64,000 nt of DNA. It comes from Pontibacter pudoricolor (GTDB taxonomy: Bacteria > Bacteroidota > Bacteroidia > Cytophagales > Hymenobacteraceae). Below are positions 1 through 64,000 of this stretch, in pieces (position 1 is the stretch's first letter; the number at the start of each line of letters is the position of its first letter). Below the pieces are notes generated by a model. It had not been told where the DNA came from. It worked only from the letters and a program-made list of their open reading frames with translations, and ran no database searches. The position numbers and the translations under genes are program-made. The stretch is from positions 434,001-498,000 of the forward strand of contig NZ_CP048106.1 of NCBI RefSeq assembly GCF_010092985.1, written 5' to 3'.

Positions 1-1
1 A

Positions 2-2995
2 ACAGCTTCTACAGGTATTCCGATTACATACATTTCGCATGGGGTAGGTTCCCTGGCATTCGGCGAAGATGGCTCTCTACTGGTTTCCGCTGGTGACGGT
101 GCTACAGCCAATGGTGTAGACCATGGTTATTTTCCGAACGACCCGAAGAATGACACCTTTGTTCCGCAGGCACTTGTTGATGGTATCATCAGCTCTAAAG
201 AAGATGTTGGGGCTTTCCGTTCGCAGCAGATCCAATCTTATAATGGTAAGATACTTCGTATAGACCCGGCAACTGGTAATGGATTGCCTACGAACCCGTT
301 CTATGATGCCAGCAAACCTAATTCGGTGGCGTCGAAAGTATGGGCGTTAGGTTTAAGAAATCCATTCCGCTTTACAGTAAAACCAGGTACTGGTAGCTCC
401 ACTTCACCGGGCACTTTATATGTTGGCGATGTAGGCTGGATGGACTGGGAAGAAATCAATGTGGTAGATAAGGGTGGTATGAACCTGGGCTGGCCTATGT
501 TCGAAGGCCTGATGGCGCAACCGTCGTACTTTGAAATTGCCAGAACTGTCATGAATCCTTTCATTCCCAATCCAAAGTATAGTGCGGCTACTGCCGGCAA
601 CTCTGATATGTGTAAAGAATTCTACACGTTCGGAAGTTTATTAAAGCAGGCGCAAAAAACCACAAAGCCCGAATTCCTGAATCCGTGCGATAATACGACC
701 CCAATTCCTGATCAGTATACTTTTGTACATACCAGGCCTGTGGTGGATTGGGTAAATGACATTGTGCAGAATGGGGTTGCGCCTAAAGCAATAACAAGGA
801 TCGGTACATTTAATGGCGAAGAGGCTGCAACTGTTGGTATCGGCGAGGCTGGCTCTAATGTAGAAGGCAGTCCTTTCTTTGGCAGCTCCTCAACGGGTGG
901 TATCTGGTACACTGGGTCAGACTTGCCTGCAGCATATAAAAACACGTACTTTTTTGGTGACTATGGCGCTGGCTGGATTAAGAATGCCGTGTTTGACGCG
1001 AATAATAAGCTTACTTCTATCCGAAATTTTATAGGCAAGGATGCGACTGTTACCGGTTTTGCGACTAACCCGGTAACGGGTGGTCTGTACTATATCAACT
1101 ACGCCACTAAAGTTCTCAAGATCGCTTATTACGGTGGAAACCAGCCTCCGAAAGCTATCGCCAAAGCTGATAAGCTATTTGGTACAAGCCCGCTCACGGT
1201 TAAGTTTACAGGTAGTGAGTCTACAGATCCTGAGAACAAGGCATTGAAGTATGAATGGGATTTTGGCGATGGTTCTGCCAAGTCAACTGAAGCAAACCCG
1301 CAACATACGTTTACCTCTGCCCAGGCCGTAACCCGTACCGTAACGCTGAAGGTAACGGATGATGGCGGCCTGACAGCTGCAGCGAAACTAACTATAACAC
1401 TCAACAATACGCCGCCTGTAGTAAACATCACCAGCCCGGCCGAAGGAACGCAATATCCGCTTGATAAGCCAACTACTTATAATTTAAGGGCAGATGTAAC
1501 GGATAAGGAACACAGCGGTACTCAGTTAAGCTATGAGTGGCAAACGACATTATACCATAACACGCACAATCACCCGGAACCTGTAGATACCAAAAAAGAA
1601 ACTACGGCTATAATAACTCCAATCGGCTGCGATGGTGAAACCTATTTTTACAGGATCAGCCTGAAGGTAACGGATGCCGGAGGACTTTCGACTACTGATT
1701 TTGTAGATGTGTACCCGAATTGCAGCGGGGGTATAGTTATGCCTGTGACTATAGCTTCACCGGTAAATAACGCCAGCTTCGCAGTAGGCCAGCAGATCGA
1801 TCTGAAAGTAAGCTTTGCAGACGCTACCCGTAAATGGACGAAAGTGGTTTACTATGCAGGCAATACTCAGATCGGGGAATCATCTACAGCTCCATTTAAC
1901 GCTAAATGGACTGGTGCTGCGGCAGGTACTTATAACATTACAGCACAGGCTACCGACGATGGGGTACACTTCCAGAGTTCCGATGCGGTTAAAATAGCAG
2001 TGGGAGGTTTAACGCAGGTAGAACTGCCAAACTGTTTGCCGGGCATTACACATTACTTTGGGTTTGATGAAGCCACAGCTGATGCCGGATTCAAGGATTA
2101 TGCTTCTGCAGCTGTTGCCACTTGCACAGATTGCCCTGAAGTAATAAACGGTAAGTCTCAAAACGCACTTAAATTCTCTACTGCAACCCGGGTAAACCTG
2201 AACGATGCATCTAATTTCAGCTGGGGAGCTGCCACACCATTCTCGATCAGTTTCTGGATGCGTACTTCATCAACTGTAAACCGTAACTCCGTGATCATGG
2301 GGCGGAATGCTACCGAATCGGCTATGCACTGGTGGATAGGTACCGACGACCAGGGACACGCGATGTTCATGTTAAAGGATATAAACCACCAGGGGAACTT
2401 TGTAGGTGCAAAAGGACCAAAAGTGAATGATGGCAAGTGGCATTACATAACTGCCATACGCGATGCGGGCGCTAAAAAGAATATACTTTATGTAGATGGC
2501 GCCAAGGTTGATGAAATTGATATCAACTACGACAATGGTTTTGAAGGTGCTGCGGCCTTGAACATCGGCTATCTGGACTTGGGAGATGGCTATCATTTTG
2601 AAGGCGACCTGGATGAAATTAAATTATATTCCAGAGCATTAACCGTCGCTGATATTGCTGAAGAGTTTAACGGGGGTAATGGTAAGTACTGCGGCACCAA
2701 CCCACTTGGTACAGGCACAGATGTTAACTTTAAAGGCAGATTTGATGTGTACCCGAACCCTACCAAAGGCAAGCAGGTTGCATTGCATGTTACCACGCTC
2801 AAGCCGAATGAAAAACTGACCTTATTGCTGACCGACGCCACCGGAAGGAAAGTGCTGGAGACAACCGTACAGGCAAACACGGCCGGCCTTCTGGAAAAGA
2901 CCCTATCGTTAAGCAAAGTAAGTGCAGGCTTTTATAACCTTACCTTGTATTCTACCGAAAGAAGTATCAGCAGGAAACTGGTAGTTACAGATTAA
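2..2995 (+). CDS. PQQ-dependent sugar dehydrogenase with PKD, LamG and T9SS domains, 5' end outside window
   Basis: The frame is open from the window edge, so the N-terminus and signal peptide are missing; a TTG at 284 opens a long frame but is not the start, because conserved propeller sequence (GVGSLAFGEDGSLLVSAGDG) lies upstream of it. Visible order, in codons from base 2: glucose/sorbosone dehydrogenase-type beta-propeller (about 1-380, with KILRIDP and VWALGLRNPFRF), a PKD domain (about 385-470, YEWDFGDGS), a second Ig-like segment with the HNTHNHPEP stretch, another Ig-like domain, a LamG/concanavalin-like domain (about 685-880) and a type A T9SS sorting domain (last ~80 residues, starting VYPNPTKG). 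Family members oxidise sugars in the periplasm or outside the cell using PQQ; the sorting domain points to export through the outer membrane. Substrate is unknown. It converges on the beta-helix gene across a shared terminator. Confidence 0.88.
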   Translation, partial: TASTGIPITYISHGVGSLAFGEDGSLLVSAGDGATANGVDHGYFPNDPKNDTFVPQALVDGIISSKEDVGAFRSQQIQSYNGKILRIDPATGNGLPTNPFYDASKPNSVASKVWALGLRNPFRFTVKPGTGSSTSPGTLYVGDVGWMDWEEINVVDKGGMNLGWPMFEGLMAQPSYFEIARTVMNPFIPNPKYSAATAGNSDMCKEFYTFGSLLKQAQKTTKPEFLNPCDNTTPIPDQYTFVHTRPVVDWVNDIVQNGVAPKAITRIGTFNGEEAATVGIGEAGSNVEGSPFFGSSSTGGIWYTGSDLPAAYKNTYFFGDYGAGWIKNAVFDANNKLTSIRNFIGKDATVTGFATNPVTGGLYYINYATKVLKIAYYGGNQPPKAIAKADKLFGTSPLTVKFTGSESTDPENKALKYEWDFGDGSAKSTEANPQHTFTSAQAVTRTVTLKVTDDGGLTAAAKLTITLNNTPPVVNITSPAEGTQYPLDKPTTYNLRADVTDKEHSGTQLSYEWQTTLYHNTHNHPEPVDTKKETTAIITPIGCDGETYFYRISLKVTDAGGLSTTDFVDVYPNCSGGIVMPVTIASPVNNASFAVGQQIDLKVSFADATRKWTKVVYYAGNTQIGESSTAPFNAKWTGAAAGTYNITAQATDDGVHFQSSDAVKIAVGGLTQVELPNCLPGITHYFGFDEATADAGFKDYASAAVATCTDCPEVINGKSQNALKFSTATRVNLNDASNFSWGAATPFSISFWMRTSSTVNRNSVIMGRNATESAMHWWIGTDDQGHAMFMLKDINHQGNFVGAKGPKVNDGKWHYITAIRDAGAKKNILYVDGAKVDEIDINYDNGFEGAAALNIGYLDLGDGYHFEGDLDEIKLYSRALTVADIAEEFNGGNGKYCGTNPLGTGTDVNFKGRFDVYPNPTKGKQVALHVTTLKPNEKLTLLLTDATGRKVLETTVQANTAGLLEKTLSLSKVSAGFYNLTLYSTERSISRKLVVTD

Positions 2996-3017
2996 CTTAC
3001 CTATAAAAAACAAAAAA

Positions 3018-3039
3018 GGGCACTTCAACTGAAGTGCCC
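3018..3039. terminator. bidirectional intrinsic terminator
   Basis: Two 10-base arms (GGGCACTTCA and its complement) around a 2-base centre, with an A-run on the left and a T-run on the right. It can stop transcription from both converging genes. Confidence 0.85.
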
Positions 3040-3060
3040 TTTTTTTATGATTCAGAGACC

Positions 3061-6000
3061 TTATTGTTTCATCAGGTTAATGCTCTTGGCCGAACCCTGG
3101 CTATCTGTGTATCTCAGGATATACAATCCTTTTTTGATGTTGATGCCAGCCAGGTCAAGCTCAATCTTGTTGTTTGTAAGTTCAAGTGCTTTCTGCTCGT
3201 AAACTACTTTGCCTACCTGGTTCAGAAGAACTACTTTCTGCAGCTTAACTCCCTGCTGATTTCCGAAATCAAGTGTGATCATGTTCGTGAACGGGTTCGG
3301 ATAAGCAGTTGTGTTCTCAAAAATTATCTGCGTATTTTCAGTAGTAACAGATGCTGTTGTTATCGCATCCGCGCTTCCCATTGGCGACAGGTACTTGCCC
3401 GGTATCGGTCTCTCCTGCGTGCCGTTTGGCAGTGTCCAGCCTACGGCCAGGTTATCACCACCGCCACCTTCCAGGTGCAATGCTTCAATGTAATAACGTT
3501 TGCCAGCTTCAAGTGCAATAGCTACCGACTTCTGAGAAGATGCCTTTGTCCATTGGCGAGAATCAGTATACACTGTTGCCGAAGCGATCTTCACTTTCTT
3601 CGCCGGATCTTCAGATGTACTCAGGTAAAGGTCCGCCATGTCATCCGCCGCAATCCAGAACGTATAGTTACCACTTACCGGTGCCGTTACATAACCTCGT
3701 ATACGCTGGCCATAGTTGTCACCAACATTCGATGGCGATTCGAAAATTGTTAGCTCAGTCTTCGAAGTAGGCGTATTAGCTACTGGTATTACGCTCACGC
3801 TGGTGCCATGTACATTTGCCCAGTATTCTCTTGTGATCTTACCAGTTGGTGTTGTCACGATCGGAGTTGGTTCAGGTGCCGGAGCCGGCGCAGTAGTTGC
3901 AGTGCTGCCCATCGGTGACAGGTACTTGCCCGGTATCGGTCTTTCCTGCGTGCCGTTTGGCAGCGTCCAGCCTACAGCCAGGTTGTCTCCGCCACCGCCT
4001 TCTATGTGTAGGGCTTCGATGTAGTAACGCTTGCCAGCCTCCAGCTTAATGGCTACTGACTTCTGCTCACTAAGCTTAGTCCACTCACGTGGGTTGGTCC
4101 ACTGTGAAACAGATGCTACACGGGTTTTCTTTGCAGGGTCTTCAGACGTACTCAGGTATAGTTCAGCCTGATCATCAGAAGCGATCCAGAACGTATAGTT
4201 GCCGCTTACCGGTGCTGTTATATAACCGCGTACACGCTGGCCATAGTTGTCACCCACATTCGATGCAGTTTCAAACAGGCTAAGCTCTGTCTTTTTAGCA
4301 GGTGTCGTGCCCACTGGGATAACCGATGTGCTGGTGCCATGTACGTTTGTCCAGAACTCATGCGTGATCTTGCCCGTGCCGGTTGAAGGCGACGTTACAA
4401 TTGGCTCACTTGGTGCAGGCGTTGGTTCAGGTGCCGGAGCCGGCGCAGTAGTTGCAGTGCTGCCCATCGGTGACAGGTACTTGCCCGGTATCGGTCTTTC
4501 CTGCGTGCCGTTTGGCAATGTCCAGCCTACAGCCAGGTTGTCTCCGCCACCGCCTTCTATGTGTAGGGCTTCGATGTAGTAACGCTTGCCAGCCTCCAGC
4601 TTAATGGCTACTGACTTCTGCTCACTAAGCTTAGTCCACTCACGTGGGTTGGTCCACTGTGAAACAGATGCTACACGGGTTTTCTTTGCAGGGTCTTCAG
4701 ACGTACTCAGGTATAGTTCAGCCTGATCATCAGAAGCGATCCAGAACGTATAGTTACCACTTACCGGTGCTGTTATATAACCACGTACACGCTGGCCATA
4801 GTTGTCACCCACATTCGATGCAGTTTCAAACAGGCTAAGCTCTGTCTTTTTAGCAGGTGTCGTGCCCACTGGGATAACCGATGTGCTGGTGCCATGTACG
4901 TTTGTCCATAACTCATGCGTGATCTTGCCTGTGCCGGTAGTAGTTGTACCTGTTGTTGGAGCAGGGGCGATTGTTTCGATAGAAGGTGCTGGCGCTGGAG
5001 CTGGAGTTGGCTCCGGTGAGGCGATAGTTGTACCTGAACCGTTAGGACCCAGTACAATACCTTTGCTGCTCAGCTTTTGCTGCCATCTGTTAAATTCATC
5101 AACTTCGTGCTGCTTTGTGATTACCCCAGAAATAGACGTGTTGTTTGATTGTGTAGCGCCTACCATGTCAGAGATATCTCTTCTGTCGTTTGGCCAGCCC
5201 CATGCCATAACACCTACCGTGTTATTGTCGATAGAGTTAGCGAAGGTTGTTCCCATTTTGTAGTAGTCCAGGCTCCAGAAACCTGAAGTATACATGTTAA
5301 AACGTGTGCCGTTATCGAAAGTAGCCGAGTTGATAGCTCTGTTGTTGTAATAACGGATGTTATTTCCGCCTGCAATACCCATGCTATAGTTACCTACGTT
5401 CACAAGGTGATTCTCGAAACCTTCAATGTAAGCAGTAGCAGTGCTGATGTTGCCATCGCTATCTGAAAGTATACCACCACCAGAATAGCTGCTGCCACTT
5501 GCATCAACAGGGTAAGCACCCTGAATATAGTTGTTGTGGATTTTGATCGGAGATGAAGATGTTCCGCGGGAGTTGAAGATGTTGATGTTATCTTCTACCA
5601 ACGACTTGTTTGGTTCGTTTATCACCTGGTTCCAGGCAACCTCTACGTTAGGAACTGAGCCACGATAGTTAAACTGTACGAATTGTGAGTGTACTTTACC
5701 GCCATGTACGCGGCCATCAATGTTCTTCACTTTGTTATAACGGATCTTGATCGTCTGGCTTGCAGTACCGTTTCCACGGTAATCGTCGCCAACACCGATA
5801 CCGGCTGTACTCTCCATGTAGCAATTCTCTACTACAAGGTTTTTAAAGTCGTTAAGAGAAACAAAGCGGCGGGTTTTAGGATACTCCGTGTAAGGTGTAG
5901 GTGTGATTCCATACCCGTTTGTGTTCTTTACTGTTATATCAGCAGCATAGTACCAGCTCTTAATAAGATAACCGGCACCGCGAATATTAGAGTTGATGAT

Positions 6001-6219
6001 AACAACCGGCTCGGAAGTACGGACATCAACGGCAGGAACGTCGGAGTTTGTAGATTGCCAGTTTCCGGTGTAAGTACCACCTTTTGTGATCACTAAAGGA
6101 CCACTATAGGTTTGAGCCTGAGCTGTTTTTGGTGTGAATGCACTCACAATGAATGTGAGCAATAGAGCGAGCAAAACCGAGCTCGCCTTCTTATTTGCAT
6201 AAGAGGTGTTTGGATTCAT
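3061..6219 (-). CDS. secreted right-handed beta-helix protein with three PA14 domains and T9SS sorting domain
   Basis: A 1052-residue protein. Residues 1-35 are a signal peptide (hydrophobic core about 13-27, ending TAQAQ). Residues about 36-390 form a Ser/Asn/Gly-rich region typical of parallel beta-helix proteins and closely resemble the protein at 8269-9546. A Pro/Ala/Thr linker leads to three PA14 domains (about 428-588, 613-773, 793-950), each ending PGKYLSPMGS; the first two are nearly identical. The last ~80 residues are a T9SS sorting domain (AYPNPFTN). PA14 domains often bind carbohydrate, and beta-helix domains occur in polysaccharide lyases and epimerases, so a role in binding or modifying the exopolysaccharide made by the neighbouring locus is inferred; no catalytic residues could be assigned. 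The start is the ATG directly before the signal peptide. Confidence 0.85.
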   Translation of the reverse strand: MNPNTSYANKKASSVLLALLLTFIVSAFTPKTAQAQTYSGPLVITKGGTYTGNWQSTNSDVPAVDVRTSEPVVIINSNIRGAGYLIKSWYYAADITVKNTNGYGITPTPYTEYPKTRRFVSLNDFKNLVVENCYMESTAGIGVGDDYRGNGTASQTIKIRYNKVKNIDGRVHGGKVHSQFVQFNYRGSVPNVEVAWNQVINEPNKSLVEDNINIFNSRGTSSSPIKIHNNYIQGAYPVDASGSSYSGGGILSDSDGNISTATAYIEGFENHLVNVGNYSMGIAGGNNIRYYNNRAINSATFDNGTRFNMYTSGFWSLDYYKMGTTFANSIDNNTVGVMAWGWPNDRRDISDMVGATQSNNTSISGVITKQHEVDEFNRWQQKLSSKGIVLGPNGSGTTIASPEPTPAPAPAPSIETIAPAPTTGTTTTGTGKITHELWTNVHGTSTSVIPVGTTPAKKTELSLFETASNVGDNYGQRVRGYITAPVSGNYTFWIASDDQAELYLSTSEDPAKKTRVASVSQWTNPREWTKLSEQKSVAIKLEAGKRYYIEALHIEGGGGDNLAVGWTLPNGTQERPIPGKYLSPMGSTATTAPAPAPEPTPAPSEPIVTSPSTGTGKITHEFWTNVHGTSTSVIPVGTTPAKKTELSLFETASNVGDNYGQRVRGYITAPVSGNYTFWIASDDQAELYLSTSEDPAKKTRVASVSQWTNPREWTKLSEQKSVAIKLEAGKRYYIEALHIEGGGGDNLAVGWTLPNGTQERPIPGKYLSPMGSTATTAPAPAPEPTPIVTTPTGKITREYWANVHGTSVSVIPVANTPTSKTELTIFESPSNVGDNYGQRIRGYVTAPVSGNYTFWIAADDMADLYLSTSEDPAKKVKIASATVYTDSRQWTKASSQKSVAIALEAGKRYYIEALHLEGGGGDNLAVGWTLPNGTQERPIPGKYLSPMGSADAITTASVTTENTQIIFENTTAYPNPFTNMITLDFGNQQGVKLQKVVLLNQVGKVVYEQKALELTNNKIELDLAGINIKKGLYILRYTDSQGSAKSINLMKQ
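3866..4937 (-). repeat. near-identical tandem duplication of a PA14-coding unit, 555-base period
   Basis: The sequence from 3866 to about 4382 recurs at 4421 to about 4937 with only scattered single-base changes; aligned landmarks (for example GTTGGTTCAGG at 3866 and 4421) are exactly 555 bases, or 185 codons, apart. A third, clearly more diverged PA14 copy lies at about 3370-3842. The two close copies differ at one clear residue (ELW versus EFW), which suggests recent duplication or gene conversion. Confidence 0.9.
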
Positions 6220-6865
6220 CTTTTTTGGCTAAAAGTTGAAAATATTAATTTACCTTACTTATTCTTCTCTTTGGTGATCTTAGAAAATTCTCTTTACCTA
6301 AGAGAAGAAGAGCTTTTTAACTGACATCTTAAGAAAAAGCGTGTTGTTTAAATTGCTCATATATAAGTTGTTGCAAATATATGAGGTAAAATTTTACAAA
6401 TGCTAATACCTATCTCAAATTTCTGAATAAAATTATAATTACTTTAAAAATTTATAACTGCTATATGTGTAAAAAAATGCTTCAGGGCTTTAATATAAAG
6501 GTTTATAGAAAAGTTTCGGTTACAATAAATATTTTTTTATCAAAATAGTTATATTATAATTGTGTAATTATTTGGTTTAAAAGTGTAACTAAATCTATGG
6601 GTTCCATATTATTGTATCAGCAATAAAAAATATTGAAAGTAAATTGAAGAAAATATAGTTGAATATGAATTTATTGTTACATATAAATATAACTATATAT
6701 GGAAAGCCGGGTTTAATCATCCAAAGCTTAAATGGTTTTTAGATCAATTAAATATAGGTTTTATAATATGTTTATGACAAAGGCCAGCATCCATGAACTA
6801 TAGAAGGGGAGGATGAAGAGGCTGTATGTAGGGGATGAGCAAGCTTTCGTTGGTTACAAATAAAA
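6220..6865. other. long AT-rich gene-free spacer
   Basis: About 650 bases with no convincing reading frame on either strand and much higher A+T than the flanking genes. It should carry the promoter and 5' leader of the beta-helix/PA14 gene, which reads leftward from 6219. I could not find a clean TTTG/TAnnTTTG pair. The CTATAG motif common elsewhere is almost absent here. Confidence 0.5.
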
Positions 6866-6923
6866 AATCTGTTACATAACAAAGGCTGATTCTTAAGAAT
6901 CAGCCTTTGTTATGTAACAGATT
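6866..6923 (-). terminator. 58-base perfect palindrome, terminator of the GT61 gene
   Basis: Two 29-base arms are exact reverse complements with no spacer (centre TT/AA at 6894/6895). On the minus strand the palindrome is followed by a run of T, so it fits an intrinsic terminator for the exopolysaccharide locus. The stem is far longer than termination needs. Confidence 0.75.
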
Positions 6924-6936
6924 AACCTATAGTTGC

Positions 6937-8100
6937 TTAAGCTACCTGCTGCTCAGTGTGCGCTTCTGTTTTAAGCATCTCAGTTACAAGGTCCATTACT
7001 TCCTGCACATTTACCTGCCCGCATGTTCCCGGGTGCGGGCCAGCCTGTGTATACCTGTATCTGAAACCAAGGCCGGAAGCTAATCTTGCAAAGCAGTCAT
7101 TAAAATGGTTATGCGCAAAAATCTCCAGTAATCGTGCTTTGCCTTTCGTCCAGACTATATTACTTAGCCCGGCGCCATGGGGAGCAACTATAAAGGATGC
7201 CTGCGAGAATAAGGCAATCTGCTGCGCAAACGAAAGTTGCTCACTATAGATAATGGTGAAGCCAATAGCCTCCAGTGCTTTCTCCAGTTCTTCCTCGTTT
7301 GCCAGGCTCCGGTTTTTGGTCTTACTTCTTGAGATGTAAATCAGGGGCTCTTTGGGTACTGACAGTTGCATCTGGTTCAGCACCTTATTGCGGAAGTTCT
7401 GCAACGCGCTTATAGTTACAGGATGAATAAAACCTGCATCCTGCTCCTGCTGGAACATAGCAAAGTTTGAAACCTGCTTTACCCCATCGGCAACTATAAT
7501 TCTTTCGGCATACGTATTTTCATCGAAAACAAGCTTTAATACATCGTTGCAATACTGTGGGCTATTTGCCGGTATCATTACTTTAGCTTCCGGAAAATTT
7601 TCCAGCGTTACCAGCAGGCCAGCCAGCGATTCGAATACCCAATGATAAAACGGGTTGTCGGGGCAGCTAACTATAATATCCTGTTCTTTTAATTTGCTGG
7701 TTGGCAACAACGGTTCGTGCAGCACATTATCCCAGCCAATTAACCTGAAAAGTGAGCCGATGCTTTCAACTAAAAAGTGTTTGTTCTCGAGCCAGGTCAA
7801 TCCCGAAAAAGGAGAAACGGTGACATCTTTCAGTAAATAGAGGTTTTTCTTTTCGAATGCCTTCGATCTTCTGAAGTTTGCAGGAAAGCTTTCCGGAAAA
7901 GGGTAATGTGCTATAGTTGGGGGAGAGATAGTTACAATACTGTTTACATGCCTGCTGACAGTGTGCAAGTGAAAATCTTCTTCCACAGAGTTAACTATAG
8001 TAGCTGGCGTGTTTCCACTTAACCTGCCAAGTAGCAGTTGGGTTGCTTTTTTGGATATCAGTACTCGGTATTTAGCTATTACAGCTCGTATGGTTTTCAT
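6937..8100 (-). CDS. GT61-family (DUF563) glycosyltransferase
   Basis: A 387-residue cytoplasmic protein. The C-terminal half has the family signature: YISRSKTKNRSL, then a strand/helix pattern leading to FIVAPHGAGLSN and the ARLLEIF strand. Members transfer sugars to polysaccharide or glycoprotein acceptors; the donor cannot be told from sequence. It is the last minus-strand gene of the exopolysaccharide locus, 168 bases downstream of the anchored beta-helix gene, so it may be transcribed with it or from its own promoter. A strong palindromic terminator follows. Its position between the two beta-helix paralogues suggests all three act on the same polymer (inference). Confidence 0.8.
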   Translation of the reverse strand: MKTIRAVIAKYRVLISKKATQLLLGRLSGNTPATIVNSVEEDFHLHTVSRHVNSIVTISPPTIAHYPFPESFPANFRRSKAFEKKNLYLLKDVTVSPFSGLTWLENKHFLVESIGSLFRLIGWDNVLHEPLLPTSKLKEQDIIVSCPDNPFYHWVFESLAGLLVTLENFPEAKVMIPANSPQYCNDVLKLVFDENTYAERIIVADGVKQVSNFAMFQQEQDAGFIHPVTISALQNFRNKVLNQMQLSVPKEPLIYISRSKTKNRSLANEEELEKALEAIGFTIIYSEQLSFAQQIALFSQASFIVAPHGAGLSNIVWTKGKARLLEIFAHNHFNDCFARLASGLGFRYRYTQAGPHPGTCGQVNVQEVMDLVTEMLKTEAHTEQQVA

Positions 8101-8268
8101 TATAGGGCTCAGACTTGGGTAGTAAAGGGTGTAAATATTCAGTCAGTTTACTAACTAGGTTAACAATTGATTTCTTTTGCAGCTTTTACGTGTACAATTC
8201 AGCTTCTGTTCTTAATGCCAATTTCCTGTTGACCGGGAGTACTGTAAGTACAGTAAACAATAACCTGG

Positions 8269-9546
8269 CTAAAAAGGAATGAATGGTTTGTTTTTACCTG
8301 CAGGTCCTGGCGTGATAGCATTATCCTGAAGTTTTTGCTGCCACCTGGTAAACTCTGCTACTTCAAGTTGCCTGGTTATAATGCCCGGAATATGAATATT
8401 ATCTGCTACGATAGCGCCTTTTACATCAGAGATATCTCTTCTGTTATCCGGCCATCCCCATGCCATTACACCTACTATGTTATTATCAATAGAGTTTGAA
8501 AAGGTGGTTCCCTTTTTATAATAGTCCAGGCACCAAATACCGGAGGTATACATCGAGAAGCGTTTAGCATCCTTAAAGGTAGCTGCGTTAACTGCTCTGT
8601 TATGGTGGAAACGGATGTTATTTCCGCTGGCTATGCCCATGCTATAGTTGCCGAGGTTAACGAGGTGGTTCTCATAAGCTTCCACGTAAGCCGTACAGGT
8701 TTTTAAATCGCCATCCCCATCCATCAGAATGCCTCCGCCTGAAAAACTGCTGTCGGCAGCGAACAACGGATAAGCGCCTTGTATATAGTTGTTGTGTATC
8801 TGAATAGGCGAAGCAGCTGTGCCCCGCGAATTGTGTATGCTGATGTTATCTTCGACCAGCGAACGGTTTGGTTCGTTAATTACCTGGTTCCACGCAATTT
8901 CGGCATGAGGCAGACTTCCCCGGAAGTTAAACTGAACGAATTGCGAATGTACTGTTCCGGCATAAACTCTGCCATCTATGTTTTTAACCAGGTTATACCG
9001 GATCTTTACTGTTTGGCCTGGTGTGCCGTTTCCGCGGTAATTATCGCCCACGCTTATGCCTGCTGTGCCCTCGAGATAACAATTCTCAACTACCAGGTTT
9101 TTAAAATCATTCAGTACGATAAAGCGCCGCGTTTTAGCAGACCCGGTATAAGTAGTAGGAGAGAGCCCGTAGCCATTGGTGTTCTTTACAGTGATGTCGG
9201 CATTGTGGTACCAGCTCTTTATTAATATACCGGCACTCCGGATATTGGAATCGATGATCACAACCGGCTCGGAGGTCTGAATATCAACGGCCGGAACATC
9301 AGCGCTGGTTGATTCCCAGTTGCCGGTGTAAGTGCCGCCCTTTGTTATAACTATAGGTTGGCTATAGTTCTGAGCCAGCTTTGAAACCGCCTGATCTTTT
9401 CCGAAAGGCCTGAAACTATACGTAGCTATAATGAGGCTGATTGCTATAATAACTATAAGCGCCACCAACAGCCCGCCAACTATAGTTCTATGTTTAGCGG
9501 GCTGGATGGTGTTTTTATCAGCAGCAGCTACGTTGGCATTGCGCAT
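8269..9546 (-). CDS. membrane-anchored right-handed beta-helix protein
   Basis: A 425-residue protein with a short cytoplasmic tail, one membrane helix (about residues 25-46) and then a beta-helix region (about 62-410) that closely matches the N-terminal part of the secreted protein at 3061-6219 (both have VITKGGTYTGNW and EDNI..(F/H)NSRGT). It has no PA14 or T9SS domain. The start ATG overlaps the stop of the upstream GT2 gene by one base (TAATG), which implies translational coupling and places it inside the exopolysaccharide operon. The fold fits a polysaccharide lyase, epimerase or scaffold, acting on the periplasmic side of the membrane. The exact activity is unknown. Confidence 0.8.
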   Translation of the reverse strand: MRNANVAAADKNTIQPAKHRTIVGGLLVALIVIIAISLIIATYSFRPFGKDQAVSKLAQNYSQPIVITKGGTYTGNWESTSADVPAVDIQTSEPVVIIDSNIRSAGILIKSWYHNADITVKNTNGYGLSPTTYTGSAKTRRFIVLNDFKNLVVENCYLEGTAGISVGDNYRGNGTPGQTVKIRYNLVKNIDGRVYAGTVHSQFVQFNFRGSLPHAEIAWNQVINEPNRSLVEDNISIHNSRGTAASPIQIHNNYIQGAYPLFAADSSFSGGGILMDGDGDLKTCTAYVEAYENHLVNLGNYSMGIASGNNIRFHHNRAVNAATFKDAKRFSMYTSGIWCLDYYKKGTTFSNSIDNNIVGVMAWGWPDNRRDISDVKGAIVADNIHIPGIITRQLEVAEFTRWQQKLQDNAITPGPAGKNKPFIPF

Positions 9547-10391
9547 TACTTCAGAAAATAGCCTAAAAGTCGTCGGGTGTACCCGTTCAGTAAATGGTAA
9601 GGAATATATGGAGCAGGGCAGTTTTTGAGCGTAAATCGGGTAAAGTCTCTCAGGTTGCCGCCTCCTTTCAGGTCGAACAGGTGCTTATAGTAGTTTTTAA
9701 GGCTCTTATTGCTACGTAGCTGGCGTTCACCGCTTTCTTCCGGGTAAGTGAGCAACTTGGCATCATAATTTACAAACAGTTCAAAACCTGCTCTTCGGGC
9801 GGTGTGTGTAAAGTCATAATCTGCAATGTAGTGCGGGAACCTATCCTCGTCAAAAAGTCCGATCTTTTCGAACACTACCTTTGGTATCAGAAGTCCTCTG
9901 CCGGGAAGGTGCGTAACGGCATGTAATCCTTTCCGGTTTGATTCCGGCAGATTGGCAAGCACCTGATCTATGGTATTTAGTTTCCAGTTAAGTCTTTCGC
10001 CGCCGAAAATAGGCTGTTTTGTAAAGGCATCAAGCTCCAGCGCGCCAATCAGGGCTTCCGGTTTTTGCCTGTGCCAGTAAATCATTTTCTCGATCAGGTG
10101 CTCGTCTGTTACCACGTCGTTGTTCATGGTCATAAACAGCTCGGATCTTTGTTTAAGAGCATGCCTTAAACCCATATTCACGCCTGCTGTCCAAAACAGG
10201 TTACCATCGCCTTTCAGAATATCCACTTCCGGAAACTCTGTTTTCAGCATTTCTTCTGTACCATCCGTAGAGCCGTCATCAACTATAGTTACTTTATAGT
10301 TTGGGTTGGTCTGGCTTCTCAATGATTTTAAACATTCCCGGGTATGCTCTTTCCTGTTAAAAACAGGGATTACTATATGTATAGGTTTCAT
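9546..10391 (-). CDS. GT2-family glycosyltransferase
   Basis: A 281-residue GT-A fold enzyme. It starts with HIVIPVFNRKEHTRECLKSL, carries the nucleotide-sugar motif VDDGSTDGT (about residues 37-45), an NND metal-binding motif (near 90) and the later PGRGLLIPK and YDF segments common in rhamnosyltransferase-like members. It should transfer one sugar of the exopolysaccharide repeat unit on the cytoplasmic side. It lies 18 bases after the upstream glycosyltransferase gene and overlaps the next gene by one base, so it is in the operon. Confidence 0.88.
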   Translation of the reverse strand: MKPIHIVIPVFNRKEHTRECLKSLRSQTNPNYKVTIVDDGSTDGTEEMLKTEFPEVDILKGDGNLFWTAGVNMGLRHALKQRSELFMTMNNDVVTDEHLIEKMIYWHRQKPEALIGALELDAFTKQPIFGGERLNWKLNTIDQVLANLPESNRKGLHAVTHLPGRGLLIPKVVFEKIGLFDEDRFPHYIADYDFTHTARRAGFELFVNYDAKLLTYPEESGERQLRSNKSLKNYYKHLFDLKGGGNLRDFTRFTLKNCPAPYIPYHLLNGYTRRLLGYFLK

Positions 10392-10409
10392 CGTATCAAA
10401 TAAGTTTTG

Positions 10410-11345
10410 TTAAAGACTGAAGTTGAACAAAGCCTTTAGCTTGGCACTTGCTTTATCGCGCATCATCTTATTAAAGTTGCGGCGGTCAGATTCCACATCC
10501 CGGATCACGAATTTCGGGTGGCGGAGCGGAAATTCGATCTCCTGTTCGTATACCTGTGCCTTTTTATCGTGCAGGTTAAACGTATGGGTCGCATCCTCGC
10601 CAAAGCCTATGTTACGCACCAGGTTTACTTCCGGAACAATGCAAAGGCCTGAGTTACTATAGACGGTAAATTCCCACTGGTAATCCCAGACATCGCCTTT
10701 CTGTATGTTGGTAAATGTCTCTTCAAGCTTGCTTAAGCGGTATGTCTGTTCCAGTTTGTTCAGGAAGATGCCGTTTAAATAGCCTTTGTGCTTCAGCTCC
10801 TGGTAGTTGCCCAGGTTAAAGTCGTATAGTTGCCAGGCGCGGCGCCATGTTGCCCAGCCCCAGCTATTCACTTTATCTGAAAAGTAGTACGAGTAGTCGG
10901 AGTCGCGGCGCCAGCCATCCAGGTAGTTATTGCCACTGATGTGCATTACGCGGGTATCTTTCTTGTATCTTTCAAGCGTCTCCTGGCAAAACCAGAAAAA
11001 GCTTTGCGAAGGAATGCAGTCGTCTTCCAGTATGATACCTGTTTCCTCGTTTTCGAAAAGCCAGGAAATAGAGCGGGAGGGAGCTACGCCACAGCCCAGG
11101 TTTTGGTCCTGGAAAAGCGTTTTAACTTCACAATCCCAGTCAACCTGTTCCACTATACGGCGGGTTTCAGCGCATCTTTCAGCATCGGTGGCAACATGTG
11201 CCCGGGGGCCGTCGGCGGCGACATAAAGTTTTTTAGGTTTAACCTGCCGAATGCGTTCAAATACTTTTTGTGTGGTATGTGCTCTGTTAAATATGATCAG
11301 CAACACCGGAGTGTGCAGCGGTTCTTGCGGTAATGAAGTATTCAT
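10410..11345 (-). CDS. GT-A-like glycosyltransferase of the HlpA-like type
   Basis: A 311-residue protein starting with PVLLIIFNRAHTTQKVFERI and then AADGPR, the N-terminal nucleotide-binding half of a GT-A fold. EDDCIPSQSFFWF (about residues 101-113) supplies the metal-binding acidic residues. Relatives are usually annotated as nucleotide-diphospho-sugar transferases or HlpA-like proteins. Its place between the Wzy-like gene and the GT2 gene, all on one strand with short gaps, supports a role in assembling the exopolysaccharide repeat unit. Donor and linkage cannot be told. Confidence 0.78.
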   Translation of the reverse strand: MNTSLPQEPLHTPVLLIIFNRAHTTQKVFERIRQVKPKKLYVAADGPRAHVATDAERCAETRRIVEQVDWDCEVKTLFQDQNLGCGVAPSRSISWLFENEETGIILEDDCIPSQSFFWFCQETLERYKKDTRVMHISGNNYLDGWRRDSDYSYYFSDKVNSWGWATWRRAWQLYDFNLGNYQELKHKGYLNGIFLNKLEQTYRLSKLEETFTNIQKGDVWDYQWEFTVYSNSGLCIVPEVNLVRNIGFGEDATHTFNLHDKKAQVYEQEIEFPLRHPKFVIRDVESDRRNFNKMMRDKASAKLKALFNFSL

Positions 11346-11382
11346 ACATCAATAAGGGTTTTAGTATATTCTTCTACTGCTA

Positions 11383-12708
11383 TTAATAAGAAGAAGTTGT
11401 GGCTTCTACGGATGATGGAAGCGTACGTTGAGGCAAAAGTCGCCGGGCTTTCATACGCAGACCGGATTCCTTGATAAAACTCATATACGGAACATGTTCT
11501 ACTTCGATGGCAGCAATGGCCCAGCCTAAGATGCCATAAAAGAAAACCGGAAGTACGTAAGAGATCGAAAAAATGAAACTACTGCATATAAAGGCAACCA
11601 GCATGATCTGGTTTATAGTTAGTACCCGTTTCTTAAACGCCTGAACAATAGGATATAAGGCAATAAGCAGGTAAAGTCCAAATCCGACCAGGCCAGTATA
11701 GAAAAAGATCTCTAAATAAAAACTATGGAAGTGGTGGCCGTGGCCGTCTTCAAACACCGGTGCGTCAATGTCATCGCGCCAGAACTGTATTGGCAGTTCA
11801 AACCCATCAAAGCGCATCCCGAAGAAGAAGTTATCCTGTATAAAAGGCATGTAAGACATGATCTGGATATAGCGCCAGCCGCCTGTTCCCTGTTTGTCAT
11901 AGTTCTCTATATCCGAGAAGTTTTCCTGCACTTTTTCGATGATCTCGGGGTGGATGGAAAGTATAAAACCACTGCCAATGACAGCCAGAATACCTACCAG
12001 CGTACCGACAGGAAGCAGCTTGGCTATGAAGTTTATTGGCTTGTCTGTTTTAAGCCTAATCAGGAAATAGTAAACTACCAGTACAAAAGCAGTCGAGATC
12101 CAGACGGTGCGGTGCTGAAAGAAAAAGATGGCGAACAGCACAAAAAAGGACCAGAAAAGGCTCATGAACTTCCCTTTATAAAAATAGTTGCTCATGAAGT
12201 ACAGAAAAGGCACTACCAGCATGTATACTGAAGTAGAATAGACTCCCCGTTCGTGATTTGTAAAAGCCGAGATACTGAGCGTATGTGGCTTAATGAGCAA
12301 TACATTCAACCAGAAACCGATCAGTATAAACCATATCACATGGCTGGTTTTGATATAGTAGTTTGCTTTATAAAAAGTATAGACAAAGAACGTATAGGAA
12401 AAAATGAGCACCTTCACGAAAACGTGCGGGTAAACCATAAAAGTCCCGTAAACATACTTCGATTCGAAAACAAGGCCTGCCACATACAACAGGAGCATAC
12501 AAAATGCAAACCGCATATAAGTAGACATGCGCTGGAAGTAAAACAGGCAGTACATAATAGAGAATACTGCACTACCTTTTACAAGGGTACTCAGCAGGAG
12601 CTCCTGGCCAACAGGATTATCGGGCATAGCCAGCTCAATAAACATGTTATCCATGAAGAGGATAAGTGCCAGGGGAATTACAAAAAGAAAGGAGTAATTC
12701 AGTTTCAT
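11383..12708 (-). CDS. Wzy-like polysaccharide polymerase / O-antigen ligase family membrane protein
   Basis: A 441-residue polytopic inner-membrane protein with roughly ten hydrophobic helices and a large periplasmic loop (about residues 255-340, after the helix LVGILAVIGSGFILSI) before the last helices. This is the layout of O-antigen ligases and Wzy polymerases, which join undecaprenyl-linked units in the periplasm. Sequence is poorly conserved in this family, so the assignment rests on topology and on the neighbouring Wzx, Wzc, Wza and glycosyltransferase genes. The C-terminal tail is basic and low in complexity. Confidence 0.75.
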   Translation of the reverse strand: MKLNYSFLFVIPLALILFMDNMFIELAMPDNPVGQELLLSTLVKGSAVFSIMYCLFYFQRMSTYMRFAFCMLLLYVAGLVFESKYVYGTFMVYPHVFVKVLIFSYTFFVYTFYKANYYIKTSHVIWFILIGFWLNVLLIKPHTLSISAFTNHERGVYSTSVYMLVVPFLYFMSNYFYKGKFMSLFWSFFVLFAIFFFQHRTVWISTAFVLVVYYFLIRLKTDKPINFIAKLLPVGTLVGILAVIGSGFILSIHPEIIEKVQENFSDIENYDKQGTGGWRYIQIMSYMPFIQDNFFFGMRFDGFELPIQFWRDDIDAPVFEDGHGHHFHSFYLEIFFYTGLVGFGLYLLIALYPIVQAFKKRVLTINQIMLVAFICSSFIFSISYVLPVFFYGILGWAIAAIEVEHVPYMSFIKESGLRMKARRLLPQRTLPSSVEATTSSY

Positions 12709-12798
12709 GGTATAACTTAATTTAACAGCTACTATAGTTCACCTTATAAGCTATGCATGTTGTTATACGCATCGTTAGCAGGGTGTAGCGTGTCAGTT

Positions 12799-14325
12799 CT
12801 ATTTGGTGTTTAGTATGTAACTCTTGTATAGTTGAAATGCCCTGCCCGATCGCGTACTCAGCTTATCCGGAAGACCTGTTTTCGACAACATAGCCTGTAT
12901 CTCAGATTTCAGGATCTTGTGCGGGAATAACAGGCTGAGTATTGCTAACAATATAGCTCCTGTTATAACCTGGGCAATTAATATAAGTAAAGGCGCCAGC
13001 GCTGTAGTACGTAAAAAAGAACTGAACAGATATAGTAAAATGCCGATGACAGCACCATTAATTATTCCGGGTAAATAAACGGATAATTGTTGCCTGTACG
13101 GCAGTATCAGAATCTTATGCATCGCCCGCTGATAAAAGAGGGTGCGCACCAGTTCGGCCAGTAAAAACGCCATTGCAAATCCCTGCAAGCCAAAACCTCG
13201 CAACGAGAACATTAATATTCCCAGCACTGATACAAAAACGACATTGAGCACGATCTTAGAATTCAAAGCCGCTTTGGCGTCGCAGATAATTCCTGCGAAC
13301 ATGGTAATTAAGTTTATGGCAACCGCAAAAGACAGAATCTGCAGAATAGGAACCGATTCGCCCCACTGTTTGCCGAGTAACACATAAACCAACTCTGGCG
13401 CTGCTACAAAAATGCCGGCACATGCAGGTATAACCAGGGCTATAACCAGTGTTATGCTGGAGAGGTAAACTTTGCCCAGCTTTTCATTATCAGACTGCAT
13501 TTTGCTGAAAGACGGGAAAATGACTTTCGAGATGGTGCGGGTAAGCATGTACATGGGCAGGCTGACCAGCTTATGGGCCCGGTCGTAAATACCCAGTTTA
13601 TAGTCGCCAAGCAGACGGCCAATCAAAATAGAAGGTAAACTCGCCGAAAACCACTCCAGTAAACTGTTTACAGACATTTTGCTCCCATAGCTGAACAGGG
13701 GCTTCCAGGCGCTCCACTTAAAATGCATTATTATATTATGCCTTACGATGGCATAAGAACTTAGCCCAACTATAGTTGCCTGCGACAACGAAGCCAGTAT
13801 CAAACTATAAACTCCAAAGTCCAGGTAGGCCAGTATAACACCTATGCCCAGGTAAGAGATAACATAAGAGCTTGTTTCGAGGATACTGATTGCTTTAAAA
13901 CGCATGTTGCGCTCCAGTAAACTAAATGCCGTAGCTGACATACCGTTCACCAGGAATGTAAGCGACATAACGCGTACTACCGGGGCTACATCAGGGTTTT
14001 TAAAAAGCTGGGCAGCCAGTGGCGCAAGCGCCCAAACAAGGCCTGTAAAAACAAGGCCCAGCAAAAAAGAAGAGGTAAAGGCTGCGCGTATATGCTCATT
14101 CTTCAATTCCTCGATCTGGATAAGGGCTTTATTAAGGCCCATGTTGGCGAAGTAACCACCAAACTGTAGTATAATGATAGAGATAGCAACTAATCCGAAA
14201 GCTTCAGGATCTAGTAGTCTCGCCATAATAGAGGTATACCCTATCTGCATTACAGCATTCGCTATAGTTGATATGGTATTCCACTTTAGGCCACTGATGG
14301 CCTTTGATGCTAAACTCTGTCCCAT
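12799..14325 (-). CDS. Wzx-type polysaccharide flippase (MOP superfamily)
   Basis: A 508-residue membrane protein with 12-14 predicted helices. The N-terminus (ASKAISGLKWNTISTI) and the segment ARLLDPEAFGLVAISIIILQ are typical of the PST/Wzx branch of the MOP superfamily, which flips lipid-linked repeat units from the cytoplasmic to the periplasmic face. It is the gene after wzc and 90 bases before the Wzy-like gene. The membrane-embedded basic and aromatic residues that set substrate choice could not be assigned. Confidence 0.88.
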   Translation of the reverse strand: MGQSLASKAISGLKWNTISTIANAVMQIGYTSIMARLLDPEAFGLVAISIIILQFGGYFANMGLNKALIQIEELKNEHIRAAFTSSFLLGLVFTGLVWALAPLAAQLFKNPDVAPVVRVMSLTFLVNGMSATAFSLLERNMRFKAISILETSSYVISYLGIGVILAYLDFGVYSLILASLSQATIVGLSSYAIVRHNIIMHFKWSAWKPLFSYGSKMSVNSLLEWFSASLPSILIGRLLGDYKLGIYDRAHKLVSLPMYMLTRTISKVIFPSFSKMQSDNEKLGKVYLSSITLVIALVIPACAGIFVAAPELVYVLLGKQWGESVPILQILSFAVAINLITMFAGIICDAKAALNSKIVLNVVFVSVLGILMFSLRGFGLQGFAMAFLLAELVRTLFYQRAMHKILILPYRQQLSVYLPGIINGAVIGILLYLFSSFLRTTALAPLLILIAQVITGAILLAILSLLFPHKILKSEIQAMLSKTGLPDKLSTRSGRAFQLYKSYILNTK

Positions 14326-14349
14326 TCCCTCAAAAACTGTCTCGTAAAC

Positions 14350-14381
14350 AGAGCTGTAGATGTATTTGACCCTACAGCTCT
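14350..14381. other. hairpin in the wzc-wzx spacer
   Basis: Arms AGAGCTGTAG and CTACAGCTCT enclose a 12-base loop. No T-run follows on the minus strand, so this is more likely an mRNA processing or stability element, or a weak attenuator, than a full terminator. Confidence 0.4.
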
Positions 14382-14407
14382 TCTGGTGTATTTATTAATT
14401 TGCCGTG

Positions 14408-16780
14408 CTATACGTAATAATATTCTGCCTTACGCTTATAGCCATACTCGTAGGTACTGCTATAGTCCAGGTCATTTATAAGCATATAGATGTTCTTGAT
14501 CTTTTTAGCAGCATATAGTTCTTCAATCTGGTGCAGCAGGTCGCGGTTGGTATACTTATGTTTCACCACGTACAGGTTTACATCCATATGGCGCATCAGT
14601 ACAAAATACTCCGAAACAAAACCGATAGGAGGTGTGTCAATCACTACGTAGTCATACTCTTCTTTCAGCTGGTTTATCAGTTGCTGCATTCTTGGCTGTT
14701 CCAGTAACTGCAACGCATTCTCCGGAATTACACCACACGGTATAATGTCCAGGTTCTCGTTCTGTGTTTTCTGAACAACTTCGTGCAGTGGCAGGCCTTC
14801 AGTCAGGTACGAAGACAGACCTACGTTTATAGTATCTTTAAAGTACTTCGTGAAAGTAGGCTTGCGCATATCTGATTCTATAAGCACCACACGTTTGCCC
14901 GATAAAGCCAGCTCGGTACTAAGGTTGACAGAACAGAAGGTTTTACCCTCACCGGATACAGAAGATGTTATACCGATCACTTTAAAGTTGCTGTCAGACA
15001 TCAGGTACTGAAGGTTAATGCGTATCGACCTGAAAGACTCTGCAATAGCTGAGCGCGGCATGTTCTGTACGGCAAGCTTATCTGATTTAGGGCCATGTGC
15101 CACCACGCCCAGGAATGGTATGCTTGTAATGTTGCTCAGGTCATCTTTGCCCTGGATGGTATTGTCAACATTATTCATAAGAATCACAAAACCAGCCGGT
15201 ATAGCCAGACCAATAAGCAGAGCAAGCAGGTAAATCATTTTCGGCTTCACGTTAACCGGCGCATTACCTACCATAGATGCATGATCCACTATCTTTTTGT
15301 CGGTAGTGTTGGTTGCTAAAGCTATAGCTGCTTCGCTGCGTTTTTCTAACAGGAAGTCATATTTCTTAGCTATAAACTCAGACTCATTCTGTAAGTCCAT
15401 AAGTCTGCGCTCATGTTCAGGCAAAGAAGCCAGGTTACCCTCAATTCGGGCTATACGCTGGTTCACATCGTTAATAGAGATATCAGCTGAACGGATCAGG
15501 TTCTTAAGGTTGGCAACTATAGCGCCTCTGGTGTTATCAATCTCCCCTTCAATTTTGCGGAGCATGGGGTTTTCAGCGCTTGCCGTAACACTATAACCTG
15601 CTTTTTTCTGGTTCAGGTCAGCTAACTGAAGGAACAGATCGTTGATGATCGGGCTCTGAATACCGGCTACTGTAGGAGATACTGACTGCGCTATACCGTT
15701 ACCATTCTGCACCTGGTCAAGTATCGTTTCGAAATAAGACTTGTCCGTGTTAAGCTTTGCACGTTCTGCTTCCAGTTGCGACAGCTTCTCGTAGCTGATA
15801 TTTGACTGCACACCTATATTGGCAATGCGGTTTGTAGACCTGAATGATGATAAAGCCTGCTTACTCTGGCGAAGCGAGTCTGTTAGGGTAGCCAGCTGCT
15901 TGTCAATAAACTCCAGCGTCTTCTGACCGTTCAGGTTCTTTTCTTCCAGGTCCCGGGCAACGTATGTTTCCATCAGTTTATTCAGGAAAGCAAGCTGCTT
16001 TTCAGGTATACTTCCTTTTGTTGATAATGACAGCACACGTGCCTCACGCTCGATAGGGGCAACACCTAACGAAGCCTGCTGTTGTTTCACAAGGCTTTCA
16101 AGGCTGTTAATCAGGAAATAATATTCTTTACCCGGTGCCAGGTCTTCTACTTTATTACGCTCCAGTGTAAAATTCAGGAATTCGCTTTTGTACGGCTGGC
16201 CGAACTTAAGCTGCTTTTTAAATTTTACTTCCGGTATCGCTTCAACCACGCTGTGTGTCTTGAAATCATAGCGCGACACTTCTTCAGCTTCAATATTGAT
16301 TTCATAGGTTTTGTCATCCACTACCCGGACAACTATAGGAACATCTACCAACTGATGTGCATTGGTATCCAGGTTTACAGTGTAAGGGGCAGATTCGTAC
16401 TGTTCCTCCACAACAAGGTTTCCTATCTTATTCAGCCAATGGTCAGATACCTTATAATATGCTACCGCAAAGTCAAGGCCCTGAAGTGCTTCTCTGATTA
16501 CCTCAGCTGATTGTATTAATCCTATCTCATCTTCAACTTTGATACCTTTGCTTTGTACCTGTAAAACCTCTAATAGCTCCTGCGCTTTCTTAGATCCGGT
16601 TTGCTGGTCGCCGAGCAGGAGAGTGGCATTGAATTGGTAAACACGCTGCGATGTTTTAACATATACATAAGCAACTGCAAGCGAGATAAGGGCAAAGGCA
16701 GCAAATAAATACCATTTAGACCTAAACTTAAAGAACCAGCTTTTTAAGTCTATTTCGTGACTTTTTTTATTTTTTCTCAT
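14408..16780 (-). CDS. wzc: Wzc-like polysaccharide co-polymerase with BY-kinase domain
   Basis: A 790-residue inner-membrane protein. Order: N-terminal membrane helix (about 24-42) with the Wzz-type fold, a long periplasmic coiled-coil part (about 270-490), a second membrane helix (about 520-545) and a cytoplasmic tyrosine kinase. Kinase motifs: Walker A SSVSGEGKT (about 606-614), Walker A' VVLIESDMRK (about 631-640), Walker B VVIDTPP (about 707-713). The last ~20 residues hold seven tyrosines, the usual autophosphorylation cluster. Cycles of Tyr phosphorylation control polymer length and export together with the Wza protein encoded three bases upstream. The gap of only three bases implies co-transcription. 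Confidence 0.93.
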   Translation of the reverse strand: MRKNKKSHEIDLKSWFFKFRSKWYLFAAFALISLAVAYVYVKTSQRVYQFNATLLLGDQQTGSKKAQELLEVLQVQSKGIKVEDEIGLIQSAEVIREALQGLDFAVAYYKVSDHWLNKIGNLVVEEQYESAPYTVNLDTNAHQLVDVPIVVRVVDDKTYEINIEAEEVSRYDFKTHSVVEAIPEVKFKKQLKFGQPYKSEFLNFTLERNKVEDLAPGKEYYFLINSLESLVKQQQASLGVAPIEREARVLSLSTKGSIPEKQLAFLNKLMETYVARDLEEKNLNGQKTLEFIDKQLATLTDSLRQSKQALSSFRSTNRIANIGVQSNISYEKLSQLEAERAKLNTDKSYFETILDQVQNGNGIAQSVSPTVAGIQSPIINDLFLQLADLNQKKAGYSVTASAENPMLRKIEGEIDNTRGAIVANLKNLIRSADISINDVNQRIARIEGNLASLPEHERRLMDLQNESEFIAKKYDFLLEKRSEAAIALATNTTDKKIVDHASMVGNAPVNVKPKMIYLLALLIGLAIPAGFVILMNNVDNTIQGKDDLSNITSIPFLGVVAHGPKSDKLAVQNMPRSAIAESFRSIRINLQYLMSDSNFKVIGITSSVSGEGKTFCSVNLSTELALSGKRVVLIESDMRKPTFTKYFKDTINVGLSSYLTEGLPLHEVVQKTQNENLDIIPCGVIPENALQLLEQPRMQQLINQLKEEYDYVVIDTPPIGFVSEYFVLMRHMDVNLYVVKHKYTNRDLLHQIEELYAAKKIKNIYMLINDLDYSSTYEYGYKRKAEYYYV

Positions 16781-16783
16781 CGG

Positions 16784-17548
16784 TTATTTCAGATAATTAA
16801 GCAACAAGACACCAGTAGAGACGATGCTGAGCATTACGCCCACAACCACAAGGTTTTCTCGTTTTAGTTGTGTTTTACGTGGCTCCACATAAATTACATC
16901 ATTTGGCATCAGGTAATAGTACTGGGATTGTACGAGGTTAGGATCGGTGAGGTCTAACAGCACAACCTCAGATTGTTCTCCTTTTTGCCTGATCAGTTTT
17001 ACGTTCTGTCTGTTGGCTCCCTGGGTCAGGTCGCCGGCCATGCTTAATCCTTCCAGCAGGTTGGCGCGGTCGTTATAAATATGATAACGGCCAGGCGCTT
17101 TAACATCTCCTAAAATGCTTATTTTAAAACTGATAAGCTTTACCACTACGGTAGCGTCTGTTATATAGCGGTTAAGGTTACGCTGTATCAGGTCCTGGGA
17201 CTGTGATGTGGTAAGGCCTTCCATCTTCAGTTTACCAACAGTTGGCAGGTTTACAAATCCTTCGTTATCTATGGTATATCCACTGAGGTACATAGAGCCA
17301 GGGTCAGACATGCCGAAAGCATTTGTAGGGCTTACAATGTTAAACATATCGGCCATATCCGGGTCCACGCTCAGCACTTTTATAGATAGTACATCGTTTG
17401 GCTGTAGTTTATATACTGCAAAAGAAGTGGTATGTGTTGTTGGTGTTGTCTCCTTATAGTTCGGATTCTGCATGTAAACAAGTTCCTTTTTGGTCATGCA
17501 TGAAGAAACAAGCAGAAGCAGTGAGAGAAAGTATAAAAGGTTTCTCAT
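16784..17548 (-). CDS. wza: Wza-like polysaccharide export lipoprotein
   Basis: A 254-residue protein with a lipoprotein signal ending LLLLVSSC (Cys17). It contains the polysaccharide-export (Poly_export) segment starting near YKLQPNDVLSIKVL and then an SLBB domain (about 148-215, ISILGDVKAPGRYHI). A C-terminal hydrophobic helix (about 232-252) matches the helix that Wza-type proteins use to cross the outer membrane as an oligomeric pore. It works with the Wzc kinase encoded directly downstream. A 368-base spacer upstream suggests its own promoter, making it the first gene of the main operon. Confidence 0.9.
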   Translation of the reverse strand: MRNLLYFLSLLLLVSSCMTKKELVYMQNPNYKETTPTTHTTSFAVYKLQPNDVLSIKVLSVDPDMADMFNIVSPTNAFGMSDPGSMYLSGYTIDNEGFVNLPTVGKLKMEGLTTSQSQDLIQRNLNRYITDATVVVKLISFKISILGDVKAPGRYHIYNDRANLLEGLSMAGDLTQGANRQNVKLIRQKGEQSEVVLLDLTDPNLVQSQYYYLMPNDVIYVEPRKTQLKRENLVVVGVMLSIVSTGVLLLNYLK

Positions 17549-17916
17549 GATTTTATGTAAGGGTGTTGTGTTAAGGATTAAGTAATATTCTGGAATATTA
17601 CAGCTGTTGAGTAAGTCGGGGCTTTTACGCTGCCCCGTTTATTAGTTCAGGCATATATACTTCTCTTGTTAAAAAAGGGTTCTTAATAAGTTTAATATTT
17701 TAATATGTTATTTTTTGACCGGTCTGCTAGTTGCTCATAAACAAAAAGATACCCTCAGCCTGTTTGTTTTAAAAGCCGGTATGCATCTTTTTTAATATGA
17801 TTAAAATGCAAATTGTGGATCAGCTAAAAAGTTAAGCGGCTCACCTGTAAAAGGTCCTGAGGTTTATGCAATATCAGGCAGGTTAGTTTGTCCGGGTACA
17901 GCCAATGGTAAATGCC
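17549..17916. other. leader region upstream of wza
   Basis: 368 bases between the stop of the GT4 gene and the wza start, with no reading frame. It probably carries the wza promoter. A short GC-rich hairpin (CGGGGC at 17617-17622 pairing with GCCCCG at 17632-17637) would lie in the leader RNA. No exact TAnnTTTG box was found on the minus strand. Confidence 0.35.
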
Positions 17917-19131
17917 TTAGTAAATCTCAATGTTTTTGTTTTCCAGCTGAGGCCTGCTCAATTCCTTTTCAGATGTGGGTTCTGTTTTTGAAAGCATCTT
18001 GTACATTAGCCCTAGATGCTGCCTTAGGATGATCTCTTCAGAAAAGTTATTCCTTACAAACTGTTGGGCAGTCTTTTCCATTTTTAACCTAAGTTCGTCG
18101 TCGGCTAACAACTTCGTTATAGCATCGGCCATACTATCCGGAGAAGAAATGTCGCATAATATTCCGGCCTTTCCATTATCTAACAGTGTTGGTACAAAAC
18201 CGCTTTTTTCTCCGCCTATCACAGCAGTACCTACAACCATGGCCTCCAGTAACGCCATCCCAAAAGATTCCTCCATAGACGGGCATACCAGTACTTTCGC
18301 TCCTGCTACTTCCTCTAATACTTCTAGGTTAGGTAGGGGGCCTACAAACTTAACTCCGTCGGCTAAACCTCTTGCTAGTGCATACTGGTTGGCCGGTCCG
18401 CCCTTTTGCATATCCACGCCCACTAAGTGTAGCGCTACATCCGGGAATGTTTTACGCACCTTTTGGAATGCCTCCAGTGCCAGGTGTATATTCTTGCGTT
18501 TGGTAAAACCATTTGAAGAAGCAACTATATAATTGCCTTTTGTCCCGCCCGGCATCTTTATAGTCTCCAGCTCATCCGGATAAAAGTTTGGTATAACTAT
18601 AGTTCTGGCCCTTGTAGCTGCCGATAGCTGTTTAAAGGTATAGTCTGAGTTGGCAACCAGTGTGTCAGATTTCCTTAATACCCGGTAATTCATCATCCAT
18701 CGTACTAACCTGAATGGGTCAAATTGCTTCAGCAGGATTTTGATGGCTACATCGTGTATGTTTACTATAGTTGGAATACCGGAGCCGAGGGCGGCAAGGG
18801 CATATTCATACGTCCAGAAGGCACTGATAACCTCAGCAGGATATGCCTTGATCATTTTTTTCAGATCTTCTACTTCAAAATTGAAGAATCGTCGTCCGGG
18901 TTGTTGTTTTTCTCTGCTGATACAAACAGTCAGTTTGCCGCTTTTAAGCACTTTGGGCTCCGTAATGTCAGGAGAGTTTGTATATACAATAACCTCGTGG
19001 CCGCGCTTAAGCAGTGCATTAACAAAATAAGAAGTAAGCGGAAATGTATTTGTTAAAGGGAGTGAACTTTTCGGTATATTCCAGTGCAGTAGTTTAAGGT
19101 CAACAGGGCCACATACGCCAACAGTCATCAT
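17917..19131 (-). CDS. GT4-family glycosyltransferase
   Basis: A 404-residue GT-B fold enzyme. The N-terminal acceptor domain contains FPLTSYFVNALLKRGHEV; the C-terminal donor domain carries the GT4 signature CPSMEESFGMALLEAM with the E-x7-E motif (about residues 291-299), followed by GIL and SPDSMADAI. It should add a sugar to the lipid-linked exopolysaccharide unit. It is the first minus-strand gene of the locus, upstream of wza, and is divergent from the polysaccharide deacetylase. The start codon could be either of two adjacent ATGs. Confidence 0.9.
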   Translation of the reverse strand: MMTVGVCGPVDLKLLHWNIPKSSLPLTNTFPLTSYFVNALLKRGHEVIVYTNSPDITEPKVLKSGKLTVCISREKQQPGRRFFNFEVEDLKKMIKAYPAEVISAFWTYEYALAALGSGIPTIVNIHDVAIKILLKQFDPFRLVRWMMNYRVLRKSDTLVANSDYTFKQLSAATRARTIVIPNFYPDELETIKMPGGTKGNYIVASSNGFTKRKNIHLALEAFQKVRKTFPDVALHLVGVDMQKGGPANQYALARGLADGVKFVGPLPNLEVLEEVAGAKVLVCPSMEESFGMALLEAMVVGTAVIGGEKSGFVPTLLDNGKAGILCDISSPDSMADAITKLLADDELRLKMEKTAQQFVRNNFSEEIILRQHLGLMYKMLSKTEPTSEKELSRPQLENKNIEIY

Positions 19132-19448
19132 AGGTAGGGATTTCGTAAATAGTATATTATTGTAAGCTTGGACAGAGAGGACAGCAATACTGCTGCGCCG
19201 ACAGGTACATATACTTATAAAATGTTGTGGGGTTTTGAATAATTTATTTCTTTTCTAGTGTTTAAACTGTATTTGGACGTATTTTTAGTAGGACTTCTAT
19301 AGTTTCGAGTAATGATCTGGAAGATGTTGATTCGTTAATTTATAATAAAACCAAATTTTATCTAATAAAGTATATTGTTGAGATTGTTTGGTTTGTGCCG
19401 AATGCACTCTCGAAAGCGGTATTTAGAATCTCCAGAGCTTTTATCCCG
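19132..19448. other. divergent spacer between GT4 and deacetylase genes
   Basis: Holds the start regions of two divergent genes, so promoters on both strands are expected. The part from about 19320 to 19390 is AT-rich. I could not pick out clear promoter boxes. Confidence 0.3.
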
Positions 19449-20438
19449 ATGAAAACAACTTTAAGAAACACGATACACCAGATAGACGTGATAATTGCGC
19501 CGTTGATACTATCTGCGGTTAAAGAGTTGAATGCGCTTAATACGTATCTCTTTCACGCGCTTTTTAAGGATAAAGAAGAGCTGTCAGCAGGCTTGGCGGA
19601 CCCACAGCAGCAGGTAACAGTTGATGTTTTCCGCCAGTTTATTTCCTATCATAAAGAAAGGGATTACACGTTTGTTTCACCGGCAGACGTGCTGCAGGGG
19701 CTTGCGCCTGACAGGAAGTATATTATGATTACGTTTGATGACGGGTATTATAATAACCTGCGTGCCATACCAATACTTGAAGAATTTAATGTACCCGCGC
19801 TGTTCTTTATATCGGCAAACCATGTGCTGCATAACAAAGCTTTCTGGTGGGATGTGGCGTACCGCGAAGGTAAAAAAGCAGGCATGACAGATGAAGCACT
19901 TTTAGCTGAAAAAAAATACCTGATAACTCTGACTGGTGATGCCATAGATGCTTATATCATAGCTAAATATGGCCCGGAGAGCTTTAAACCGGTAGGGGAT
20001 ACAGACCGACCTTTTATTCCGGCAGAACTGAATAAGCTTGCACAGCATCCGTTGGTACATATCGGGAATCATACCTGCGACCACGCCGTTCTGATAAATT
20101 ATGATGCTGAAGGTATAAAAGAACAAATCAGCAAGGCTCAGGATATTATAGCGGATATAGTTGGGTACCGGCCAGTAACTATAGCTTACCCTTGCGGGGA
20201 ATTTAACGACACAGTTTTACAGGTCTGCAAACAGGAAGGTATTAAGCTGGGAATTACAGTGGAACATGCCAAAAACTTTAGCCCGAAACTATATGAATCC
20301 GAAAACCTGCTCATGCTAAACCGCTTTACTATATGGGGCCAACAAGATCTTAAAAGCCAATGCGACTTCTACAGGTCTGATTATCATGTGCTTGATAAAA
20401 TGAAATGGGTGCTGCAGAAGTTTAAAGCAAAAGGATAG
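19449..20438 (+). CDS. polysaccharide deacetylase (NodB/CE4 family)
   Basis: I chose the ATG at 19449 (329 residues); an in-frame GTG at 19395 would add 18 residues of weak similarity to the family. CE4 motifs are present: TFDDGYYNN (motif 1, catalytic base and metal Asp), HIGNHTCDH (motif 2, metal His) and YPCGEFN (motif 3). These enzymes remove N- or O-acetyl groups from sugars. There is no signal peptide, so it may act on lipid-linked precursors or be secreted by an unusual route. It is divergent from the exopolysaccharide genes and likely serves that polymer. Confidence 0.85.
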   Translation: MKTTLRNTIHQIDVIIAPLILSAVKELNALNTYLFHALFKDKEELSAGLADPQQQVTVDVFRQFISYHKERDYTFVSPADVLQGLAPDRKYIMITFDDGYYNNLRAIPILEEFNVPALFFISANHVLHNKAFWWDVAYREGKKAGMTDEALLAEKKYLITLTGDAIDAYIIAKYGPESFKPVGDTDRPFIPAELNKLAQHPLVHIGNHTCDHAVLINYDAEGIKEQISKAQDIIADIVGYRPVTIAYPCGEFNDTVLQVCKQEGIKLGITVEHAKNFSPKLYESENLLMLNRFTIWGQQDLKSQCDFYRSDYHVLDKMKWVLQKFKAKG

Positions 20439-20532
20439 TCTGACTGGATTTACAGTTTAAAAGGGCACTGCTAACCTGTAATAGGATCCGAGCAACTATA
20501 GATTAGCCCTTGGGCAAATAACAATGTTGCAA

Positions 20533-21168
20533 TTACACTTTCTTTGCTCTCAGGAAATCCATTACATGGGTTGAGTTCTGAAAACCGGTGCGCTGCGGAA
20601 GCCCCTCGTATTCTGATTTGTAAAAAAGCTCTTTGCTGATCTGTAACTCTGTTGGGTCAGGGATCAGGTCGTTGTTCCAACCCACCAATAACATACCATC
20701 TGGTTTAAGTATTTTATGCAGCGCTTTATAAGTTTGTTCCTGCATTTCCCGGGTATCAACTCCATGTCCGAAAACACCGTTCAGCAAAACTATGTCGAAG
20801 CTGGCAGGGGCTACATAGTTATCTATATCTAAAATACTTGCCACTAAGTGCTTTTTGCCACCCCAGATCACATTGTTCTCATCAATGTCTACTGTAACCA
20901 GGTCCACGCCTTTGTTAAAAAGCTTAAGCGATTCCCAGGTATAATAAGCGCAACCCACGAACAGGATACGGCCTTGTTTTAGTTTGGCAAGTCTGGGGTA
21001 AAGTTGTGTGTTAAGCCATATGCGGTCCGGCTGTAGTTTAAAATAAGTATCATCCAGGCGGAAATTCAGAAGAAGCCAACGTTTCAGGGGCAGGTAAAAC
21101 AGATTCTTTAAAGAAGCACTGTTTTGTATGCCCCTAGCATTGCCAGTTATAGCAGCAAGCTGTGCCAT
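20533..21168 (-). CDS. class I SAM-dependent methyltransferase
   Basis: A 211-residue protein with a Rossmann-type methyltransferase core: motif I ILFVGCAYYTWES (an altered glycine loop), acidic motif II VTVDIDE, and motif IV FDIVLLNGVFGHGVD, followed by a KILKPDGMLLVGW strand. It may methylate a sugar or a lipid carrier intermediate of the adjacent polysaccharide locus, but the substrate is not visible from sequence. It converges with the deacetylase gene. Confidence 0.78.
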   Translation of the reverse strand: MAQLAAITGNARGIQNSASLKNLFYLPLKRWLLLNFRLDDTYFKLQPDRIWLNTQLYPRLAKLKQGRILFVGCAYYTWESLKLFNKGVDLVTVDIDENNVIWGGKKHLVASILDIDNYVAPASFDIVLLNGVFGHGVDTREMQEQTYKALHKILKPDGMLLVGWNNDLIPDPTELQISKELFYKSEYEGLPQRTGFQNSTHVMDFLRAKKV

Positions 21169-21259
21169 GTTCGTATAGATTTAGGGTAAAATGATATCCA
21201 TTCTATACTATCGGACCTATCATTGAGTTGTATGCCTGAAGCCTGATATTAAAAAAAAA

Positions 21260-21303
21260 GAACCACTCCGGTATTTGCATAAGGTGCATTGCCGGAGTGG
21301 TTC
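21260..21303 (-). terminator. intrinsic terminator after the DUF1737-like gene
   Basis: Twelve-base arms (GAACCACTCCGG and complement) around a 20-base loop. On the minus strand the stem is followed by nine T. Confidence 0.85.
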
Positions 21304-21330
21304 GTCTTTGGCTTATATCTTTAAGTAGGA

Positions 21331-21543
21331 TTACTCAATCCATTTAGTGCGCTTTTGTTTGGACGGGCGCTGCTTACTACGCTGCATACGAAGTGCATCA
21401 GAAGGCCTGCGTTCCAGCTGCTGGGCAAAGCCATCGTTATGTTCCAGAATACTGCCTTTCAGTTTCCAGCCCATTGGGAAAAAATCGGCCACTTTTGTGG
21501 CTAAAGAATCAAGATCAGGTGCGGTTATAATATTGTACTCCAT
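21331..21543 (-). CDS. small DUF1737-like protein
   Basis: A 70-residue protein. The N-terminal half (YNIITAPDLDSLATKV, then MGWKLKGSI) matches the DUF1737 pattern of a short strand, a helix and a GW turn. The second half is strongly basic (many Arg, Lys, Gln), which could bind nucleic acid or an acidic partner. It has its own terminator and no close co-directional neighbour, so it is probably a single-gene unit. Function is unknown. Confidence 0.7.
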   Translation of the reverse strand: MEYNIITAPDLDSLATKVADFFPMGWKLKGSILEHNDGFAQQLERRPSDALRMQRSKQRPSKQKRTKWIE

Positions 21544-21920
21544 AGTGATATAACTAACTTCAAGGACAATATAGAAAATAAAAACACAGGTTGTATGGCG
21601 CGGCTACGGAATTTTAGTGAAGAAGGTTATATTTTTTTAAAATTTAATAAATGCATTGGTATAGTTATATAAAATACCTTCTATTGCTCTGCTTTGTTTG
21701 TTTAAGTGCAATTGATGGATGGTCGTATTACATCATGAATTTAGGAATAAAGGCAAATAACCTGTTTATCTGTAAGTTACATGTCAGTATAAACGATGAG
21801 TGATTTTCGCTCTCAGCTAAAGAGAAATTGTAACTTATTAAATATAAGGAATCTATAAAGCCCCGGCCAATGATATGGATGCCCGGCAGTGTGCATTGTT
21901 TAGAGTAAGAATATCTTAAA
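21544..21920. other. gene-free spacer
   Basis: 377 AT-rich bases. Nothing convincing was seen beyond the expected promoter of the small gene at 21331-21543. Confidence 0.4.
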
Positions 21921-22559
21921 CTAAATTTCAGGTTCCTCTAGCGTGTCTAGTTTTATCTTTTCAATCAGCAGGTAATTTTTAAACTGGTGGATGAGTCGTG
22001 TCATCTCCTGTTCTTTTTGCTCTAGTGCTGTTACTTCTTCATCAGAGTCGGCCAAAACAGGACGAAGTCTATTCAAACTTTCCTGCATCTGTTCAATTGA
22101 TTGCAGGATATGCTCGCGCATAGTTTGGTTCTGTTCGGTTTCCAGGGTAGTTTCCAACTCCTTCATATAAACTTCTAAAAACTCTACCAGGTGCCACGGG
22201 TTATTAGGGCGATTCCAGGTGAAGGTGATGTTGCATCTGCGGCATTTATATGTATTGCAGCGCCAGCCATGCTCGTTGCTGGTTGTGCCGGTTCGCTTCA
22301 GCATATCTGCGTGTTTGCATTGCGGACATTGGGCATTGTCTTCTACCACCTTTTCAAGGCGGGCACGCTTTTCCAGTATGATACTGCGGTTCTGAGCATG
22401 TGTGTATAGTTGCTGCTCCAGGTTCTCACAGGCTGAAGTCAGTTTTTCGTGTTCAGGGTCCAACTGGCCTTTTTCTATCAGCAATTTAGCGCGCTTACTA
22501 AAAAAGCGGATTAATTTGATCAGTTCACGCTCGTTGGCTTTCAGTTCTGGCTGCTTCAT
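21921..22559 (-). CDS. coiled-coil protein with central zinc ribbon, function unknown
   Basis: A 212-residue hydrophilic protein. N-terminal helices (about 1-75) and a C-terminal Glu/Gln-rich coiled coil (about 125-205) flank a four-cysteine zinc-ribbon-like centre: CPQC near residue 79 and CNTYKCRRC near residue 102. The Trp/Arg-rich stretch after the ribbon (ITFTWNRPNNPWH) looks like a binding surface. I do not recognise the family. It could be a nucleic-acid or protein adaptor; nothing in its neighbours helps. Confidence 0.65.
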   Translation of the reverse strand: MKQPELKANERELIKLIRFFSKRAKLLIEKGQLDPEHEKLTSACENLEQQLYTHAQNRSIILEKRARLEKVVEDNAQCPQCKHADMLKRTGTTSNEHGWRCNTYKCRRCNITFTWNRPNNPWHLVEFLEVYMKELETTLETEQNQTMREHILQSIEQMQESLNRLRPVLADSDEEVTALEQKEQEMTRLIHQFKNYLLIEKIKLDTLEEPEI

Positions 22560-22711
22560 GGGTAGTTAAATTGCTAGGTTGTTAGATTGTTTGGTGTTGC
22601 TTCACGCCTGGTGTTATTTAGGTAAATAGAAGCATACCTCGATAAATAGGAAACAATATGTTTATGGTGACCTTAAAACGATTGTGTTTATAGCATTTGG
22701 CTACTCTGTTT

Positions 22712-23245
22712 CTAACTCTTCTCGCGCACTCGTTTGTAAATGCGGATAGCCAGCATTAGGATTGCCGAGAAAAGTATTAGCCCGATAATGCCCCATAGCA
22801 TGCTTAGCGAACTTTTTAGGACAACCAGGAACACAATACTGATCAGAAAAAGTGTGGCTACCTCGTTCCAGATGCGCAATTGGGTGGAAGTATACTTTAA
22901 TTTGCCTTGTTGCTGCTGCTTAAAAATGCCGTGGCACAGGAAATGATACACATAAAGCCCCATCACAAAGCATAATTTCCAGATAAGCCAGTTGGGAGTG
23001 CCGCCATACAAATGCCACATGCTCAGGCCGAATATAAGCGTGAGCACCGCCGATGGCCAGGTAATGCCATACCACAGCCTCTTCTGCATCAGTTTGAATT
23101 GCTCCTGCAGAATGCTGCGTTCCGGTTCCGGCTTCTCCGCGGCCTCAGCAAAGTAAATGAACAGACGCACAATGTAGAATAACCCGGCAAACCAGGTAAC
23201 CACAAATATGATGTGTAGCGCCTTAACGTAGAAATAATAGTCCAT
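22712..23245 (-). CDS. hemJ: protoporphyrinogen oxidase HemJ (CopD-like membrane protein)
   Basis: A 177-residue inner-membrane protein with four to five helices. It has the HemJ pattern: YVKALHIIFVVTWFAGLFY with the conserved His11, and WLIWKLCFVMGLYVYH with the conserved Lys near residue 91. HemJ oxidises protoporphyrinogen IX to protoporphyrin IX late in haem synthesis. The hemN gene, which acts one step earlier, lies on the same strand about 1 kb upstream, separated by a repeat mosaic. Confidence 0.88.
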   Translation of the reverse strand: MDYYFYVKALHIIFVVTWFAGLFYIVRLFIYFAEAAEKPEPERSILQEQFKLMQKRLWYGITWPSAVLTLIFGLSMWHLYGGTPNWLIWKLCFVMGLYVYHFLCHGIFKQQQQGKLKYTSTQLRIWNEVATLFLISIVFLVVLKSSLSMLWGIIGLILFSAILMLAIRIYKRVREKS

Positions 23246-23404
23246 GAACTATAGTAAGTTTACTGCAAAAGTAGTTTATAATATAGTAACTAAAAATGCG
23301 GGCTTGTCAGTGGTGTGTAAAAAGTTGAGTGTAATCCGCAAGCCTGAAGCGGGGTTAATAGGGATTTAATTGATTAATTGGATTTGATAGGCCTGGCGGT
23401 GTGC

Positions 23405-24130
23405 GCAGCTCCTACTAGCGTTTAGGCTATAATTCTATCTCTCTGTTTTTGTCATTTCGACATTAGAAGAAATCTGTGTTCTATAGTTGGCTACATTACT
23501 ATTCGAACCAAGCCTTTTCTTTCATAGCCTTCTTTAATCCTGGGAGCTTTACTTGCCTATCGTTTCAATCCAGCTTTGGTGCCCTCACGGCCGGGAGGCC
23601 CCGTCTTCGGGCATCGCGCTGTTGCTTTCTTGCTACCCTCGTACCTCGGGTTGGCTACGCCACCGCAATAAATCAAAGGCGCTCAACCCAAAGACTGAGA
23701 TCTTTCGATAGCTCATACTATAGTCGATTGGAGAAGCTATAGTTGCTTGGCCTTATCGTGGTTGTAGTTCCGTAGGGACAGGTCGCGACCTGTCCGCTCG
23801 ACAGGCTGTAACTATAGTACAGTAAATCAAACTATAACAATTTCAGATTTCTCCTTATAGTCGAAATGACAGTTGGGCAAGTTGTAGCAGAAAGTCCCCT
23901 TCGAAGGGGGCTAGGGGGATGACAAACAGTAACTATAGAACTATAGCTAGACTATAGCTACAACAGAAATTCCCCTCCCGGGAGGGCAGGGGTGGGTTAA
24001 AACAGCAACTATAAAACGATAGCCTCAACAAGAGCAAAGGCCAAAAGCTCCTTCCCCTGTTTTTAGGGGAAGGCTGGGAAGGGGTAAAACCCAACTATAG
24101 AACTATAACTCAACTATAAGAAAAGCATCA
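23405..24130 (+). repeat. intergenic repeat mosaic, copy A
   Basis: Fills most of the 1012-base spacer between hemN and hemJ. Module order: a segment with TCATTTCGA (about 23452), a segment with TCCTGGGAGCTTT (about 23537-23549), a GC-rich core of about 130 bases (23575-23703), the 20-base palindrome GGACAGGTCGCGACCTGTCC (23776-23795), a second TCGAAATGACA segment (near 23858), then two hairpin-like modules rich in GGGGA/TCCCC (23891-23920 and 23966-24091). CTATAG occurs at least eight times and marks many junctions. A short frame across the core (23476-23742) is not a gene: other copies have frame-breaking indels. Confidence 0.85.
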
Positions 24131-24174
24131 ATCCCCAAAATCCACCGCACCCACCTTAATTGCGCAAATAAAAA

Positions 24175-24200
24175 AAGAGCTGTCTATAAGAACAGCTCTT
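24175..24200 (-). terminator. intrinsic terminator of hemN
   Basis: Nine-base arms (AAGAGCTGT and ACAGCTCTT) with an 8-base loop, followed on the minus strand by a T-run. Confidence 0.75.
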
Positions 24201-24257
24201 CTAAAAAAATCAAAATCCAAATCTTATAAAATCAACTTAATCTCAATTAATCCCGGT

Positions 24258-25631
24258 TCAGACCGATTTACTAAACACCGGCGTGGTGGGCTGTTGCAAC
24301 CATAACCTGGCATCCAGGCACATGGCGATGTTACGCACGAACGGATGACCGGCCGGTAGGATAGTAATACTGTTGCTTGTATACTCCACTAAACCATCTT
24401 CGGCAAGCGGTTGCAGTCGAACCAGGGCATCACTAAAGTATGGTGCAACGGCAGCATCCCAACTGGTACTAAACTGGCACATCAGGTTTGTAATGTGCTG
24501 GCGGATCAGGCGGTCTTCGGCGGTAAGCTCGTGGCCTTTCAGAATTGGTAGAACACCGGAATTAACAGCAGCTTCGTATGCCTCTACTTCTTTAATGTTC
24601 TGCATAAAGGCAGTACCTGTATCTGATATGCTCGAGCAACCTAAGCCGATTAACAACTCGGTGTGGCGTGGGGTATAGCCCATAAAGTTGCGGTGCAGGG
24701 TGCCGTTCTGCGCAGCCAGGTATAACTCATCGGTTGTTAGGGCAAAGTGGTCCAGGCCGATTTCCACGTAGCCGGCTTCTTCCAGCATGGCGCGACCCAT
24801 TTCGTATAAACCACGTTTTACAGATGGCTCAGGCAGGTCTTCTTCTGAGTAGCGGCGCTGGGCTTTGCTTTTCCAGGGCACGTGGGCGTAGCTATAAAAG
24901 GCAATACGCTCCGGACGAAGCTCTTTTACTTTTTCTATAGTGTAGCGTACGCTCTCGGCAGTTTGCATTGGCAGACCATAAATTATGTCGCCGTTTATAG
25001 ACGTATAGCCAATTTCGCGGGCTGCATCAAATATCTCCTTGGTCTTAGCGAAGGTCTGGATGCGGTTTATAACGAACTGAACTTTTATGTCGAAATCCTG
25101 GATACCTACGCTCAGTCTTCTGAAACCTAGGTCGTACAGTACCTGTAATTGCTCGGCGTTGGTGGCGTTTGGGTGCACTTCTATGCTTAAGGCGGCGTCT
25201 GGGGCCAGTTCGGCTTTCTCCAGCAGTTTGCCCAGCATCACTTTAAGGTTCTCAGCTCCGAAAAAAGTAGGTGTACCACCACCCAGGTGCAGTTCTGTAA
25301 TGCGCGGCTTCTTCCCGAAAACCTGCAGGTAGCGTTCCCATTCCTTTAATATGGCTACTATGTAGGGCTCTTCTACGGCGTGGTTCTTGGTAATGCGCTT
25401 GTTGCAGCCACAATATGTGCAAAGTTTCTCGCAGAAAGGCAGGTGCATGTACACACTTATGCCGTCTGTATCATTGGTCTTATCGAAAGCCTGTTTTACG
25501 TGCAGCATCCAGGTGGCTTCGCTCAGGGGAGTTTCGTCCCAGAACGGCACGGTTGGGTAACTGGTGTACCTCGGCGAAGGCACATCGTATTTGGCAAGTA
25601 GTTCAGTTGGTGTAGTTACTGGTGCGGTCAT
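24258..25631 (-). CDS. hemN: oxygen-independent coproporphyrinogen III oxidase
   Basis: A 457-residue radical SAM enzyme. The N-terminal PSPRYTSYPT segment is typical of true HemN. The radical SAM cluster motif is C67-x3-C71-x2-C74, followed by the HemN-specific C76 (FCEKLCTYCGC). The glycine-rich ELHLGGGTPTF segment, which helps bind SAM, follows. It decarboxylates coproporphyrinogen III to protoporphyrinogen IX without oxygen. The product is the substrate of HemJ, encoded downstream on the same strand. Confidence 0.95.
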   Translation of the reverse strand: MTAPVTTPTELLAKYDVPSPRYTSYPTVPFWDETPLSEATWMLHVKQAFDKTNDTDGISVYMHLPFCEKLCTYCGCNKRITKNHAVEEPYIVAILKEWERYLQVFGKKPRITELHLGGGTPTFFGAENLKVMLGKLLEKAELAPDAALSIEVHPNATNAEQLQVLYDLGFRRLSVGIQDFDIKVQFVINRIQTFAKTKEIFDAAREIGYTSINGDIIYGLPMQTAESVRYTIEKVKELRPERIAFYSYAHVPWKSKAQRRYSEEDLPEPSVKRGLYEMGRAMLEEAGYVEIGLDHFALTTDELYLAAQNGTLHRNFMGYTPRHTELLIGLGCSSISDTGTAFMQNIKEVEAYEAAVNSGVLPILKGHELTAEDRLIRQHITNLMCQFSTSWDAAVAPYFSDALVRLQPLAEDGLVEYTSNSITILPAGHPFVRNIAMCLDARLWLQQPTTPVFSKSV

Positions 25632-25789
25632 AACTTCGGTTTTTTGTAAGCCAGCCTATAGTTTGGGCTGAATTTCTGTTACAAAGGTCTGAAGAAGCTG
25701 CGCCGCAGGAAATGATATATGTCAGTAGTAGGGGAGTGGAAAGGGAGATATTTGTCAGGTTTGGAGAAACTATAGTTAAACTAATACTT

Positions 25790-26320
25790 CTAATCGAGTT
25801 TAGGCTTCGGTAGGGTTATAACATCAATAAGTTTCCCTGTACCCTTGAAGTCCTCTGAATCTTCAAGGTTGAGATTAATAAATTCAGAATTAAACTCACC
25901 TTCAAGAGTAAATTTCAACTTTTTGATGCTCTCTAAATCGATAACTAAAATAACATAGTTGTTACCACTTCTAAGTTGCTCTATCTGTTTATGATTAGCC
26001 TGAAGGTCGATATAAAATGTCGGTGAATAACCAGTATTTATAGTTATATAATCAATACTATCTCTTTTATAAATATCAGTAATATCCCCATCTTGGATTA
26101 ATTGGTATCTAGAATTTACAACCGGATGAAAATCTATTGAGTATTTAAAGTTGAGTGTGTCGATTATATATTTAACATCATACTTTATCACAAGATCGTT
26201 GACAAGCTTTTCTTTCTGCTTATTCAAGCGATTGAGTTTCTCAATACGACTTGATTCTTCACTCGGAGAACAAGAAACTAGCAAGAGAAATAATATCTGT
26301 AAGAGTATTTTAATTTTCAC
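25790..26320 (-). CDS. AT-rich predicted lipoprotein, function unknown
   Basis: I prefer the GTG at 26320 (176 residues), which puts a short basic start and a hydrophobic core directly before the lipobox LLLVSC; an upstream ATG at 26362 would add 14 residues and overlap the preceding gene more. The mature part is charged and strand-rich with no domain I recognise. It overlaps the upstream gene's stop by 11 bases, so the two form an operon. Base composition is visibly more AT-rich than the genes on either side, which suggests later acquisition. Confidence 0.6.
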   Translation of the reverse strand: MKIKILLQILFLLLVSCSPSEESSRIEKLNRLNKQKEKLVNDLVIKYDVKYIIDTLNFKYSIDFHPVVNSRYQLIQDGDITDIYKRDSIDYITINTGYSPTFYIDLQANHKQIEQLRSGNNYVILVIDLESIKKLKFTLEGEFNSEFINLNLEDSEDFKGTGKLIDVITLPKPKLD

Positions 26321-26702
26321 TTTTATAGATTTTAGTTTTAAATAAGAACCAGAAAATAGCACATGATATGATTGAAATAATAAACCAGTTATAAACTATA
26401 AATAATGGCTTCTCAGTTTCTTGATATGATTCATTTGGTGTGCAAACACGACATGAAGTGTAATTTTGTTGTTTAGCTTGAAAAAGTGAGGTTGCCTCAT
26501 TCCGTTCCCTATAATGATAGCTTTCATGGAATTTAGTTCCAGAACCTGTTATAAAAACAGTTGGTGAATTGGCGATATTATGTTGCTTCCATTCATTTTC
26601 TATTGTGATGGCATATGATATATAGGCAATAAGTGAAAATATAAAGAGAAGTAGCTGTTTATTAATTATAAAATGGCTTTTATGGTAATTTGTTGACCGC
26701 AT
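26310..26702 (-). CDS. small two-helix membrane protein with a His/Cys motif
   Basis: I chose the ATG at 26702 (130 residues), directly before the first membrane helix; a longer frame to 26831 adds a stretch that does not look conserved. Helices lie at about 14-32 and 104-124. Between them is VFITGSGTKFHESYHY...AKQQNYTSCRVCTPN, which resembles a motif in other bacterial small proteins (TGxKYHxxxC...AxxxGYxPCxxCxP), thought to bind metal; here the first Cys is replaced by His. It is AT-rich and coupled to the lipoprotein gene that follows. The function is unknown. Confidence 0.55.
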   Translation of the reverse strand: MRSTNYHKSHFIINKQLLLFIFSLIAYISYAITIENEWKQHNIANSPTVFITGSGTKFHESYHYRERNEATSLFQAKQQNYTSCRVCTPNESYQETEKPLFIVYNWFIISIISCAIFWFLFKTKIYKSEN

Positions 26703-26856
26703 ATTAATTCCAATCGTGTAAATCAGTTCGTGTAGAGTGCTAATCGTGTTTTGGAATTTAAATATAGAAAATTTCAAATTATAACCTCTCAAACTACAAA
26801 AGCATCTTTCCTCGAATCTTACTAACTTCACGGTTTTACTTTACCCGATTCTAACC

Positions 26857-27969
26857 ATGAAAATTACCGCCCCAACCCTGCTGCTTGACAAAGAAAAATG
26901 CCAGCGAAATATCCGCATGATGGTGGGGAAAGCGAAGCGTAATAATCTCAGACTGAGACCGCATTTTAAAACGCACCAGTCGGTACAGGTAGGCGAGTGG
27001 TTCAGGCAGGAAGGGGTGGAAGCGATTACGGTTGCGTCATTGCGCATGGCGAGGTACTTTGCCAACCATGGCTGGACCGACATTATGGTGGCCATACCTG
27101 TAAATGTGCTGGAACTGGAAACTATCAACCAGCTGGCTGGCCGCGTACGCCTGCACCTTATAGTTGTGAACGAAGAAGTGCTGCCTGCGCTGCAACAGGG
27201 CTTACACCACAACGTGGCTGTCTGGCTTAAGATCGATACCGGCTATCACCGCACCGGCATCCCGGCCACCAACTATAAAACCATCGACAGCGCGCTGCAA
27301 ACTATAGCTGCTTCCGATAAACTGGAGTTCCAGGGTTTTATGGCTCATGACGGGCATACCTACAAGCAAACCAATGCCGAAGCCATCCGCGCTATTCATA
27401 AAACAACAGTAGAGTTACTTAACCAGCTTCGCGGCCGCTACAAAGAACAATTTCCGGGTCTCCAGCTCTCCATCGGCGATACGCCAAGCTGCAGCATCCT
27501 GGAAACTATAGTTGCCGTTGACGAGATCAGGCCCGGCAATTTCGTGTTTTACGACCTGACGCAACAGCACATCGGCTCTAACAACTATAACCAGATTGCC
27601 GTGTGCATGGCCTGCCCGGTAATTGCCAGACACCCCGAGCGTAACGAGCTTATACTTTACGGCGGCAGCGTGCATTTCTCGAAAGACGTGTTGCCGCAAG
27701 CGGATGGTAGCAGTTTGTTTGGAAGGGTAGTGGAATTAACAGAAAACGGCTGGTCGGAGCCCGTGGAAGGTATAAACCTGGTGTCATTATCACAGGAGCA
27801 TGGTATAGTTAAAGCTATACCAGAGCAGTTTGCAAACTATAAGGTTGGCGATATCATGTACATTTTACCCATCCATTCGTGCCTGACTGCGGACATCATG
27901 AAAAGCTACCTGACACTGGACGGTGAGCGGCTGGAGCATTTGTCTGGGTTGCCGGAGAGTTATTTGTAG
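26857..27969 (+). CDS. D-threonine aldolase-like PLP enzyme
   Basis: A 370-residue fold-type III PLP enzyme. Lys38 in RPHFKTHQ is the expected PLP lysine of the alanine-racemase-like barrel, and the C-terminal IHSC motif (near residues 346-349) supplies the metal ligands typical of D-threonine aldolase and D-serine dehydratase. The family cleaves D-3-hydroxy amino acids to glycine and an aldehyde, or deaminates D-serine; which one applies cannot be settled from sequence. It stands alone between divergent and convergent neighbours. Confidence 0.85.
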   Translation: MKITAPTLLLDKEKCQRNIRMMVGKAKRNNLRLRPHFKTHQSVQVGEWFRQEGVEAITVASLRMARYFANHGWTDIMVAIPVNVLELETINQLAGRVRLHLIVVNEEVLPALQQGLHHNVAVWLKIDTGYHRTGIPATNYKTIDSALQTIAASDKLEFQGFMAHDGHTYKQTNAEAIRAIHKTTVELLNQLRGRYKEQFPGLQLSIGDTPSCSILETIVAVDEIRPGNFVFYDLTQQHIGSNNYNQIAVCMACPVIARHPERNELILYGGSVHFSKDVLPQADGSSLFGRVVELTENGWSEPVEGINLVSLSQEHGIVKAIPEQFANYKVGDIMYILPIHSCLTADIMKSYLTLDGERLEHLSGLPESYL

Positions 27970-28036
27970 TGTATTTGTATCGGCTTACTCACTTATTTAG
28001 GATTTACAGGCCTGTCGATATAGCGCCCTCGCTCAT

Positions 28037-28153
28037 GTCCCGCGAGTGTGAGTAACCCACGGCTTCTGGCCACTTTAAACTATAGTTCTGGCTGCTGCAC
28101 TACAATACTAAACTATGTGGAGGGCCGCCATAAGTAGCTCACACTCGCGGGAC
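28037..28153. repeat. fold-back element with 16-base inverted arms
   Basis: The arm at 28037-28052 (GTCCCGCGAGTGTGAG) is exactly reverse-complementary to 28138-28153. The 85-base centre holds a full AACTATAGTT at 28078-28087. It lies in the 331-base spacer after the D-threonine aldolase-like gene. There is no T-run, so it is not a standard terminator; a small non-coding repeat or MITE-like element is possible. No gene was seen in the rest of the spacer. Confidence 0.55.
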
Positions 28154-28252
28154 GCGGGCAAAGGATTACTGCCGTTAGTTTAGATTTAGCCCAACTATCG
28201 GCATAATCCTGCCCCTCCTTAACCATCCTGAAAATCCTGATTCAGACAAAAA

Positions 28253-28276
28253 AGAGACGCAACGTATTGCGTCTCT
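28253..28276 (-). terminator. terminator of the Gly/Tyr-rich gene, made of a dispersed repeat
   Basis: Arms AGAGACGCAA and TTGCGTCTCT around CGTA, followed by T on the minus strand. The same GACGCAA/TTGCGTC unit recurs near 51491-51518 and, degraded, near 51767-51792. Confidence 0.7.
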
Positions 28277-28300
28277 ACATATGCTTAAGGTATAAACTTA

Positions 28301-29101
28301 TTACCAGTCGTTGCTGCGTTCGTCGCGGTCGCGGGCGTAGCTGTTATAGTCTGAGTCGTAATAGCCGCCACGGTAGTAGCCGCTCATGCCATAAGGTTCG
28401 TTGTAGTTGCCTCCTGCAGAGCGACGGGGCATGTACTGGCCTGCGGAGCCATAATCGCCACGGGTGGCACCGTATTCGTTTCGGCGTGGGGTGCGCTCGT
28501 AGCCACTGCCCATGTAATTGCCCCGATCACCACCAAAGCTGTGGGTGGTATAGTTGTCGCGGTCAAAGTTATAGTTTCGCTGGTCTGGTCGCTGCGGTCT
28601 GCCTGGTGTATAATCCCCATACAGGTCGTGCTCACGCCGATCATAACTGCCCGCGTTTTGTCCATGGCTGTCGTAATCGCTCAGATTCCCATATCGTATG
28701 TGATGGTCATGTTCTCGTTCATAACCGGCATCGCCAGGGTTTCTGCCATGGCCGCTATCGAATTGCGAACCGGTATGAAACATGCGCTGAGAGCCATAGC
28801 CAGCGCGTGATGAACCAAACCCCTGAGCTCCGCCATAACTGCCCATATTGCCGTAGTTCTGCGATGTTGCATACAATTCTGTACCTCGATTTGCTACGTG
28901 GCGGGAGCCCCCTGCTTCGTCACCCTGGTTCCCGAAAGTGCCAGCCTAACCTTCGTTGTCATAGCCACCATGTGCGGCATCACCATAGTCATCGAAGCTA
29001 TATCTGCCACTGGCCTGGTTCGGGTGTGGGTAGCGCTCCGGGCGATGGGTGCGGTAATTTCGCTGGTCTCTGTCGTATCGGTCTGATGTGTTGTAATTCA
29101 T
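28301..29101 (-). pseudogene. Gly/Tyr/Arg/Asp-rich protein gene with one in-frame amber codon
   Basis: From an ATG at 29101 a single frame runs 266 sense positions to the TAA at 28301-28303, interrupted only by TAG at 28946-28948 (codon 52). Composition is the same on both sides of the stop: repeats of NY, DR, GG and YGG-like units, no hydrophobic core, probably disordered. Similar RGG/YGG-rich proteins occur in stress-related clusters of Bacteroidota. Downstream of the stop, a TTG at 28876 could start a shorter 191-residue product. Options are a recent nonsense mutation, a sequencing error, or two separate products. The DNA also opens a long frame on the opposite strand, which is a composition artefact. 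Confidence 0.6.
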
Positions 29102-29440
29102 AGCTTTAACGTGTGTATAGATGGAAAATGCTTCTGATTAAATAAACGGCAGGATAGCGTGCAGGTTAGTGGATAGTGTGGAAATGTAAAGTCTATAGGT
29201 AGTTAAGTGGAAAAATATGCTCAATCCGGACTAAGTGACCACCATAAACGGGAAACGGGTAGTGTGAAATAGTATTCGGGGCGATTGGAATTTCAATGTT
29301 ATTTTAGGTCGTCTTCCTGTTGGTATCTATAGTTCCTGTCATGTTGTGCTATGTCTTTTCTTCTATAGTTATTCTGGTTACTGCCCAAGTATTGTGAGTA
29401 TAACCAGGTATAACAGCTCTGACCAATGCACTATAAAAAA
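29102..29440. other. gene-free spacer upstream of the interrupted gene
   Basis: About 340 bases between a lipoprotein terminator and the ATG at 29101. It should hold the promoter of the interrupted gene. Two CTATAG motifs occur near 29326 and 29363. Nothing else stood out. Confidence 0.35.
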
Positions 29441-29464
29441 AGCCCCGGCAGCAATGCCGGGGCT
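29441..29464 (-). terminator. intrinsic terminator of the lipoprotein gene
   Basis: Arms AGCCCCGGCA and TGCCGGGGCT around GCAA, followed by T on the minus strand. Confidence 0.85.
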
Positions 29465-29487
29465 TCTACGAATTTTGTTTTAGCGCC

Positions 29488-30216
29488 TTATTGCCTGTAA
29501 AGTGTAATAGCTTTATAAGCGTTGTTTATCGGGCTGTAAGTTTCGATCAGGATCTCGGAACCAGAGGTGTTAAACGTTACCGTTGAATTTGTGCTGTATT
29601 GCACACCAGTTACGGCATCTGCTGCAGTGCCATAGTTCCAAAGTGCCTCAGCGCGGTATTTTTTTCCGGCTGGCACAAGATTACGAAGGAAAAAAGTACT
29701 GTTCAGAGTTACATATCCTTCGGCAACGGCCTCAGACCAGTCCGGGGTATTGGCCACTTTAAATACAAGGCCCTGTCCGGTGGCGGTAAACTTAAGTGTA
29801 CCCTTGTCATTCGCCCATTCTCCTTTAAACGGCGACTCGGGAGTCCTGAAGCTTACTTCGTTGCCATATGTTACTTGTCCGTTGCTGATGTAATAACCAC
29901 GAACAAAGTATTCTGTATTGGCCAGCAGGCCTGTAAGCTGCGCGCTGAACGAGCCGGTGCCGGAGCCTGCTTTGTGTACCTCATTATCGATCCGTGGTCC
30001 GCCAAAGGTGTTCCAGCAAATGCCTTTTTCCTCCACCGCAACCGCCTTGTCTAAATTAAGGTCTACGGATACGCTTGCATAGCTTGGGCCGATCTGAAAA
30101 GCTTCGCTGGTGCGAAATTCTACTTCCGGTTCTGCGACCTCTTTATCATCGCAGGCTGTAAAAAATAAAACACTAAATACGAGTAACAGCAACGATCTGA
30201 GTACTGATCTTGTCAT
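29488..30216 (-). CDS. lipoprotein with fibronectin-III-like domain
   Basis: A 242-residue protein with a lipoprotein signal ending LFFTAC (Cys near residue 22), followed by DDKE, an acidic start that in Bacteroidota can direct lipoproteins to the cell surface. Residues about 33-130 carry the pattern GICWNTFGGP...GSGTGSFSAQLTGLLANTEYFVRGY...YGNEVSFRTPE, an FN3-like module common in secreted Bacteroidota proteins. The C-terminal part is strand-rich with no known domain. It probably binds a partner or polymer at the surface. It is a single gene with its own terminator. Confidence 0.75.
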   Translation of the reverse strand: MTRSVLRSLLLLVFSVLFFTACDDKEVAEPEVEFRTSEAFQIGPSYASVSVDLNLDKAVAVEEKGICWNTFGGPRIDNEVHKAGSGTGSFSAQLTGLLANTEYFVRGYYISNGQVTYGNEVSFRTPESPFKGEWANDKGTLKFTATGQGLVFKVANTPDWSEAVAEGYVTLNSTFFLRNLVPAGKKYRAEALWNYGTAADAVTGVQYSTNSTVTFNTSGSEILIETYSPINNAYKAITLYRQ

Positions 30217-30445
30217 TGATTTTTAGTTATTAAATGATGAAATGGTTTAATAAAGAGCGCTTTAGCAGAGTTGAAAACAGAACTTTTATCTATTTTATTG
30301 CACTGATACTACGCTACATAACACTAATTTACAACAATTTATTTTCACTCTGAAAAGCTGTTAAAGCAAACGTTGTAAAGTTGTTTAGCAAACTATAAAT
30401 AAATTCATATAGTTCATTTTTAAGATCTTCATTTAATAAAGCTTT

Positions 30446-31480
30446 TTAGTAATTATTATCATTGCCAATCCACTTCTTCAGGGCTATGCTTCCGAGTAAA
30501 ACTCCACCTAAAGCTGCAGCTGCAGATAGAATCTCCTTTTTATGCATGCTTAGCCATAGTTGCGGCGAATTATAGGTTGCTTCCGAATCGAATGTGCCAT
30601 GTGCGCCATGGTCGCCGGGTATTGGTGCCCACAGGTTGTTTGGCCGGTTAGGGTCTTCCGGTATGTTGGTCTGCTGACCATCGTAACCCGTTTTAGCCAG
30701 TACCCAGTCGCCTACTTCCGGTGCTATCTTGTCGCCAACTATAGCCTGTACGGTAGGGTAACCCACGTACACCTCGCGGCGTTCGTTTTCGGCGGCGTAA
30801 ACTATAGCTCTGGCGGCTACTTCGGGCTGGTAAATCTTGCCCATGGGTTTAGGCTTGTTGGGTAGGCGGGTCTTCACAAACTTAAACTGGGTGGTGTTCA
30901 TGGCTGGCAACTGTACCATAGTTGCCCGTACGTTGGTCTTGTCGTGCAGCAGCTCTGATCTCAGCGAGTCGAAGAAGCCCTGAATGGCATGCTTGGAGCC
31001 GCAGTACGCCGACTGTAACGGAATGCCACGGTAGGCCAGCGCCGAACCAACCAGCACGATCACGCCCTTGTTGCGGGGCAGCATGCGCTTTAAAGCAGAC
31101 AGCGTGCCGTACACCTGGCCCAGGTAGGTTACTTCGGTCACGCGTTTGTATTCTTCAGGCTGCATCTCCTTTATCGGGCTGAAGACGCTGTTCATGGCAT
31201 TGTTTACCCAAACCGTTATCGGACCCAGTTGCTTTTCTGTTTCTTTAGCAGCATGCTCCACGGCAGCTGCATCCGCAACATCAACTATAAAATAAGCCGC
31301 GCGGCGGCCGAGAGCTTCAATCTCGTTTTTCGCACTTTTCAGGCCGTCTTCGCCCCGCGCCAGTAACGACACATCGTAGCCGTTCCGGGCAAATTCGCGA
31401 GCTATGGAGCGACCCAGTCCTGCCGAAGCCCCGGTTACCACTACCACCCCCTTGCCTTGCTGTTGTTCGTCTGTTCTCAT
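30446..31480 (-). CDS. SDR-family oxidoreductase with C-terminal membrane helix
   Basis: A 344-residue short-chain dehydrogenase. The cofactor loop is VTGASAGLGRSIA (TGxxxGxG, residues about 16-28), NNAM replaces the usual NNAG, and SAYCGSKHA holds the catalytic Tyr and Lys. After the SDR fold comes a Pro-rich segment (about 265-300) and a C-terminal hydrophobic helix (about 318-336) that may anchor it to the membrane. It is 12 bases downstream of the unknown gene at 31493-32125, so the two are likely co-transcribed. The substrate is unknown. Confidence 0.85.
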   Translation of the reverse strand: MRTDEQQQGKGVVVVTGASAGLGRSIAREFARNGYDVSLLARGEDGLKSAKNEIEALGRRAAYFIVDVADAAAVEHAAKETEKQLGPITVWVNNAMNSVFSPIKEMQPEEYKRVTEVTYLGQVYGTLSALKRMLPRNKGVIVLVGSALAYRGIPLQSAYCGSKHAIQGFFDSLRSELLHDKTNVRATMVQLPAMNTTQFKFVKTRLPNKPKPMGKIYQPEVAARAIVYAAENERREVYVGYPTVQAIVGDKIAPEVGDWVLAKTGYDGQQTNIPEDPNRPNNLWAPIPGDHGAHGTFDSEATYNSPQLWLSMHKKEILSAAAALGGVLLGSIALKKWIGNDNNY

Positions 31481-31492
31481 CGTGTATGTTGG

Positions 31493-32125
31493 TTAGTTGC
31501 TTTTGGTCTCGGTCTGGTGCACCAGGTAGGAGGTAAGTTTGTTCCATTGCAATGCCTGCACCCCGGCCCAGCCTCCTTCGGCCAGCAAGGTGTTGGCAAG
31601 CCCGCGGTCGCCGGCCTCTTCGCCCTTGTTGTTTATTGCTTCGTTCTTCCCAATCTCGTATGCGGTCAGTTTATTTCCTCTCAGCTCCACCCGGAAAGTG
31701 CTGCTGGCTTCTTTTGCAAAAAAGTGTTCTGTTACGTTTTTATTTCCAGGTTCTGGCTGTGGCTTCTCGCTGGGGTGAACTATAAACTCGGCCATGTTTT
31801 CCTCTTCGTGCACGTCCGTTACCCGCACCCAGTTCTCTGGTGTCGGCCCCGGCAGGTTTATCCGGATGTAGCAACCGGGCATGGTAAGCGGGCCACTTAT
31901 CTCGTTGCCGTGTTGGTCGTAAAGTACAAATTTAGAGTTAATGCCCGGCAGGTCTGACCAGCGGTTTATGTCAAATAGTTTTCTCCTGGAGTCCTCAAAT
32001 CCCTGCCGTGCCGAGGCCGCGTCGGGGTAGGTGTTGTCGGTGCTGTACACTTTGTCTTTCGAAGCATCGCCCTTCAGCACTTCGGCTTCTTCCTTTATTT
32101 TGTTGATGATGTTTTTCAGTCCCAT
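31493..32125 (-). CDS. hypothetical protein in operon with an SDR
   Basis: A 210-residue soluble protein that I do not recognise. It starts with a basic helix (GLKNIINKIKEEAEVLKG), then a mixed alpha/beta part with a strand-rich centre (PGCYIRINLPGPTPENWVRVTDV) and a stretch at about 120-140 rich in Pro and Glu. There is no signal peptide or membrane segment. The short gap to the downstream SDR gene suggests the products work in the same process. Confidence 0.65.
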   Translation of the reverse strand: MGLKNIINKIKEEAEVLKGDASKDKVYSTDNTYPDAASARQGFEDSRRKLFDINRWSDLPGINSKFVLYDQHGNEISGPLTMPGCYIRINLPGPTPENWVRVTDVHEEENMAEFIVHPSEKPQPEPGNKNVTEHFFAKEASSTFRVELRGNKLTAYEIGKNEAINNKGEEAGDRGLANTLLAEGGWAGVQALQWNKLTSYLVHQTETKSN

Positions 32126-32598
32126 ATGTTTTCTGTTTTAGCTTTTCCTGTTACTCCTGACCTTAGAGTTACGCGACTGCATACCATGTGGTTAGTAAAG
32201 AGCTGGCAGCAACTATAGTTATAGCAGCCCAATCTGTTTAAAACTCAATCTGAATGGACCTGACATTATGTCTTGTGTAGTATAGTAATAGTAGAATATG
32301 AAATAGTTATGATGTTGTTGTTAAACTATAGCTACAGGTTTCTGTCTGGCATAGAATGCAGTTTTGTAAGTAACCTGGGGCTTTGTCAGCACTCTGTTTC
32401 GGGTTTACAGGAGCAGATAAGTAGAAACCGCCATGCAGAAGAAAAAAGGATGCCCCTTAGGATACCATTTTGCACTTCCTGCACTTAAATATAAATTAAA
32501 GCTAATATTTATCAAATTGAATATAAGTGATTGATTAGGAGATTTATAAACAGAAAATTAAACCTTTCGTTTTATAAGATAAAACAGGCTTTGTTACG
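32126..32598. other. divergent gene-free spacer
   Basis: 473 bases between two divergent genes, with a complete AACTATAGTT at 32211-32220 and an AT-rich right part. Promoters on both strands are expected. A 71-codon frame at 32273-32488 has no start context or composition that supports a gene. Confidence 0.4.
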
Positions 32599-32838
32599 AT
32601 GTTGGCAGAATGGATAACTGATGACTTCTGGGCGGGCTTTGGTATCATTGGTATCATCATCGGATTGGTACTGCTGGTATTCTATATCTGGAGCGTGGTG
32701 TGGGCTTACAAGGATGCGAACCGGCGGGGCAAGCCGGGCTGGCTGGTCGCCGTTCTGGTCGCGTTGCTGTCGTGGCCGCTGGGGCTTGTGCTCTGGCTGT
32801 TGTTTCGGCCAAACACCACAACCCTCTCGCACGAATAA
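32599..32838 (+). CDS. small two-helix membrane protein (PLDc_N-like)
   Basis: A 79-residue protein with two membrane helices (about 14-33 and 47-68) separated by a basic loop WAYKDANRRGKPGW. This is the layout of the phospholipase-D-nuclease N-terminal (PLDc_N) family of small membrane proteins, which has no settled function. It is convergent with the ebo operon and shares its terminator. Confidence 0.7.
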   Translation: MLAEWITDDFWAGFGIIGIIIGLVLLVFYIWSVVWAYKDANRRGKPGWLVAVLVALLSWPLGLVLWLLFRPNTTTLSHE

Positions 32839-32842
32839 AAAA

Positions 32843-32864
32843 AGAGCAACCGGTTGGTTGCTCT
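32843..32864. terminator. bidirectional terminator between the small membrane gene and the ebo operon
   Basis: Arms AGAGCAACC and GGTTGCTCT around GGTT. An A-run lies on the left, giving T on the minus strand for the ebo operon; the right side has a weak T-tract only. Confidence 0.75.
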
Positions 32865-32869
32865 TGCGC

Positions 32870-34261
32870 TTAGTTATGTACAAATTGTTCGGCCTGCAGA
32901 TGTTGGAGTATCACCTCAAAAACATCGGTTGCCTGTAGCTCTTTTCGGGGTAACAGTTCCTTTTGCCTGGTCAGTAATACCGGCCATTCGCCCCTGTCTT
33001 CGGGCACTCTGCCATGCGAGCCTTTAATCAATGTAGCGTCCAACGGAATCACATCCATCAGGGTCCGGAAGCCGAGTTTTTTCTTCAACAGCTTCGTGCC
33101 GAGCAGTGCCTTCGGGAATTTTATAGTTGGGTTGATGAACAACTCCACCGGGTCGAAGCCCGGCTTTTTATGGATGTCGACCATGCGGGCATAGTCTGGA
33201 GCTTTGGCATCATCGAGCCAGAAGTAGTAAGTGAACCAGGCACCTTTATCGGCAATAGCTACCAGGTCGCCACAGCGCTCATGGCCCATTCTATACTTGT
33301 CGCGTTCATCGCCGGCCAGCACTTCCTGCACGCCCGTTACACCGGCAATCAGTTCCTTCACTGCTTCCAACTCATTCGGGTCGTTTACATAAATATGCGC
33401 TACCTGGTGGTCGGCTACAGCAAAGGCTTTGCTGATCCCGGCGTCCAGCAACTCGGTGCCACGCTCATCGCGCACGGCAATGTAGCCTTTCTCGCGCAGC
33501 ACGCGGTTCAGGTGCACCGGTTGGCTCACATCCGAAATACCGTATTCCGAAACTATAATCACCTGTGCTCCTTTGGCTTCATAGAATGTTATCAGGTCTT
33601 CGCAAACGGCATCAATCTCATTTAAGTCTTTGGCAATACGCGGGTCGCTGGGGCCGAAACGCTGCAGGTTGTAGTCCAGGTGGGGCAGGTAAATCAGCGT
33701 TAGGGTCGGGTTATACAGGTCATCGGTTATCTTAGACGCATCTGCAATCCACTTGCTCGATTTAATAGACGTGGCCGGCCCCCAGTAGTTGAACAGCGGG
33801 AAAGTGCCCAGTTTGGCTTGCAGGGTATCGCGGAGCTCGGCTGGTTGGGTATAGCAGTCGGGTAACTTGCGACCATCTGCCAGGTACTGCGGGCGTGGTG
33901 TTAGCGAATAATCGGCACTGGAGTACATGTTGTACCACCAGCACATATTCGAAACTGTGAAGCTTGGGTCCATGGCTTTGGCAACTTCCCATATCTTGGG
34001 GGCTTGTATCAGTTTGTTCGACTGGCGCCAGAATTTGATCTCGCATTCGTCCTTAAAATACCAGCCATTGCCAACAATGCCATGCTCTTCAGGCCATTTA
34101 CCGGTCATATAAGTTGCCTGAACTGAGCAGGTAACCGCTGGCATGGCAGGTTGTATAGTTGCCTGCTGGCCCTGATCGGACCAGCGCTTTAAAAAAGGGG
34201 TATGTTCGCCGATAAGGGAGCCGGAAAGGCCCACTACGTTTAAAACTACGGTTTTACGCAT
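32870..34261 (-). CDS. eboF: EboF-like nucleotide pyrophosphatase/phosphodiesterase family protein
   Basis: A 463-residue alkaline-phosphatase-superfamily protein of the phosphodiesterase branch. The nucleophile region is AVTCSVQATYMTGKWPEEHGI, with Thr44 as the likely nucleophile. Other family parts are YLPHLDYNLQRFG (a metal Asp/His region) and GSHGR near residue 420. Two usual metal ligands look changed: the first strand reads VVLNVVGLSG where the family has an Asp, and the SDHG motif reads SEYG near residue 238. It overlaps eboE by 8 bases and ends the operon. In the ebo cluster studied in cyanobacteria, these genes take part in moving a scytonemin precursor to the periplasm; the role here is unknown. 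Confidence 0.85.
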   Translation of the reverse strand: MRKTVVLNVVGLSGSLIGEHTPFLKRWSDQGQQATIQPAMPAVTCSVQATYMTGKWPEEHGIVGNGWYFKDECEIKFWRQSNKLIQAPKIWEVAKAMDPSFTVSNMCWWYNMYSSADYSLTPRPQYLADGRKLPDCYTQPAELRDTLQAKLGTFPLFNYWGPATSIKSSKWIADASKITDDLYNPTLTLIYLPHLDYNLQRFGPSDPRIAKDLNEIDAVCEDLITFYEAKGAQVIIVSEYGISDVSQPVHLNRVLREKGYIAVRDERGTELLDAGISKAFAVADHQVAHIYVNDPNELEAVKELIAGVTGVQEVLAGDERDKYRMGHERCGDLVAIADKGAWFTYYFWLDDAKAPDYARMVDIHKKPGFDPVELFINPTIKFPKALLGTKLLKKKLGFRTLMDVIPLDATLIKGSHGRVPEDRGEWPVLLTRQKELLPRKELQATDVFEVILQHLQAEQFVHN

Positions 34262-35486
34262 TTTCGTTTACTTGTATCTGTTGCAGTACCCACTCCAGTT
34301 CGCGGGCAATAGAGGTGGTTAAATCCGATTTCAGGTCTTCTGGTAACACTTCCCAGGTGTAGGTCTCTACTTCCAGGTGTTGCGTCAGCTCCGGGCGCTC
34401 TGAAATATAGTTGAGCACCGTTTCCACATCGTCCTGGGTAGAGTTCAGGCCGTTATAGGTTGAAGTGAAGAGCGGCACATGGAAATGGGTGCGCCATTCA
34501 GCAGCGGTTGGTTTCTGGATGTGTTGCAGTGCGTATGGCAGGTCGCTATAGTAGTTTAGCTTGCCAAACACATCGCGTTCTACCACCTGGTGCAGGTACG
34601 TCGATTCAGCAAAAGGCTGTAGCTTTTTGGCCAGTTCGGTGCGGGCTGCTTCGCCGGTAGGCAATTCGGTCTTTAAAGCTGCGCTCAGCTGTATCTTGCC
34701 AATCTGAATACCAGCGGCCTGTAGTTTGGCAAAAGTGTCTTCAGGAGCTTCGTAAGCCAGCGCAAAGTGGCACACATCATAGCAAACCCGGATATGATTC
34801 AGTAAAGCGTTTACCGCATCATCCGGAGACATGCCTTTGGTGCAGGCCAGGCGCTTGCAGCCGATGTATAAAAGCCATTTCTGGTAAAAATGGATGACTT
34901 CCTGCGTGTTTTCTAACAGGCCGTCCGGTTCCGGTTCAATGTCGATGTGGATGGTCTTGCCTTTGCTTTCTTTCAGGTAGAGTAGCTCTTCAGTTACCAT
35001 CGCCAAATGCAGCGCCGATACTTCAAACACTTCCTTAAAACGCTCTTTGTTAAAGCCCAGCCACGGTTTGTAGGAGAGAGGCGACGTAGAGATTCCGCCT
35101 TCCATGCCTTCCGGCAATAGTTCAGCCAGAATGTAAGCCAGGCGTATGGTATACGCCAGTCGGTTCTGGGTGGTCCAGTCGGGTTTGTGCACGGCATCCT
35201 TTACTTCCTGGTTATGAAAACTGCCATACGGGAAACCGTTCATCGTAAACACATACAATCCTTCGGCATCCAGCCAGCTTTTAAACTCCGTCAGGTTGTT
35301 GCCGATCAGCAGTTCCTGGCTTGCCAGGTTAGACAGGCGCAGGCCAACACCAAAAGGCGCATCCGGCGACAGCTGCTTTTTAACTTCAGGTAGGTATTGT
35401 TTCAGGCTTGCAAAAACATCTTTCCAGTTTTCGCCGGTGTGAATATTGGTGCAATAGGTAAGGTGGGTGCCGTTTGGTAAAATCAT
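34254..35486 (-). CDS. eboE: EboE-like TIM-barrel protein
   Basis: A 410-residue protein of the xylose-isomerase-like TIM-barrel type. It begins LPNGTHLTYCTNIHTGENW and includes GVGLRLSN, FTMNGFPYGSFH and IHIDIEPEPDG (a likely metal-binding Glu/Asp strand), then VCYDVCHFALAYE with a conserved Asp/His. This set of motifs is characteristic of EboE. It lies 11 bases after eboD and overlaps eboF. The substrate is not known in any organism to my knowledge. Confidence 0.88.
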   Translation of the reverse strand: MILPNGTHLTYCTNIHTGENWKDVFASLKQYLPEVKKQLSPDAPFGVGLRLSNLASQELLIGNNLTEFKSWLDAEGLYVFTMNGFPYGSFHNQEVKDAVHKPDWTTQNRLAYTIRLAYILAELLPEGMEGGISTSPLSYKPWLGFNKERFKEVFEVSALHLAMVTEELLYLKESKGKTIHIDIEPEPDGLLENTQEVIHFYQKWLLYIGCKRLACTKGMSPDDAVNALLNHIRVCYDVCHFALAYEAPEDTFAKLQAAGIQIGKIQLSAALKTELPTGEAARTELAKKLQPFAESTYLHQVVERDVFGKLNYYSDLPYALQHIQKPTAAEWRTHFHVPLFTSTYNGLNSTQDDVETVLNYISERPELTQHLEVETYTWEVLPEDLKSDLTTSIARELEWVLQQIQVNENA

Positions 35487-35497
35487 GGCTAAGGGTA

Positions 35498-36706
35498 TTA
35501 TAAGGGTACTACAAGTTCTGTCTCTTTTGATTCAGATAAAATATTTGATGAAAGTTGATGTTGTTTTTGCTGCAGCACTTTTACTGCTTCGGTAACTATA
35601 GTTTCGTTGATCTGATGCACTTCTACGCCATGGCCTATTTCATCCAGCAGCATAATGGTCAGTTGCCCGCCCAAGTGCTCCCGGAACTCGGTCAAGCCTC
35701 TTAAAATGCTTAGTTGGCCGTTTTCTATAGTTGACAGATGTTCTGTGTAAAGTTCGAAGCCGAGTTTGTGGAGCAGGTTCAGGATATCATCGCATGCAGT
35801 TTCTGAAAGCATTCCTTTTAGGTTTGCATACACCACATCCAGGGCAATGCCAATGGCTACTGCTTCGCCGTGGCGCAAACTATAGTTGCTGAGCTGCTCC
35901 AGTTTGTGGGCCGCCCAATGGCCAAAATCCAGCGGTCTGGAAGAGCCGAACTCAAACGGATCGCCACCACCAATGTGCTCCACGTGCATTTCGGCGCAAC
36001 GGTGGATCAGGCGGTTCATAGCGCGCATATCGCGTTGTTTCAATAAACTGGCATCGGCTTTTATACTATGGTAGAAGCTGGCATCTTTTATCAGGGCTAC
36101 TTTTATAGCTTCTGAAATGCCGCTTCGCCAATCCCGTTCATCTAAGGTTAACAGGAAATTGCTGTCGTTAATGACGGCTACCGGAGGCGAAAATGTGCCC
36201 AGGAAGTTCTTTTTGCCAAAGGCATTCATGCTGTTCTTTACACCCACACCAGAATCATTCTGCGATAAAACCGTAGTTGGAATGCGGATAAGGCGGATGC
36301 CGCGATGGGCAATAGCCGCTGCAAAACCAGCCAGGTCCAGCACGGCGCCACCACCAATGGCTACCAGGTAAGAATGACGGCAGATGCCGTGTTGGTTGAT
36401 GCTTACCAGTACCTGTTGCAGCACTTCGGGGTTGTTTTTGCAGGCTTCGCCGCCCGGTATGATAAGCGGTTTGGCAGCTAACGTCAGTGCATCGGCGTGA
36501 GTCGTCGTATAGTTTTGGATAGACTGCAGCAGGAACGGATGCGCTTCGGCTACGCCGCTATCTATCACAAAAAATACTTTTGCAGGTGCATGGCTGCTTT
36601 GTTGCACCACATCGCGGAGCATAGCGTTTTCCTGCTCAAAAATATCTTCTGTAAAATAGATACCGTACTTAAACTGCACGGCAAAAGATTGTTGAATTGC
36701 TCTCAT
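35498..36706 (-). CDS. eboD: EboD-like sugar phosphate cyclase (3-dehydroquinate synthase family)
   Basis: A 402-residue enzyme of the dehydroquinate-synthase fold. NAD-binding motifs are IPGGEACKN (about 83-91) and IGGGAVLDLAGF (about 117-128); the substrate loop is RIPTTVLSQNDSGVGVKN (about 141-158). Expected zinc ligands are Glu199, His263 and His279 (in SGISEAIK, FGHWAAH and LRHGEAVA). The active-site loop differs from standard AroB (which has DSSVGGKT), and the gene sits in the ebo operon, so it probably cyclises another sugar phosphate, as EEVS-type enzymes do, and is not the shikimate enzyme. The product is unknown. Confidence 0.88.
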   Translation of the reverse strand: MRAIQQSFAVQFKYGIYFTEDIFEQENAMLRDVVQQSSHAPAKVFFVIDSGVAEAHPFLLQSIQNYTTTHADALTLAAKPLIIPGGEACKNNPEVLQQVLVSINQHGICRHSYLVAIGGGAVLDLAGFAAAIAHRGIRLIRIPTTVLSQNDSGVGVKNSMNAFGKKNFLGTFSPPVAVINDSNFLLTLDERDWRSGISEAIKVALIKDASFYHSIKADASLLKQRDMRAMNRLIHRCAEMHVEHIGGGDPFEFGSSRPLDFGHWAAHKLEQLSNYSLRHGEAVAIGIALDVVYANLKGMLSETACDDILNLLHKLGFELYTEHLSTIENGQLSILRGLTEFREHLGGQLTIMLLDEIGHGVEVHQINETIVTEAVKVLQQKQHQLSSNILSESKETELVVPL

Positions 36707-36724
36707 AAAAGCCTTAACTATAGA

Positions 36725-37636
36725 TCAGGTTACAGCGAAGCGTTTCGCCATAAACATCGATACTGGTAACAATAAAAGAACTGCTAAGCCATACTGCCAG
36801 CCGGCAAATCCAGCGGCAATGCTTGCGTTCATTACGATCAGGGCCAGAATACCGGCCTTTACGGCACGCATAATAAACTGCGGCTCCGGCGACGGCATAG
36901 CTCTGAACAAGGGCGGAAAAACGAGGTACGCAAACAGCGCCAGGAACGGCAAACTATATGCTAACGAAAACTGCGGCAATAAGGCTAAACTGGCAATCCC
37001 GGCAAAAACGATTAGGTACAATGCGACCGCGCCTTTTAGTGCCTTTGTGCTGCCCCCGTGCACTTCGCCGCGACTGATCATGGTGATGGCTGAAATGTAA
37101 ATAATAGGGATAAATGCAATGAACCATAGTTGCTCCAGTGCAGCAGGTATAGCACTTACACCCAGCAGCAGGTTACCGCCACGGCAACTCCCCATGTTGA
37201 TAGGGCCCAGTATCGGGTGGTGTTTGCCTTTCCAGTCGTAAAGCACGGCCAGGCCGGCAACTATAGCGGCGATAATGGCACTCACCAAAGAAACCTGTAA
37301 AGCGGCAACTATACCTATTGTTAAAAGCAAAGCGCCCAATATTGATGCCCCTGCTATAGTTGCTTTTCCGCTCGGGATAGGTCGCTCCGGTCGTTCCACA
37401 CGGTCCAGTTCAGCATCAAACACATCATTAAACACCACGCCGCCGCCATACAAACCAATCGTTGAGATGATAAGCCAGGCCAGGATCTCAAATCCATTCT
37501 CCGGAAAATCTCCCCGAACATGTGTGAATGTTAAGACCACTGCGCCCGATGCTGCGAAACCCATCAGGATATCGGCAATGGCGGTTACAATGTTGGCTGG
37601 CCGCATCAGGCGTATGTAAGCTCCGAATGTGGTCAT
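36725..37636 (-). CDS. eboC: EboC-like UbiA-family prenyltransferase
   Basis: I chose the ATG at 37636 (303 residues), one base after the eboB stop (TAGCATG); a frame from 37660 would overlap eboB by 23 bases. About eight to nine membrane helices. The first Asp-rich prenyl-diphosphate motif is N70-D71-x2-D74 in VVFNDVFDAELDRVERPERP, with the RPxRP sequence that follows it in UbiA proteins. It should transfer an isoprenoid chain to the ebo pathway intermediate in the membrane; donor and acceptor are unknown. Confidence 0.88.
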   Translation of the reverse strand: MTTFGAYIRLMRPANIVTAIADILMGFAASGAVVLTFTHVRGDFPENGFEILAWLIISTIGLYGGGVVFNDVFDAELDRVERPERPIPSGKATIAGASILGALLLTIGIVAALQVSLVSAIIAAIVAGLAVLYDWKGKHHPILGPINMGSCRGGNLLLGVSAIPAALEQLWFIAFIPIIYISAITMISRGEVHGGSTKALKGAVALYLIVFAGIASLALLPQFSLAYSLPFLALFAYLVFPPLFRAMPSPEPQFIMRAVKAGILALIVMNASIAAGFAGWQYGLAVLLLLPVSMFMAKRFAVT

Positions 37637-37637
37637 G

Positions 37638-38579
37638 CTAACGGATGATGTTGGAATCAAAGATCGGGTTGGTTCTGATCTCGCCTATAGTTGGCAGCTG
37701 TCCGCCACGCAGGATAGAGTTATTGAACAGCTTCTGACTTTGGTCAATAGAAGTATTATCCATCCAGTCACTTTCCTTCATCTGCCCGCTCTGGCCAAAA
37801 GAGTCCAGTGCATTCTGGTAGCATACTTTATGAATATCATCGATGCTGATGCCTTGTTCCAGCATTAAAGAAGCTGTCTTAGGAACAGCCAGCGGATCGC
37901 TGATGCCCCAGTCGGCTGCGCTGTTGACGATAATGCGCTCAGAACCATATTGCTTCACGATCTCTACCATGCGCTCGTTGCCCATTTTAGTGTTCGGGTA
38001 AATGGTAAAGGCGGCCCAGAAACCACGCTCCAGCACATCGCGCACAGTTTCTTCGTTGTTATGGTCCACGATCACCATGTGCGGATTAAGTTTATGCTCC
38101 AGAGCCACTTCCATGCTGCGGATGGTGCCCGCTTTTTTATCGCGGTGCGGGGTATGTATCTGTACCGGCAGGTTGGCTTCTTTGGCCAGGTCCAGTTGTA
38201 ATCTATAGTATTTGTCTTCGGCAGCAGTCTGGTCATCGTACCCGATCTCTCCAACACCCACCACGCCCTCTTTGCAGATGAACAGCGGCAATAGTTCCAT
38301 TACTTCCTCAGCCAAGGCTTCGTTGTTTGCTTCTTTAGAGTTCAGGCCAATGGTACAGTAATGCTTTATCCCAAACTGACTTGCCCTGAAACGCTCCCAA
38401 CCAATCAGACTACTGTAGTAATCTTTAAAAGAACCCAGCTCGGTGCGCGGCTGTCCCAGCCAGAAAGCAGGTTCTATAATGGCCACGATACCGGCTTTCT
38501 GCATCGCTGCATAGTCGTCGGTGGTGCGGGATGTCATGTGAATGTGTGGATCGATGAATCTCATATTCAAGGTGTTCAT
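37638..38579 (-). CDS. eboB: EboB-like TatD-family metal-dependent hydrolase
   Basis: A 313-residue amidohydrolase-fold protein. The first metal site is FIDPHIHM near the N-terminus, followed by EVMELLPLFICKEGVVGVGEIGYD (metal Glu), PVQIHTPHRDKKAG, MVIVDHNNEET and the late SAADWG Asp. The start may be the ATG given or a second ATG five codons in. It is 50 bases downstream of eboA. The substrate is unknown. Confidence 0.87.
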   Translation of the reverse strand: MNTLNMRFIDPHIHMTSRTTDDYAAMQKAGIVAIIEPAFWLGQPRTELGSFKDYYSSLIGWERFRASQFGIKHYCTIGLNSKEANNEALAEEVMELLPLFICKEGVVGVGEIGYDDQTAAEDKYYRLQLDLAKEANLPVQIHTPHRDKKAGTIRSMEVALEHKLNPHMVIVDHNNEETVRDVLERGFWAAFTIYPNTKMGNERMVEIVKQYGSERIIVNSAADWGISDPLAVPKTASLMLEQGISIDDIHKVCYQNALDSFGQSGQMKESDWMDNTSIDQSQKLFNNSILRGGQLPTIGEIRTNPIFDSNIIR

Positions 38580-38629
38580 TAGCGTATGGGGTTTGGTTCG
38601 GGTGATTCTTTATTGTTGATGGTCTATAG

Positions 38630-39520
38630 TTAAGCTGTGATCGCTTTCTGACTGATATGGCTCCAGTTTAGTTGCCCTTCTGAGATCTTTAGTTTTAACA
38701 GCGGGTGTTGGTTCAGTAAAGCTTGTGCTTCCGGGTAACCGCTTTGTGCGCAGGCCAGGGCAGCGGCTTCGTGTTCGGTTTCGTTCTGGCTGGCAAAAAG
38801 CTTTTTAATGTCCCGGATGATAGTTTGATTAATGTGCGGCCCAACCGGGCGCCATAGTTCGGGTGTTACGGTGCGTCCGGCAGCCCAGCGCTCGTGTGCG
38901 TAATCTGAGAGCATTCGGGCCAGGTCGGAGTTAGTGCGCTCATCCAGTCCATAGATTTTTTGCAGCGACTTGCCCGTGAATATCGTTTTAAGCACCATCT
39001 GGTTCCAGGCAGCTTCTGTAAAGTTCTCGGAAGGGTAGGGGTTATTCAAAGCGATGGCTTCGTACACGTTACCCATGTTGGTTCGGATGCCTTCGGTGGC
39101 CTGTGCAACAAATTTTTCAGGATGCGGCAATAGTGGCAAGGCAGCATATAAGGCTACCAGTTCGCCCATATCAGCGGTCCCGAACAGCTTCAGTATGGTT
39201 TTGCTATAGTTGTCGGCGTTTTCGTGCGGCAGGCTTAGCAAAAGTATAGTGCGGGCTAGTTGATCTGTAGTCCAGTGTCTTGGGGTAAAACCTTTACGCA
39301 GCTGGTTTGCCTGCTCCAGTTCTTTTTGTGTCAGGCTTAACGTAGATTTGCCTACATAACGAGGTGCGGCACTGAAGGGTAAGTATAGCTCTTTTCCTGT
39401 TTCAGACGATTTCACCAGGTCTTTTTTTTCTTTCAGCCACTTCGCAGCCTCAGGCGTAGCCTGGCGGTTGAAAAGTTGTTCCAGAAAAGCGATAGTGGTT
39501 GGTAGAATGTTGCTATACAC
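38630..39520 (-). CDS. eboA: EboA-like protein, first gene of the ebo operon
   Basis: A 296-residue soluble, mainly helical protein starting at a GTG. It contains the EboA-type region (TDQLARTILLLSLP, then ELVALYAALPLLPHPEKF, then EAIALNNPYPSENF and NQMVLKTIFTG). The last part is a repeat-like helical segment. No enzyme motif was seen. It heads the six-gene minus-strand operon; its promoter must lie in 39521-39793, the spacer shared with mug. Confidence 0.82.
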   Translation of the reverse strand: MYSNILPTTIAFLEQLFNRQATPEAAKWLKEKKDLVKSSETGKELYLPFSAAPRYVGKSTLSLTQKELEQANQLRKGFTPRHWTTDQLARTILLLSLPHENADNYSKTILKLFGTADMGELVALYAALPLLPHPEKFVAQATEGIRTNMGNVYEAIALNNPYPSENFTEAAWNQMVLKTIFTGKSLQKIYGLDERTNSDLARMLSDYAHERWAAGRTVTPELWRPVGPHINQTIIRDIKKLFASQNETEHEAAALACAQSGYPEAQALLNQHPLLKLKISEGQLNWSHISQKAITA

Positions 39521-39793
39521 TGTTTCGTTCGGTTAGGAATCTGATCGGTAGCCGGTAACACGACTTAATTTTCCCGGAGGCGTACGTTCGTACATCAACT
39601 GGTTATAAGAATAGCTTCCGACTATATTTGGTTTTGACTAAGTACGACTATAAAATCAGAAGGTTGAGCCAAATTGAATTAACTACAACCCATGTTATGT
39701 GTCGGAATTGTATTTAAATATGAATAAACCTATATGTTGGCTTGTTTGTGACATTTTGACTGCTGCACTTATAAAAAGAATAGTATAAATCCG

Positions 39794-40357
39794 ATGATGA
39801 GACCGACCAAAGCAGAAGTTGCTGCTGCACAGAACAGCACCATCCGCGATGTAATTGCGCCCGATCTGGATGTATTGTTCTGTGGTATCAACACCGGTTT
39901 ATATTCTGCTGCCACCGGGCATCATTTTGCCCGCCCGGGTAACCGTTTCTGGCCAACGCTTTATCGGTCAGGTTTTACGCCGCGCCTGTTTGCACCCGAC
40001 GAAGAGCTGGAACTGATTTCTTTAGGCTATGGCATCACCAATATTGTGGACCGGGCTACAGCTGCCGCTGCTTATCTAACGATAGATGAGTTGCAACAGG
40101 GCGGCCTAAACCTGGAGCGAAAATTACAGGTGTTCCGCCCAAAAGTATTAGCCGTTTTAGGAATATCCGCATACCGCACTGCTTTTAACCAACCCAAAGC
40201 CATACTCGGCCGCCAACCAGAATTAATTGCTGAAACTATTGTTTGGGTGTTGCCGAATCCCAGTGGCTTAAATGCGCATTTTCCTCCAGTTAAGTTAGCT
40301 GAGGTTTTCAGGGAGTTTCGGTATGAGTTACAGCTTTTGGGGTTGAGTGATTTATAG
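39794..40357 (+). CDS. mug: mismatch-specific uracil/thymine-DNA glycosylase
   Basis: A 187-residue member of the Mug/TDG branch of the uracil-DNA glycosylases. Motifs are DVLFCGINTG (family GINPG, here with Thr for Pro), GHHFARPGNRFW and the C-terminal VLPNPSGLNAH loop. It removes uracil or thymine mispaired with guanine and alkylated cytosines. It is divergent from the ebo operon. TATATTTG at 39623-39630 could be a distant -7 element, but the long leader makes this uncertain. Confidence 0.92.
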   Translation: MMRPTKAEVAAAQNSTIRDVIAPDLDVLFCGINTGLYSAATGHHFARPGNRFWPTLYRSGFTPRLFAPDEELELISLGYGITNIVDRATAAAAYLTIDELQQGGLNLERKLQVFRPKVLAVLGISAYRTAFNQPKAILGRQPELIAETIVWVLPNPSGLNAHFPPVKLAEVFREFRYELQLLGLSDL

Positions 40358-40369
40358 TTGGTGTTTACT

Positions 40370-41165
40370 TCACCTCAGCATTTTCCTAAAAACAGGGGGA
40401 GGGAGCTTGGCTGTCGTTCTATAGTTGCCGTTGTCCAACCACCCCTTTGTCCCTCAGCGCTACGCTTGCTACCTTCGAGATCGCTCCCGGTAGGCTTTGG
40501 CGGAGAATTTATAGGTCATTTGCTATAGTTGGAGCTATTGTTCTATAGTTTCAGTTTTACCCCTTCCCAACCTTCCCCTAACAACAGGGGAAGGAGCTTT
40601 TTAGTTGTCGCAATAGTTGTAGTTATCGTTTTATAGTTGCGGTTTTAACCCACCCCTGCCCCTCCCAGGAGGGGAATTTCTGTTATAGTTAAAGCTTAGC
40701 TATCGTTCTATAGTTACAGACCAGGATCGGACAGGTCGCGACCTGTCCCTACGGAATTACAAACACGATAAGGCGATGCAACTATAGCTTCCCCTTTAAA
40801 CTATAAGGTTAACTATCGAACTGATCACAGTCTTTGGGTTGAGCGCCTTTGCTTTGTTGCGGTGCCGTCAGGCAACCCGAGGAACGAGGGTAGCAAGAAA
40901 GCAGCAGCGCGATGCCCGAAGACGGGGCCTCCCGGCCGTGAGGGCACCAAAGCAAACTATAGAACAGTAGGCAAGTAGAGCTCCCAGGATCAGAAGTGGC
41001 TATGAAAGAAAGGCTTGTTTCGGATTGTAGAGCATTCAGATTTCTCACAGCTGCGCTGGCTCTCTTCGACTCGCGTCTCAAGAATGTTCGAAATGACAAA
41101 AGAGTAACTATGCGAAAATTAAGATCCCTCGGCTAACACTCAGGATGACAATAGAAACGATAGAA
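40370..41165 (-). repeat. intergenic repeat mosaic, copy B (inverted)
   Basis: The same modules as copy A, in reverse orientation and reverse order, between the convergent mug and transglutaminase genes: hairpin-like module with ACCCCTTCCC (about 40557-40598), module with CCCACCCCTGCCCC (about 40650-40675), the palindrome GGACAGGTCGCGACCTGTCC (40729-40748), GC-rich core (40822-40951), GCTCCCAGGATC segment (about 40979-40990) and the TCGAAATGACA end (near 41088). A 96-codon frame here (40809-41099) reads the core in a different frame from the one open in copy A, so neither is a gene. Confidence 0.85.
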
Positions 41166-41174
41166 CTATAACCG

Positions 41175-42257
41175 CTACCCACCAACCTTATACTCCATAA
41201 AATAACTGTAATTCCCTTTACTGCCTTTTTTACGGGCCATAACGGCGAGGCTGCCTTGGGCTGGTTTTACCTGGATGGTGTGGTTGGAGCCTTTTGTATC
41301 AAAGTAAAACCATTGTTTGTTATTTAGCACAAGCAATTCCACATCTTCGGCAGTAGTGAACGACAAACTATACGGTTTTCCGGGCTGCAGTTTGCCGTGC
41401 AAAGGTGCACTTTCTACTTTTATGGGTAAGCTGGTGTTCCAGGTAGTAGCTACTGACTGCAGTTTACCGCTGGTGAGTCCATTCAGAACTTCTGATGCAT
41501 TAATTCCCAGTTTAAAAAGTGATTCTTCCACGGAAGTTAATTTTTCATACTCAGCAAGCGTGATCGGTTTTTCAATTTGCTGCCATTTAGGGTCTTTCGG
41601 CAGATGGCTGAACAAAAAAGCATGTGGATCAACATCAAACCAGTAAGGTGTATAGTTAACGAGGGTTTTTAGCTTTCCATTCACCATTCTGGCGCTTCCT
41701 GAGCCCCAGGTAACATCCACTAAACGCCAGTTCCCGTTCAGGAACACACTGTTCCAGGCATGATTTGTTCGGTTAAAGCGCTTGCCCGGAGCATATCCAT
41801 ACCCTTTGGCATATCCGCTTATAGTTTCCACTTTCAAACCCATTTCCTCTCCCAGGGCTTTATAAAGACGGGCATAACCATCACAAACAGATATGCGGCT
41901 CCTCAAAACTGCTTCAACCGAATTGTCTCCGAAGTTGCCGGCATTATACCCGTTGTCGTTGTAGCGGATGTTGCGGGCAATCCAGGCAAAAATGATTCGG
42001 GCGCGTTCGTAGTCGTTGGTTGCTTCTTTGTTAAGGTAGGCGGCAAGGGTTTTTACATCTTTGGAGTACCGTGCGTCGGTGGCAAAGGCAAACTGGTCAA
42101 GTTGCTGTAAGCGTTTCGGGCCTGGTAAATTAGCTGCTGCAGCCTGACCTATAGCCACCGCTACAAAAAGCAGCATCAGTTGTAAGCGCAGCAAAAAATG
42201 CCGGGATTTAAACCTGTATATAAAGGACAAAAGATGCAGGGTAGAGCGCATATACAA
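41175..42257 (-). CDS. secreted transglutaminase-like protein
   Basis: A 360-residue protein with a signal peptide (hydrophobic core about 24-38, ending AAAA). The transglutaminase-like triad is visible: Cys in SVCDGYARL, His in NHAWNSVFL and Asp in LVDVTWGSG. It resembles the kyphoscoliosis-peptidase type of transglutaminase fold, which can act as a cysteine protease. The last ~130 residues form a strand-rich domain. The true start may be a few codons downstream of the one given. It probably acts in the periplasm. Confidence 0.82.
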   Translation of the reverse strand: MYMRSTLHLLSFIYRFKSRHFLLRLQLMLLFVAVAIGQAAAANLPGPKRLQQLDQFAFATDARYSKDVKTLAAYLNKEATNDYERARIIFAWIARNIRYNDNGYNAGNFGDNSVEAVLRSRISVCDGYARLYKALGEEMGLKVETISGYAKGYGYAPGKRFNRTNHAWNSVFLNGNWRLVDVTWGSGSARMVNGKLKTLVNYTPYWFDVDPHAFLFSHLPKDPKWQQIEKPITLAEYEKLTSVEESLFKLGINASEVLNGLTSGKLQSVATTWNTSLPIKVESAPLHGKLQPGKPYSLSFTTAEDVELLVLNNKQWFYFDTKGSNHTIQVKPAQGSLAVMARKKGSKGNYSYFMEYKVGG

Positions 42258-42573
42258 CTATAAGTAAGTAAACTATAGGCTACAATGCCGGTTGTAGCAG
42301 CATCGGTTCAACTATAACGACACATTTAAAGCGCCAAGTATACTATTCCGGGACCATTATCCTAAAATATAAAGATACTGAAGCAGTTACAGGCATGTAT
42401 TTTGTGAATGATTTGGTTGGAGCGGTTCGGGGTTGTAATCTTGCAGTGCCTGGCTAAACCTTATTTTACCAGTTGGTAGAATTTTATCAAGTCAGAAAAG
42501 TAACATTTCAGGTTTGTGACAACTATAGAAACTATAGACCTGACTTGTTGGTTTTTATTTAAATTTTGAGCCT
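42258..42573. other. divergent spacer upstream of the glucan phosphorylase gene
   Basis: 316 bases with five CTATA(G/A) motifs. It holds the start regions of two divergent genes. No exact TAnnTTTG box was found. Confidence 0.35.
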
Positions 42574-44226
42574 ATGACACAATATAACAGGTGGTACCAC
42601 CCGTACGATATTGACGAAAAATACAATAAGAGAGTAGCCTACTTCAGCATGGAGTACGGTATAGATCAGGCCTTTAAGATCTATTCCGGAGGGCTCGGTT
42701 TTCTGGCTGGTTCGCATATGCGCAGTGCCCATGATCTGCGCCAGAACATGATCGGTATCGGAATGCTCTGGAAATATGGGTATTACGACCAGGTGCGCCA
42801 CGACGACCAAAGTATGCGGGCCCAGTTTCAGAAGAAATTCTATACGTTCCTGGAAGAAACCGACATCACTGTTTCTGTTGCTGTTAACGGCCACCAGGTA
42901 AAAGTAAAGGCGCTTGTGCTTAAACCGGAGGTGTTTGGCACTGTGCCTATGTATTTCCTGACCACCGATATTCCTGAAAATGATTACCTGGCCCAAACAA
43001 TAACGCACAGGTTATACGACCCCGAAATGAGCACCCGCATTGCCCAGAGTATTGTGCTGGGTATAGGTGGTGGTAAAGTGGTGGAAGCGCTTGGCGGAGC
43101 AGATGTTTACCACATGAACGAAGCGCATGCCCTTCCGCTATCTTTCTGGTTGCTTGATAAATACAGAAGCGTGGAAAAAGTGCGCGAGCACATGGTGTTC
43201 ACAACGCATACCCCGGAAAAAGCCGGTAACGAAGAGCACGACATCAACTTCCTGGACAGGATGAGCTTCTTTAATGGGACTCCGCTGGAAGAAGTGCGAA
43301 AGTTAACCCACATGGACGGCCATTTATTTAACCATACGCTGGCTGCCCTGCGCCTTTCAAAAGTAGCTAATGGGGTGTCGCAGTTGCATGGCGAGGTAGC
43401 CCGGCAGATGTGGAATGAGAAGCACGGAATCTGCGAAATAAAAGCTATTACCAACGCACAGCATGCCAATTACTGGACCGATGATGACCTTTGGGATGCC
43501 CTGCAGACTGGTAACGACAATGCCCTGGTTGTGCGCAAAAAGGAAATGAAACACCTGCTCTTTAAGATTGTATCTGACCAGACTGGCAAGCTGTTCAGCC
43601 CTGAAGTGTTAACTATAGTTTGGGCCCGGCGCTTTGCCGCTTATAAACGCGCCGATCTCCTGGTCCGTGATTTTGAGCGCTTCCTGCAGATAATCAATAA
43701 TAACGAGCGTCCGGTGCAGGTGATATGGGCCGGCAAGCCTTACCCTTTTGATGAAGGAGCGGTAAATACCTTTAACAAGCTGGTAAACCTGTCGGAGAAA
43801 CAGCCGAACATGGCCGTTTTGTCTGGTTATGAAATGGAGCTTTCGCGCAAACTGAAGCAGGGTTCTGATGTTTGGCTTAACACGCCACGTCGTCCGCGCG
43901 AAGCATCAGGCACCAGCGGCATGACCGCATCTATGAATGGATCGATAAACTTTTCGATTCAGGATGGCTGGTTGCCGGAGTATGCCCGCCACGGCGAAAA
44001 CAGCTTTATCCTGCCCATAGTAGATACCAATCTGCCGGAGCATCTGCAGGATTCAGAAGACCATAAAAACCTGATGCATATTCTGGAGCACGAGATCGTT
44101 CCTGCTTATTATCATGATCGGGGTAAATGGCTCAGCATTATGAAGCAAAGTATGTTTGATGTGTTGCCGTTCTTCGGTTCTGACCGTATGGCGCATGAGT
44201 ATTACGAGAAACTTTATAGTTATTAA
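42574..44226 (+). CDS. GT35-like alpha-glucan phosphorylase family protein lacking the PLP lysine
   Basis: A 550-residue protein of the short alpha-glucan phosphorylase type: AYFSMEYGIDQAFKIYSGGLGFLAG at the start, VYHMNEAHALPLSFWLL in the middle and VWARRFAAYKRADLL in the donor domain. Phosphorylases cut glycogen or maltodextrin with phosphate using PLP on a Lys in the segment EASGTxxMK. Here that segment reads EASGTSGMTASMNG, with Thr451 where the Lys is expected. So it either uses another chemistry (GT-B transfer without PLP) or is inactive as a phosphorylase. It is a single gene with its own terminator. Confidence 0.85.
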   Translation: MTQYNRWYHPYDIDEKYNKRVAYFSMEYGIDQAFKIYSGGLGFLAGSHMRSAHDLRQNMIGIGMLWKYGYYDQVRHDDQSMRAQFQKKFYTFLEETDITVSVAVNGHQVKVKALVLKPEVFGTVPMYFLTTDIPENDYLAQTITHRLYDPEMSTRIAQSIVLGIGGGKVVEALGGADVYHMNEAHALPLSFWLLDKYRSVEKVREHMVFTTHTPEKAGNEEHDINFLDRMSFFNGTPLEEVRKLTHMDGHLFNHTLAALRLSKVANGVSQLHGEVARQMWNEKHGICEIKAITNAQHANYWTDDDLWDALQTGNDNALVVRKKEMKHLLFKIVSDQTGKLFSPEVLTIVWARRFAAYKRADLLVRDFERFLQIINNNERPVQVIWAGKPYPFDEGAVNTFNKLVNLSEKQPNMAVLSGYEMELSRKLKQGSDVWLNTPRRPREASGTSGMTASMNGSINFSIQDGWLPEYARHGENSFILPIVDTNLPEHLQDSEDHKNLMHILEHEIVPAYYHDRGKWLSIMKQSMFDVLPFFGSDRMAHEYYEKLYSY

Positions 44227-44244
44227 ACTATAGTAACATTTAGT

Positions 44245-44277
44245 AAAAGCCGCTTTGTTATCAGCAAAGCGGCTTTT
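44245..44277 (+). terminator. intrinsic terminator of the glucan phosphorylase gene
   Basis: Thirteen-base arms (AAAAGCCGCTTTG and complement) with a 7-base loop and a T-rich end. Confidence 0.88.
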
Positions 44278-44309
44278 TGTTTATATAAGAATGATGACTT
44301 TTCTGAGTT

Positions 44310-45060
44310 TTTAATTTCTCTTTTGTCATTTCGAACATTCTTGAGACGCGAGTCGAGAAGAGCCAGCGCAGCTGTGAGAAATCTTATGTGTTCTATAGTT
44401 TCTCTTTTGTCATTTCGAACAGCGTTAGAAATCTGAGTGCTATAGCTGCAGTTACAACCTAGCCTTTTCTTTCATAGCCTTCTTTAATCCTGGGAGCTCT
44501 ATGAACCTACTGTTCTATAGTTTGCTTTGGTGCCCTCACGGCCGGGAGGCCCCGTCTTAGGGTATCGCGCTGCTGCTTTCTTGCTACCCTCGTAACTCGG
44601 GTTGCCTTGCGGCACCGCAATAAATCAAAGGCGCTCAACCCAAAGACTGTGATCAGTTCGATAGCTAAACTATAGATGAGAGAGCTGCTATGGTTGCATG
44701 GCTTTACCGTGGTAGTAGTTACGTAGGGACAGGTCGCGACCTGTCCGATCTTGGTCTTTAACTATAGAACTACAAGTCAAACTATAGCAAACTCAGATTT
44801 CTCCTTTGGTCGAAATTACAGATTGAAAAGCAGTAGCAGAAAAGTCCCGCTTTGAAGGGGGCAGGGGGATGACTAACGGAAACTATAGAACTATAGCTAG
44901 ACTATAGCAACAACCGGAATTCCCCTCTTGGGAGGGGCAGGGGTGGGTTAAAACAGCAACTATAAAACGATAGCCTCAACTATAGCGACAACTCGAAAAC
45001 TCCTTCCCCTGTTGTTAGGGGAAGGTTGGGATGGGGTAAAACTATAGCCCCAACTACTGC
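44310..45060 (+). repeat. intergenic repeat mosaic, copy C
   Basis: Same order and orientation as copy A, between the convergent phosphorylase and menD genes: two TCATTTCGAAC segments (about 44328 and 44409), TCCTGGGAGCTCT segment (about 44489), GC-rich core (44526-44655), palindrome GGACAGGTCGCGACCTGTCC (44727-44746), a TCGAAATTACAG segment (near 44809), then AAGGGGGCAGGGGGATGA, GGGAGGGGCAGGGGTGGG and AGGGGAAGGTTGGGATGGGG modules (about 44856-45040). CTATAG marks most junctions. Confidence 0.85.
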
Positions 45061-45107
45061 AAAACATAAATCCTGGCCTCTGAAGACAGCTGAGAACGGA
45101 CTAACAC

Positions 45108-46802
45108 CTACAATGCTTTCAATAACGCCTGTTTATAATCCGCGAAAGCAGCAGCGTTAGCTTTGCTCTCAGTAAAGATCTCAAGAATACCGGCACCGGA
45201 CTCTAAAGCAAAAAATGCTGGCATCGCTTGCTCTAATTCTTCCAAAGAGCTACAAGCAGTATAGTTCATACCGAAATCCCGTGCTGTGTTGGCAGCATCC
45301 AAAGCCTGTTTGGTCTCAAAGAACTCCTCTAATTCCGGTTGCTGTTTAGGGCCGTCTATCAGCCTGAAAATGCCGCCGGCATGGTTGTTTAAAATAACGA
45401 TGCGCAGGTTAGCAGGCAGATAATTATGCCATAAACCGTTCCGGTCGTAGAAAAAAGCCATGTCGCCGGTTAGCAACGTAGTTATGCTATTGCTTGTGAG
45501 GGCGCAACCCACGGTTGTGCTGTTGCTGCCATCAATTCCGCTGGTACCGCGGTTAGCATATACTTCTATGTCTTTTCCAGCTTCCAGCCCAACTATATTG
45601 GCATACCGCACGGCCATACTGTTAGCTAAGTGCAGGTTGCTTTGTACAGGTAAACTATCCAAAATTTGCGCAACAGCAGATAATTCGCTGAAAGCAGCTT
45701 CGGACGTATGACTTTTTAGAAACGTGGCGGCTTTACTTTCAATCTCAGTCCAGTTAGAACTATAGTTTGTTTTGTTTTTAGCGGCAGTTAGAGTTTCAAA
45801 AAAAGCTTCCGGAGAGCAGCGGAGAATACGCGTGAGAGATTGAAAAGTATCTGCCACCTGGCCGGCAGGCTGTATGTGCCAGTGCGCTTTTGGTTTGTAC
45901 TTGCGCAGGTATAACTTCAGCGCCTTCGAAATAACCGATTTGCCAAATGTGATCAGCAGATCCGGTTGTAAGTTGGTCAACTTCTCCGGATCAGGGCAGG
46001 CGAGTATCGCATCCTGGTGACGTATAGTTCCAGGCAGTTCGTGCAGGTTTGCGATAAGGTCACCTACTATAAGGGCACTGCTTTTCTCAGCGAATTGCTG
46101 TAAAACCGGCTGTAGTTCTGATGTATGGTTCTGCTGCCCGGCAACTATAAGAATGCGGCTATAGTTGCTGATTTCCTGCTGGAGTTGCGCAACCTGTTTT
46201 TCGCTTAAACTATAGTCTGGCAGGTCTTCTTCAATGATCTTTACATCCGTGTCATATACCAGGTCCTCGCCGGGAGCAGGGTAGAAGGGCTCGCGTAACG
46301 GAATGTTTATATGCACCGGACCGGCTGGGTAAGCTATCGTTTCATTCAACGCCTCAGACACCATGCGTTCACTGTGCCAGATACTGTCTTTGTGCGTGAG
46401 ATCTGCCGGAAAAGTATAGCTGTTTTTAATGTGCTGGCCAAATACGTTCTGTTGCCGTATCGTTTGTCCGTCCAGTTGGTCTATCCATTCCGGTGGACGG
46501 TCGGCAGTAAGAATGAGCAGCGGCACTTGCTGAAAGAATGCTTCGGCAACGGCTGGCGCATAGTTTAATGCAGCAGTACCGGATGTACAGATCAGCACAG
46601 TTGGTTTTCCGGTTGTTAAAGCCATCCCCAGGGCAATGAAAGCAGCGGCACGCTCATCGCTTATAGTTCGCACGTTCAATTTTGGGTGGCGGGCAAAAGC
46701 TATAGTTAACGGCGCGCAACGGGAGCCTGGCGACAACACCACATTTTCCACTCCCTTGCGGGCGCAGATCTCGGCTATATTAACAACTGGCTGTAGGATC
46801 AC
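45108..46802 (-). CDS. menD: SEPHCHC synthase MenD
   Basis: A 564-residue thiamine-diphosphate enzyme. The N-terminal domain has VVLSPGSRCAPLTIAF and the catalytic-Glu region NVRTISDERAAAFIALG; the C-terminal cofactor domain has GDMAFFYDRNGLWH and NNHAGGIF. It joins isochorismate and 2-oxoglutarate in menaquinone synthesis. It is the last of three co-directional men genes; a 129-base AT-rich gap separates it from menF. Confidence 0.95.
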   Translation of the reverse strand: MILQPVVNIAEICARKGVENVVLSPGSRCAPLTIAFARHPKLNVRTISDERAAAFIALGMALTTGKPTVLICTSGTAALNYAPAVAEAFFQQVPLLILTADRPPEWIDQLDGQTIRQQNVFGQHIKNSYTFPADLTHKDSIWHSERMVSEALNETIAYPAGPVHINIPLREPFYPAPGEDLVYDTDVKIIEEDLPDYSLSEKQVAQLQQEISNYSRILIVAGQQNHTSELQPVLQQFAEKSSALIVGDLIANLHELPGTIRHQDAILACPDPEKLTNLQPDLLITFGKSVISKALKLYLRKYKPKAHWHIQPAGQVADTFQSLTRILRCSPEAFFETLTAAKNKTNYSSNWTEIESKAATFLKSHTSEAAFSELSAVAQILDSLPVQSNLHLANSMAVRYANIVGLEAGKDIEVYANRGTSGIDGSNSTTVGCALTSNSITTLLTGDMAFFYDRNGLWHNYLPANLRIVILNNHAGGIFRLIDGPKQQPELEEFFETKQALDAANTARDFGMNYTACSSLEELEQAMPAFFALESGAGILEIFTESKANAAAFADYKQALLKAL

Positions 46803-46931
46803 AGGTTCAATTTTGAATGAATGAATAACTGTATGACTGAATAGAATTTCGAAATAAATGAAATACTAAATAACGGAATAGATTCTTGAAATGATGATTG
46901 ATTTATACATATTCAATTATTCAAAATTCAG

Positions 46932-48149
46932 TTATCCAAAATTAAATTGTGAAAGAATTTTATGCATCGTCTGCATTTTATGCTGTGTTTCCTGCCATTC
47001 TTTTTCAGCATCTGATTCGCCAGTAATGCCAGCGCCTGCGTAAAGTATAGCCTCGTCTTTGAGCAATTGCATACAGCGCAGGTTTACATATAGATGTGTG
47101 CCATCGGGGCTGTTTACCGGGCCCAGGTAGCCGCTGTAGTAGCTTCGGTTGTAGCCCTCGTGCTGCAAAATAAAGTTTAGGGCAGGCTCTTTTGGCAAAC
47201 CGCAGACCGCCGATGTAGGGTGGAGCAGTTCCAGCATATCCGTACCAAGCGTCGGGAAATCCACTTCCTTCAGATCCACGCTAAAATCAGTGCGCAGGTG
47301 CATCAGGTTTCCGGCAACTATAGTTCTTGGGCCAACTTCGGTGTATTCTCGCAGGCGCAGTTTTTTAAAGCAGCTCAGAATGTAGCGCTCCACCATGCCC
47401 TGTTCTTCAATTTCCTTTTGCCGCCAGATCGCATTGCCCACCGGTTCGTCACCCAAGGCAGGTTGTGTTCCGGCCAAAGCTACTGTTCTGAATATGTTCT
47501 GAGGATCTATCGTTACCAGTATCTCCGGCGAAGCTCCCAGCCACGTACCAACTTCCGGTACCGAAACCAATGATACAAAAGCTCCTGGGTAAGATTGCAG
47601 CACCAAACTATAGGCAGCGACCAGGTTAAAGCTGGAAGGCAGTGGTTCTAAAGCCGTGCGCGACAGCACTACCTTTTCCATCTGGCCTTGGTTTATAGTT
47701 TCAATGGCTTCTGTAACGGCGCTTTTAAAACCGGTTTCGGTTTGCTGGTTTATAGTTTCAGAGGCGTGCAGGTGCCAGCTATAGTTTGTTGTTTGAGGTT
47801 GCTCCAGCGTAACTATAAATTCCTGCTTCTGAGCTTCTGTTACAGCTGCCGAAAACCGGATCTGACCTGTTTCTGAACTATAAACTACATCCGCTTTAAT
47901 GAAAATGGAAGGCTGCTCTTCAACTACAAACGGACTGAAAACAAAACCGTAAGGACTACTTTCCAGAGCAGGCTGGCTGATTTGTAAATCTTTATCAAAA
48001 GAGATGCAAACGGTGGTTTCTGTAGCTAAAGGTAATCGCCAGGCGGCTACAGGTAAGCCTAAGGCAAGGGCGGCATGTACAACCTGCTCTAAACTATAAA
48101 CTATAGAATCGGTTCCCGAATTTGTAGTGTCTGGGGCAATATCTGCCAT
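46932..48149 (-). CDS. menF: isochorismate synthase MenF
   Basis: A 405-residue chorismate-binding enzyme. The C-terminal catalytic domain shows MEKVVLSRT (the conserved Lys/Arg region), GTWLGASPEIL, AGTQP and the metal-binding segment SAVCGLPKEPAL, ending in YAGAGITGESDAEKEW. It converts chorismate to isochorismate for menaquinone synthesis. It starts four bases after the hotdog thioesterase gene, which points to one operon. Confidence 0.93.
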   Translation of the reverse strand: MADIAPDTTNSGTDSIVYSLEQVVHAALALGLPVAAWRLPLATETTVCISFDKDLQISQPALESSPYGFVFSPFVVEEQPSIFIKADVVYSSETGQIRFSAAVTEAQKQEFIVTLEQPQTTNYSWHLHASETINQQTETGFKSAVTEAIETINQGQMEKVVLSRTALEPLPSSFNLVAAYSLVLQSYPGAFVSLVSVPEVGTWLGASPEILVTIDPQNIFRTVALAGTQPALGDEPVGNAIWRQKEIEEQGMVERYILSCFKKLRLREYTEVGPRTIVAGNLMHLRTDFSVDLKEVDFPTLGTDMLELLHPTSAVCGLPKEPALNFILQHEGYNRSYYSGYLGPVNSPDGTHLYVNLRCMQLLKDEAILYAGAGITGESDAEKEWQETQHKMQTMHKILSQFNFG

Positions 48150-48153
48150 GCTG

Positions 48154-48573
48154 TTATTTTTTGTCGATCACAGCCACCGTCATGCGGCTGATGCACACCA
48201 GGTCGCCGGCTTCGTTTGTAATTTTAGTTTCCCATACCTGCGTGCTGCGGCCATTGTGCAAAACAGTTGCTTTGCCGTAAACCCAGCCTTCTTTCACGCC
48301 GCGTATGTGGTTTGCGTTTATCTCTAAACCAACACAAGCCTTCTTTGTTAGATCAACCTGAAGCGCAGCGCCTATGCTTGCCAGCGTTTCGGCAAGTACC
48401 ACCGAAGCGCCACCATGCAGCAAACCCATGGGCTGGTGCGTACGGAAATCGACAGGCATCTTACCTATTAAATATCCTTCGCCGGCTTCTGTCACTTCAA
48501 TACCCAGGTGCTCAACCATGGTATTTTTATTCCACTCCTTTACGCGCTCTAACGTACTATTATTTTTATCCAT
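48154..48573 (-). CDS. hotdog-fold thioesterase, probable DHNA-CoA hydrolase
   Basis: A 139-residue single hotdog-fold protein of the PaaI/MenI type. The active-site helix reads GLLHGGASVVLAETLAS, with the conserved HGG and the likely catalytic Glu. As the first gene of an operon with menF and menD, it most likely hydrolyses 1,4-dihydroxy-2-naphthoyl-CoA (the MenI step); family members also act on phenylacetyl-CoA and other aryl-CoAs, so this rests partly on context. Confidence 0.82.
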   Translation of the reverse strand: MDKNNSTLERVKEWNKNTMVEHLGIEVTEAGEGYLIGKMPVDFRTHQPMGLLHGGASVVLAETLASIGAALQVDLTKKACVGLEINANHIRGVKEGWVYGKATVLHNGRSTQVWETKITNEAGDLVCISRMTVAVIDKK

Positions 48574-48615
48574 AAGCTGCGATGGCTATTTTCGCGGTTG
48601 AAAAGTCTTAAAAAG

Positions 48616-48623
48616 CAAAAGTA
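48616..48623 (-). promoter_or_regulatory. possible -7 box of the men operon
   Basis: On the minus strand this reads TACTTTTG, matching the Bacteroidota -7 consensus TAnnTTTG, about 45 bases before the thioesterase start. A TTTG upstream is spaced only 16 bases away, shorter than usual. Confidence 0.35.
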
Positions 48624-48631
48624 GAAGAATT

Positions 48632-49297
48632 TTGAGTATCAAAAAAGTATACCTTATCCGCCACGGGCAAACAGATTACAACGTGCAGTGCATTGTGCAG
48701 GGCAGCGGTGTGGATTCGCATTTGAACAACGAAGGCCAGCAGCAGGCCAACCTGTTTTTCCAGCACTATAAACACATCCCTTTCCATAAAGTTTATACCT
48801 CCGCACTCCAGCGCAGCATAGAATCGGTGCAGGGCTTCCTGGATCTGGGCATACCACACGAAGCACACGCCGGCCTGAATGAGATAAACTGGGGCACCCG
48901 CGAAGGCACCCGCATTACACCCGAAGAAGATGCCTATTACCATAACATCCTGCAAACATGGACTAACGGCGATACCGGTGTTTGTATAGAAGGCGGTGAA
49001 AGCCCGGACCTGGTGGCTGCCAGGCAGGTTTCGGTGATAGAAACGATACTGAGCCGGCCCGAAGAAGAAACAATCCTGATTTGTATGCACGGCCGTGCCA
49101 TGCGCATATTATTGTGCCAGTTGCTAAAGTACCCGCTCCGCTGCATGGACCAGTTCGAACACCAGAACCTGTGCCTCTACCAGCTCGATTATACGGGCAG
49201 TATGTTCACTGTAAAAAAGTATTGCGACACAGCGCATCTGCACCTAACTAAACTGCCAGACCAAACTATAACAGCCCCGCACGAACAATTTAGGTAG
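48632..49297 (+). CDS. histidine phosphatase family protein
   Basis: A 221-residue phosphoglycerate-mutase-like protein starting at a TTG. The catalytic motif is LIRHGQTDYN near the N-terminus; later EINWGTREG supplies the proton-donor Glu and CMHGRAMRIL the second His. Members dephosphorylate sugar phosphates, nucleotides or peptides; the substrate cannot be told. It is divergent from the men operon, and their start regions nearly touch. Confidence 0.88.
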   Translation: MSIKKVYLIRHGQTDYNVQCIVQGSGVDSHLNNEGQQQANLFFQHYKHIPFHKVYTSALQRSIESVQGFLDLGIPHEAHAGLNEINWGTREGTRITPEEDAYYHNILQTWTNGDTGVCIEGGESPDLVAARQVSVIETILSRPEEETILICMHGRAMRILLCQLLKYPLRCMDQFEHQNLCLYQLDYTGSMFTVKKYCDTAHLHLTKLPDQTITAPHEQFR

Positions 49298-49302
49298 TAT
49301 AG

Positions 49303-49333
49303 TTTGAATAAAATATTTTTAAATCTAATTTTG
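49303..49333 (+). promoter_or_regulatory. Bacteroidota-type promoter of pdhC
   Basis: TTTG at 49303-49306 and TAATTTTG at 49326-49333 are separated by 19 bases, matching the -33/-7 consensus of Bacteroidota primary sigma factor promoters. The leader to the ATG at 49383 would be about 45 bases. Confidence 0.6.
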
Positions 49334-49382
49334 GGCGGATTATAAGGATGCCCGGACCGGGCGATTAAAAGATACGATAACT

Positions 49383-51104
49383 ATGGCTGAAGTAATAAAA
49401 ATGCCTAAGATGAGTGACACGATGACCGAAGGGGTGATCGCATCTTGGCTTGTTAAGGTTGGTGATAAAGTAAGTTCCGGTGATGTGCTGGCTGAAGTAG
49501 AAACCGATAAGGCAACTATGGAGCTGGAGTCTTACAACGATGGCGTACTGCTTTACATTGGTCCTAAAAAAGGCGAATCTGTTCCTATTGATGCAGTTAT
49601 AGCTATTATTGGTAAAGAAGGTGAAGATATTTCGGGCTTACTGAACGAAGCAGGCGGAAGCGCTCAGCCAGCTGAAACTGCAAAAGCTGAAGCCCCGAAG
49701 GAAGAGAAAAAAGAAGAAGCAAAACCTGCTGCAGCCAAACAGGAAGCACCGGCTGCTAAAACCTCCGTTGATACCAGCAACATCAAGGCATCTGTTATCA
49801 GAATGCCAAAAATGAGCGATACCATGACGGAAGGCGTGTTGGTTAGCTGGCTGAAAAAAGTAGGCGATAAAGTAAAGTCAGGTGATGTTCTGGCAGAAGT
49901 AGAAACCGATAAGGCTACGATGGAGCTGGAATCTTACGAAGATGGTACTTTACTTTACACCGGCGTAAATGCCGGCGATTCTGTAGCCATTGATGCCATT
50001 ATCGCGATCATTGGCGAAGAAGGCGCTGACTACAACGCCCTGCTGGAAGGTGGCGCATCTGATAACAAAGGTACTGCTGACAAACAGGAGCGTCAGGAAA
50101 ACGCACAGACGGATGAAGCTATTGAAGCCGGTGTGGATGCCGTTACTTCGGATAAAGTAGAGAGCACAACTGTACCGGCACAAGGCGCTGAAACAGAAGG
50201 TACAACTGCTGAAGGTGGCCGTATTAAAGCTTCTCCGCTGGCTAAGAAAATAGCTCAGGAGAAAGGCATTAACCTGGCACAGGTAAAAGGTACCGGCGAA
50301 GGCGGACGTATCGTTCAGCGTGATATAGAGAACTTTAAGCCAGGCGCCGCACCTGCACAACAGGCTGCTCCGGCTGCTAAACCTGCCGCTGCACCAGCTG
50401 CAACTGTACCGGGTATCCCTGCCAATTCTTATGAAGATGTGAACGTTTCGCAGATGCGTAAGGTAATTGCCCGTCGTCTGTCTGAAAGCAAGTTCTCTGC
50501 ACCGCACTTCTATCTGACCATGGAAATTGACATGGATAAGGCAATGGAAGCACGTGCCAGCATCAATGAAGTGTCTCCGGTTAAGGTATCGTTTAACGAC
50601 CTGGTGATAAAAGCTGCTGCTGCTGCATTGCGCCAGCACCCTGCGGTTAACTCGTCGTGGTTAGGCGATAAGATCCGTTATAACAAGCAGATTAATATTG
50701 GTGTAGCCGTTGCAGTTGAGGAGGGATTATTAGTACCAGTTGTGCGCAACGCCGACTATAAATCGTTGTCAACTATAGCTGCCGAAGTAAAAGACCTGGG
50801 TGGCAAAGCGAAGAACAAAAAATTGCAGCCATCTGACTGGGAGGGCAACACGTTCACCATCTCTAACCTGGGCATGTTCGGTATCGAAGAGTTTACCGCT
50901 ATCATCAACTCCCCGGATGCCTGCATTATGGCCGTTGGCGCTATCAAGCAGACGCCGGTTGTGAAGAACGGTAATATCCAGATCGGCAACGTGATGAAAG
51001 TTACGCTTTCTTGCGACCACCGCGTAGTAGATGGTGCCGTTGGCTCAGCGTTCCTGCAGACGTTTAAGAACCTGTTGGAGAACCCGGTAAGAATACTGGT
51101 GTAA
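49383..51104 (+). CDS. pdhC: dihydrolipoamide acetyltransferase (E2) of pyruvate dehydrogenase
   Basis: A 573-residue protein. Two lipoyl domains (about 1-80 and 137-215) carry the lipoylated lysines Lys43 and Lys177, each in ETDKATMELES. Acidic and Ala/Pro-rich linkers lead to the E1/E3-binding domain (about 279-316, IKASPLAKKIAQEKGINL) and the catalytic acetyltransferase domain (from about 352) with the CDHRVVDGAVG active site. It transfers acetyl groups from E1 to CoA. The E1 and E3 genes are not next to it. It has a good promoter and terminator of its own. Confidence 0.95.
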   Translation: MAEVIKMPKMSDTMTEGVIASWLVKVGDKVSSGDVLAEVETDKATMELESYNDGVLLYIGPKKGESVPIDAVIAIIGKEGEDISGLLNEAGGSAQPAETAKAEAPKEEKKEEAKPAAAKQEAPAAKTSVDTSNIKASVIRMPKMSDTMTEGVLVSWLKKVGDKVKSGDVLAEVETDKATMELESYEDGTLLYTGVNAGDSVAIDAIIAIIGEEGADYNALLEGGASDNKGTADKQERQENAQTDEAIEAGVDAVTSDKVESTTVPAQGAETEGTTAEGGRIKASPLAKKIAQEKGINLAQVKGTGEGGRIVQRDIENFKPGAAPAQQAAPAAKPAAAPAATVPGIPANSYEDVNVSQMRKVIARRLSESKFSAPHFYLTMEIDMDKAMEARASINEVSPVKVSFNDLVIKAAAAALRQHPAVNSSWLGDKIRYNKQINIGVAVAVEEGLLVPVVRNADYKSLSTIAAEVKDLGGKAKNKKLQPSDWEGNTFTISNLGMFGIEEFTAIINSPDACIMAVGAIKQTPVVKNGNIQIGNVMKVTLSCDHRVVDGAVGSAFLQTFKNLLENPVRILV

Positions 51105-51126
51105 ATTCCATCAACTATAGAGTATT

Positions 51127-51160
51127 AAAAAAGCCTTTCCGGAAATGGAAAGGCTTTTTT
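51127..51160 (+). terminator. intrinsic terminator of pdhC
   Basis: Fourteen-base arms (AAAAAAGCCTTTCC and complement) around a 6-base loop, ending in a T-run. Confidence 0.9.
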
Positions 51161-51875
51161 GTTGCTTGAACTGGGATTGACCAGTGATTTAAGGAATTTT
51201 CCTGATTGGATATGAATGTCTGAACCCGCATTAATCTGATTTATACCGCAAGTTTTACGGAGTGTAACTTGTGGTTGAGTTTTGTGTCAGTTTGAAACTG
51301 GCTTTCGGCGGAGCAGTAAAATAAAGTTTCCTGAGACGACGAACTGGTGCCTATAAATTATAGTTCTATAGTTTCATCCGGCCAGACTGGCGCCGGTATC
51401 TGACCGGTGACGTGCAGTGTGTGCGAGTCTCCAGACTCGCTGTACTATAGTTGCAGCGCGGCAATAAAGTTAAGATTTAGCTTAAAGTTTCGTAGCGGAG
51501 ACGCAAAATATTGCGTCTCTACAAACCAGGACCATCGGGCCATTGTTGGTGTTTTCACCAACAATCCAATAGTCAGGGCCTATCCTTGCTGGTGAAAATA
51601 CGCAGCAACAGCATGGTTGATTGCAGACATAGCTCTTGAAAAACCAATAATCTATTAACTGCTATAGTTCTATAGTTGCAGCTATCCCTAAACTTGCGGC
51701 AAAAATGTTGTCCTGCTAGTCTCGATTAATCCCCAAAAATCACTGGTCAATCCCGATTCAGACAAAAAGACGCAAGGTATTGCGGCTCTACAAACCAGGA
51801 ATGCCTTCGCTGACGCGCCATCAACCTGTGCCTAACTATAGTCATTCACAATTCAGGGTACTTACTTAACTATAG
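51161..51875. other. repeat-rich spacer after pdhC
   Basis: About 715 bases without a gene. It contains hairpins GCGAGTCT/AGACTCGC (51423-51440) and ATTGTTGGTG/CACCAACAAT (51542-51565), a GACGCAA/TTGCGTC unit near 51491-51518 and a degraded second one near 51767-51792, both followed by CTCTACAAACCAGGA. A segment ATTCAGACAAA near 51755 recurs near 28240 and, in part, near 59664. A complete AACTATAGTT lies at 51868-51877, on the coding edge of the next gene. Confidence 0.6.
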
Positions 51876-52424
51876 TTATACTTCCACTGTCGTATTGAGG
51901 ATGCCAAGTGCTTTGCTGATCTTTCTGGCCCATCGCACCTGCTGCTTATAGTTGTTTCCGCCCTTTGTTTCGCGGTCGTACTTGTCCTGGAACTGCCGCA
52001 TTTCAGCCAGGTGGTTTTTCAATATAATTTCCACTTCTGCTTCATTTTTCGATGTTTTACTGTCCAGGCTGTTTAGTTCTACTTCCAGGGTCTCGGCGTA
52101 CAGGTGCGCTATATCAAAATGCAGCTGCTCGTGCTGCAACGAGTAGTTTTCCCGGTAGGCCGGTTTCACCCACGATTCGTCTTTAAAAGCTACCGCGTAG
52201 GCATCATAGGTTACCCTGCCCGACCAGAAGCTGGTGTCCCGAATTTTCAGAAAAATACTGACCGTGATCTCAGCGCCTTTATGCGCATCCGAAGGTTTGG
52301 GGCTTCCTTTAAAATCCTGCCACGTTAGTTTTCGGCCTGTTTCGTAAGCCAGTACATTATAGTCCTGCGCAAAACCCTGCAGCCATAGCAGCAAACCCAA
52401 AAAGATCAGAAAAGTCCGTTTCAT
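51876..52424 (-). CDS. secreted DUF922-like putative metalloprotease
   Basis: I chose the ATG at 52424 (182 residues), which gives a clean signal peptide (MKRTFLIFLGLLLWLQGFAQ); the frame could start 16 codons earlier. The mature protein has LTWQDFKG and the zinc-protease motif HEQLHFDIAH (HExxH), typical of DUF922. It likely acts in the periplasm; the substrate is unknown. Confidence 0.8.
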   Translation of the reverse strand: MKRTFLIFLGLLLWLQGFAQDYNVLAYETGRKLTWQDFKGSPKPSDAHKGAEITVSIFLKIRDTSFWSGRVTYDAYAVAFKDESWVKPAYRENYSLQHEQLHFDIAHLYAETLEVELNSLDSKTSKNEAEVEIILKNHLAEMRQFQDKYDRETKGGNNYKQQVRWARKISKALGILNTTVEV

Positions 52425-52661
52425 GTATAGTTTTATAGTTGTATTTCCTGTATAAAGCATAAAACGGGCCAACTGTAAAGTTGGTGGTTAGGTAAATGTA
52501 ATTTTGGTTGATCATCTGCTGTAACCCGTTGACAATTATAGACCAGACCAGCAAAATGTAAGATATATACGGCAAAAGAACTTCTGCCGTACAGTATAAA
52601 GCTCTTTCTGAACTCATACCTATAGCAGCCGTACCAGTTTTATTAAACATCTACAAGCACT

Positions 52662-54479
52662 ATGGCATATCTACCTATCGAAGATCATGGCGTGATCGGA
52701 GATCTGAATACAGTGGCACTTGTCGGGCTGAACGGCTCCATCGACTTTATGTGCTTCCCTGATTTCGATTCACCTTCCATTTTTGCGTCGCTGCTGGATG
52801 ATAAAAAAGGCGGGAACTTTACGATAGAGCCATCGCACAACGACATGAAACACCGACAGATGTACCTGCCGGATACCAATGTGCTGCTTACACGCTACCT
52901 GTCTGATGAAGGTATTGGCGAAGTAACCGATTTTATGCCTGTAGAGGAACAAAGCCAGGGCAGCCGGCTCATCCGGCGTATATCGTGCGTGCATGGCGAT
53001 ATGATGTTCCGGATGCAGTGCAGCCCGCGTTTTAATTATGCCCGCTCGCCGCATACCGCTACCCAGGTAAATCAGTACGAAGTAGTATTTACCTGCACAG
53101 AAACGGATGGTATGGCTGTCAGGTTAAAAAGTACGGCGCCACTGCAAATAACCGGCACTGATGCAACGGCCACCTTCAGCCTGAAGACCGGGGAAAAAGT
53201 AGATCTGTTGCTGGAACGTGCCTCTGACCAGGAACCGGCTACACAGGAGCTGGAGAGTTTTGTAACCAGCAGCCTGTACGAGACAATAGCATACTGGAAA
53301 AACTGGGTGGCCCGATGCCATTACAAGGGCCGTTGGGTGGAGATCGTGAACCGCTCGGCATTAGTGCTGAAGCTGATGGTATCGAGCAAATACGGCTCGC
53401 TGGTGGCAGCGCCCACTTTTGGTTTGCCCGAAGAATTAGGCGGCGAGCGCAACTGGGATTACCGCTATACCTGGATTCGGGACGCCTCGTTTACCGTATA
53501 TACCCTGCTGCGACTGGGCTACAAACAGGAAGCCAGGAACTTCGTGGACTGGGTAGACCGCCAGTGCGACGCCTTACAAAGTGCCGGCCGGCTGAGGCTG
53601 ATGTATACCCTGAGCGGTAAACTGGAGCTGGATGAGATAGTGCTGGCCCACCTGGAAGGCTACAAAGGATCCAAGCCGGTACGCATTGGTAATGCTGCCT
53701 ACGACCAGGTGCAGCTGGATATTTATGGCGAACTGCTGGATGCGGTTTACCTGTATGATAAGTATGGCGCTCCCATTGCTTTTGAGTTCTGGAACGATCT
53801 GCGGCAGCAGGTGGAGTGGGTATGTGACAACTGGCAGCGCGAAGACGAAGGCATCTGGGAGGTGCGCGGCGGTAAAAAGCAGTTCCTGTACTCGCGTATG
53901 ATGTGCTGGGTAGCCATAGACCGGGCCATGAAGATCGCCGAAAACCACTCGTACCCGCTTCCGGCCCGCTGGCGCGAGGAGCGCGACAAAATCTTCTTTT
54001 CGATTCACCACGAGTTCTGGAACGAAGAACTACAGAGCTTTGTGCAATACAAGGGCGCCGATACCGTAGATGCCGCTACGCTGCTGATGCCGCTTATCCG
54101 GTTCATAAGCCCCAAAGACCCGCGCTGGCTGTCTACCCTGAAGCGGATAGAAGAGCGGCTGGTTTCGGATGCGCTGGTTTTCCGTTACCGCAATAGCGAC
54201 GGATTCGATGGCCTGAAAGGAAATGAAGGTACTTTTTCGATGTGCACGTTCTGGTATGTGGAGTGCCTGGCAAAAGCAGGGCAGATTGACAAGGCACGGC
54301 TGTATTTTGATAAGATGCTGGGTTATGCCAACCACCTGGGCCTGTACGCCGAAATGCTGGGCCTGAAAGGCAATCACCTGGGTAATTTTCCGCAGGCCTT
54401 TACGCACCTGGGCCTGATAAGTGCTGCCCTTACGATAAACGACATCCTGGAAGGGCATGAGAACAAAAAGCGATTATAG
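52662..54479 (+). CDS. GH15-family glycoside hydrolase
   Basis: A 605-residue protein with an N-terminal beta-sandwich domain (about 1-220, IEDHGVIGDLNTVALVGLNGSIDF) and a C-terminal (alpha/alpha)6 barrel. The barrel holds RNWDYRYTWIRDASF, the substrate-binding segment of GH15, and later EGTFSMCTFWYVECL with the likely catalytic Glu. Family members hydrolyse starch-type glucans or trehalose; this architecture is common for bacterial trehalases, but substrate cannot be told from sequence. There is no signal peptide, so it is cytoplasmic. Confidence 0.88.
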   Translation: MAYLPIEDHGVIGDLNTVALVGLNGSIDFMCFPDFDSPSIFASLLDDKKGGNFTIEPSHNDMKHRQMYLPDTNVLLTRYLSDEGIGEVTDFMPVEEQSQGSRLIRRISCVHGDMMFRMQCSPRFNYARSPHTATQVNQYEVVFTCTETDGMAVRLKSTAPLQITGTDATATFSLKTGEKVDLLLERASDQEPATQELESFVTSSLYETIAYWKNWVARCHYKGRWVEIVNRSALVLKLMVSSKYGSLVAAPTFGLPEELGGERNWDYRYTWIRDASFTVYTLLRLGYKQEARNFVDWVDRQCDALQSAGRLRLMYTLSGKLELDEIVLAHLEGYKGSKPVRIGNAAYDQVQLDIYGELLDAVYLYDKYGAPIAFEFWNDLRQQVEWVCDNWQREDEGIWEVRGGKKQFLYSRMMCWVAIDRAMKIAENHSYPLPARWREERDKIFFSIHHEFWNEELQSFVQYKGADTVDAATLLMPLIRFISPKDPRWLSTLKRIEERLVSDALVFRYRNSDGFDGLKGNEGTFSMCTFWYVECLAKAGQIDKARLYFDKMLGYANHLGLYAEMLGLKGNHLGNFPQAFTHLGLISAALTINDILEGHENKKRL

Positions 54480-54651
54480 CAGTTTTACCTTTTGCCGTTT
54501 TAAACTATAGCCTTTCGCAAAACAACTATACCGACAATTTGGCGCAAACCACAGGATTGGCTTTTTGTTTGAAGATGCCGTAGTTTTACAAACAGCTGCT
54601 GCTACCTATAAACTATAGCCGCAGCAAACTATAACCGTAACAACGCAACAC

Positions 54652-55194
54652 ATGACCAAAATAAGATCAACCACCGTTTTAGGCATTTACCATAACGGCG
54701 AAGTAGCCCTGGGTGCCGACGGACAGGCAACTATGGACAAGCACATTGCCAAAAGCAACGTGAAGAAGATTCGAAAACTGCTTGATGGTAAAGTAGTGAC
54801 AGGTTTTGCAGGCTCTACGGCCGATGCCTTTACACTGCTCGAGCGCTTCGAGGAAAAGCTGAATGCCTACCAGCACAACATGAAGCGCGCTGCCATTGAG
54901 CTGGCCAAAGACTGGCGTAAAGACCAGTACCTGCGCAAACTCGAAGCCATGATGATAGTCGCCAACAAAGAAGAACTGCTCATTATTTCAGGTACCGGCG
55001 ATGTGCTGGAACCGGATAACCAGATTGCGGCCATCGGTTCTGGAAGTATGTTTGCCCATTCGGCTGCGCTGGCACTTAAAAAGCATGCCCCACATTTATC
55101 AGCAGAAGAGATAGTGCGCGAGGCCCTGAACATTGCTGCCGATATCTGTATCTATACTAACCATAACCTGATCATTGAGAAACCGGCTCAGTAA
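54652..55194 (+). CDS. hslV: HslV peptidase subunit of the HslUV protease
   Basis: A 180-residue Ntn-hydrolase. The propeptide MTKIRS precedes TTVLGI, so Thr7 becomes the catalytic N-terminus. GADGQATM, VKKIRKLLDGKVVTGFAGSTADAFTLLERFEEKL and AIGSGSMFAHSAALAL are diagnostic of HslV. It forms double hexamers and degrades unfolded proteins with the HslU ATPase. hslU is not next to it. Confidence 0.95.
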   Translation: MTKIRSTTVLGIYHNGEVALGADGQATMDKHIAKSNVKKIRKLLDGKVVTGFAGSTADAFTLLERFEEKLNAYQHNMKRAAIELAKDWRKDQYLRKLEAMMIVANKEELLIISGTGDVLEPDNQIAAIGSGSMFAHSAALALKKHAPHLSAEEIVREALNIAADICIYTNHNLIIEKPAQ

Positions 55195-55339
55195 TTTAGG
55201 AGGAGTTTTGGAGTCAGAGACAACTTAGCGTGCACGGCTCTTAAGAGCATCTTGTACACCAATGAGGTGATAAACAACTCTTACTTAACCTTATAGCATC
55301 GATTAACGAATAACGGTGAACGAATAACGAAATAAGTCT

Positions 55340-55347
55340 TAACTTTG
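55340..55347 (+). promoter_or_regulatory. possible -7 box of the deoxyhypusine-synthase-like gene
   Basis: TAACTTTG matches TAnnTTTG, 37 bases before the ATG. No clear TTTG was found at the -33 distance. Confidence 0.35.
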
Positions 55348-55384
55348 GGGACCCAGGCAGACCGGTTAAGGTTGCCTTAAGCTA

Positions 55385-56362
55385 ATGAACATGGAAATAA
55401 CAAATTTCTTAAAGAAACACTACAAACACTTTAACGCGGCCTCTGTGATAGACGCTGCCGAAGGATACAAGACCCACCTTAACAACGGTGGTAAAATGAT
55501 GATCACACTGGCTGGTGCTATGTCTACGGCTGAGCTGGGGATTATTCTGGCAGAGATGATCCGTCAGGATAAAGTGCATGCCATTTCGTGTACAGGTGCC
55601 AACCTGGAAGAAGATATCTTTAACCTGGTGGCGCACGATTTCTACGAGCGCGTGCCGCATTACCGCGAGCTATCTGCAGCCGATGAAGAAGCGCTGCTGG
55701 AGCGCCACATGAACCGTGTAACCGACACCTGTATTCCGGAAGAGGAAGCGATGCGCCGAATAGAGCACACCGTACTTAAGTTCTGGGAAAAAGCAGACCA
55801 GGAAGGTAAGCAATACTTCCCGCACGAGTTCTTCTATCAGATATTATTATCAGGCGACCTGGAACAATATTACCAGATCGACCCTAAGAATAGCTGGATG
55901 CTGGAAGCTGCCAAGAAAAATCTTCCGATCATCTGCCCAGGTTGGGAAGATTCAACACTGGGTAACATCTTCTCCAGCCACGTGATCAACGGTGACATTA
56001 AAAACGTGCATACTGTAAAAACTGGTATCCAGTACATGATGTACTTAGCTGACTGGTATACTGAGAATGCGAAAGATGATTCTACTGTAGGTTTCTTCCA
56101 GATTGGTGGCGGTATTGCCGGTGACTTCCCTATTTGTGTGGTACCGATGCTGCACCAGGATCTGCAGCGTACCGGCGTTCCGCTTTGGGGTTATTTTGCA
56201 CAGATCTCCGATTCTACAACCAGCTACGGTTCTTACTCTGGCGCGGTGCCGAATGAGAAAATTACCTGGGGCAAACTGGGTAAAGAAACACCTAAGTTCG
56301 TGATCGAGTCGGATGCAACTATAGTTGCGCCACTTATCTTTGCTATAGTTCTGGATATGTAA
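55385..56362 (+). CDS. deoxyhypusine synthase family protein
   Basis: A 325-residue protein with the NAD-binding fold of deoxyhypusine and homospermidine synthases: MITLAGAMSTAELGIILAEM, SCTGANLEEDIFNLV, and late GFFQIGGGIAGDFPI followed by TTSYGSYSGAV. In eukaryotes and archaea the enzyme modifies a lysine of eIF5A; bacteria lack this target, so the bacterial enzyme may make homospermidine or modify an unknown protein. It is a single gene that ends in a very long palindromic terminator. Confidence 0.85.
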   Translation: MNMEITNFLKKHYKHFNAASVIDAAEGYKTHLNNGGKMMITLAGAMSTAELGIILAEMIRQDKVHAISCTGANLEEDIFNLVAHDFYERVPHYRELSAADEEALLERHMNRVTDTCIPEEEAMRRIEHTVLKFWEKADQEGKQYFPHEFFYQILLSGDLEQYYQIDPKNSWMLEAAKKNLPIICPGWEDSTLGNIFSSHVINGDIKNVHTVKTGIQYMMYLADWYTENAKDDSTVGFFQIGGGIAGDFPICVVPMLHQDLQRTGVPLWGYFAQISDSTTSYGSYSGAVPNEKITWGKLGKETPKFVIESDATIVAPLIFAIVLDM

Positions 56363-56374
56363 CACAGTCTAGGG

Positions 56375-56434
56375 TAACCTATAAAACAAAGCGGCTGCAG
56401 GTTTTCACTTGCAGCCGCTTTGTTTTATAGGTTA
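56375..56434. terminator. 60-base inverted repeat, bidirectional terminator
   Basis: Arms of about 27 bases pair with one G-U mismatch around a 6-base loop (outer bases TAACCTATAAAAC). It lies between two convergent genes and overlaps the stop codon of the RNA ligase-like gene. Confidence 0.8.
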
Positions 56435-56983
56435 GCTGATCAGTTCGCGCCGGCCAAACCTGAACTCTTCTTCTTTAAGATAATAATCGCCGCTCTGCTG
56501 CAGAATGGTAATGTTATCGATAGTGACTTCCCAGTTAAAATTATAGTTGCACAGGAACGAAAGCACCGGCCCAAGCATCTCAGGTGTAGTATCACCGAGT
56601 GCAAGTGTAATATGAGGCAGCCACATATTCGGATTATAGTAGACCCCCATTTCGCTGCTCATCTCCGAAATATCGCGGTGCAGTTTTGCATGTAGCTGGT
56701 TTAGGGGCGAAGTGCGCAGCACAGGTATATAAACTACCGGCGTTGGTCCCGGAAAAATGCCCAGCCCGGTAGTACGGATCGTAAAATCAGGCATCTCAAA
56801 ACAGGTTAGCTCCAGGTACTGCTTCAGCTCCTCCATATCCGGTATCTCTGCAGTAAGAATGGTAAGGTGCGGGTATGGAGTTATTTTTACTCCATTAAGC
56901 CCAAACCTGGTCTCAAGCAGTTCTGTAAGTTCACAAACGCGATCGGAGTGAAATTTGTCTAACAGCGAAGTTATCGCGATCAT
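56432..56983 (-). CDS. 2H phosphodiesterase / 2'-5' RNA ligase family protein
   Basis: A 183-residue protein with two HxT motifs, HLTIL (about residue 43) and HITLA (about residue 124), the catalytic pairs of the 2H phosphoesterase fold. Members open or form 2',5'- or cyclic phosphodiester bonds in RNA or nucleotides. The physiological substrate of bacterial members is mostly unknown. It converges with the deoxyhypusine-synthase-like gene. Confidence 0.85.
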   Translation of the reverse strand: MIAITSLLDKFHSDRVCELTELLETRFGLNGVKITPYPHLTILTAEIPDMEELKQYLELTCFEMPDFTIRTTGLGIFPGPTPVVYIPVLRTSPLNQLHAKLHRDISEMSSEMGVYYNPNMWLPHITLALGDTTPEMLGPVLSFLCNYNFNWEVTIDNITILQQSGDYYLKEEEFRFGRRELIS

Positions 56984-57190
56984 AGTTGCCTGTTAAATAA
57001 ATATTTTGCCAACCGGCAAAGGTATGCATTTAAACAACTGCATGTGCTAATGAAACGAGTGCTTACCATAATTGTTTAGCTAAACCTTTTAAAACGCGGC
57101 AACTATAGTTGTTAGTATGGGCCGGCAATAAGTTATATAGTTCACGGTCTTAGGTTTAGCCGGCAGGTGCGCAGTATGGGTTTATTTAAG

Positions 57191-57198
57191 TACCTTTG
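57191..57198 (+). promoter_or_regulatory. possible -7 box of the ABC-F gene
   Basis: TACCTTTG matches TAnnTTTG, with the ATG 24 bases downstream; the -33 element is not clear. Confidence 0.38.
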
Positions 57199-57221
57199 CA
57201 CTTTATAGTTGATTTGATTAC

Positions 57222-59150
57222 ATGATTTCCATAAACAACCTTAGCTTTCATTTTGGCAGCCGCCCGATGTACGACGATGCCAACCTGCACATTCGTCCGA
57301 AAGATAAAATTGGTCTGATAGGCCTGAACGGTACCGGAAAGTCTACGCTGCTGCGCATTATAGTAGGTGAGTACAAACCGGATAGCGGCAGCATCCAAAT
57401 GAGCAAGGAAACCACTATCGGCTTCCTGAACCAGGACCTTTTGAGCTACCAGACCCACGAGAGTATCCTCTCTGTGGCGATGCAGGCTTTTGAAGAAGCA
57501 ATTTACCTGCAGGCGGAAATTGATAAGGTGTTAGTGGAATTCGAGAATAATTTCCATGATAACCTGGTAGAAAAGCTGGCTAATTTGCAGGAGCGGTTTG
57601 AAGCGCTGGGTGGCTATACCATGCAGGCCGAAGCCGAAGCAATTCTGGAAGGCCTGGGTTTTACGACCGAGGAATTGCAGCAGCCACTGGCTTCGTTTTC
57701 GGGTGGGTGGCGCATGCGTGTAATGCTGGCCAAGATACTGTTACAGAAACCATCGCTGCTGTTACTGGATGAGCCTACCAACCACCTGGACTTACCTTCC
57801 ATTAAATGGCTGGAAACCTACCTGGAGCGGTTTGAAGGAGCTGTGATCATCGTTTCGCACGACCGTGAGTTCCTGGACCGCACGACCAATATTACCGTGG
57901 AAGTATCAGGCGCAAAGCTGAATGTATACCCGGGTAACTATAGTTTTTACCTGGAAGAAAAGGCCATGCGAAACGAAATTCAGAAAGGCGCATACGAGAA
58001 CCAGCAGGCCCAGATACGCCAGACAGAACGTTTTATCGAGCGCTTTAAAGCGAAGGCAACAAAAGCGAAGCAGGCACAAAGCCGCATGAAACAGCTGGAA
58101 CGTCTGGAACGCATAGAAGATGTAGCTCCGGAATCAGCGAAAGTAAATTTCAGCTTTAAGTTCAGCGTGCAGCCGGGCCGTCATGTTTTCAGGTTAGAAC
58201 ACATGAGTAAGGCTTTTGGCAACAAGGTTATTTTCCGGGATACGAACGTGCATATCGAGCGCGGCGATAAGATTGCCCTGGTGGGTGCGAACGGTAAAGG
58301 TAAATCTACGCTGCTCCGCATTATTGCCGGCACCGAACCGATACAGGGCAAACGCGAACTTGGTCATAACGTGATCATGTCATTCTACGCGCAGCACCAG
58401 CTGGAATCGCTTAACGTAGATAACGAAATTTTACAGGAACTGCAGCAGGCGGGCTCCAAAAAAACAGAAGTAGAGCTACGTACTTTACTTGGTTCTTTCC
58501 TGTTTACCAGCGATGATGTTTTCAAGAAGATAAAGGTATTGTCAGGAGGGGAGAAGAGCCGTGTGGCACTGGCCAAAACACTGATCTCGGAAGCTAATTT
58601 CCTGATGCTGGATGAGCCTACCAACCACCTGGACATGCAATCGGTTAACATCCTGATTCAGGCGCTGGAGCAATACGAAGGTACCTTTGTGATCATCTCT
58701 CACGACCGTTACTTTGTAGAGAATGTGGCAACCAAGATCTGGTACATCGAAGATTATCAGCTAAAAGAGTACCCGGGCACTTATCATGAGTTTGAGGCTT
58801 TCCAGGAGAAGCGAGAGAAAGAGGCCAAACTACAGGCTGCCGTTGCACCCGCTCCCAAAAAAGAAGAGCCCAAACCAGCCCGTAACAATTCAGAATTTAA
58901 CCAGTTGAGCAACCAGTTGAAGCAGGCCAATAAAAAGCTTAATGAGCTAGAAAAGAATGTGCAGCGCCTGGAGCAGGAACTGGCCAACTACGAGACCGAA
59001 CTGGCTGACCCGAAAGTGTACGGAAATGTAAGCTTACTACAGGAGACCTCTAAAAAGTTTGAATCTGTGCAGAAAGAGCTCGAAAAAGCCAATAGCCAGT
59101 GGGAAGAACAGATGATGGAAGTAGAGGAGCTGGAAGGGAAATTAAGTTAG
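57222..59150 (+). CDS. ABC-F family ATP-binding protein
   Basis: A 642-residue soluble protein with two ABC ATPase domains: Walker A GLNGTGKST (about 35-43) and GANGKGKST, signatures SGGWRMR and LSGGEKSR, Walker B LLLDEPTNHLD and LMLDEPTNHLD. Between them is the charged linker typical of ABC-F proteins (QIRQTERFIERFKAKATKAK). A C-terminal coiled coil (about 560-640) is present, as in Uup-type members. ABC-F proteins bind the ribosomal E site and rescue stalled or antibiotic-bound ribosomes; no membrane segment, so it is not a transporter. Which subfamily it belongs to is not certain. Confidence 0.93.
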   Translation: MISINNLSFHFGSRPMYDDANLHIRPKDKIGLIGLNGTGKSTLLRIIVGEYKPDSGSIQMSKETTIGFLNQDLLSYQTHESILSVAMQAFEEAIYLQAEIDKVLVEFENNFHDNLVEKLANLQERFEALGGYTMQAEAEAILEGLGFTTEELQQPLASFSGGWRMRVMLAKILLQKPSLLLLDEPTNHLDLPSIKWLETYLERFEGAVIIVSHDREFLDRTTNITVEVSGAKLNVYPGNYSFYLEEKAMRNEIQKGAYENQQAQIRQTERFIERFKAKATKAKQAQSRMKQLERLERIEDVAPESAKVNFSFKFSVQPGRHVFRLEHMSKAFGNKVIFRDTNVHIERGDKIALVGANGKGKSTLLRIIAGTEPIQGKRELGHNVIMSFYAQHQLESLNVDNEILQELQQAGSKKTEVELRTLLGSFLFTSDDVFKKIKVLSGGEKSRVALAKTLISEANFLMLDEPTNHLDMQSVNILIQALEQYEGTFVIISHDRYFVENVATKIWYIEDYQLKEYPGTYHEFEAFQEKREKEAKLQAAVAPAPKKEEPKPARNNSEFNQLSNQLKQANKKLNELEKNVQRLEQELANYETELADPKVYGNVSLLQETSKKFESVQKELEKANSQWEEQMMEVEELEGKLS

Positions 59151-59159
59151 GTAGCTGGG

Positions 59160-59700
59160 TTCTATAGTTGGCTATAGTTGCAACCTGAATCAAGTCATCT
59201 TTTCATAGCTGTTTTCAATCCTGGGAGCTTTACTTACTTATCGTTCTATAGTTGGCTTTGGTGCCCTCACGGCCGGGAGGCCCCGTCTTGGGGTAGGGGC
59301 CCTCGATAAGGGCATCGCGCTGCTGCTTTCTTGCTACCCTCGCTCTGCTCGGGTTGCCTTGCGGCACCGCAACAAAGCAAAAGCGCTCAACCCAAAGACT
59401 GAGATCAGTTCGATAGCTATAGTTGCTATAGTTTGAAAGGCTATAGTTACATCGCTTTACCGTGGCTATAGTTCCATAGGGATAGGTCGCGACCTGTCCG
59501 CTCGACAGGCTGTAACTATGGAACTATAAAACAAACTATAACTATAGCAGAAAATTCCCCTCCCGGGAGGGGCAGGAGTGGGTTAAAACCGCAACTATAA
59601 AACGATAGCTTTAACCAGAGTTAATAGCCTAATTCTAAAAATCCATCCATCCTGTGAATCCTGATTCTGACAAATACTGCCCCTGCCGGTACAGTTGAGT
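59160..59700 (+). repeat. intergenic repeat mosaic, copy D
   Basis: Between the convergent ABC-F and M48 genes: a TCCTGGGAGCTTT segment (about 59219), GC-rich core (59257-59406) with an extra 19 or so bases after CCCCGTCTT that breaks the frame, the palindrome with one change (GGATAGGTCGCGACCTGTCC, 59479-59498), and a GGGAGGGGCAGGAGTGGG module (about 59565-59583). CTATAG is frequent around 59160-59540. The modules for AAGGGGGC and AGGGGAAGG seen in copies A and C are missing. The rest of the spacer to 59870 holds no gene. Confidence 0.8.
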
Positions 59701-59871
59701 TGAAACTTAACACCATACAAAACCACAAGTTGAGAACTTACGGGAAAATACAGAACTATAAAACGACTACTCCAACTATAATAACAGGTAATTTCACTCC
59801 CGGCAGGGCAGGCTAACTATACTAGCCTTTTCCATACCTTCCGGAATGACACAGAGACGATACATCATTTA

Positions 59872-59919
59872 TACAAGGAAAGGCCTGACTATAGTTTTAT
59901 AGTCAGGCCTTTCCTTGTA
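59872..59919. terminator. 48-base terminator with a perfect 22-base stem
   Basis: Arms of 22 bases are exact reverse complements around GTTT (59894-59897). It lies 17 bases after the M48 gene on the minus strand, and T-rich sequence is not obvious, so it may also act as an mRNA end-protecting structure. Confidence 0.7.
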
Positions 59920-59935
59920 AACTTGTTCCTGCCTG

Positions 59936-61372
59936 TTATTCTGTAATTACTTTTATCAGCATTCCTTTATCTACTCGGTCGCTGAGCTGCATGCCATTAA
60001 GCACCGCCAGTTCCTCAAGCCTTTTGGTTGGCATACCAAAAGATTGTAATGCCTGTGACAAAGATGCTGCGTTAGCAACAGTTTTAATACGCACACGCTC
60101 CGGTTTTTTATTGATCTTCGACGCATCTGTCAGCTGTTTAAAGTTGGTCATGGTGCCCGAAAAAGTGTTAAAGTAATTATTGAAATCGTTGGCAGTGGTA
60201 ATGCCCATGATACTATAAATGTTGCCGCCATACTGTATAAAATACGTCAGCGTGCCTATAGTTCCCTGCTCCTGTTTCTGTTCGGCAACCATTGCCAGTG
60301 CATTATTTCCGTTCACTGTTACATTTTTCGATTCTACCAGTGTCAGCTTATAACCTTCCAGGGTCTGGCGGGCAGCATCTTCCAGCGAGGTGCCGGGCGC
60401 CAGCGTCAGGTTTATGATCGCCTTGCCGTTTGGCTCAGCCATCTGGAAACTTTGTGGGGAGTTCAGATACTTCCAGCCTTGCGGTATCGGAAACTGGAAT
60501 TTTAACTCCGGATGATAAAATATATGGTTTTCTACAAATCCCTGCTTTGGGTCTTCCCCATACACAATACCATCTATCAGGCGCAGATAAGAGTCGCGTC
60601 CGACTTTCAGGTTCGTCATGTTTAGTTTTTTCTCCCATTGCGCAGCCAGTTCGTGCACGGTAGTGTAACGGTTGCCCGGGTCAGGGTGTGTAGATAAAAA
60701 CTCTGGAATGGCCTGCCCGCTTTCTTCCTGCTTGCGTTTCAGTGTTAAAAAGAAATCGGCCATCTCATCGGCATCGTACCCGATTTTGGTAGAATACTCA
60801 ACCCCTAATTCATCTGACTGCCGTTCATCATCACGACCAAATTTCAGGAAGAGCAAGCCAAGGCCCTGTGAGGCAACATCTCCGAATTGAGCCAGTTCCG
60901 GAGCGATAACCATACCGGCTATTAAGCCTACCTGAGCCAGTATCGATTTACTTTGCTGCTGGGCAGAATGACGCGCTGCTATGTGCCCGATCTCGTGGCC
61001 AAGTACACCGGCAAACTGTGCTTCGTTGTTAAAATGCGCCATAATGCCTCGTGTAAAGTATACATAACCGCCCGGTACAGCAAAAGCGTTAATTACAGGA
61101 GAGTCGAGTACTTTAAAGTTGTATTTGATATTGCTGCGGTGTGAGATGGCAGCCATTGCCTGGCCTTTTTCATCAATAAAGCGCTGTATGGCTGGGTTAT
61201 CGTACATCCCGAACTGCGCCACTATCTGAGGGTCCGCTTCCTGGCCCATCGCCAGTTCCTGACCTTCTGACATCAGTATCACGTCCTTTTTACCTGTTAC
61301 CGGGTTAGTAGAGCAGGAGTTAAAGAACAGCATTATACTGGTTATTAAAACCGTTATCGATAATCTTTTCAT
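59936..61372 (-). CDS. M48-family lipoprotein metalloprotease
   Basis: A 478-residue lipoprotein (FFNSCSTNPVTGKKD lipobox). The M48 catalytic motif is VLGHEIGHIAARHS, with the third zinc ligand in QSDELGVEYS. The middle part resembles BepA/YfgC-type proteases of the outer-membrane quality-control system. The last ~60 residues (TVANAASLSQALQSFGM...LNGMQ) look like a LysM-like region. It likely degrades or folds outer-membrane proteins; no TPR repeats were seen. Confidence 0.88.
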   Translation of the reverse strand: MKRLSITVLITSIMLFFNSCSTNPVTGKKDVILMSEGQELAMGQEADPQIVAQFGMYDNPAIQRFIDEKGQAMAAISHRSNIKYNFKVLDSPVINAFAVPGGYVYFTRGIMAHFNNEAQFAGVLGHEIGHIAARHSAQQQSKSILAQVGLIAGMVIAPELAQFGDVASQGLGLLFLKFGRDDERQSDELGVEYSTKIGYDADEMADFFLTLKRKQEESGQAIPEFLSTHPDPGNRYTTVHELAAQWEKKLNMTNLKVGRDSYLRLIDGIVYGEDPKQGFVENHIFYHPELKFQFPIPQGWKYLNSPQSFQMAEPNGKAIINLTLAPGTSLEDAARQTLEGYKLTLVESKNVTVNGNNALAMVAEQKQEQGTIGTLTYFIQYGGNIYSIMGITTANDFNNYFNTFSGTMTNFKQLTDASKINKKPERVRIKTVANAASLSQALQSFGMPTKRLEELAVLNGMQLSDRVDKGMLIKVITE

Positions 61373-61569
61373 TGTATCATAGTTTATAGTCTAAAGGCTC
61401 TTGCATCAGATAGCTAAATCTTCAAAAACCTATATTCTACTTGCAACGATTATGAAATTGATTAGTTGCAGCAGACCCTTTAATACAACCTGAAACTATA
61501 GTTCTGGCCTGCCTGATACAGCGTTATGGTTAGAAGGTCTGTAGCATTCAAACTATAGTCTATGATACT

Positions 61570-62019
61570 TTAGTTGTTGTCGGAGGTGTACCATTCTGCA
61601 AAAGAGTTTTCTGTTTCCCAGAGCCTTAAACTATACAGCTTTACAGTTGCCGGTAAGTGTCGGGTAAGTGTGTTCTTAAAATCAAGGAGCATGTGCTCGC
61701 AGGTAGGCTGGTACGATGTTGTTACAACTTTATGATGTAGCTGCTGCAATATAGTTAACAACTCAGGCGAAGTACCTTTCCGCAGGATAAGGGAATGGTC
61801 CAGCGGTTCAACTATAAACGTGTTTACTATCTTCTTAAGGTCGCCAAAATCCAGTACCATGCCATATTTCGGGTCTGAAATATCGGTTATGGGCTGGCCA
61901 ATTATAGTTACCTGCAGTTTATAAGAGTGCCCGTGTATATTTTTACACGGGCCATCATAGTTAAGTAAGGCATGCGCCGTTTCGAAGGTGAACTGACGCG
62001 TAAGTCTGATGTAATCCAT
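61570..62019 (-). CDS. queD: 6-carboxytetrahydropterin synthase QueD-like
   Basis: A 149-residue T-fold enzyme. Zinc-binding His are in FETAHALL and NIHGHSYKL, and the catalytic Cys is in GPCKNIHGH; LDHSLIL and CEHMLLDF follow. It makes 6-carboxytetrahydropterin for queuosine (7-deazaguanine) synthesis, or acts as a 6-pyruvoyltetrahydropterin synthase. It starts five bases after the large unknown gene at 62025-63854, so the two are probably translated from one mRNA. Confidence 0.88.
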   Translation of the reverse strand: MDYIRLTRQFTFETAHALLNYDGPCKNIHGHSYKLQVTIIGQPITDISDPKYGMVLDFGDLKKIVNTFIVEPLDHSLILRKGTSPELLTILQQLHHKVVTTSYQPTCEHMLLDFKNTLTRHLPATVKLYSLRLWETENSFAEWYTSDNN

Positions 62020-62024
62020 TAATG

Positions 62025-63854
62025 TTAAGCTACTGCTTCTGCTCTTCTCAGTTGGGCCTGTAATAACACATCTTCAGCTTCCAGTAACTCATCCAGCATT
62101 AGCACCTGGCGCTCCAGCTGGTTTCTGAATAGCTCCGGTAAAAGCTGCTTGTAATAAGTAATGCCGTCCTGCATGTTCTGCCAGAAATTGTTCAGGTATT
62201 TTTCCTGCTTGTCTGTCAGCGTTTCAAACTGTTCCGTTTTTTTATTCTTCCAGTAGTCTACATACATTTTAAGTTCGTTAATGAACATATGCGGACGGTA
62301 GGTCTGGTTAAGCGCGTTAAATCGACCATAAATATGATCGACCATTTCGTGCAGTTTGAATACACCTGAGAAAAAGGCAAGGTTCGGTCCCGGGCATATG
62401 GTTACAGCTTTGGTTGCCGCTTTCTTGCCGATGTTAAATATTTGCAAAGCAGAGTTTGCCAGGCCTTCGCATAAGCATTCTTTGGCCAGCACGCTTTCTT
62501 TTTGAGCCTTGTATAGTTCAGGAGTTAAAACCTGCGTGTTTAACTGCTCATCGAGTTGCTCTAACTTGCGGCGCTGGTATTTACGCGATGCCGTGCAGAT
62601 CGCTTCTTCAGTAAATTCGGTATTTGAAACCAGGTGCTTTTTAACGCAAGGGCTGCCAGGCTTATCTTTATCGATGCGCATCTGTTTCAGCTCTTCGCTC
62701 GATGTACCGCGCAGGGCGTTAAATGGTACGCCTAACGGCGATATCGGGCTTAGGTAAAGGTCTTCTGCTTTGGCATCGGATAGTTGCTTTAAGGTCGGCT
62801 CGTCCACAGTGGTTGCTTCCGGTACCAACAGGAAAGGAGTTCCCCAGCCGGTGGCATCCATGCCATAGTATTCCTGTAAAAAGTCGTGCTCTGCTGCTGT
62901 GCCAATCCCGCCCTGCATGGTAATGAGTTGTGTTGGAATCTCTCCCGGAACATGAATGCCTTTACTTGCCAGCGCCGAACTGAACAAACTATAAAGCTCT
63001 GACTGTAGTGCCTGGCGGTTCTGCTTAAACTCTTCCAGTATCGGGCCGATCAGGTAACCATCCGTAGCAAAAGCATGTCCACCACAGTTTAACCCGGACT
63101 CTATTCTAAACTCAGATACCCAGATACCTTTTTTAGCCAGTATTTTACCCTGCACCAGCGCCGAGCGGTAATCACTTACTTTAATGATCACCGTCTTCTC
63201 AAAATGGCCTTTGGCATCCGGCAGAAAACACGGGAACTGTTCCAGGTAAGCAAATAAACGCATGTTCATCCCCGCCGAGAAAACAACGGATGAGTTAACC
63301 GTGCTGTTGGCAAACCCGCGCAAAGCCGCCAGCGCATCCGAAAATTCCTGTGGCAACGCTTCCCCTGATTTGCTATAGTTTGTCCTGTCCAGTTTGGTCA
63401 TGATGTTTACGTCAATTCTGCCGGGTACCAGCGCATTGCGTAATTCGGTTTGCAACAGGTTTTTATGCTCCGTATCTGAAGTTTCCAGCATCTGGTTATA
63501 GCGCGCTCTTAACGGAGAGTTATCAGGTAACAGGTTAAAGTATTTGGTAATTTCCGATTCCGGTGTAAACTCCTGCATCCTTAACTCTTCCATTTGTGTC
63601 TTCACGATCTCATCCACAAGGTTCAGGAAAGCAGTGGTGCGTTTGGCTCTGTAGTCTTCCTGCTTGTCAGTAATTGGTTCGTAAGGGCGGTTGTATACCT
63701 GTGCGTAATGCGAGCGGGTGTGCTCCAGCAAGGCATCGTCGCTGAGCGAAGCCACAGACGATATTCCGAAGCGGGCCACCTTAATAGGCGAATCAATAGA
63801 AAAAGCAAGCCCCATTACAGGCAAATGAAAGTTGTGCGGTGTAGTTAGTTGCAT
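62025..63854 (-). CDS. large protein with nitronate-monooxygenase-like barrel and Cys motifs, function uncertain
   Basis: A 609-residue protein that I do not confidently recognise. It starts FHLPVMGLAFSIDSPIKVARFGI. Residues about 230-380 contain GLNCGGHAF, DGYLIGPILEEF, TMQGGIGTAAEHDFL and ATGWGTPFLLVPE, reminiscent of the FMN-binding barrel of nitronate monooxygenase-like enzymes. Residues about 415-510 hold five Cys (SPCVKK, AICTAS, ECLCEG, ICPGPN) that could bind iron-sulfur or zinc. The C-terminal ~110 residues are helical. It is coupled to queD by a 5-base gap, suggesting a role in pterin or deazaguanine metabolism (inference). Confidence 0.6.
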   Translation of the reverse strand: MQLTTPHNFHLPVMGLAFSIDSPIKVARFGISSVASLSDDALLEHTRSHYAQVYNRPYEPITDKQEDYRAKRTTAFLNLVDEIVKTQMEELRMQEFTPESEITKYFNLLPDNSPLRARYNQMLETSDTEHKNLLQTELRNALVPGRIDVNIMTKLDRTNYSKSGEALPQEFSDALAALRGFANSTVNSSVVFSAGMNMRLFAYLEQFPCFLPDAKGHFEKTVIIKVSDYRSALVQGKILAKKGIWVSEFRIESGLNCGGHAFATDGYLIGPILEEFKQNRQALQSELYSLFSSALASKGIHVPGEIPTQLITMQGGIGTAAEHDFLQEYYGMDATGWGTPFLLVPEATTVDEPTLKQLSDAKAEDLYLSPISPLGVPFNALRGTSSEELKQMRIDKDKPGSPCVKKHLVSNTEFTEEAICTASRKYQRRKLEQLDEQLNTQVLTPELYKAQKESVLAKECLCEGLANSALQIFNIGKKAATKAVTICPGPNLAFFSGVFKLHEMVDHIYGRFNALNQTYRPHMFINELKMYVDYWKNKKTEQFETLTDKQEKYLNNFWQNMQDGITYYKQLLPELFRNQLERQVLMLDELLEAEDVLLQAQLRRAEAVA

Positions 63855-64000
63855 TGTAATTTGGTTATATAAAAACCATAGTGTTGCTGGTTAATAAGTG
63901 CAGCAACTAAACTATAGTTGGTTATGGATACACGATAAGCGTGCCGCAAGGTATGTAGCAACTTGCCAGTTATAAATGAGCAGCATCAGCCCAAAAAATG

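Follow-up and report, generated by a model that had tools for sequence, protein, structure and literature searches.

The window analysed here, a stretch of 64,000 nucleotides from the chromosome of Pontibacter pudoricolor, contains the 7-base unit TATAGTT 220 times, in genes and spacers alike along positions 1..64000 (TATAGTT and AACTATA counted on both strands). In 19 places, two overlapping units on opposite strands form the 10-base palindrome AACTATAGTT, to which no strand can be assigned and which matches exactly at 9478..9487, 10281..10290, 13768..13777, 18595..18604, 25768..25777, 27504..27513, 28078..28087, 32211..32220, 35594..35603, 35878..35887, 43611..43620, 47316..47325, 51868..51877, 56317..56326, 57101..57110, 61494..61503 and 63910..63919, as well as at 45758..45767 and 57936..57945, two sites overlooked in the initial annotation, the 17 coordinates of which are all exact. 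As that annotation held, this number is far above chance: 100 dinucleotide-preserving shuffles of the window yield a mean of 0.09 and a maximum of 1. The embedded hexamer CTATAG occurs 119 times where an order-1 model predicts 15.6, and heads the ranking of 6-base palindromes, but the notion that it usually takes the form of AACTATAGTT is wrong, given that both arms are present at 19 of the 119 sites, one arm at 84 and none at 16.

The enrichment extends far beyond the window. In the whole genome (4.34 Mb), AACTATAGTT occurs 1164 times and the reversed word 8 times, a count that had been set beforehand as the refuting test and that left the claim standing; as in the HIPs defined by Elhai, the oligomer frequency is far above the Markov expectation. 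A search of 390 genomes of the order for a second origin of the same word turned up nothing at a comparable level, the next highest count being 46 (G349). In coding sequence (564 kb of this genome, with genes taken as the longest open frames), AACTATAGTT encodes T-I-V at 47 of 65 places and N-Y-S at the other 18, in agreement with the TIV and YS readings proposed at the outset, and the third frame, which would hold a TAG stop, is empty. Repeat modules bear many copies of the word, and within genes it uses ATA isoleucine codons, as might be expected if the word arose from codon usage, base composition or the copying of intergenic repeats. We give this explanation next to no credence because the controls rule out a codon or composition artefact: the coding-only AACTATAGTT is 158-fold over an order-2 model, the reversed word stays at the background level, and 8 of the 11 word-less Pontibacter genomes, when pooled, show only 1.9- to 2.4-fold for the three arms (the pool labelled ‘out12' in one word-frequency comparison consists of 8 genomes). 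Furthermore, ATA is most often preceded by T and followed by the pool's own arm in every dialect pool, but not in the word-less pool.

The enriched unit is the asymmetric, sharply bounded 7-mer TATAGTT, and the palindrome consists of two such units. This was examined in pooled samples of the GTT, CTT and CCT dialects described below (11 genomes in the CCT pool and 8 of the 11 in the word-less pool, for both the arm and the mismatch tests), with enrichment expressed relative to sites in which both arms are fully mismatched. One perfect arm opposite a fully mismatched one gives 11.9-fold enrichment for GTT, 15.5-fold for CTT and 17.2-fold for CCT; if the better arm itself has one mismatch and the other is again fully mismatched, these values fall to 1.6-, 2.1- and 2.0-fold, respectively; and two perfect arms give 206-, 54- and 110-fold. 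In two of the three dialects, doubling of the site falls short of a multiplicative effect. The CCT dialect is less sharp, with up to 7.2-fold for some words that carry one mismatch. Within the 10-mer, changes are tolerated at the outer three positions but not in TATA, in line with the mostly outer one-base deviations of HIPs; in the GTT dialect, CTATAGTT stands at 45.6-fold and the runner-up TTATAGTT at 16.5-fold. Immediately 5' of TATA and the arm, A is disfavoured, and the best base is T in the CTT dialect and C in the CCT dialect rather than the palindromic G. A strictly palindromic unit of the HIP1 type was rejected on these grounds, because a single arm on one strand is enough and the favoured left bases of the sister dialects are non-palindromic. 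Thus, of the ‘highly iterated palindrome' originally described, the iteration holds genome-wide and the palindromic unit does not.

Enrichment of AACTATAGTT over the order-2 model is about equal in coding (158-fold) and noncoding (132-fold) DNA. Spacers, delimited by the same longest open frames, hold the 10-mer at 0.73 and the 7-mer at 6.9 per kb, and intergenic repeats are rich in sites. The first 300 bp upstream of gene starts show no clear peak (4.5 to 8.0 per kb), and a promoter element was accordingly dropped. After stop codons, word density rises up to 12.1 per kb in the first 25 bp. With the sign of GC skew as a proxy for strand in 26 stretches, 757 units lie on the G-rich and 816 on the C-rich strand, and the non-palindromic units alone are likewise without polarity (336 vs 369); polar words such as the KOPS that guide FtsK were rejected on this lack of strand bias.

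Individual sites persist from one species to another. Between G000 and G097, 299 of 396 TATAGTT sites are conserved, compared with 1259 of 2507 permuted words (Fisher p 1e-21), and between G000 and G117, 130 of 186, compared with 401 of 1312 (Fisher p 2e-24), where the tests treat sites as independent and, as in all these counts, sites in gaps or unaligned DNA are left out; in coding sequence only, G000 and G097 share 169 of 222 sites, compared with 849 of 1786 controls. Polarised changes comprise 145 losses among 728 word sites (controls, 896 of 3064) and 27 gains among 944 (controls, 727 of 56260). For the 10-mer, 22 of 70 were lost and 4 of 120 gained, with controls (0 of 2 and 0 of 32) too sparse for use. 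Pure gain-biased mutation is rejected because losses, too, are fewer than in the controls. The present-day ratios, 2.2-fold for gain and 0.68-fold for loss, are too small to yield a 17-fold enrichment at equilibrium. We infer a weak force that acts everywhere alike, with a scaled selection of roughly 2.5 per site (the natural log of ~12-fold).

Lowered loss combined with raised gain would follow from any weak uniform drive, including one exerted by an abundant dimeric DNA-binding protein, chromosome-structuring or otherwise, or by mismatch repair or gene conversion biased towards this context. The dyad symmetry with additive half-sites in the arm test and the similar enrichment of genes and spacers are consistent with this explanation. 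Against a binding protein, one mismatch abolishes most of the enrichment, whereas recognition by binding proteins is usually graded, and no candidate for either a protein or a repair process was identified. We regard this as a credible contender that is still somewhat improbable.

The main finding on the Pontibacter word is its dialects. We read AACTATAGTT as the local form of a putative recognition word of the whole genus, repeated thousands of times along the chromosome, that consists of TATA and a 3-base arm, GTT here and CTT or CCT in sister clades, so that related species spell it TATAGTT, TATACTT or TATACCT; the TATA core is constant and the arms differ by single bases. By whole-genome counts in 50 Pontibacter genomes, the main dialect is AACTATAGTT in 7, AAGTATACTT in 20 and AGGTATACCT in 12, with none in 11, under an arbitrary threshold of 80 that G073, G052 and G038 (82 to 88) barely exceed and that G115 (59) does not reach. 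The word is absent from several lineages. In a tree made from no more than five genes, each covering 25 to 52 of 52 taxa, and given without support values, the GTT genomes group together, as do the CCT genomes, and the CTT genomes are scattered; the two outgroups separate on long branches and make the root unreliable, so only such local clades were used. Because of this scatter, CTT is probably the ancestral dialect. When CCT sites are aligned to CTT genomes, TATACTT is found at 42 of 214, compared with 5 of 1281 when both genomes belong to the CCT clade, in counts from genome pairs that share ancestry and are hence non-independent, with gapped or unaligned sites dropped. Some old sites, then, are re-lettered in place but most are not. 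Should the reader of the word change its specificity, old sites would decay while new ones build up, and this would account for the mixed genomes G033, G058 and G043.

The reader might be a methyltransferase, orphan or part of a restriction-modification system, with the site maintained by methylation-dependent repair as in the Elhai model for cyanobacteria. Asymmetric 7-mers fit some methyltransferase types, and recognition in the arm test is sharp, as for an enzyme. The rank of TTATAGTT behind CTATAGTT is the pattern expected if a methylated first C decays, and the spacer density of the 10-mer is near the approximately one per kb of that model. The 7-mer density in spacers, on the contrary, exceeds its saturation, and the GTT clade shows no G-to-A excess at the arm G (words aligned to TATAGTT: TATAATT 33, TATAGCT 49, TATAGTC 43; unpolarised). 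Cyanobacterial HIPs accompany cognate methyltransferases (PMC4390886), and HIP1 is a similarly iterated genome-wide palindrome that tolerates outer-base deviations and gives way to a different word in certain lineages; the Pontibacter unit differs in being non-palindromic, in that its replacement words share a core, and in that no strong match in four methyltransferase families is common to all carriers tested. PF02384 is strong in G000 and has some match in 24 of 24 genomes, but a strong match is lacking in motif-bearing G103 (short partial only) and G043 (best E 2e-15), and the short partial match, in frames of ~300 aa, is found in carriers and word-less G095 alike. Among 12 genomes, PF01555 has no match in G000, G097, G117, G119, G058 and G121, and PF00145 none in G033, G043, G093, G101 and G103, with the PF00145 proteins of G000, G097 and G117 at most ~26% alike; PF02086 is found in 6 of 24 genomes, G000 not among them. 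A C5-methyltransferase with Vsr-like and ATPase-like neighbours (named by eye) is common to G000, G119, G018 and G058 (58 to 84% alike) but was dropped as the cause because G097 and G117 have C5-methyltransferases that are not related to it at that level. A methyltransferase as the reader is, on balance, quite unlikely.

Genome-wide words with dialects are known among the uptake sequences of Neisseriaceae and Pasteurellaceae and among Chi-type hotspots. The closest formal match is with the Neisseriaceae, where the DNA uptake sequences (PMC3630211) occur in very many copies with a short constant core (CTG, compared with TATA here) and a changing flank, follow clades and are missing from some genomes. 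The Pontibacter word would then have accumulated by biased uptake and recombination through a receptor other than a type IV pilin. The lack of strand bias, the enrichment in spacers and the several lineages without the word agree with this, and ComEC is found in 50 of 50 genomes, although equally in the 11 word-less ones. For PF00437, the pilus/type II secretion ATPase, no full-length match was found in the 50 genomes among at most 31 candidates scored in each (31 of 41 in G000); what these gave were short matches around profile positions 117-176, barely above the cut-off in 3 of 50. Uptake based on type IV pili is unlikely because of this result. The unit also departs from the Neisseriaceae sequences (PMC3630211) in its 7-bp length and in the over-representation of palindromic doubling, and a two-sided site would not be expected to count double for an uptake receptor, yet does so in the GTT dialect. 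For Pontibacter, competence is hypothetical, and uptake by such a receptor appears unlikely. Of the initial suggestion of a HIP1-like, uptake-like or methylation-linked motif, the genome-wide iterated word survives and the palindromic unit does not; a strong methyltransferase match shared by all carriers tested was not found in four Pfam families, and type IV pilus uptake is unlikely from the 50 genomes.

The preferred reading, to which we assign a probability of about 40%, is that the word serves self-recognition and is weakly maintained, as a member of the class that includes Chi and DNA uptake sequences; this reading overlaps with uptake as just discussed. A conserved word-reading machine would exert the force and take DNA bearing the word as self. 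As a first guess, the candidate reader is a repair enzyme of the AddAB/RecBCD type with a Chi-like word, a choice prompted by the asymmetry, sharpness, strand specificity, core machinery and driftable specificity of such systems. Chi and Chi-like hotspots (PMC8022716) resemble the Pontibacter word in being short, asymmetric, sharp (less so here in CCT), over-represented, lineage-variable and more common in shared than in lineage-specific genes. In one 164 kb region, the 104 genes aligned to the compared G097 stretch carry 1.96 sites per kb, and the 16 genes without a counterpart there 0.59, about a third; two of the 16 sit at unaligned region ends, and their exclusion (14 genes) leaves the density unchanged. 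Control words are more common in the no-counterpart genes (0.34 vs 0.17 per kb). Several features argue against Chi: the word lacks leading-strand polarity, unlike E. coli Chi, and it is A+T-rich whereas known Chi words are G-rich. According to PMC8022716, moreover, Chi is less common in repeats, contrary to the dense Pontibacter sites in intergenic repeats. Pattern scans of the DNA stretches examined for an AddA/AddB-like protein gave one unconvincing match and otherwise none. Taken by itself, a Chi-like reader is conceivable but rather unlikely, and the AddAB/RecBCD link is a guess.

Searches of the open-access literature with limited terms returned no description of a genome-wide dialect word in Bacteroidota, and those for AACTATAGTT and for the CTATAG palindrome (the latter results judged by title and the start of the abstract) returned none either, consistent with the original remark that no description is known in this group. 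It may tentatively be proposed, with the odds against it, that this is a new self-recognition system of Bacteroidota, in which a core DNA-reading machine imposes a 7-base word chromosome-wide with neither type IV pili nor a methyltransferase dedicated to it, and in which two changes of specificity, CTT to GTT and CTT to CCT, were followed by genome-wide rewriting. With three spellings, mixed genomes and genomes with none in a single genus, the reader can be mapped by genome comparison, and the speed of rewriting after a specificity change is measurable in Pontibacter. Were the word to guide recombination or uptake, the dialects would be barriers between Pontibacter clades and, if the proposal is true, the system would be a bacterial counterpart of PRDM9-style turnover, traceable stepwise in 50 species.

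The palindrome AACTATAGTT occurs 19 times in the window, compared with 0.09 copies expected from shuffling; these include all 17 positions listed in the initial annotation, each an exact match, and two further sites. CTATAG is the top-ranked 6-base palindrome of the window (119 copies vs 15.6 expected), but the suggestion that it usually comes with its full arms did not hold, given that both arms are found at only 19 of the 119 sites. The enrichment extends beyond the window (G000:C1:434001-498000): the 4.34 Mb source genome (G000), a single contig, contains 1164 copies of AACTATAGTT, compared with 8 copies of the reversed control. In a protein search, the nearest named relatives were four species of Pontibacter, and the genus is accordingly taken as Pontibacter. 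Apart from this, the CTAG tetranucleotide is strongly depleted in the window as a whole (25 vs 238 expected from dinucleotides). A search of the open-access literature with the full 10-mer returned no occurrence; judged by titles and the beginnings of abstracts, none of the papers found for CTATAG palindromes concerns this word, and no description of it appeared among the papers listed for HIPs (PMC4390886), over-represented Bacteroidetes palindromes, uptake dialects, Pontibacter methylomes, uptake words in Pontibacter, Chi and AddAB, or Chi-like words of Bacteroidota.

The most plausible reading of the palindrome is a pair of overlapping TATAGTT units, each specific to one strand. In 564 kb of the source genome, TATAGTT exceeds the order-1 expectation 17-fold, CTATAGTT 41-fold and TTATAGTT 16-fold. 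In pooled samples of GTT-dialect genomes (those with GTT as the arm following TATA), a single mismatch anywhere in the 7-mer reduces the enrichment from 18.4-fold to 0.3- to 3.6-fold. This reading follows from the behavior of the arms: GTT sites with one perfect and one fully mismatched arm are 11.9-fold over background and those with two perfect arms 206-fold, compared with 1.6-fold when the better arm has one mismatch and the other is fully mismatched. The unit shows no orientation bias: the G-rich strand carries 757 copies and the C-rich strand 816 (336 and 369, respectively, for the non-palindromic units alone).

The word is spread over the entire genome, the 10-mer exceeding the order-2 expectation 158-fold in predicted coding DNA and 132-fold in noncoding DNA. 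The density of the 7-mer is 1.85/kb in genes and 6.94/kb in spacers, being highest in convergent spacers (10.8/kb), followed by co-directional (6.3/kb) and divergent ones (5.0/kb). There is no clear promoter-like peak of TATAGTT in spacers; in the 564 kb sample, the density rises in the first 25 bp after stop codons to 12.1/kb vs about 6 to 8/kb in most later bins. One 164 kb region was compared with a stretch of G097, a close relative. The 104 genes that align to this stretch have 226 sites over 115,236 bp, compared with 10 sites in 16,878 bp for the 16 genes without a counterpart there (8 sites in 13,479 bp, 14 genes, when unaligned ends are excluded), even though control words have twice the density in the latter genes.

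The window also contains mosaic intergenic repeats of several hundred base pairs (around 40354-41176, 44223-45109, 51101-51877 and 59147-59937), and such repeats are also present in many spacers of the stretches L134-L153. They consist of shared modules, such as the GGACAGGTCGCGACCTGTCC dyad and the CGCTCAACCCAAAGACTG module, and TATAGTT frequently separates one module from the next. In samples of unequal size, five repeat-module words have matches in G000, G097, G117, G119, G018 and G033, and G069 and G038 each yield one repeat dyad. Elsewhere in the window (3061-6219), a 1052-amino-acid open frame contains a repeat of about 150 residues in three similar copies, which may resemble the PA14 domain.

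Comparison of k-mers between relatives shows that many genomes lacking TATAGTT carry another arm on the same core. When the 50 genomes of the genus are sorted by the largest of three whole-genome 10-mer counts, with a threshold of 80, 7 belong to the GTT dialect, 20 to CTT (TATACTT) and 12 to CCT (TATACCT), and 11 have none; reversed controls range from 0 to 15. The GTT/CTT/CCT counts are 1164/28/10 in the source genome, 1477/18/11 in G119, 10/259/9 in G023, 2/8/171 in G121 and 6/5/8 in G002, with mixed profiles in G033 (330/80/20), G058 (232/120/26) and G043 (104/183/22). The CTT dialect is similarly strict (one-mismatch 7-mers up to 4.6-fold vs 12.9-fold intact) and CCT is laxer (up to 7.2-fold vs 28.8-fold). 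In a tree with an unreliable root, the GTT genomes cluster together, G043 being their neighbor, and the CCT genomes make up a second cluster beside the CTT genome G103. The CTT dialect is dispersed over the tree, and genomes without a word appear in several places; an earlier tree of fewer genomes gave the G033-to-G119 group a support of 1.000.

The CTT arm is one base away from both GTT and CCT. Re-lettering in place can be seen: of 214 CCT sites aligned to CTT genomes, 42 read TATACTT there, whereas between members of the CCT clade the figure is 5 of 1281. Likewise, of 239 CTT sites aligned to GTT genomes, 23 read TATAGTT, while 19 of 2809 TATAGTT sites read TATACTT in alignments inside the GTT clade. 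Most old sites were thus lost or kept rather than re-lettered.

Outside the genus, AACTATAGTT reaches at most 8 copies per genome in 100 other genomes of the family, and among 390 genomes of the order none outside the clade is comparable. The family genomes G014 and G029, of the same other genus, show a mild excess of AAGTATACTT (23 copies, the maximum, vs 3 reversed, and 19 vs 5, respectively); AGGTATACCT was counted within the genus only. In another family of the order, G349 has a mild excess of AACTATAGTT (46 vs 12 reversed).

Sites are conserved one by one. Aligned TATAGTT sites are kept at 0.755 in G097 and 0.699 in G117, compared with 0.502 and 0.306 for permuted words, and the difference holds in coding DNA alone. 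Outgroup-polarized losses run at 0.68 and gains at 2.2 times the control rate; the lowered losses rule out a pure excess of gains, and the ratios fit a weak force for the word, by selection or biased conversion. They are too small for the observed enrichment at equilibrium; perhaps the force used to be stronger, or the ratios are blunted by parsimony and by the way in which controls were chosen. Amino-acid identity at motif codons is close to that at other codons between the source genome and G097 (588/631 vs 35333/37646), G117 (292/330 vs 20569/22927), G043 (25/29 vs 2270/2636) and also for four CCT genomes, with between 13 and 19 motif codons apiece, and is lower in G018 (32/47 vs 2932/3250) and G058 (42/52 vs 3495/3918).

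Among candidate readers, three families are absent from some carriers of the word: PF01555 and PF00145, each searched in 12 genomes, and PF02086, searched in 24. Some match to PF02384 is present in 24 of 24 genomes, with no strong match in G103 and G043, and a short partial match is common to many genomes, the word-less G095 included. Two C5-methyltransferase loci were also observed. One gene (L177/L183; G000:C1:3032606-3033757) is split over two reading frames, adjoins genes that by eye appear Vsr-like and ATPase-like, and has one-open-frame relatives in G119, G018 and G058. In the other, L148 (about G000:C1:3010755-3015027), the first of three adjoining open frames is a C5-methyltransferase, and the word is absent from all three, as would be expected if they arrived recently.

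The dialects recall uptake sequences (PMC3630211), but the pilus is missing: among up to 31 candidates scored per genome, PF00437 has only short matches in the 50 genomes, so that a pilus or type II secretion motor is probably absent; ComEC is present in 50 of 50 genomes and does not discriminate. A doubled site behaves like two separate events on two strands, most clearly in the GTT dialect, which favors a strand-specific reader, for example a nuclease that recognizes Chi or an enzyme that methylates DNA. AddAB is the candidate that we rank first; pattern scans of sampled genome stretches gave no convincing gene for it. Two features argue against classical Chi (PMC8022716), namely the lack of polarity and the abundance of the word in repeats, and a Chi-like version of the word is a tentative proposal that we consider rather unlikely to be correct. 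With low to moderate confidence, four observations together fit a genome-wide recognition word that would be read by a core machine: genes and spacers are enriched to a similar degree, sites are conserved individually, genes lacking counterparts carry few copies, and the word has dialects.
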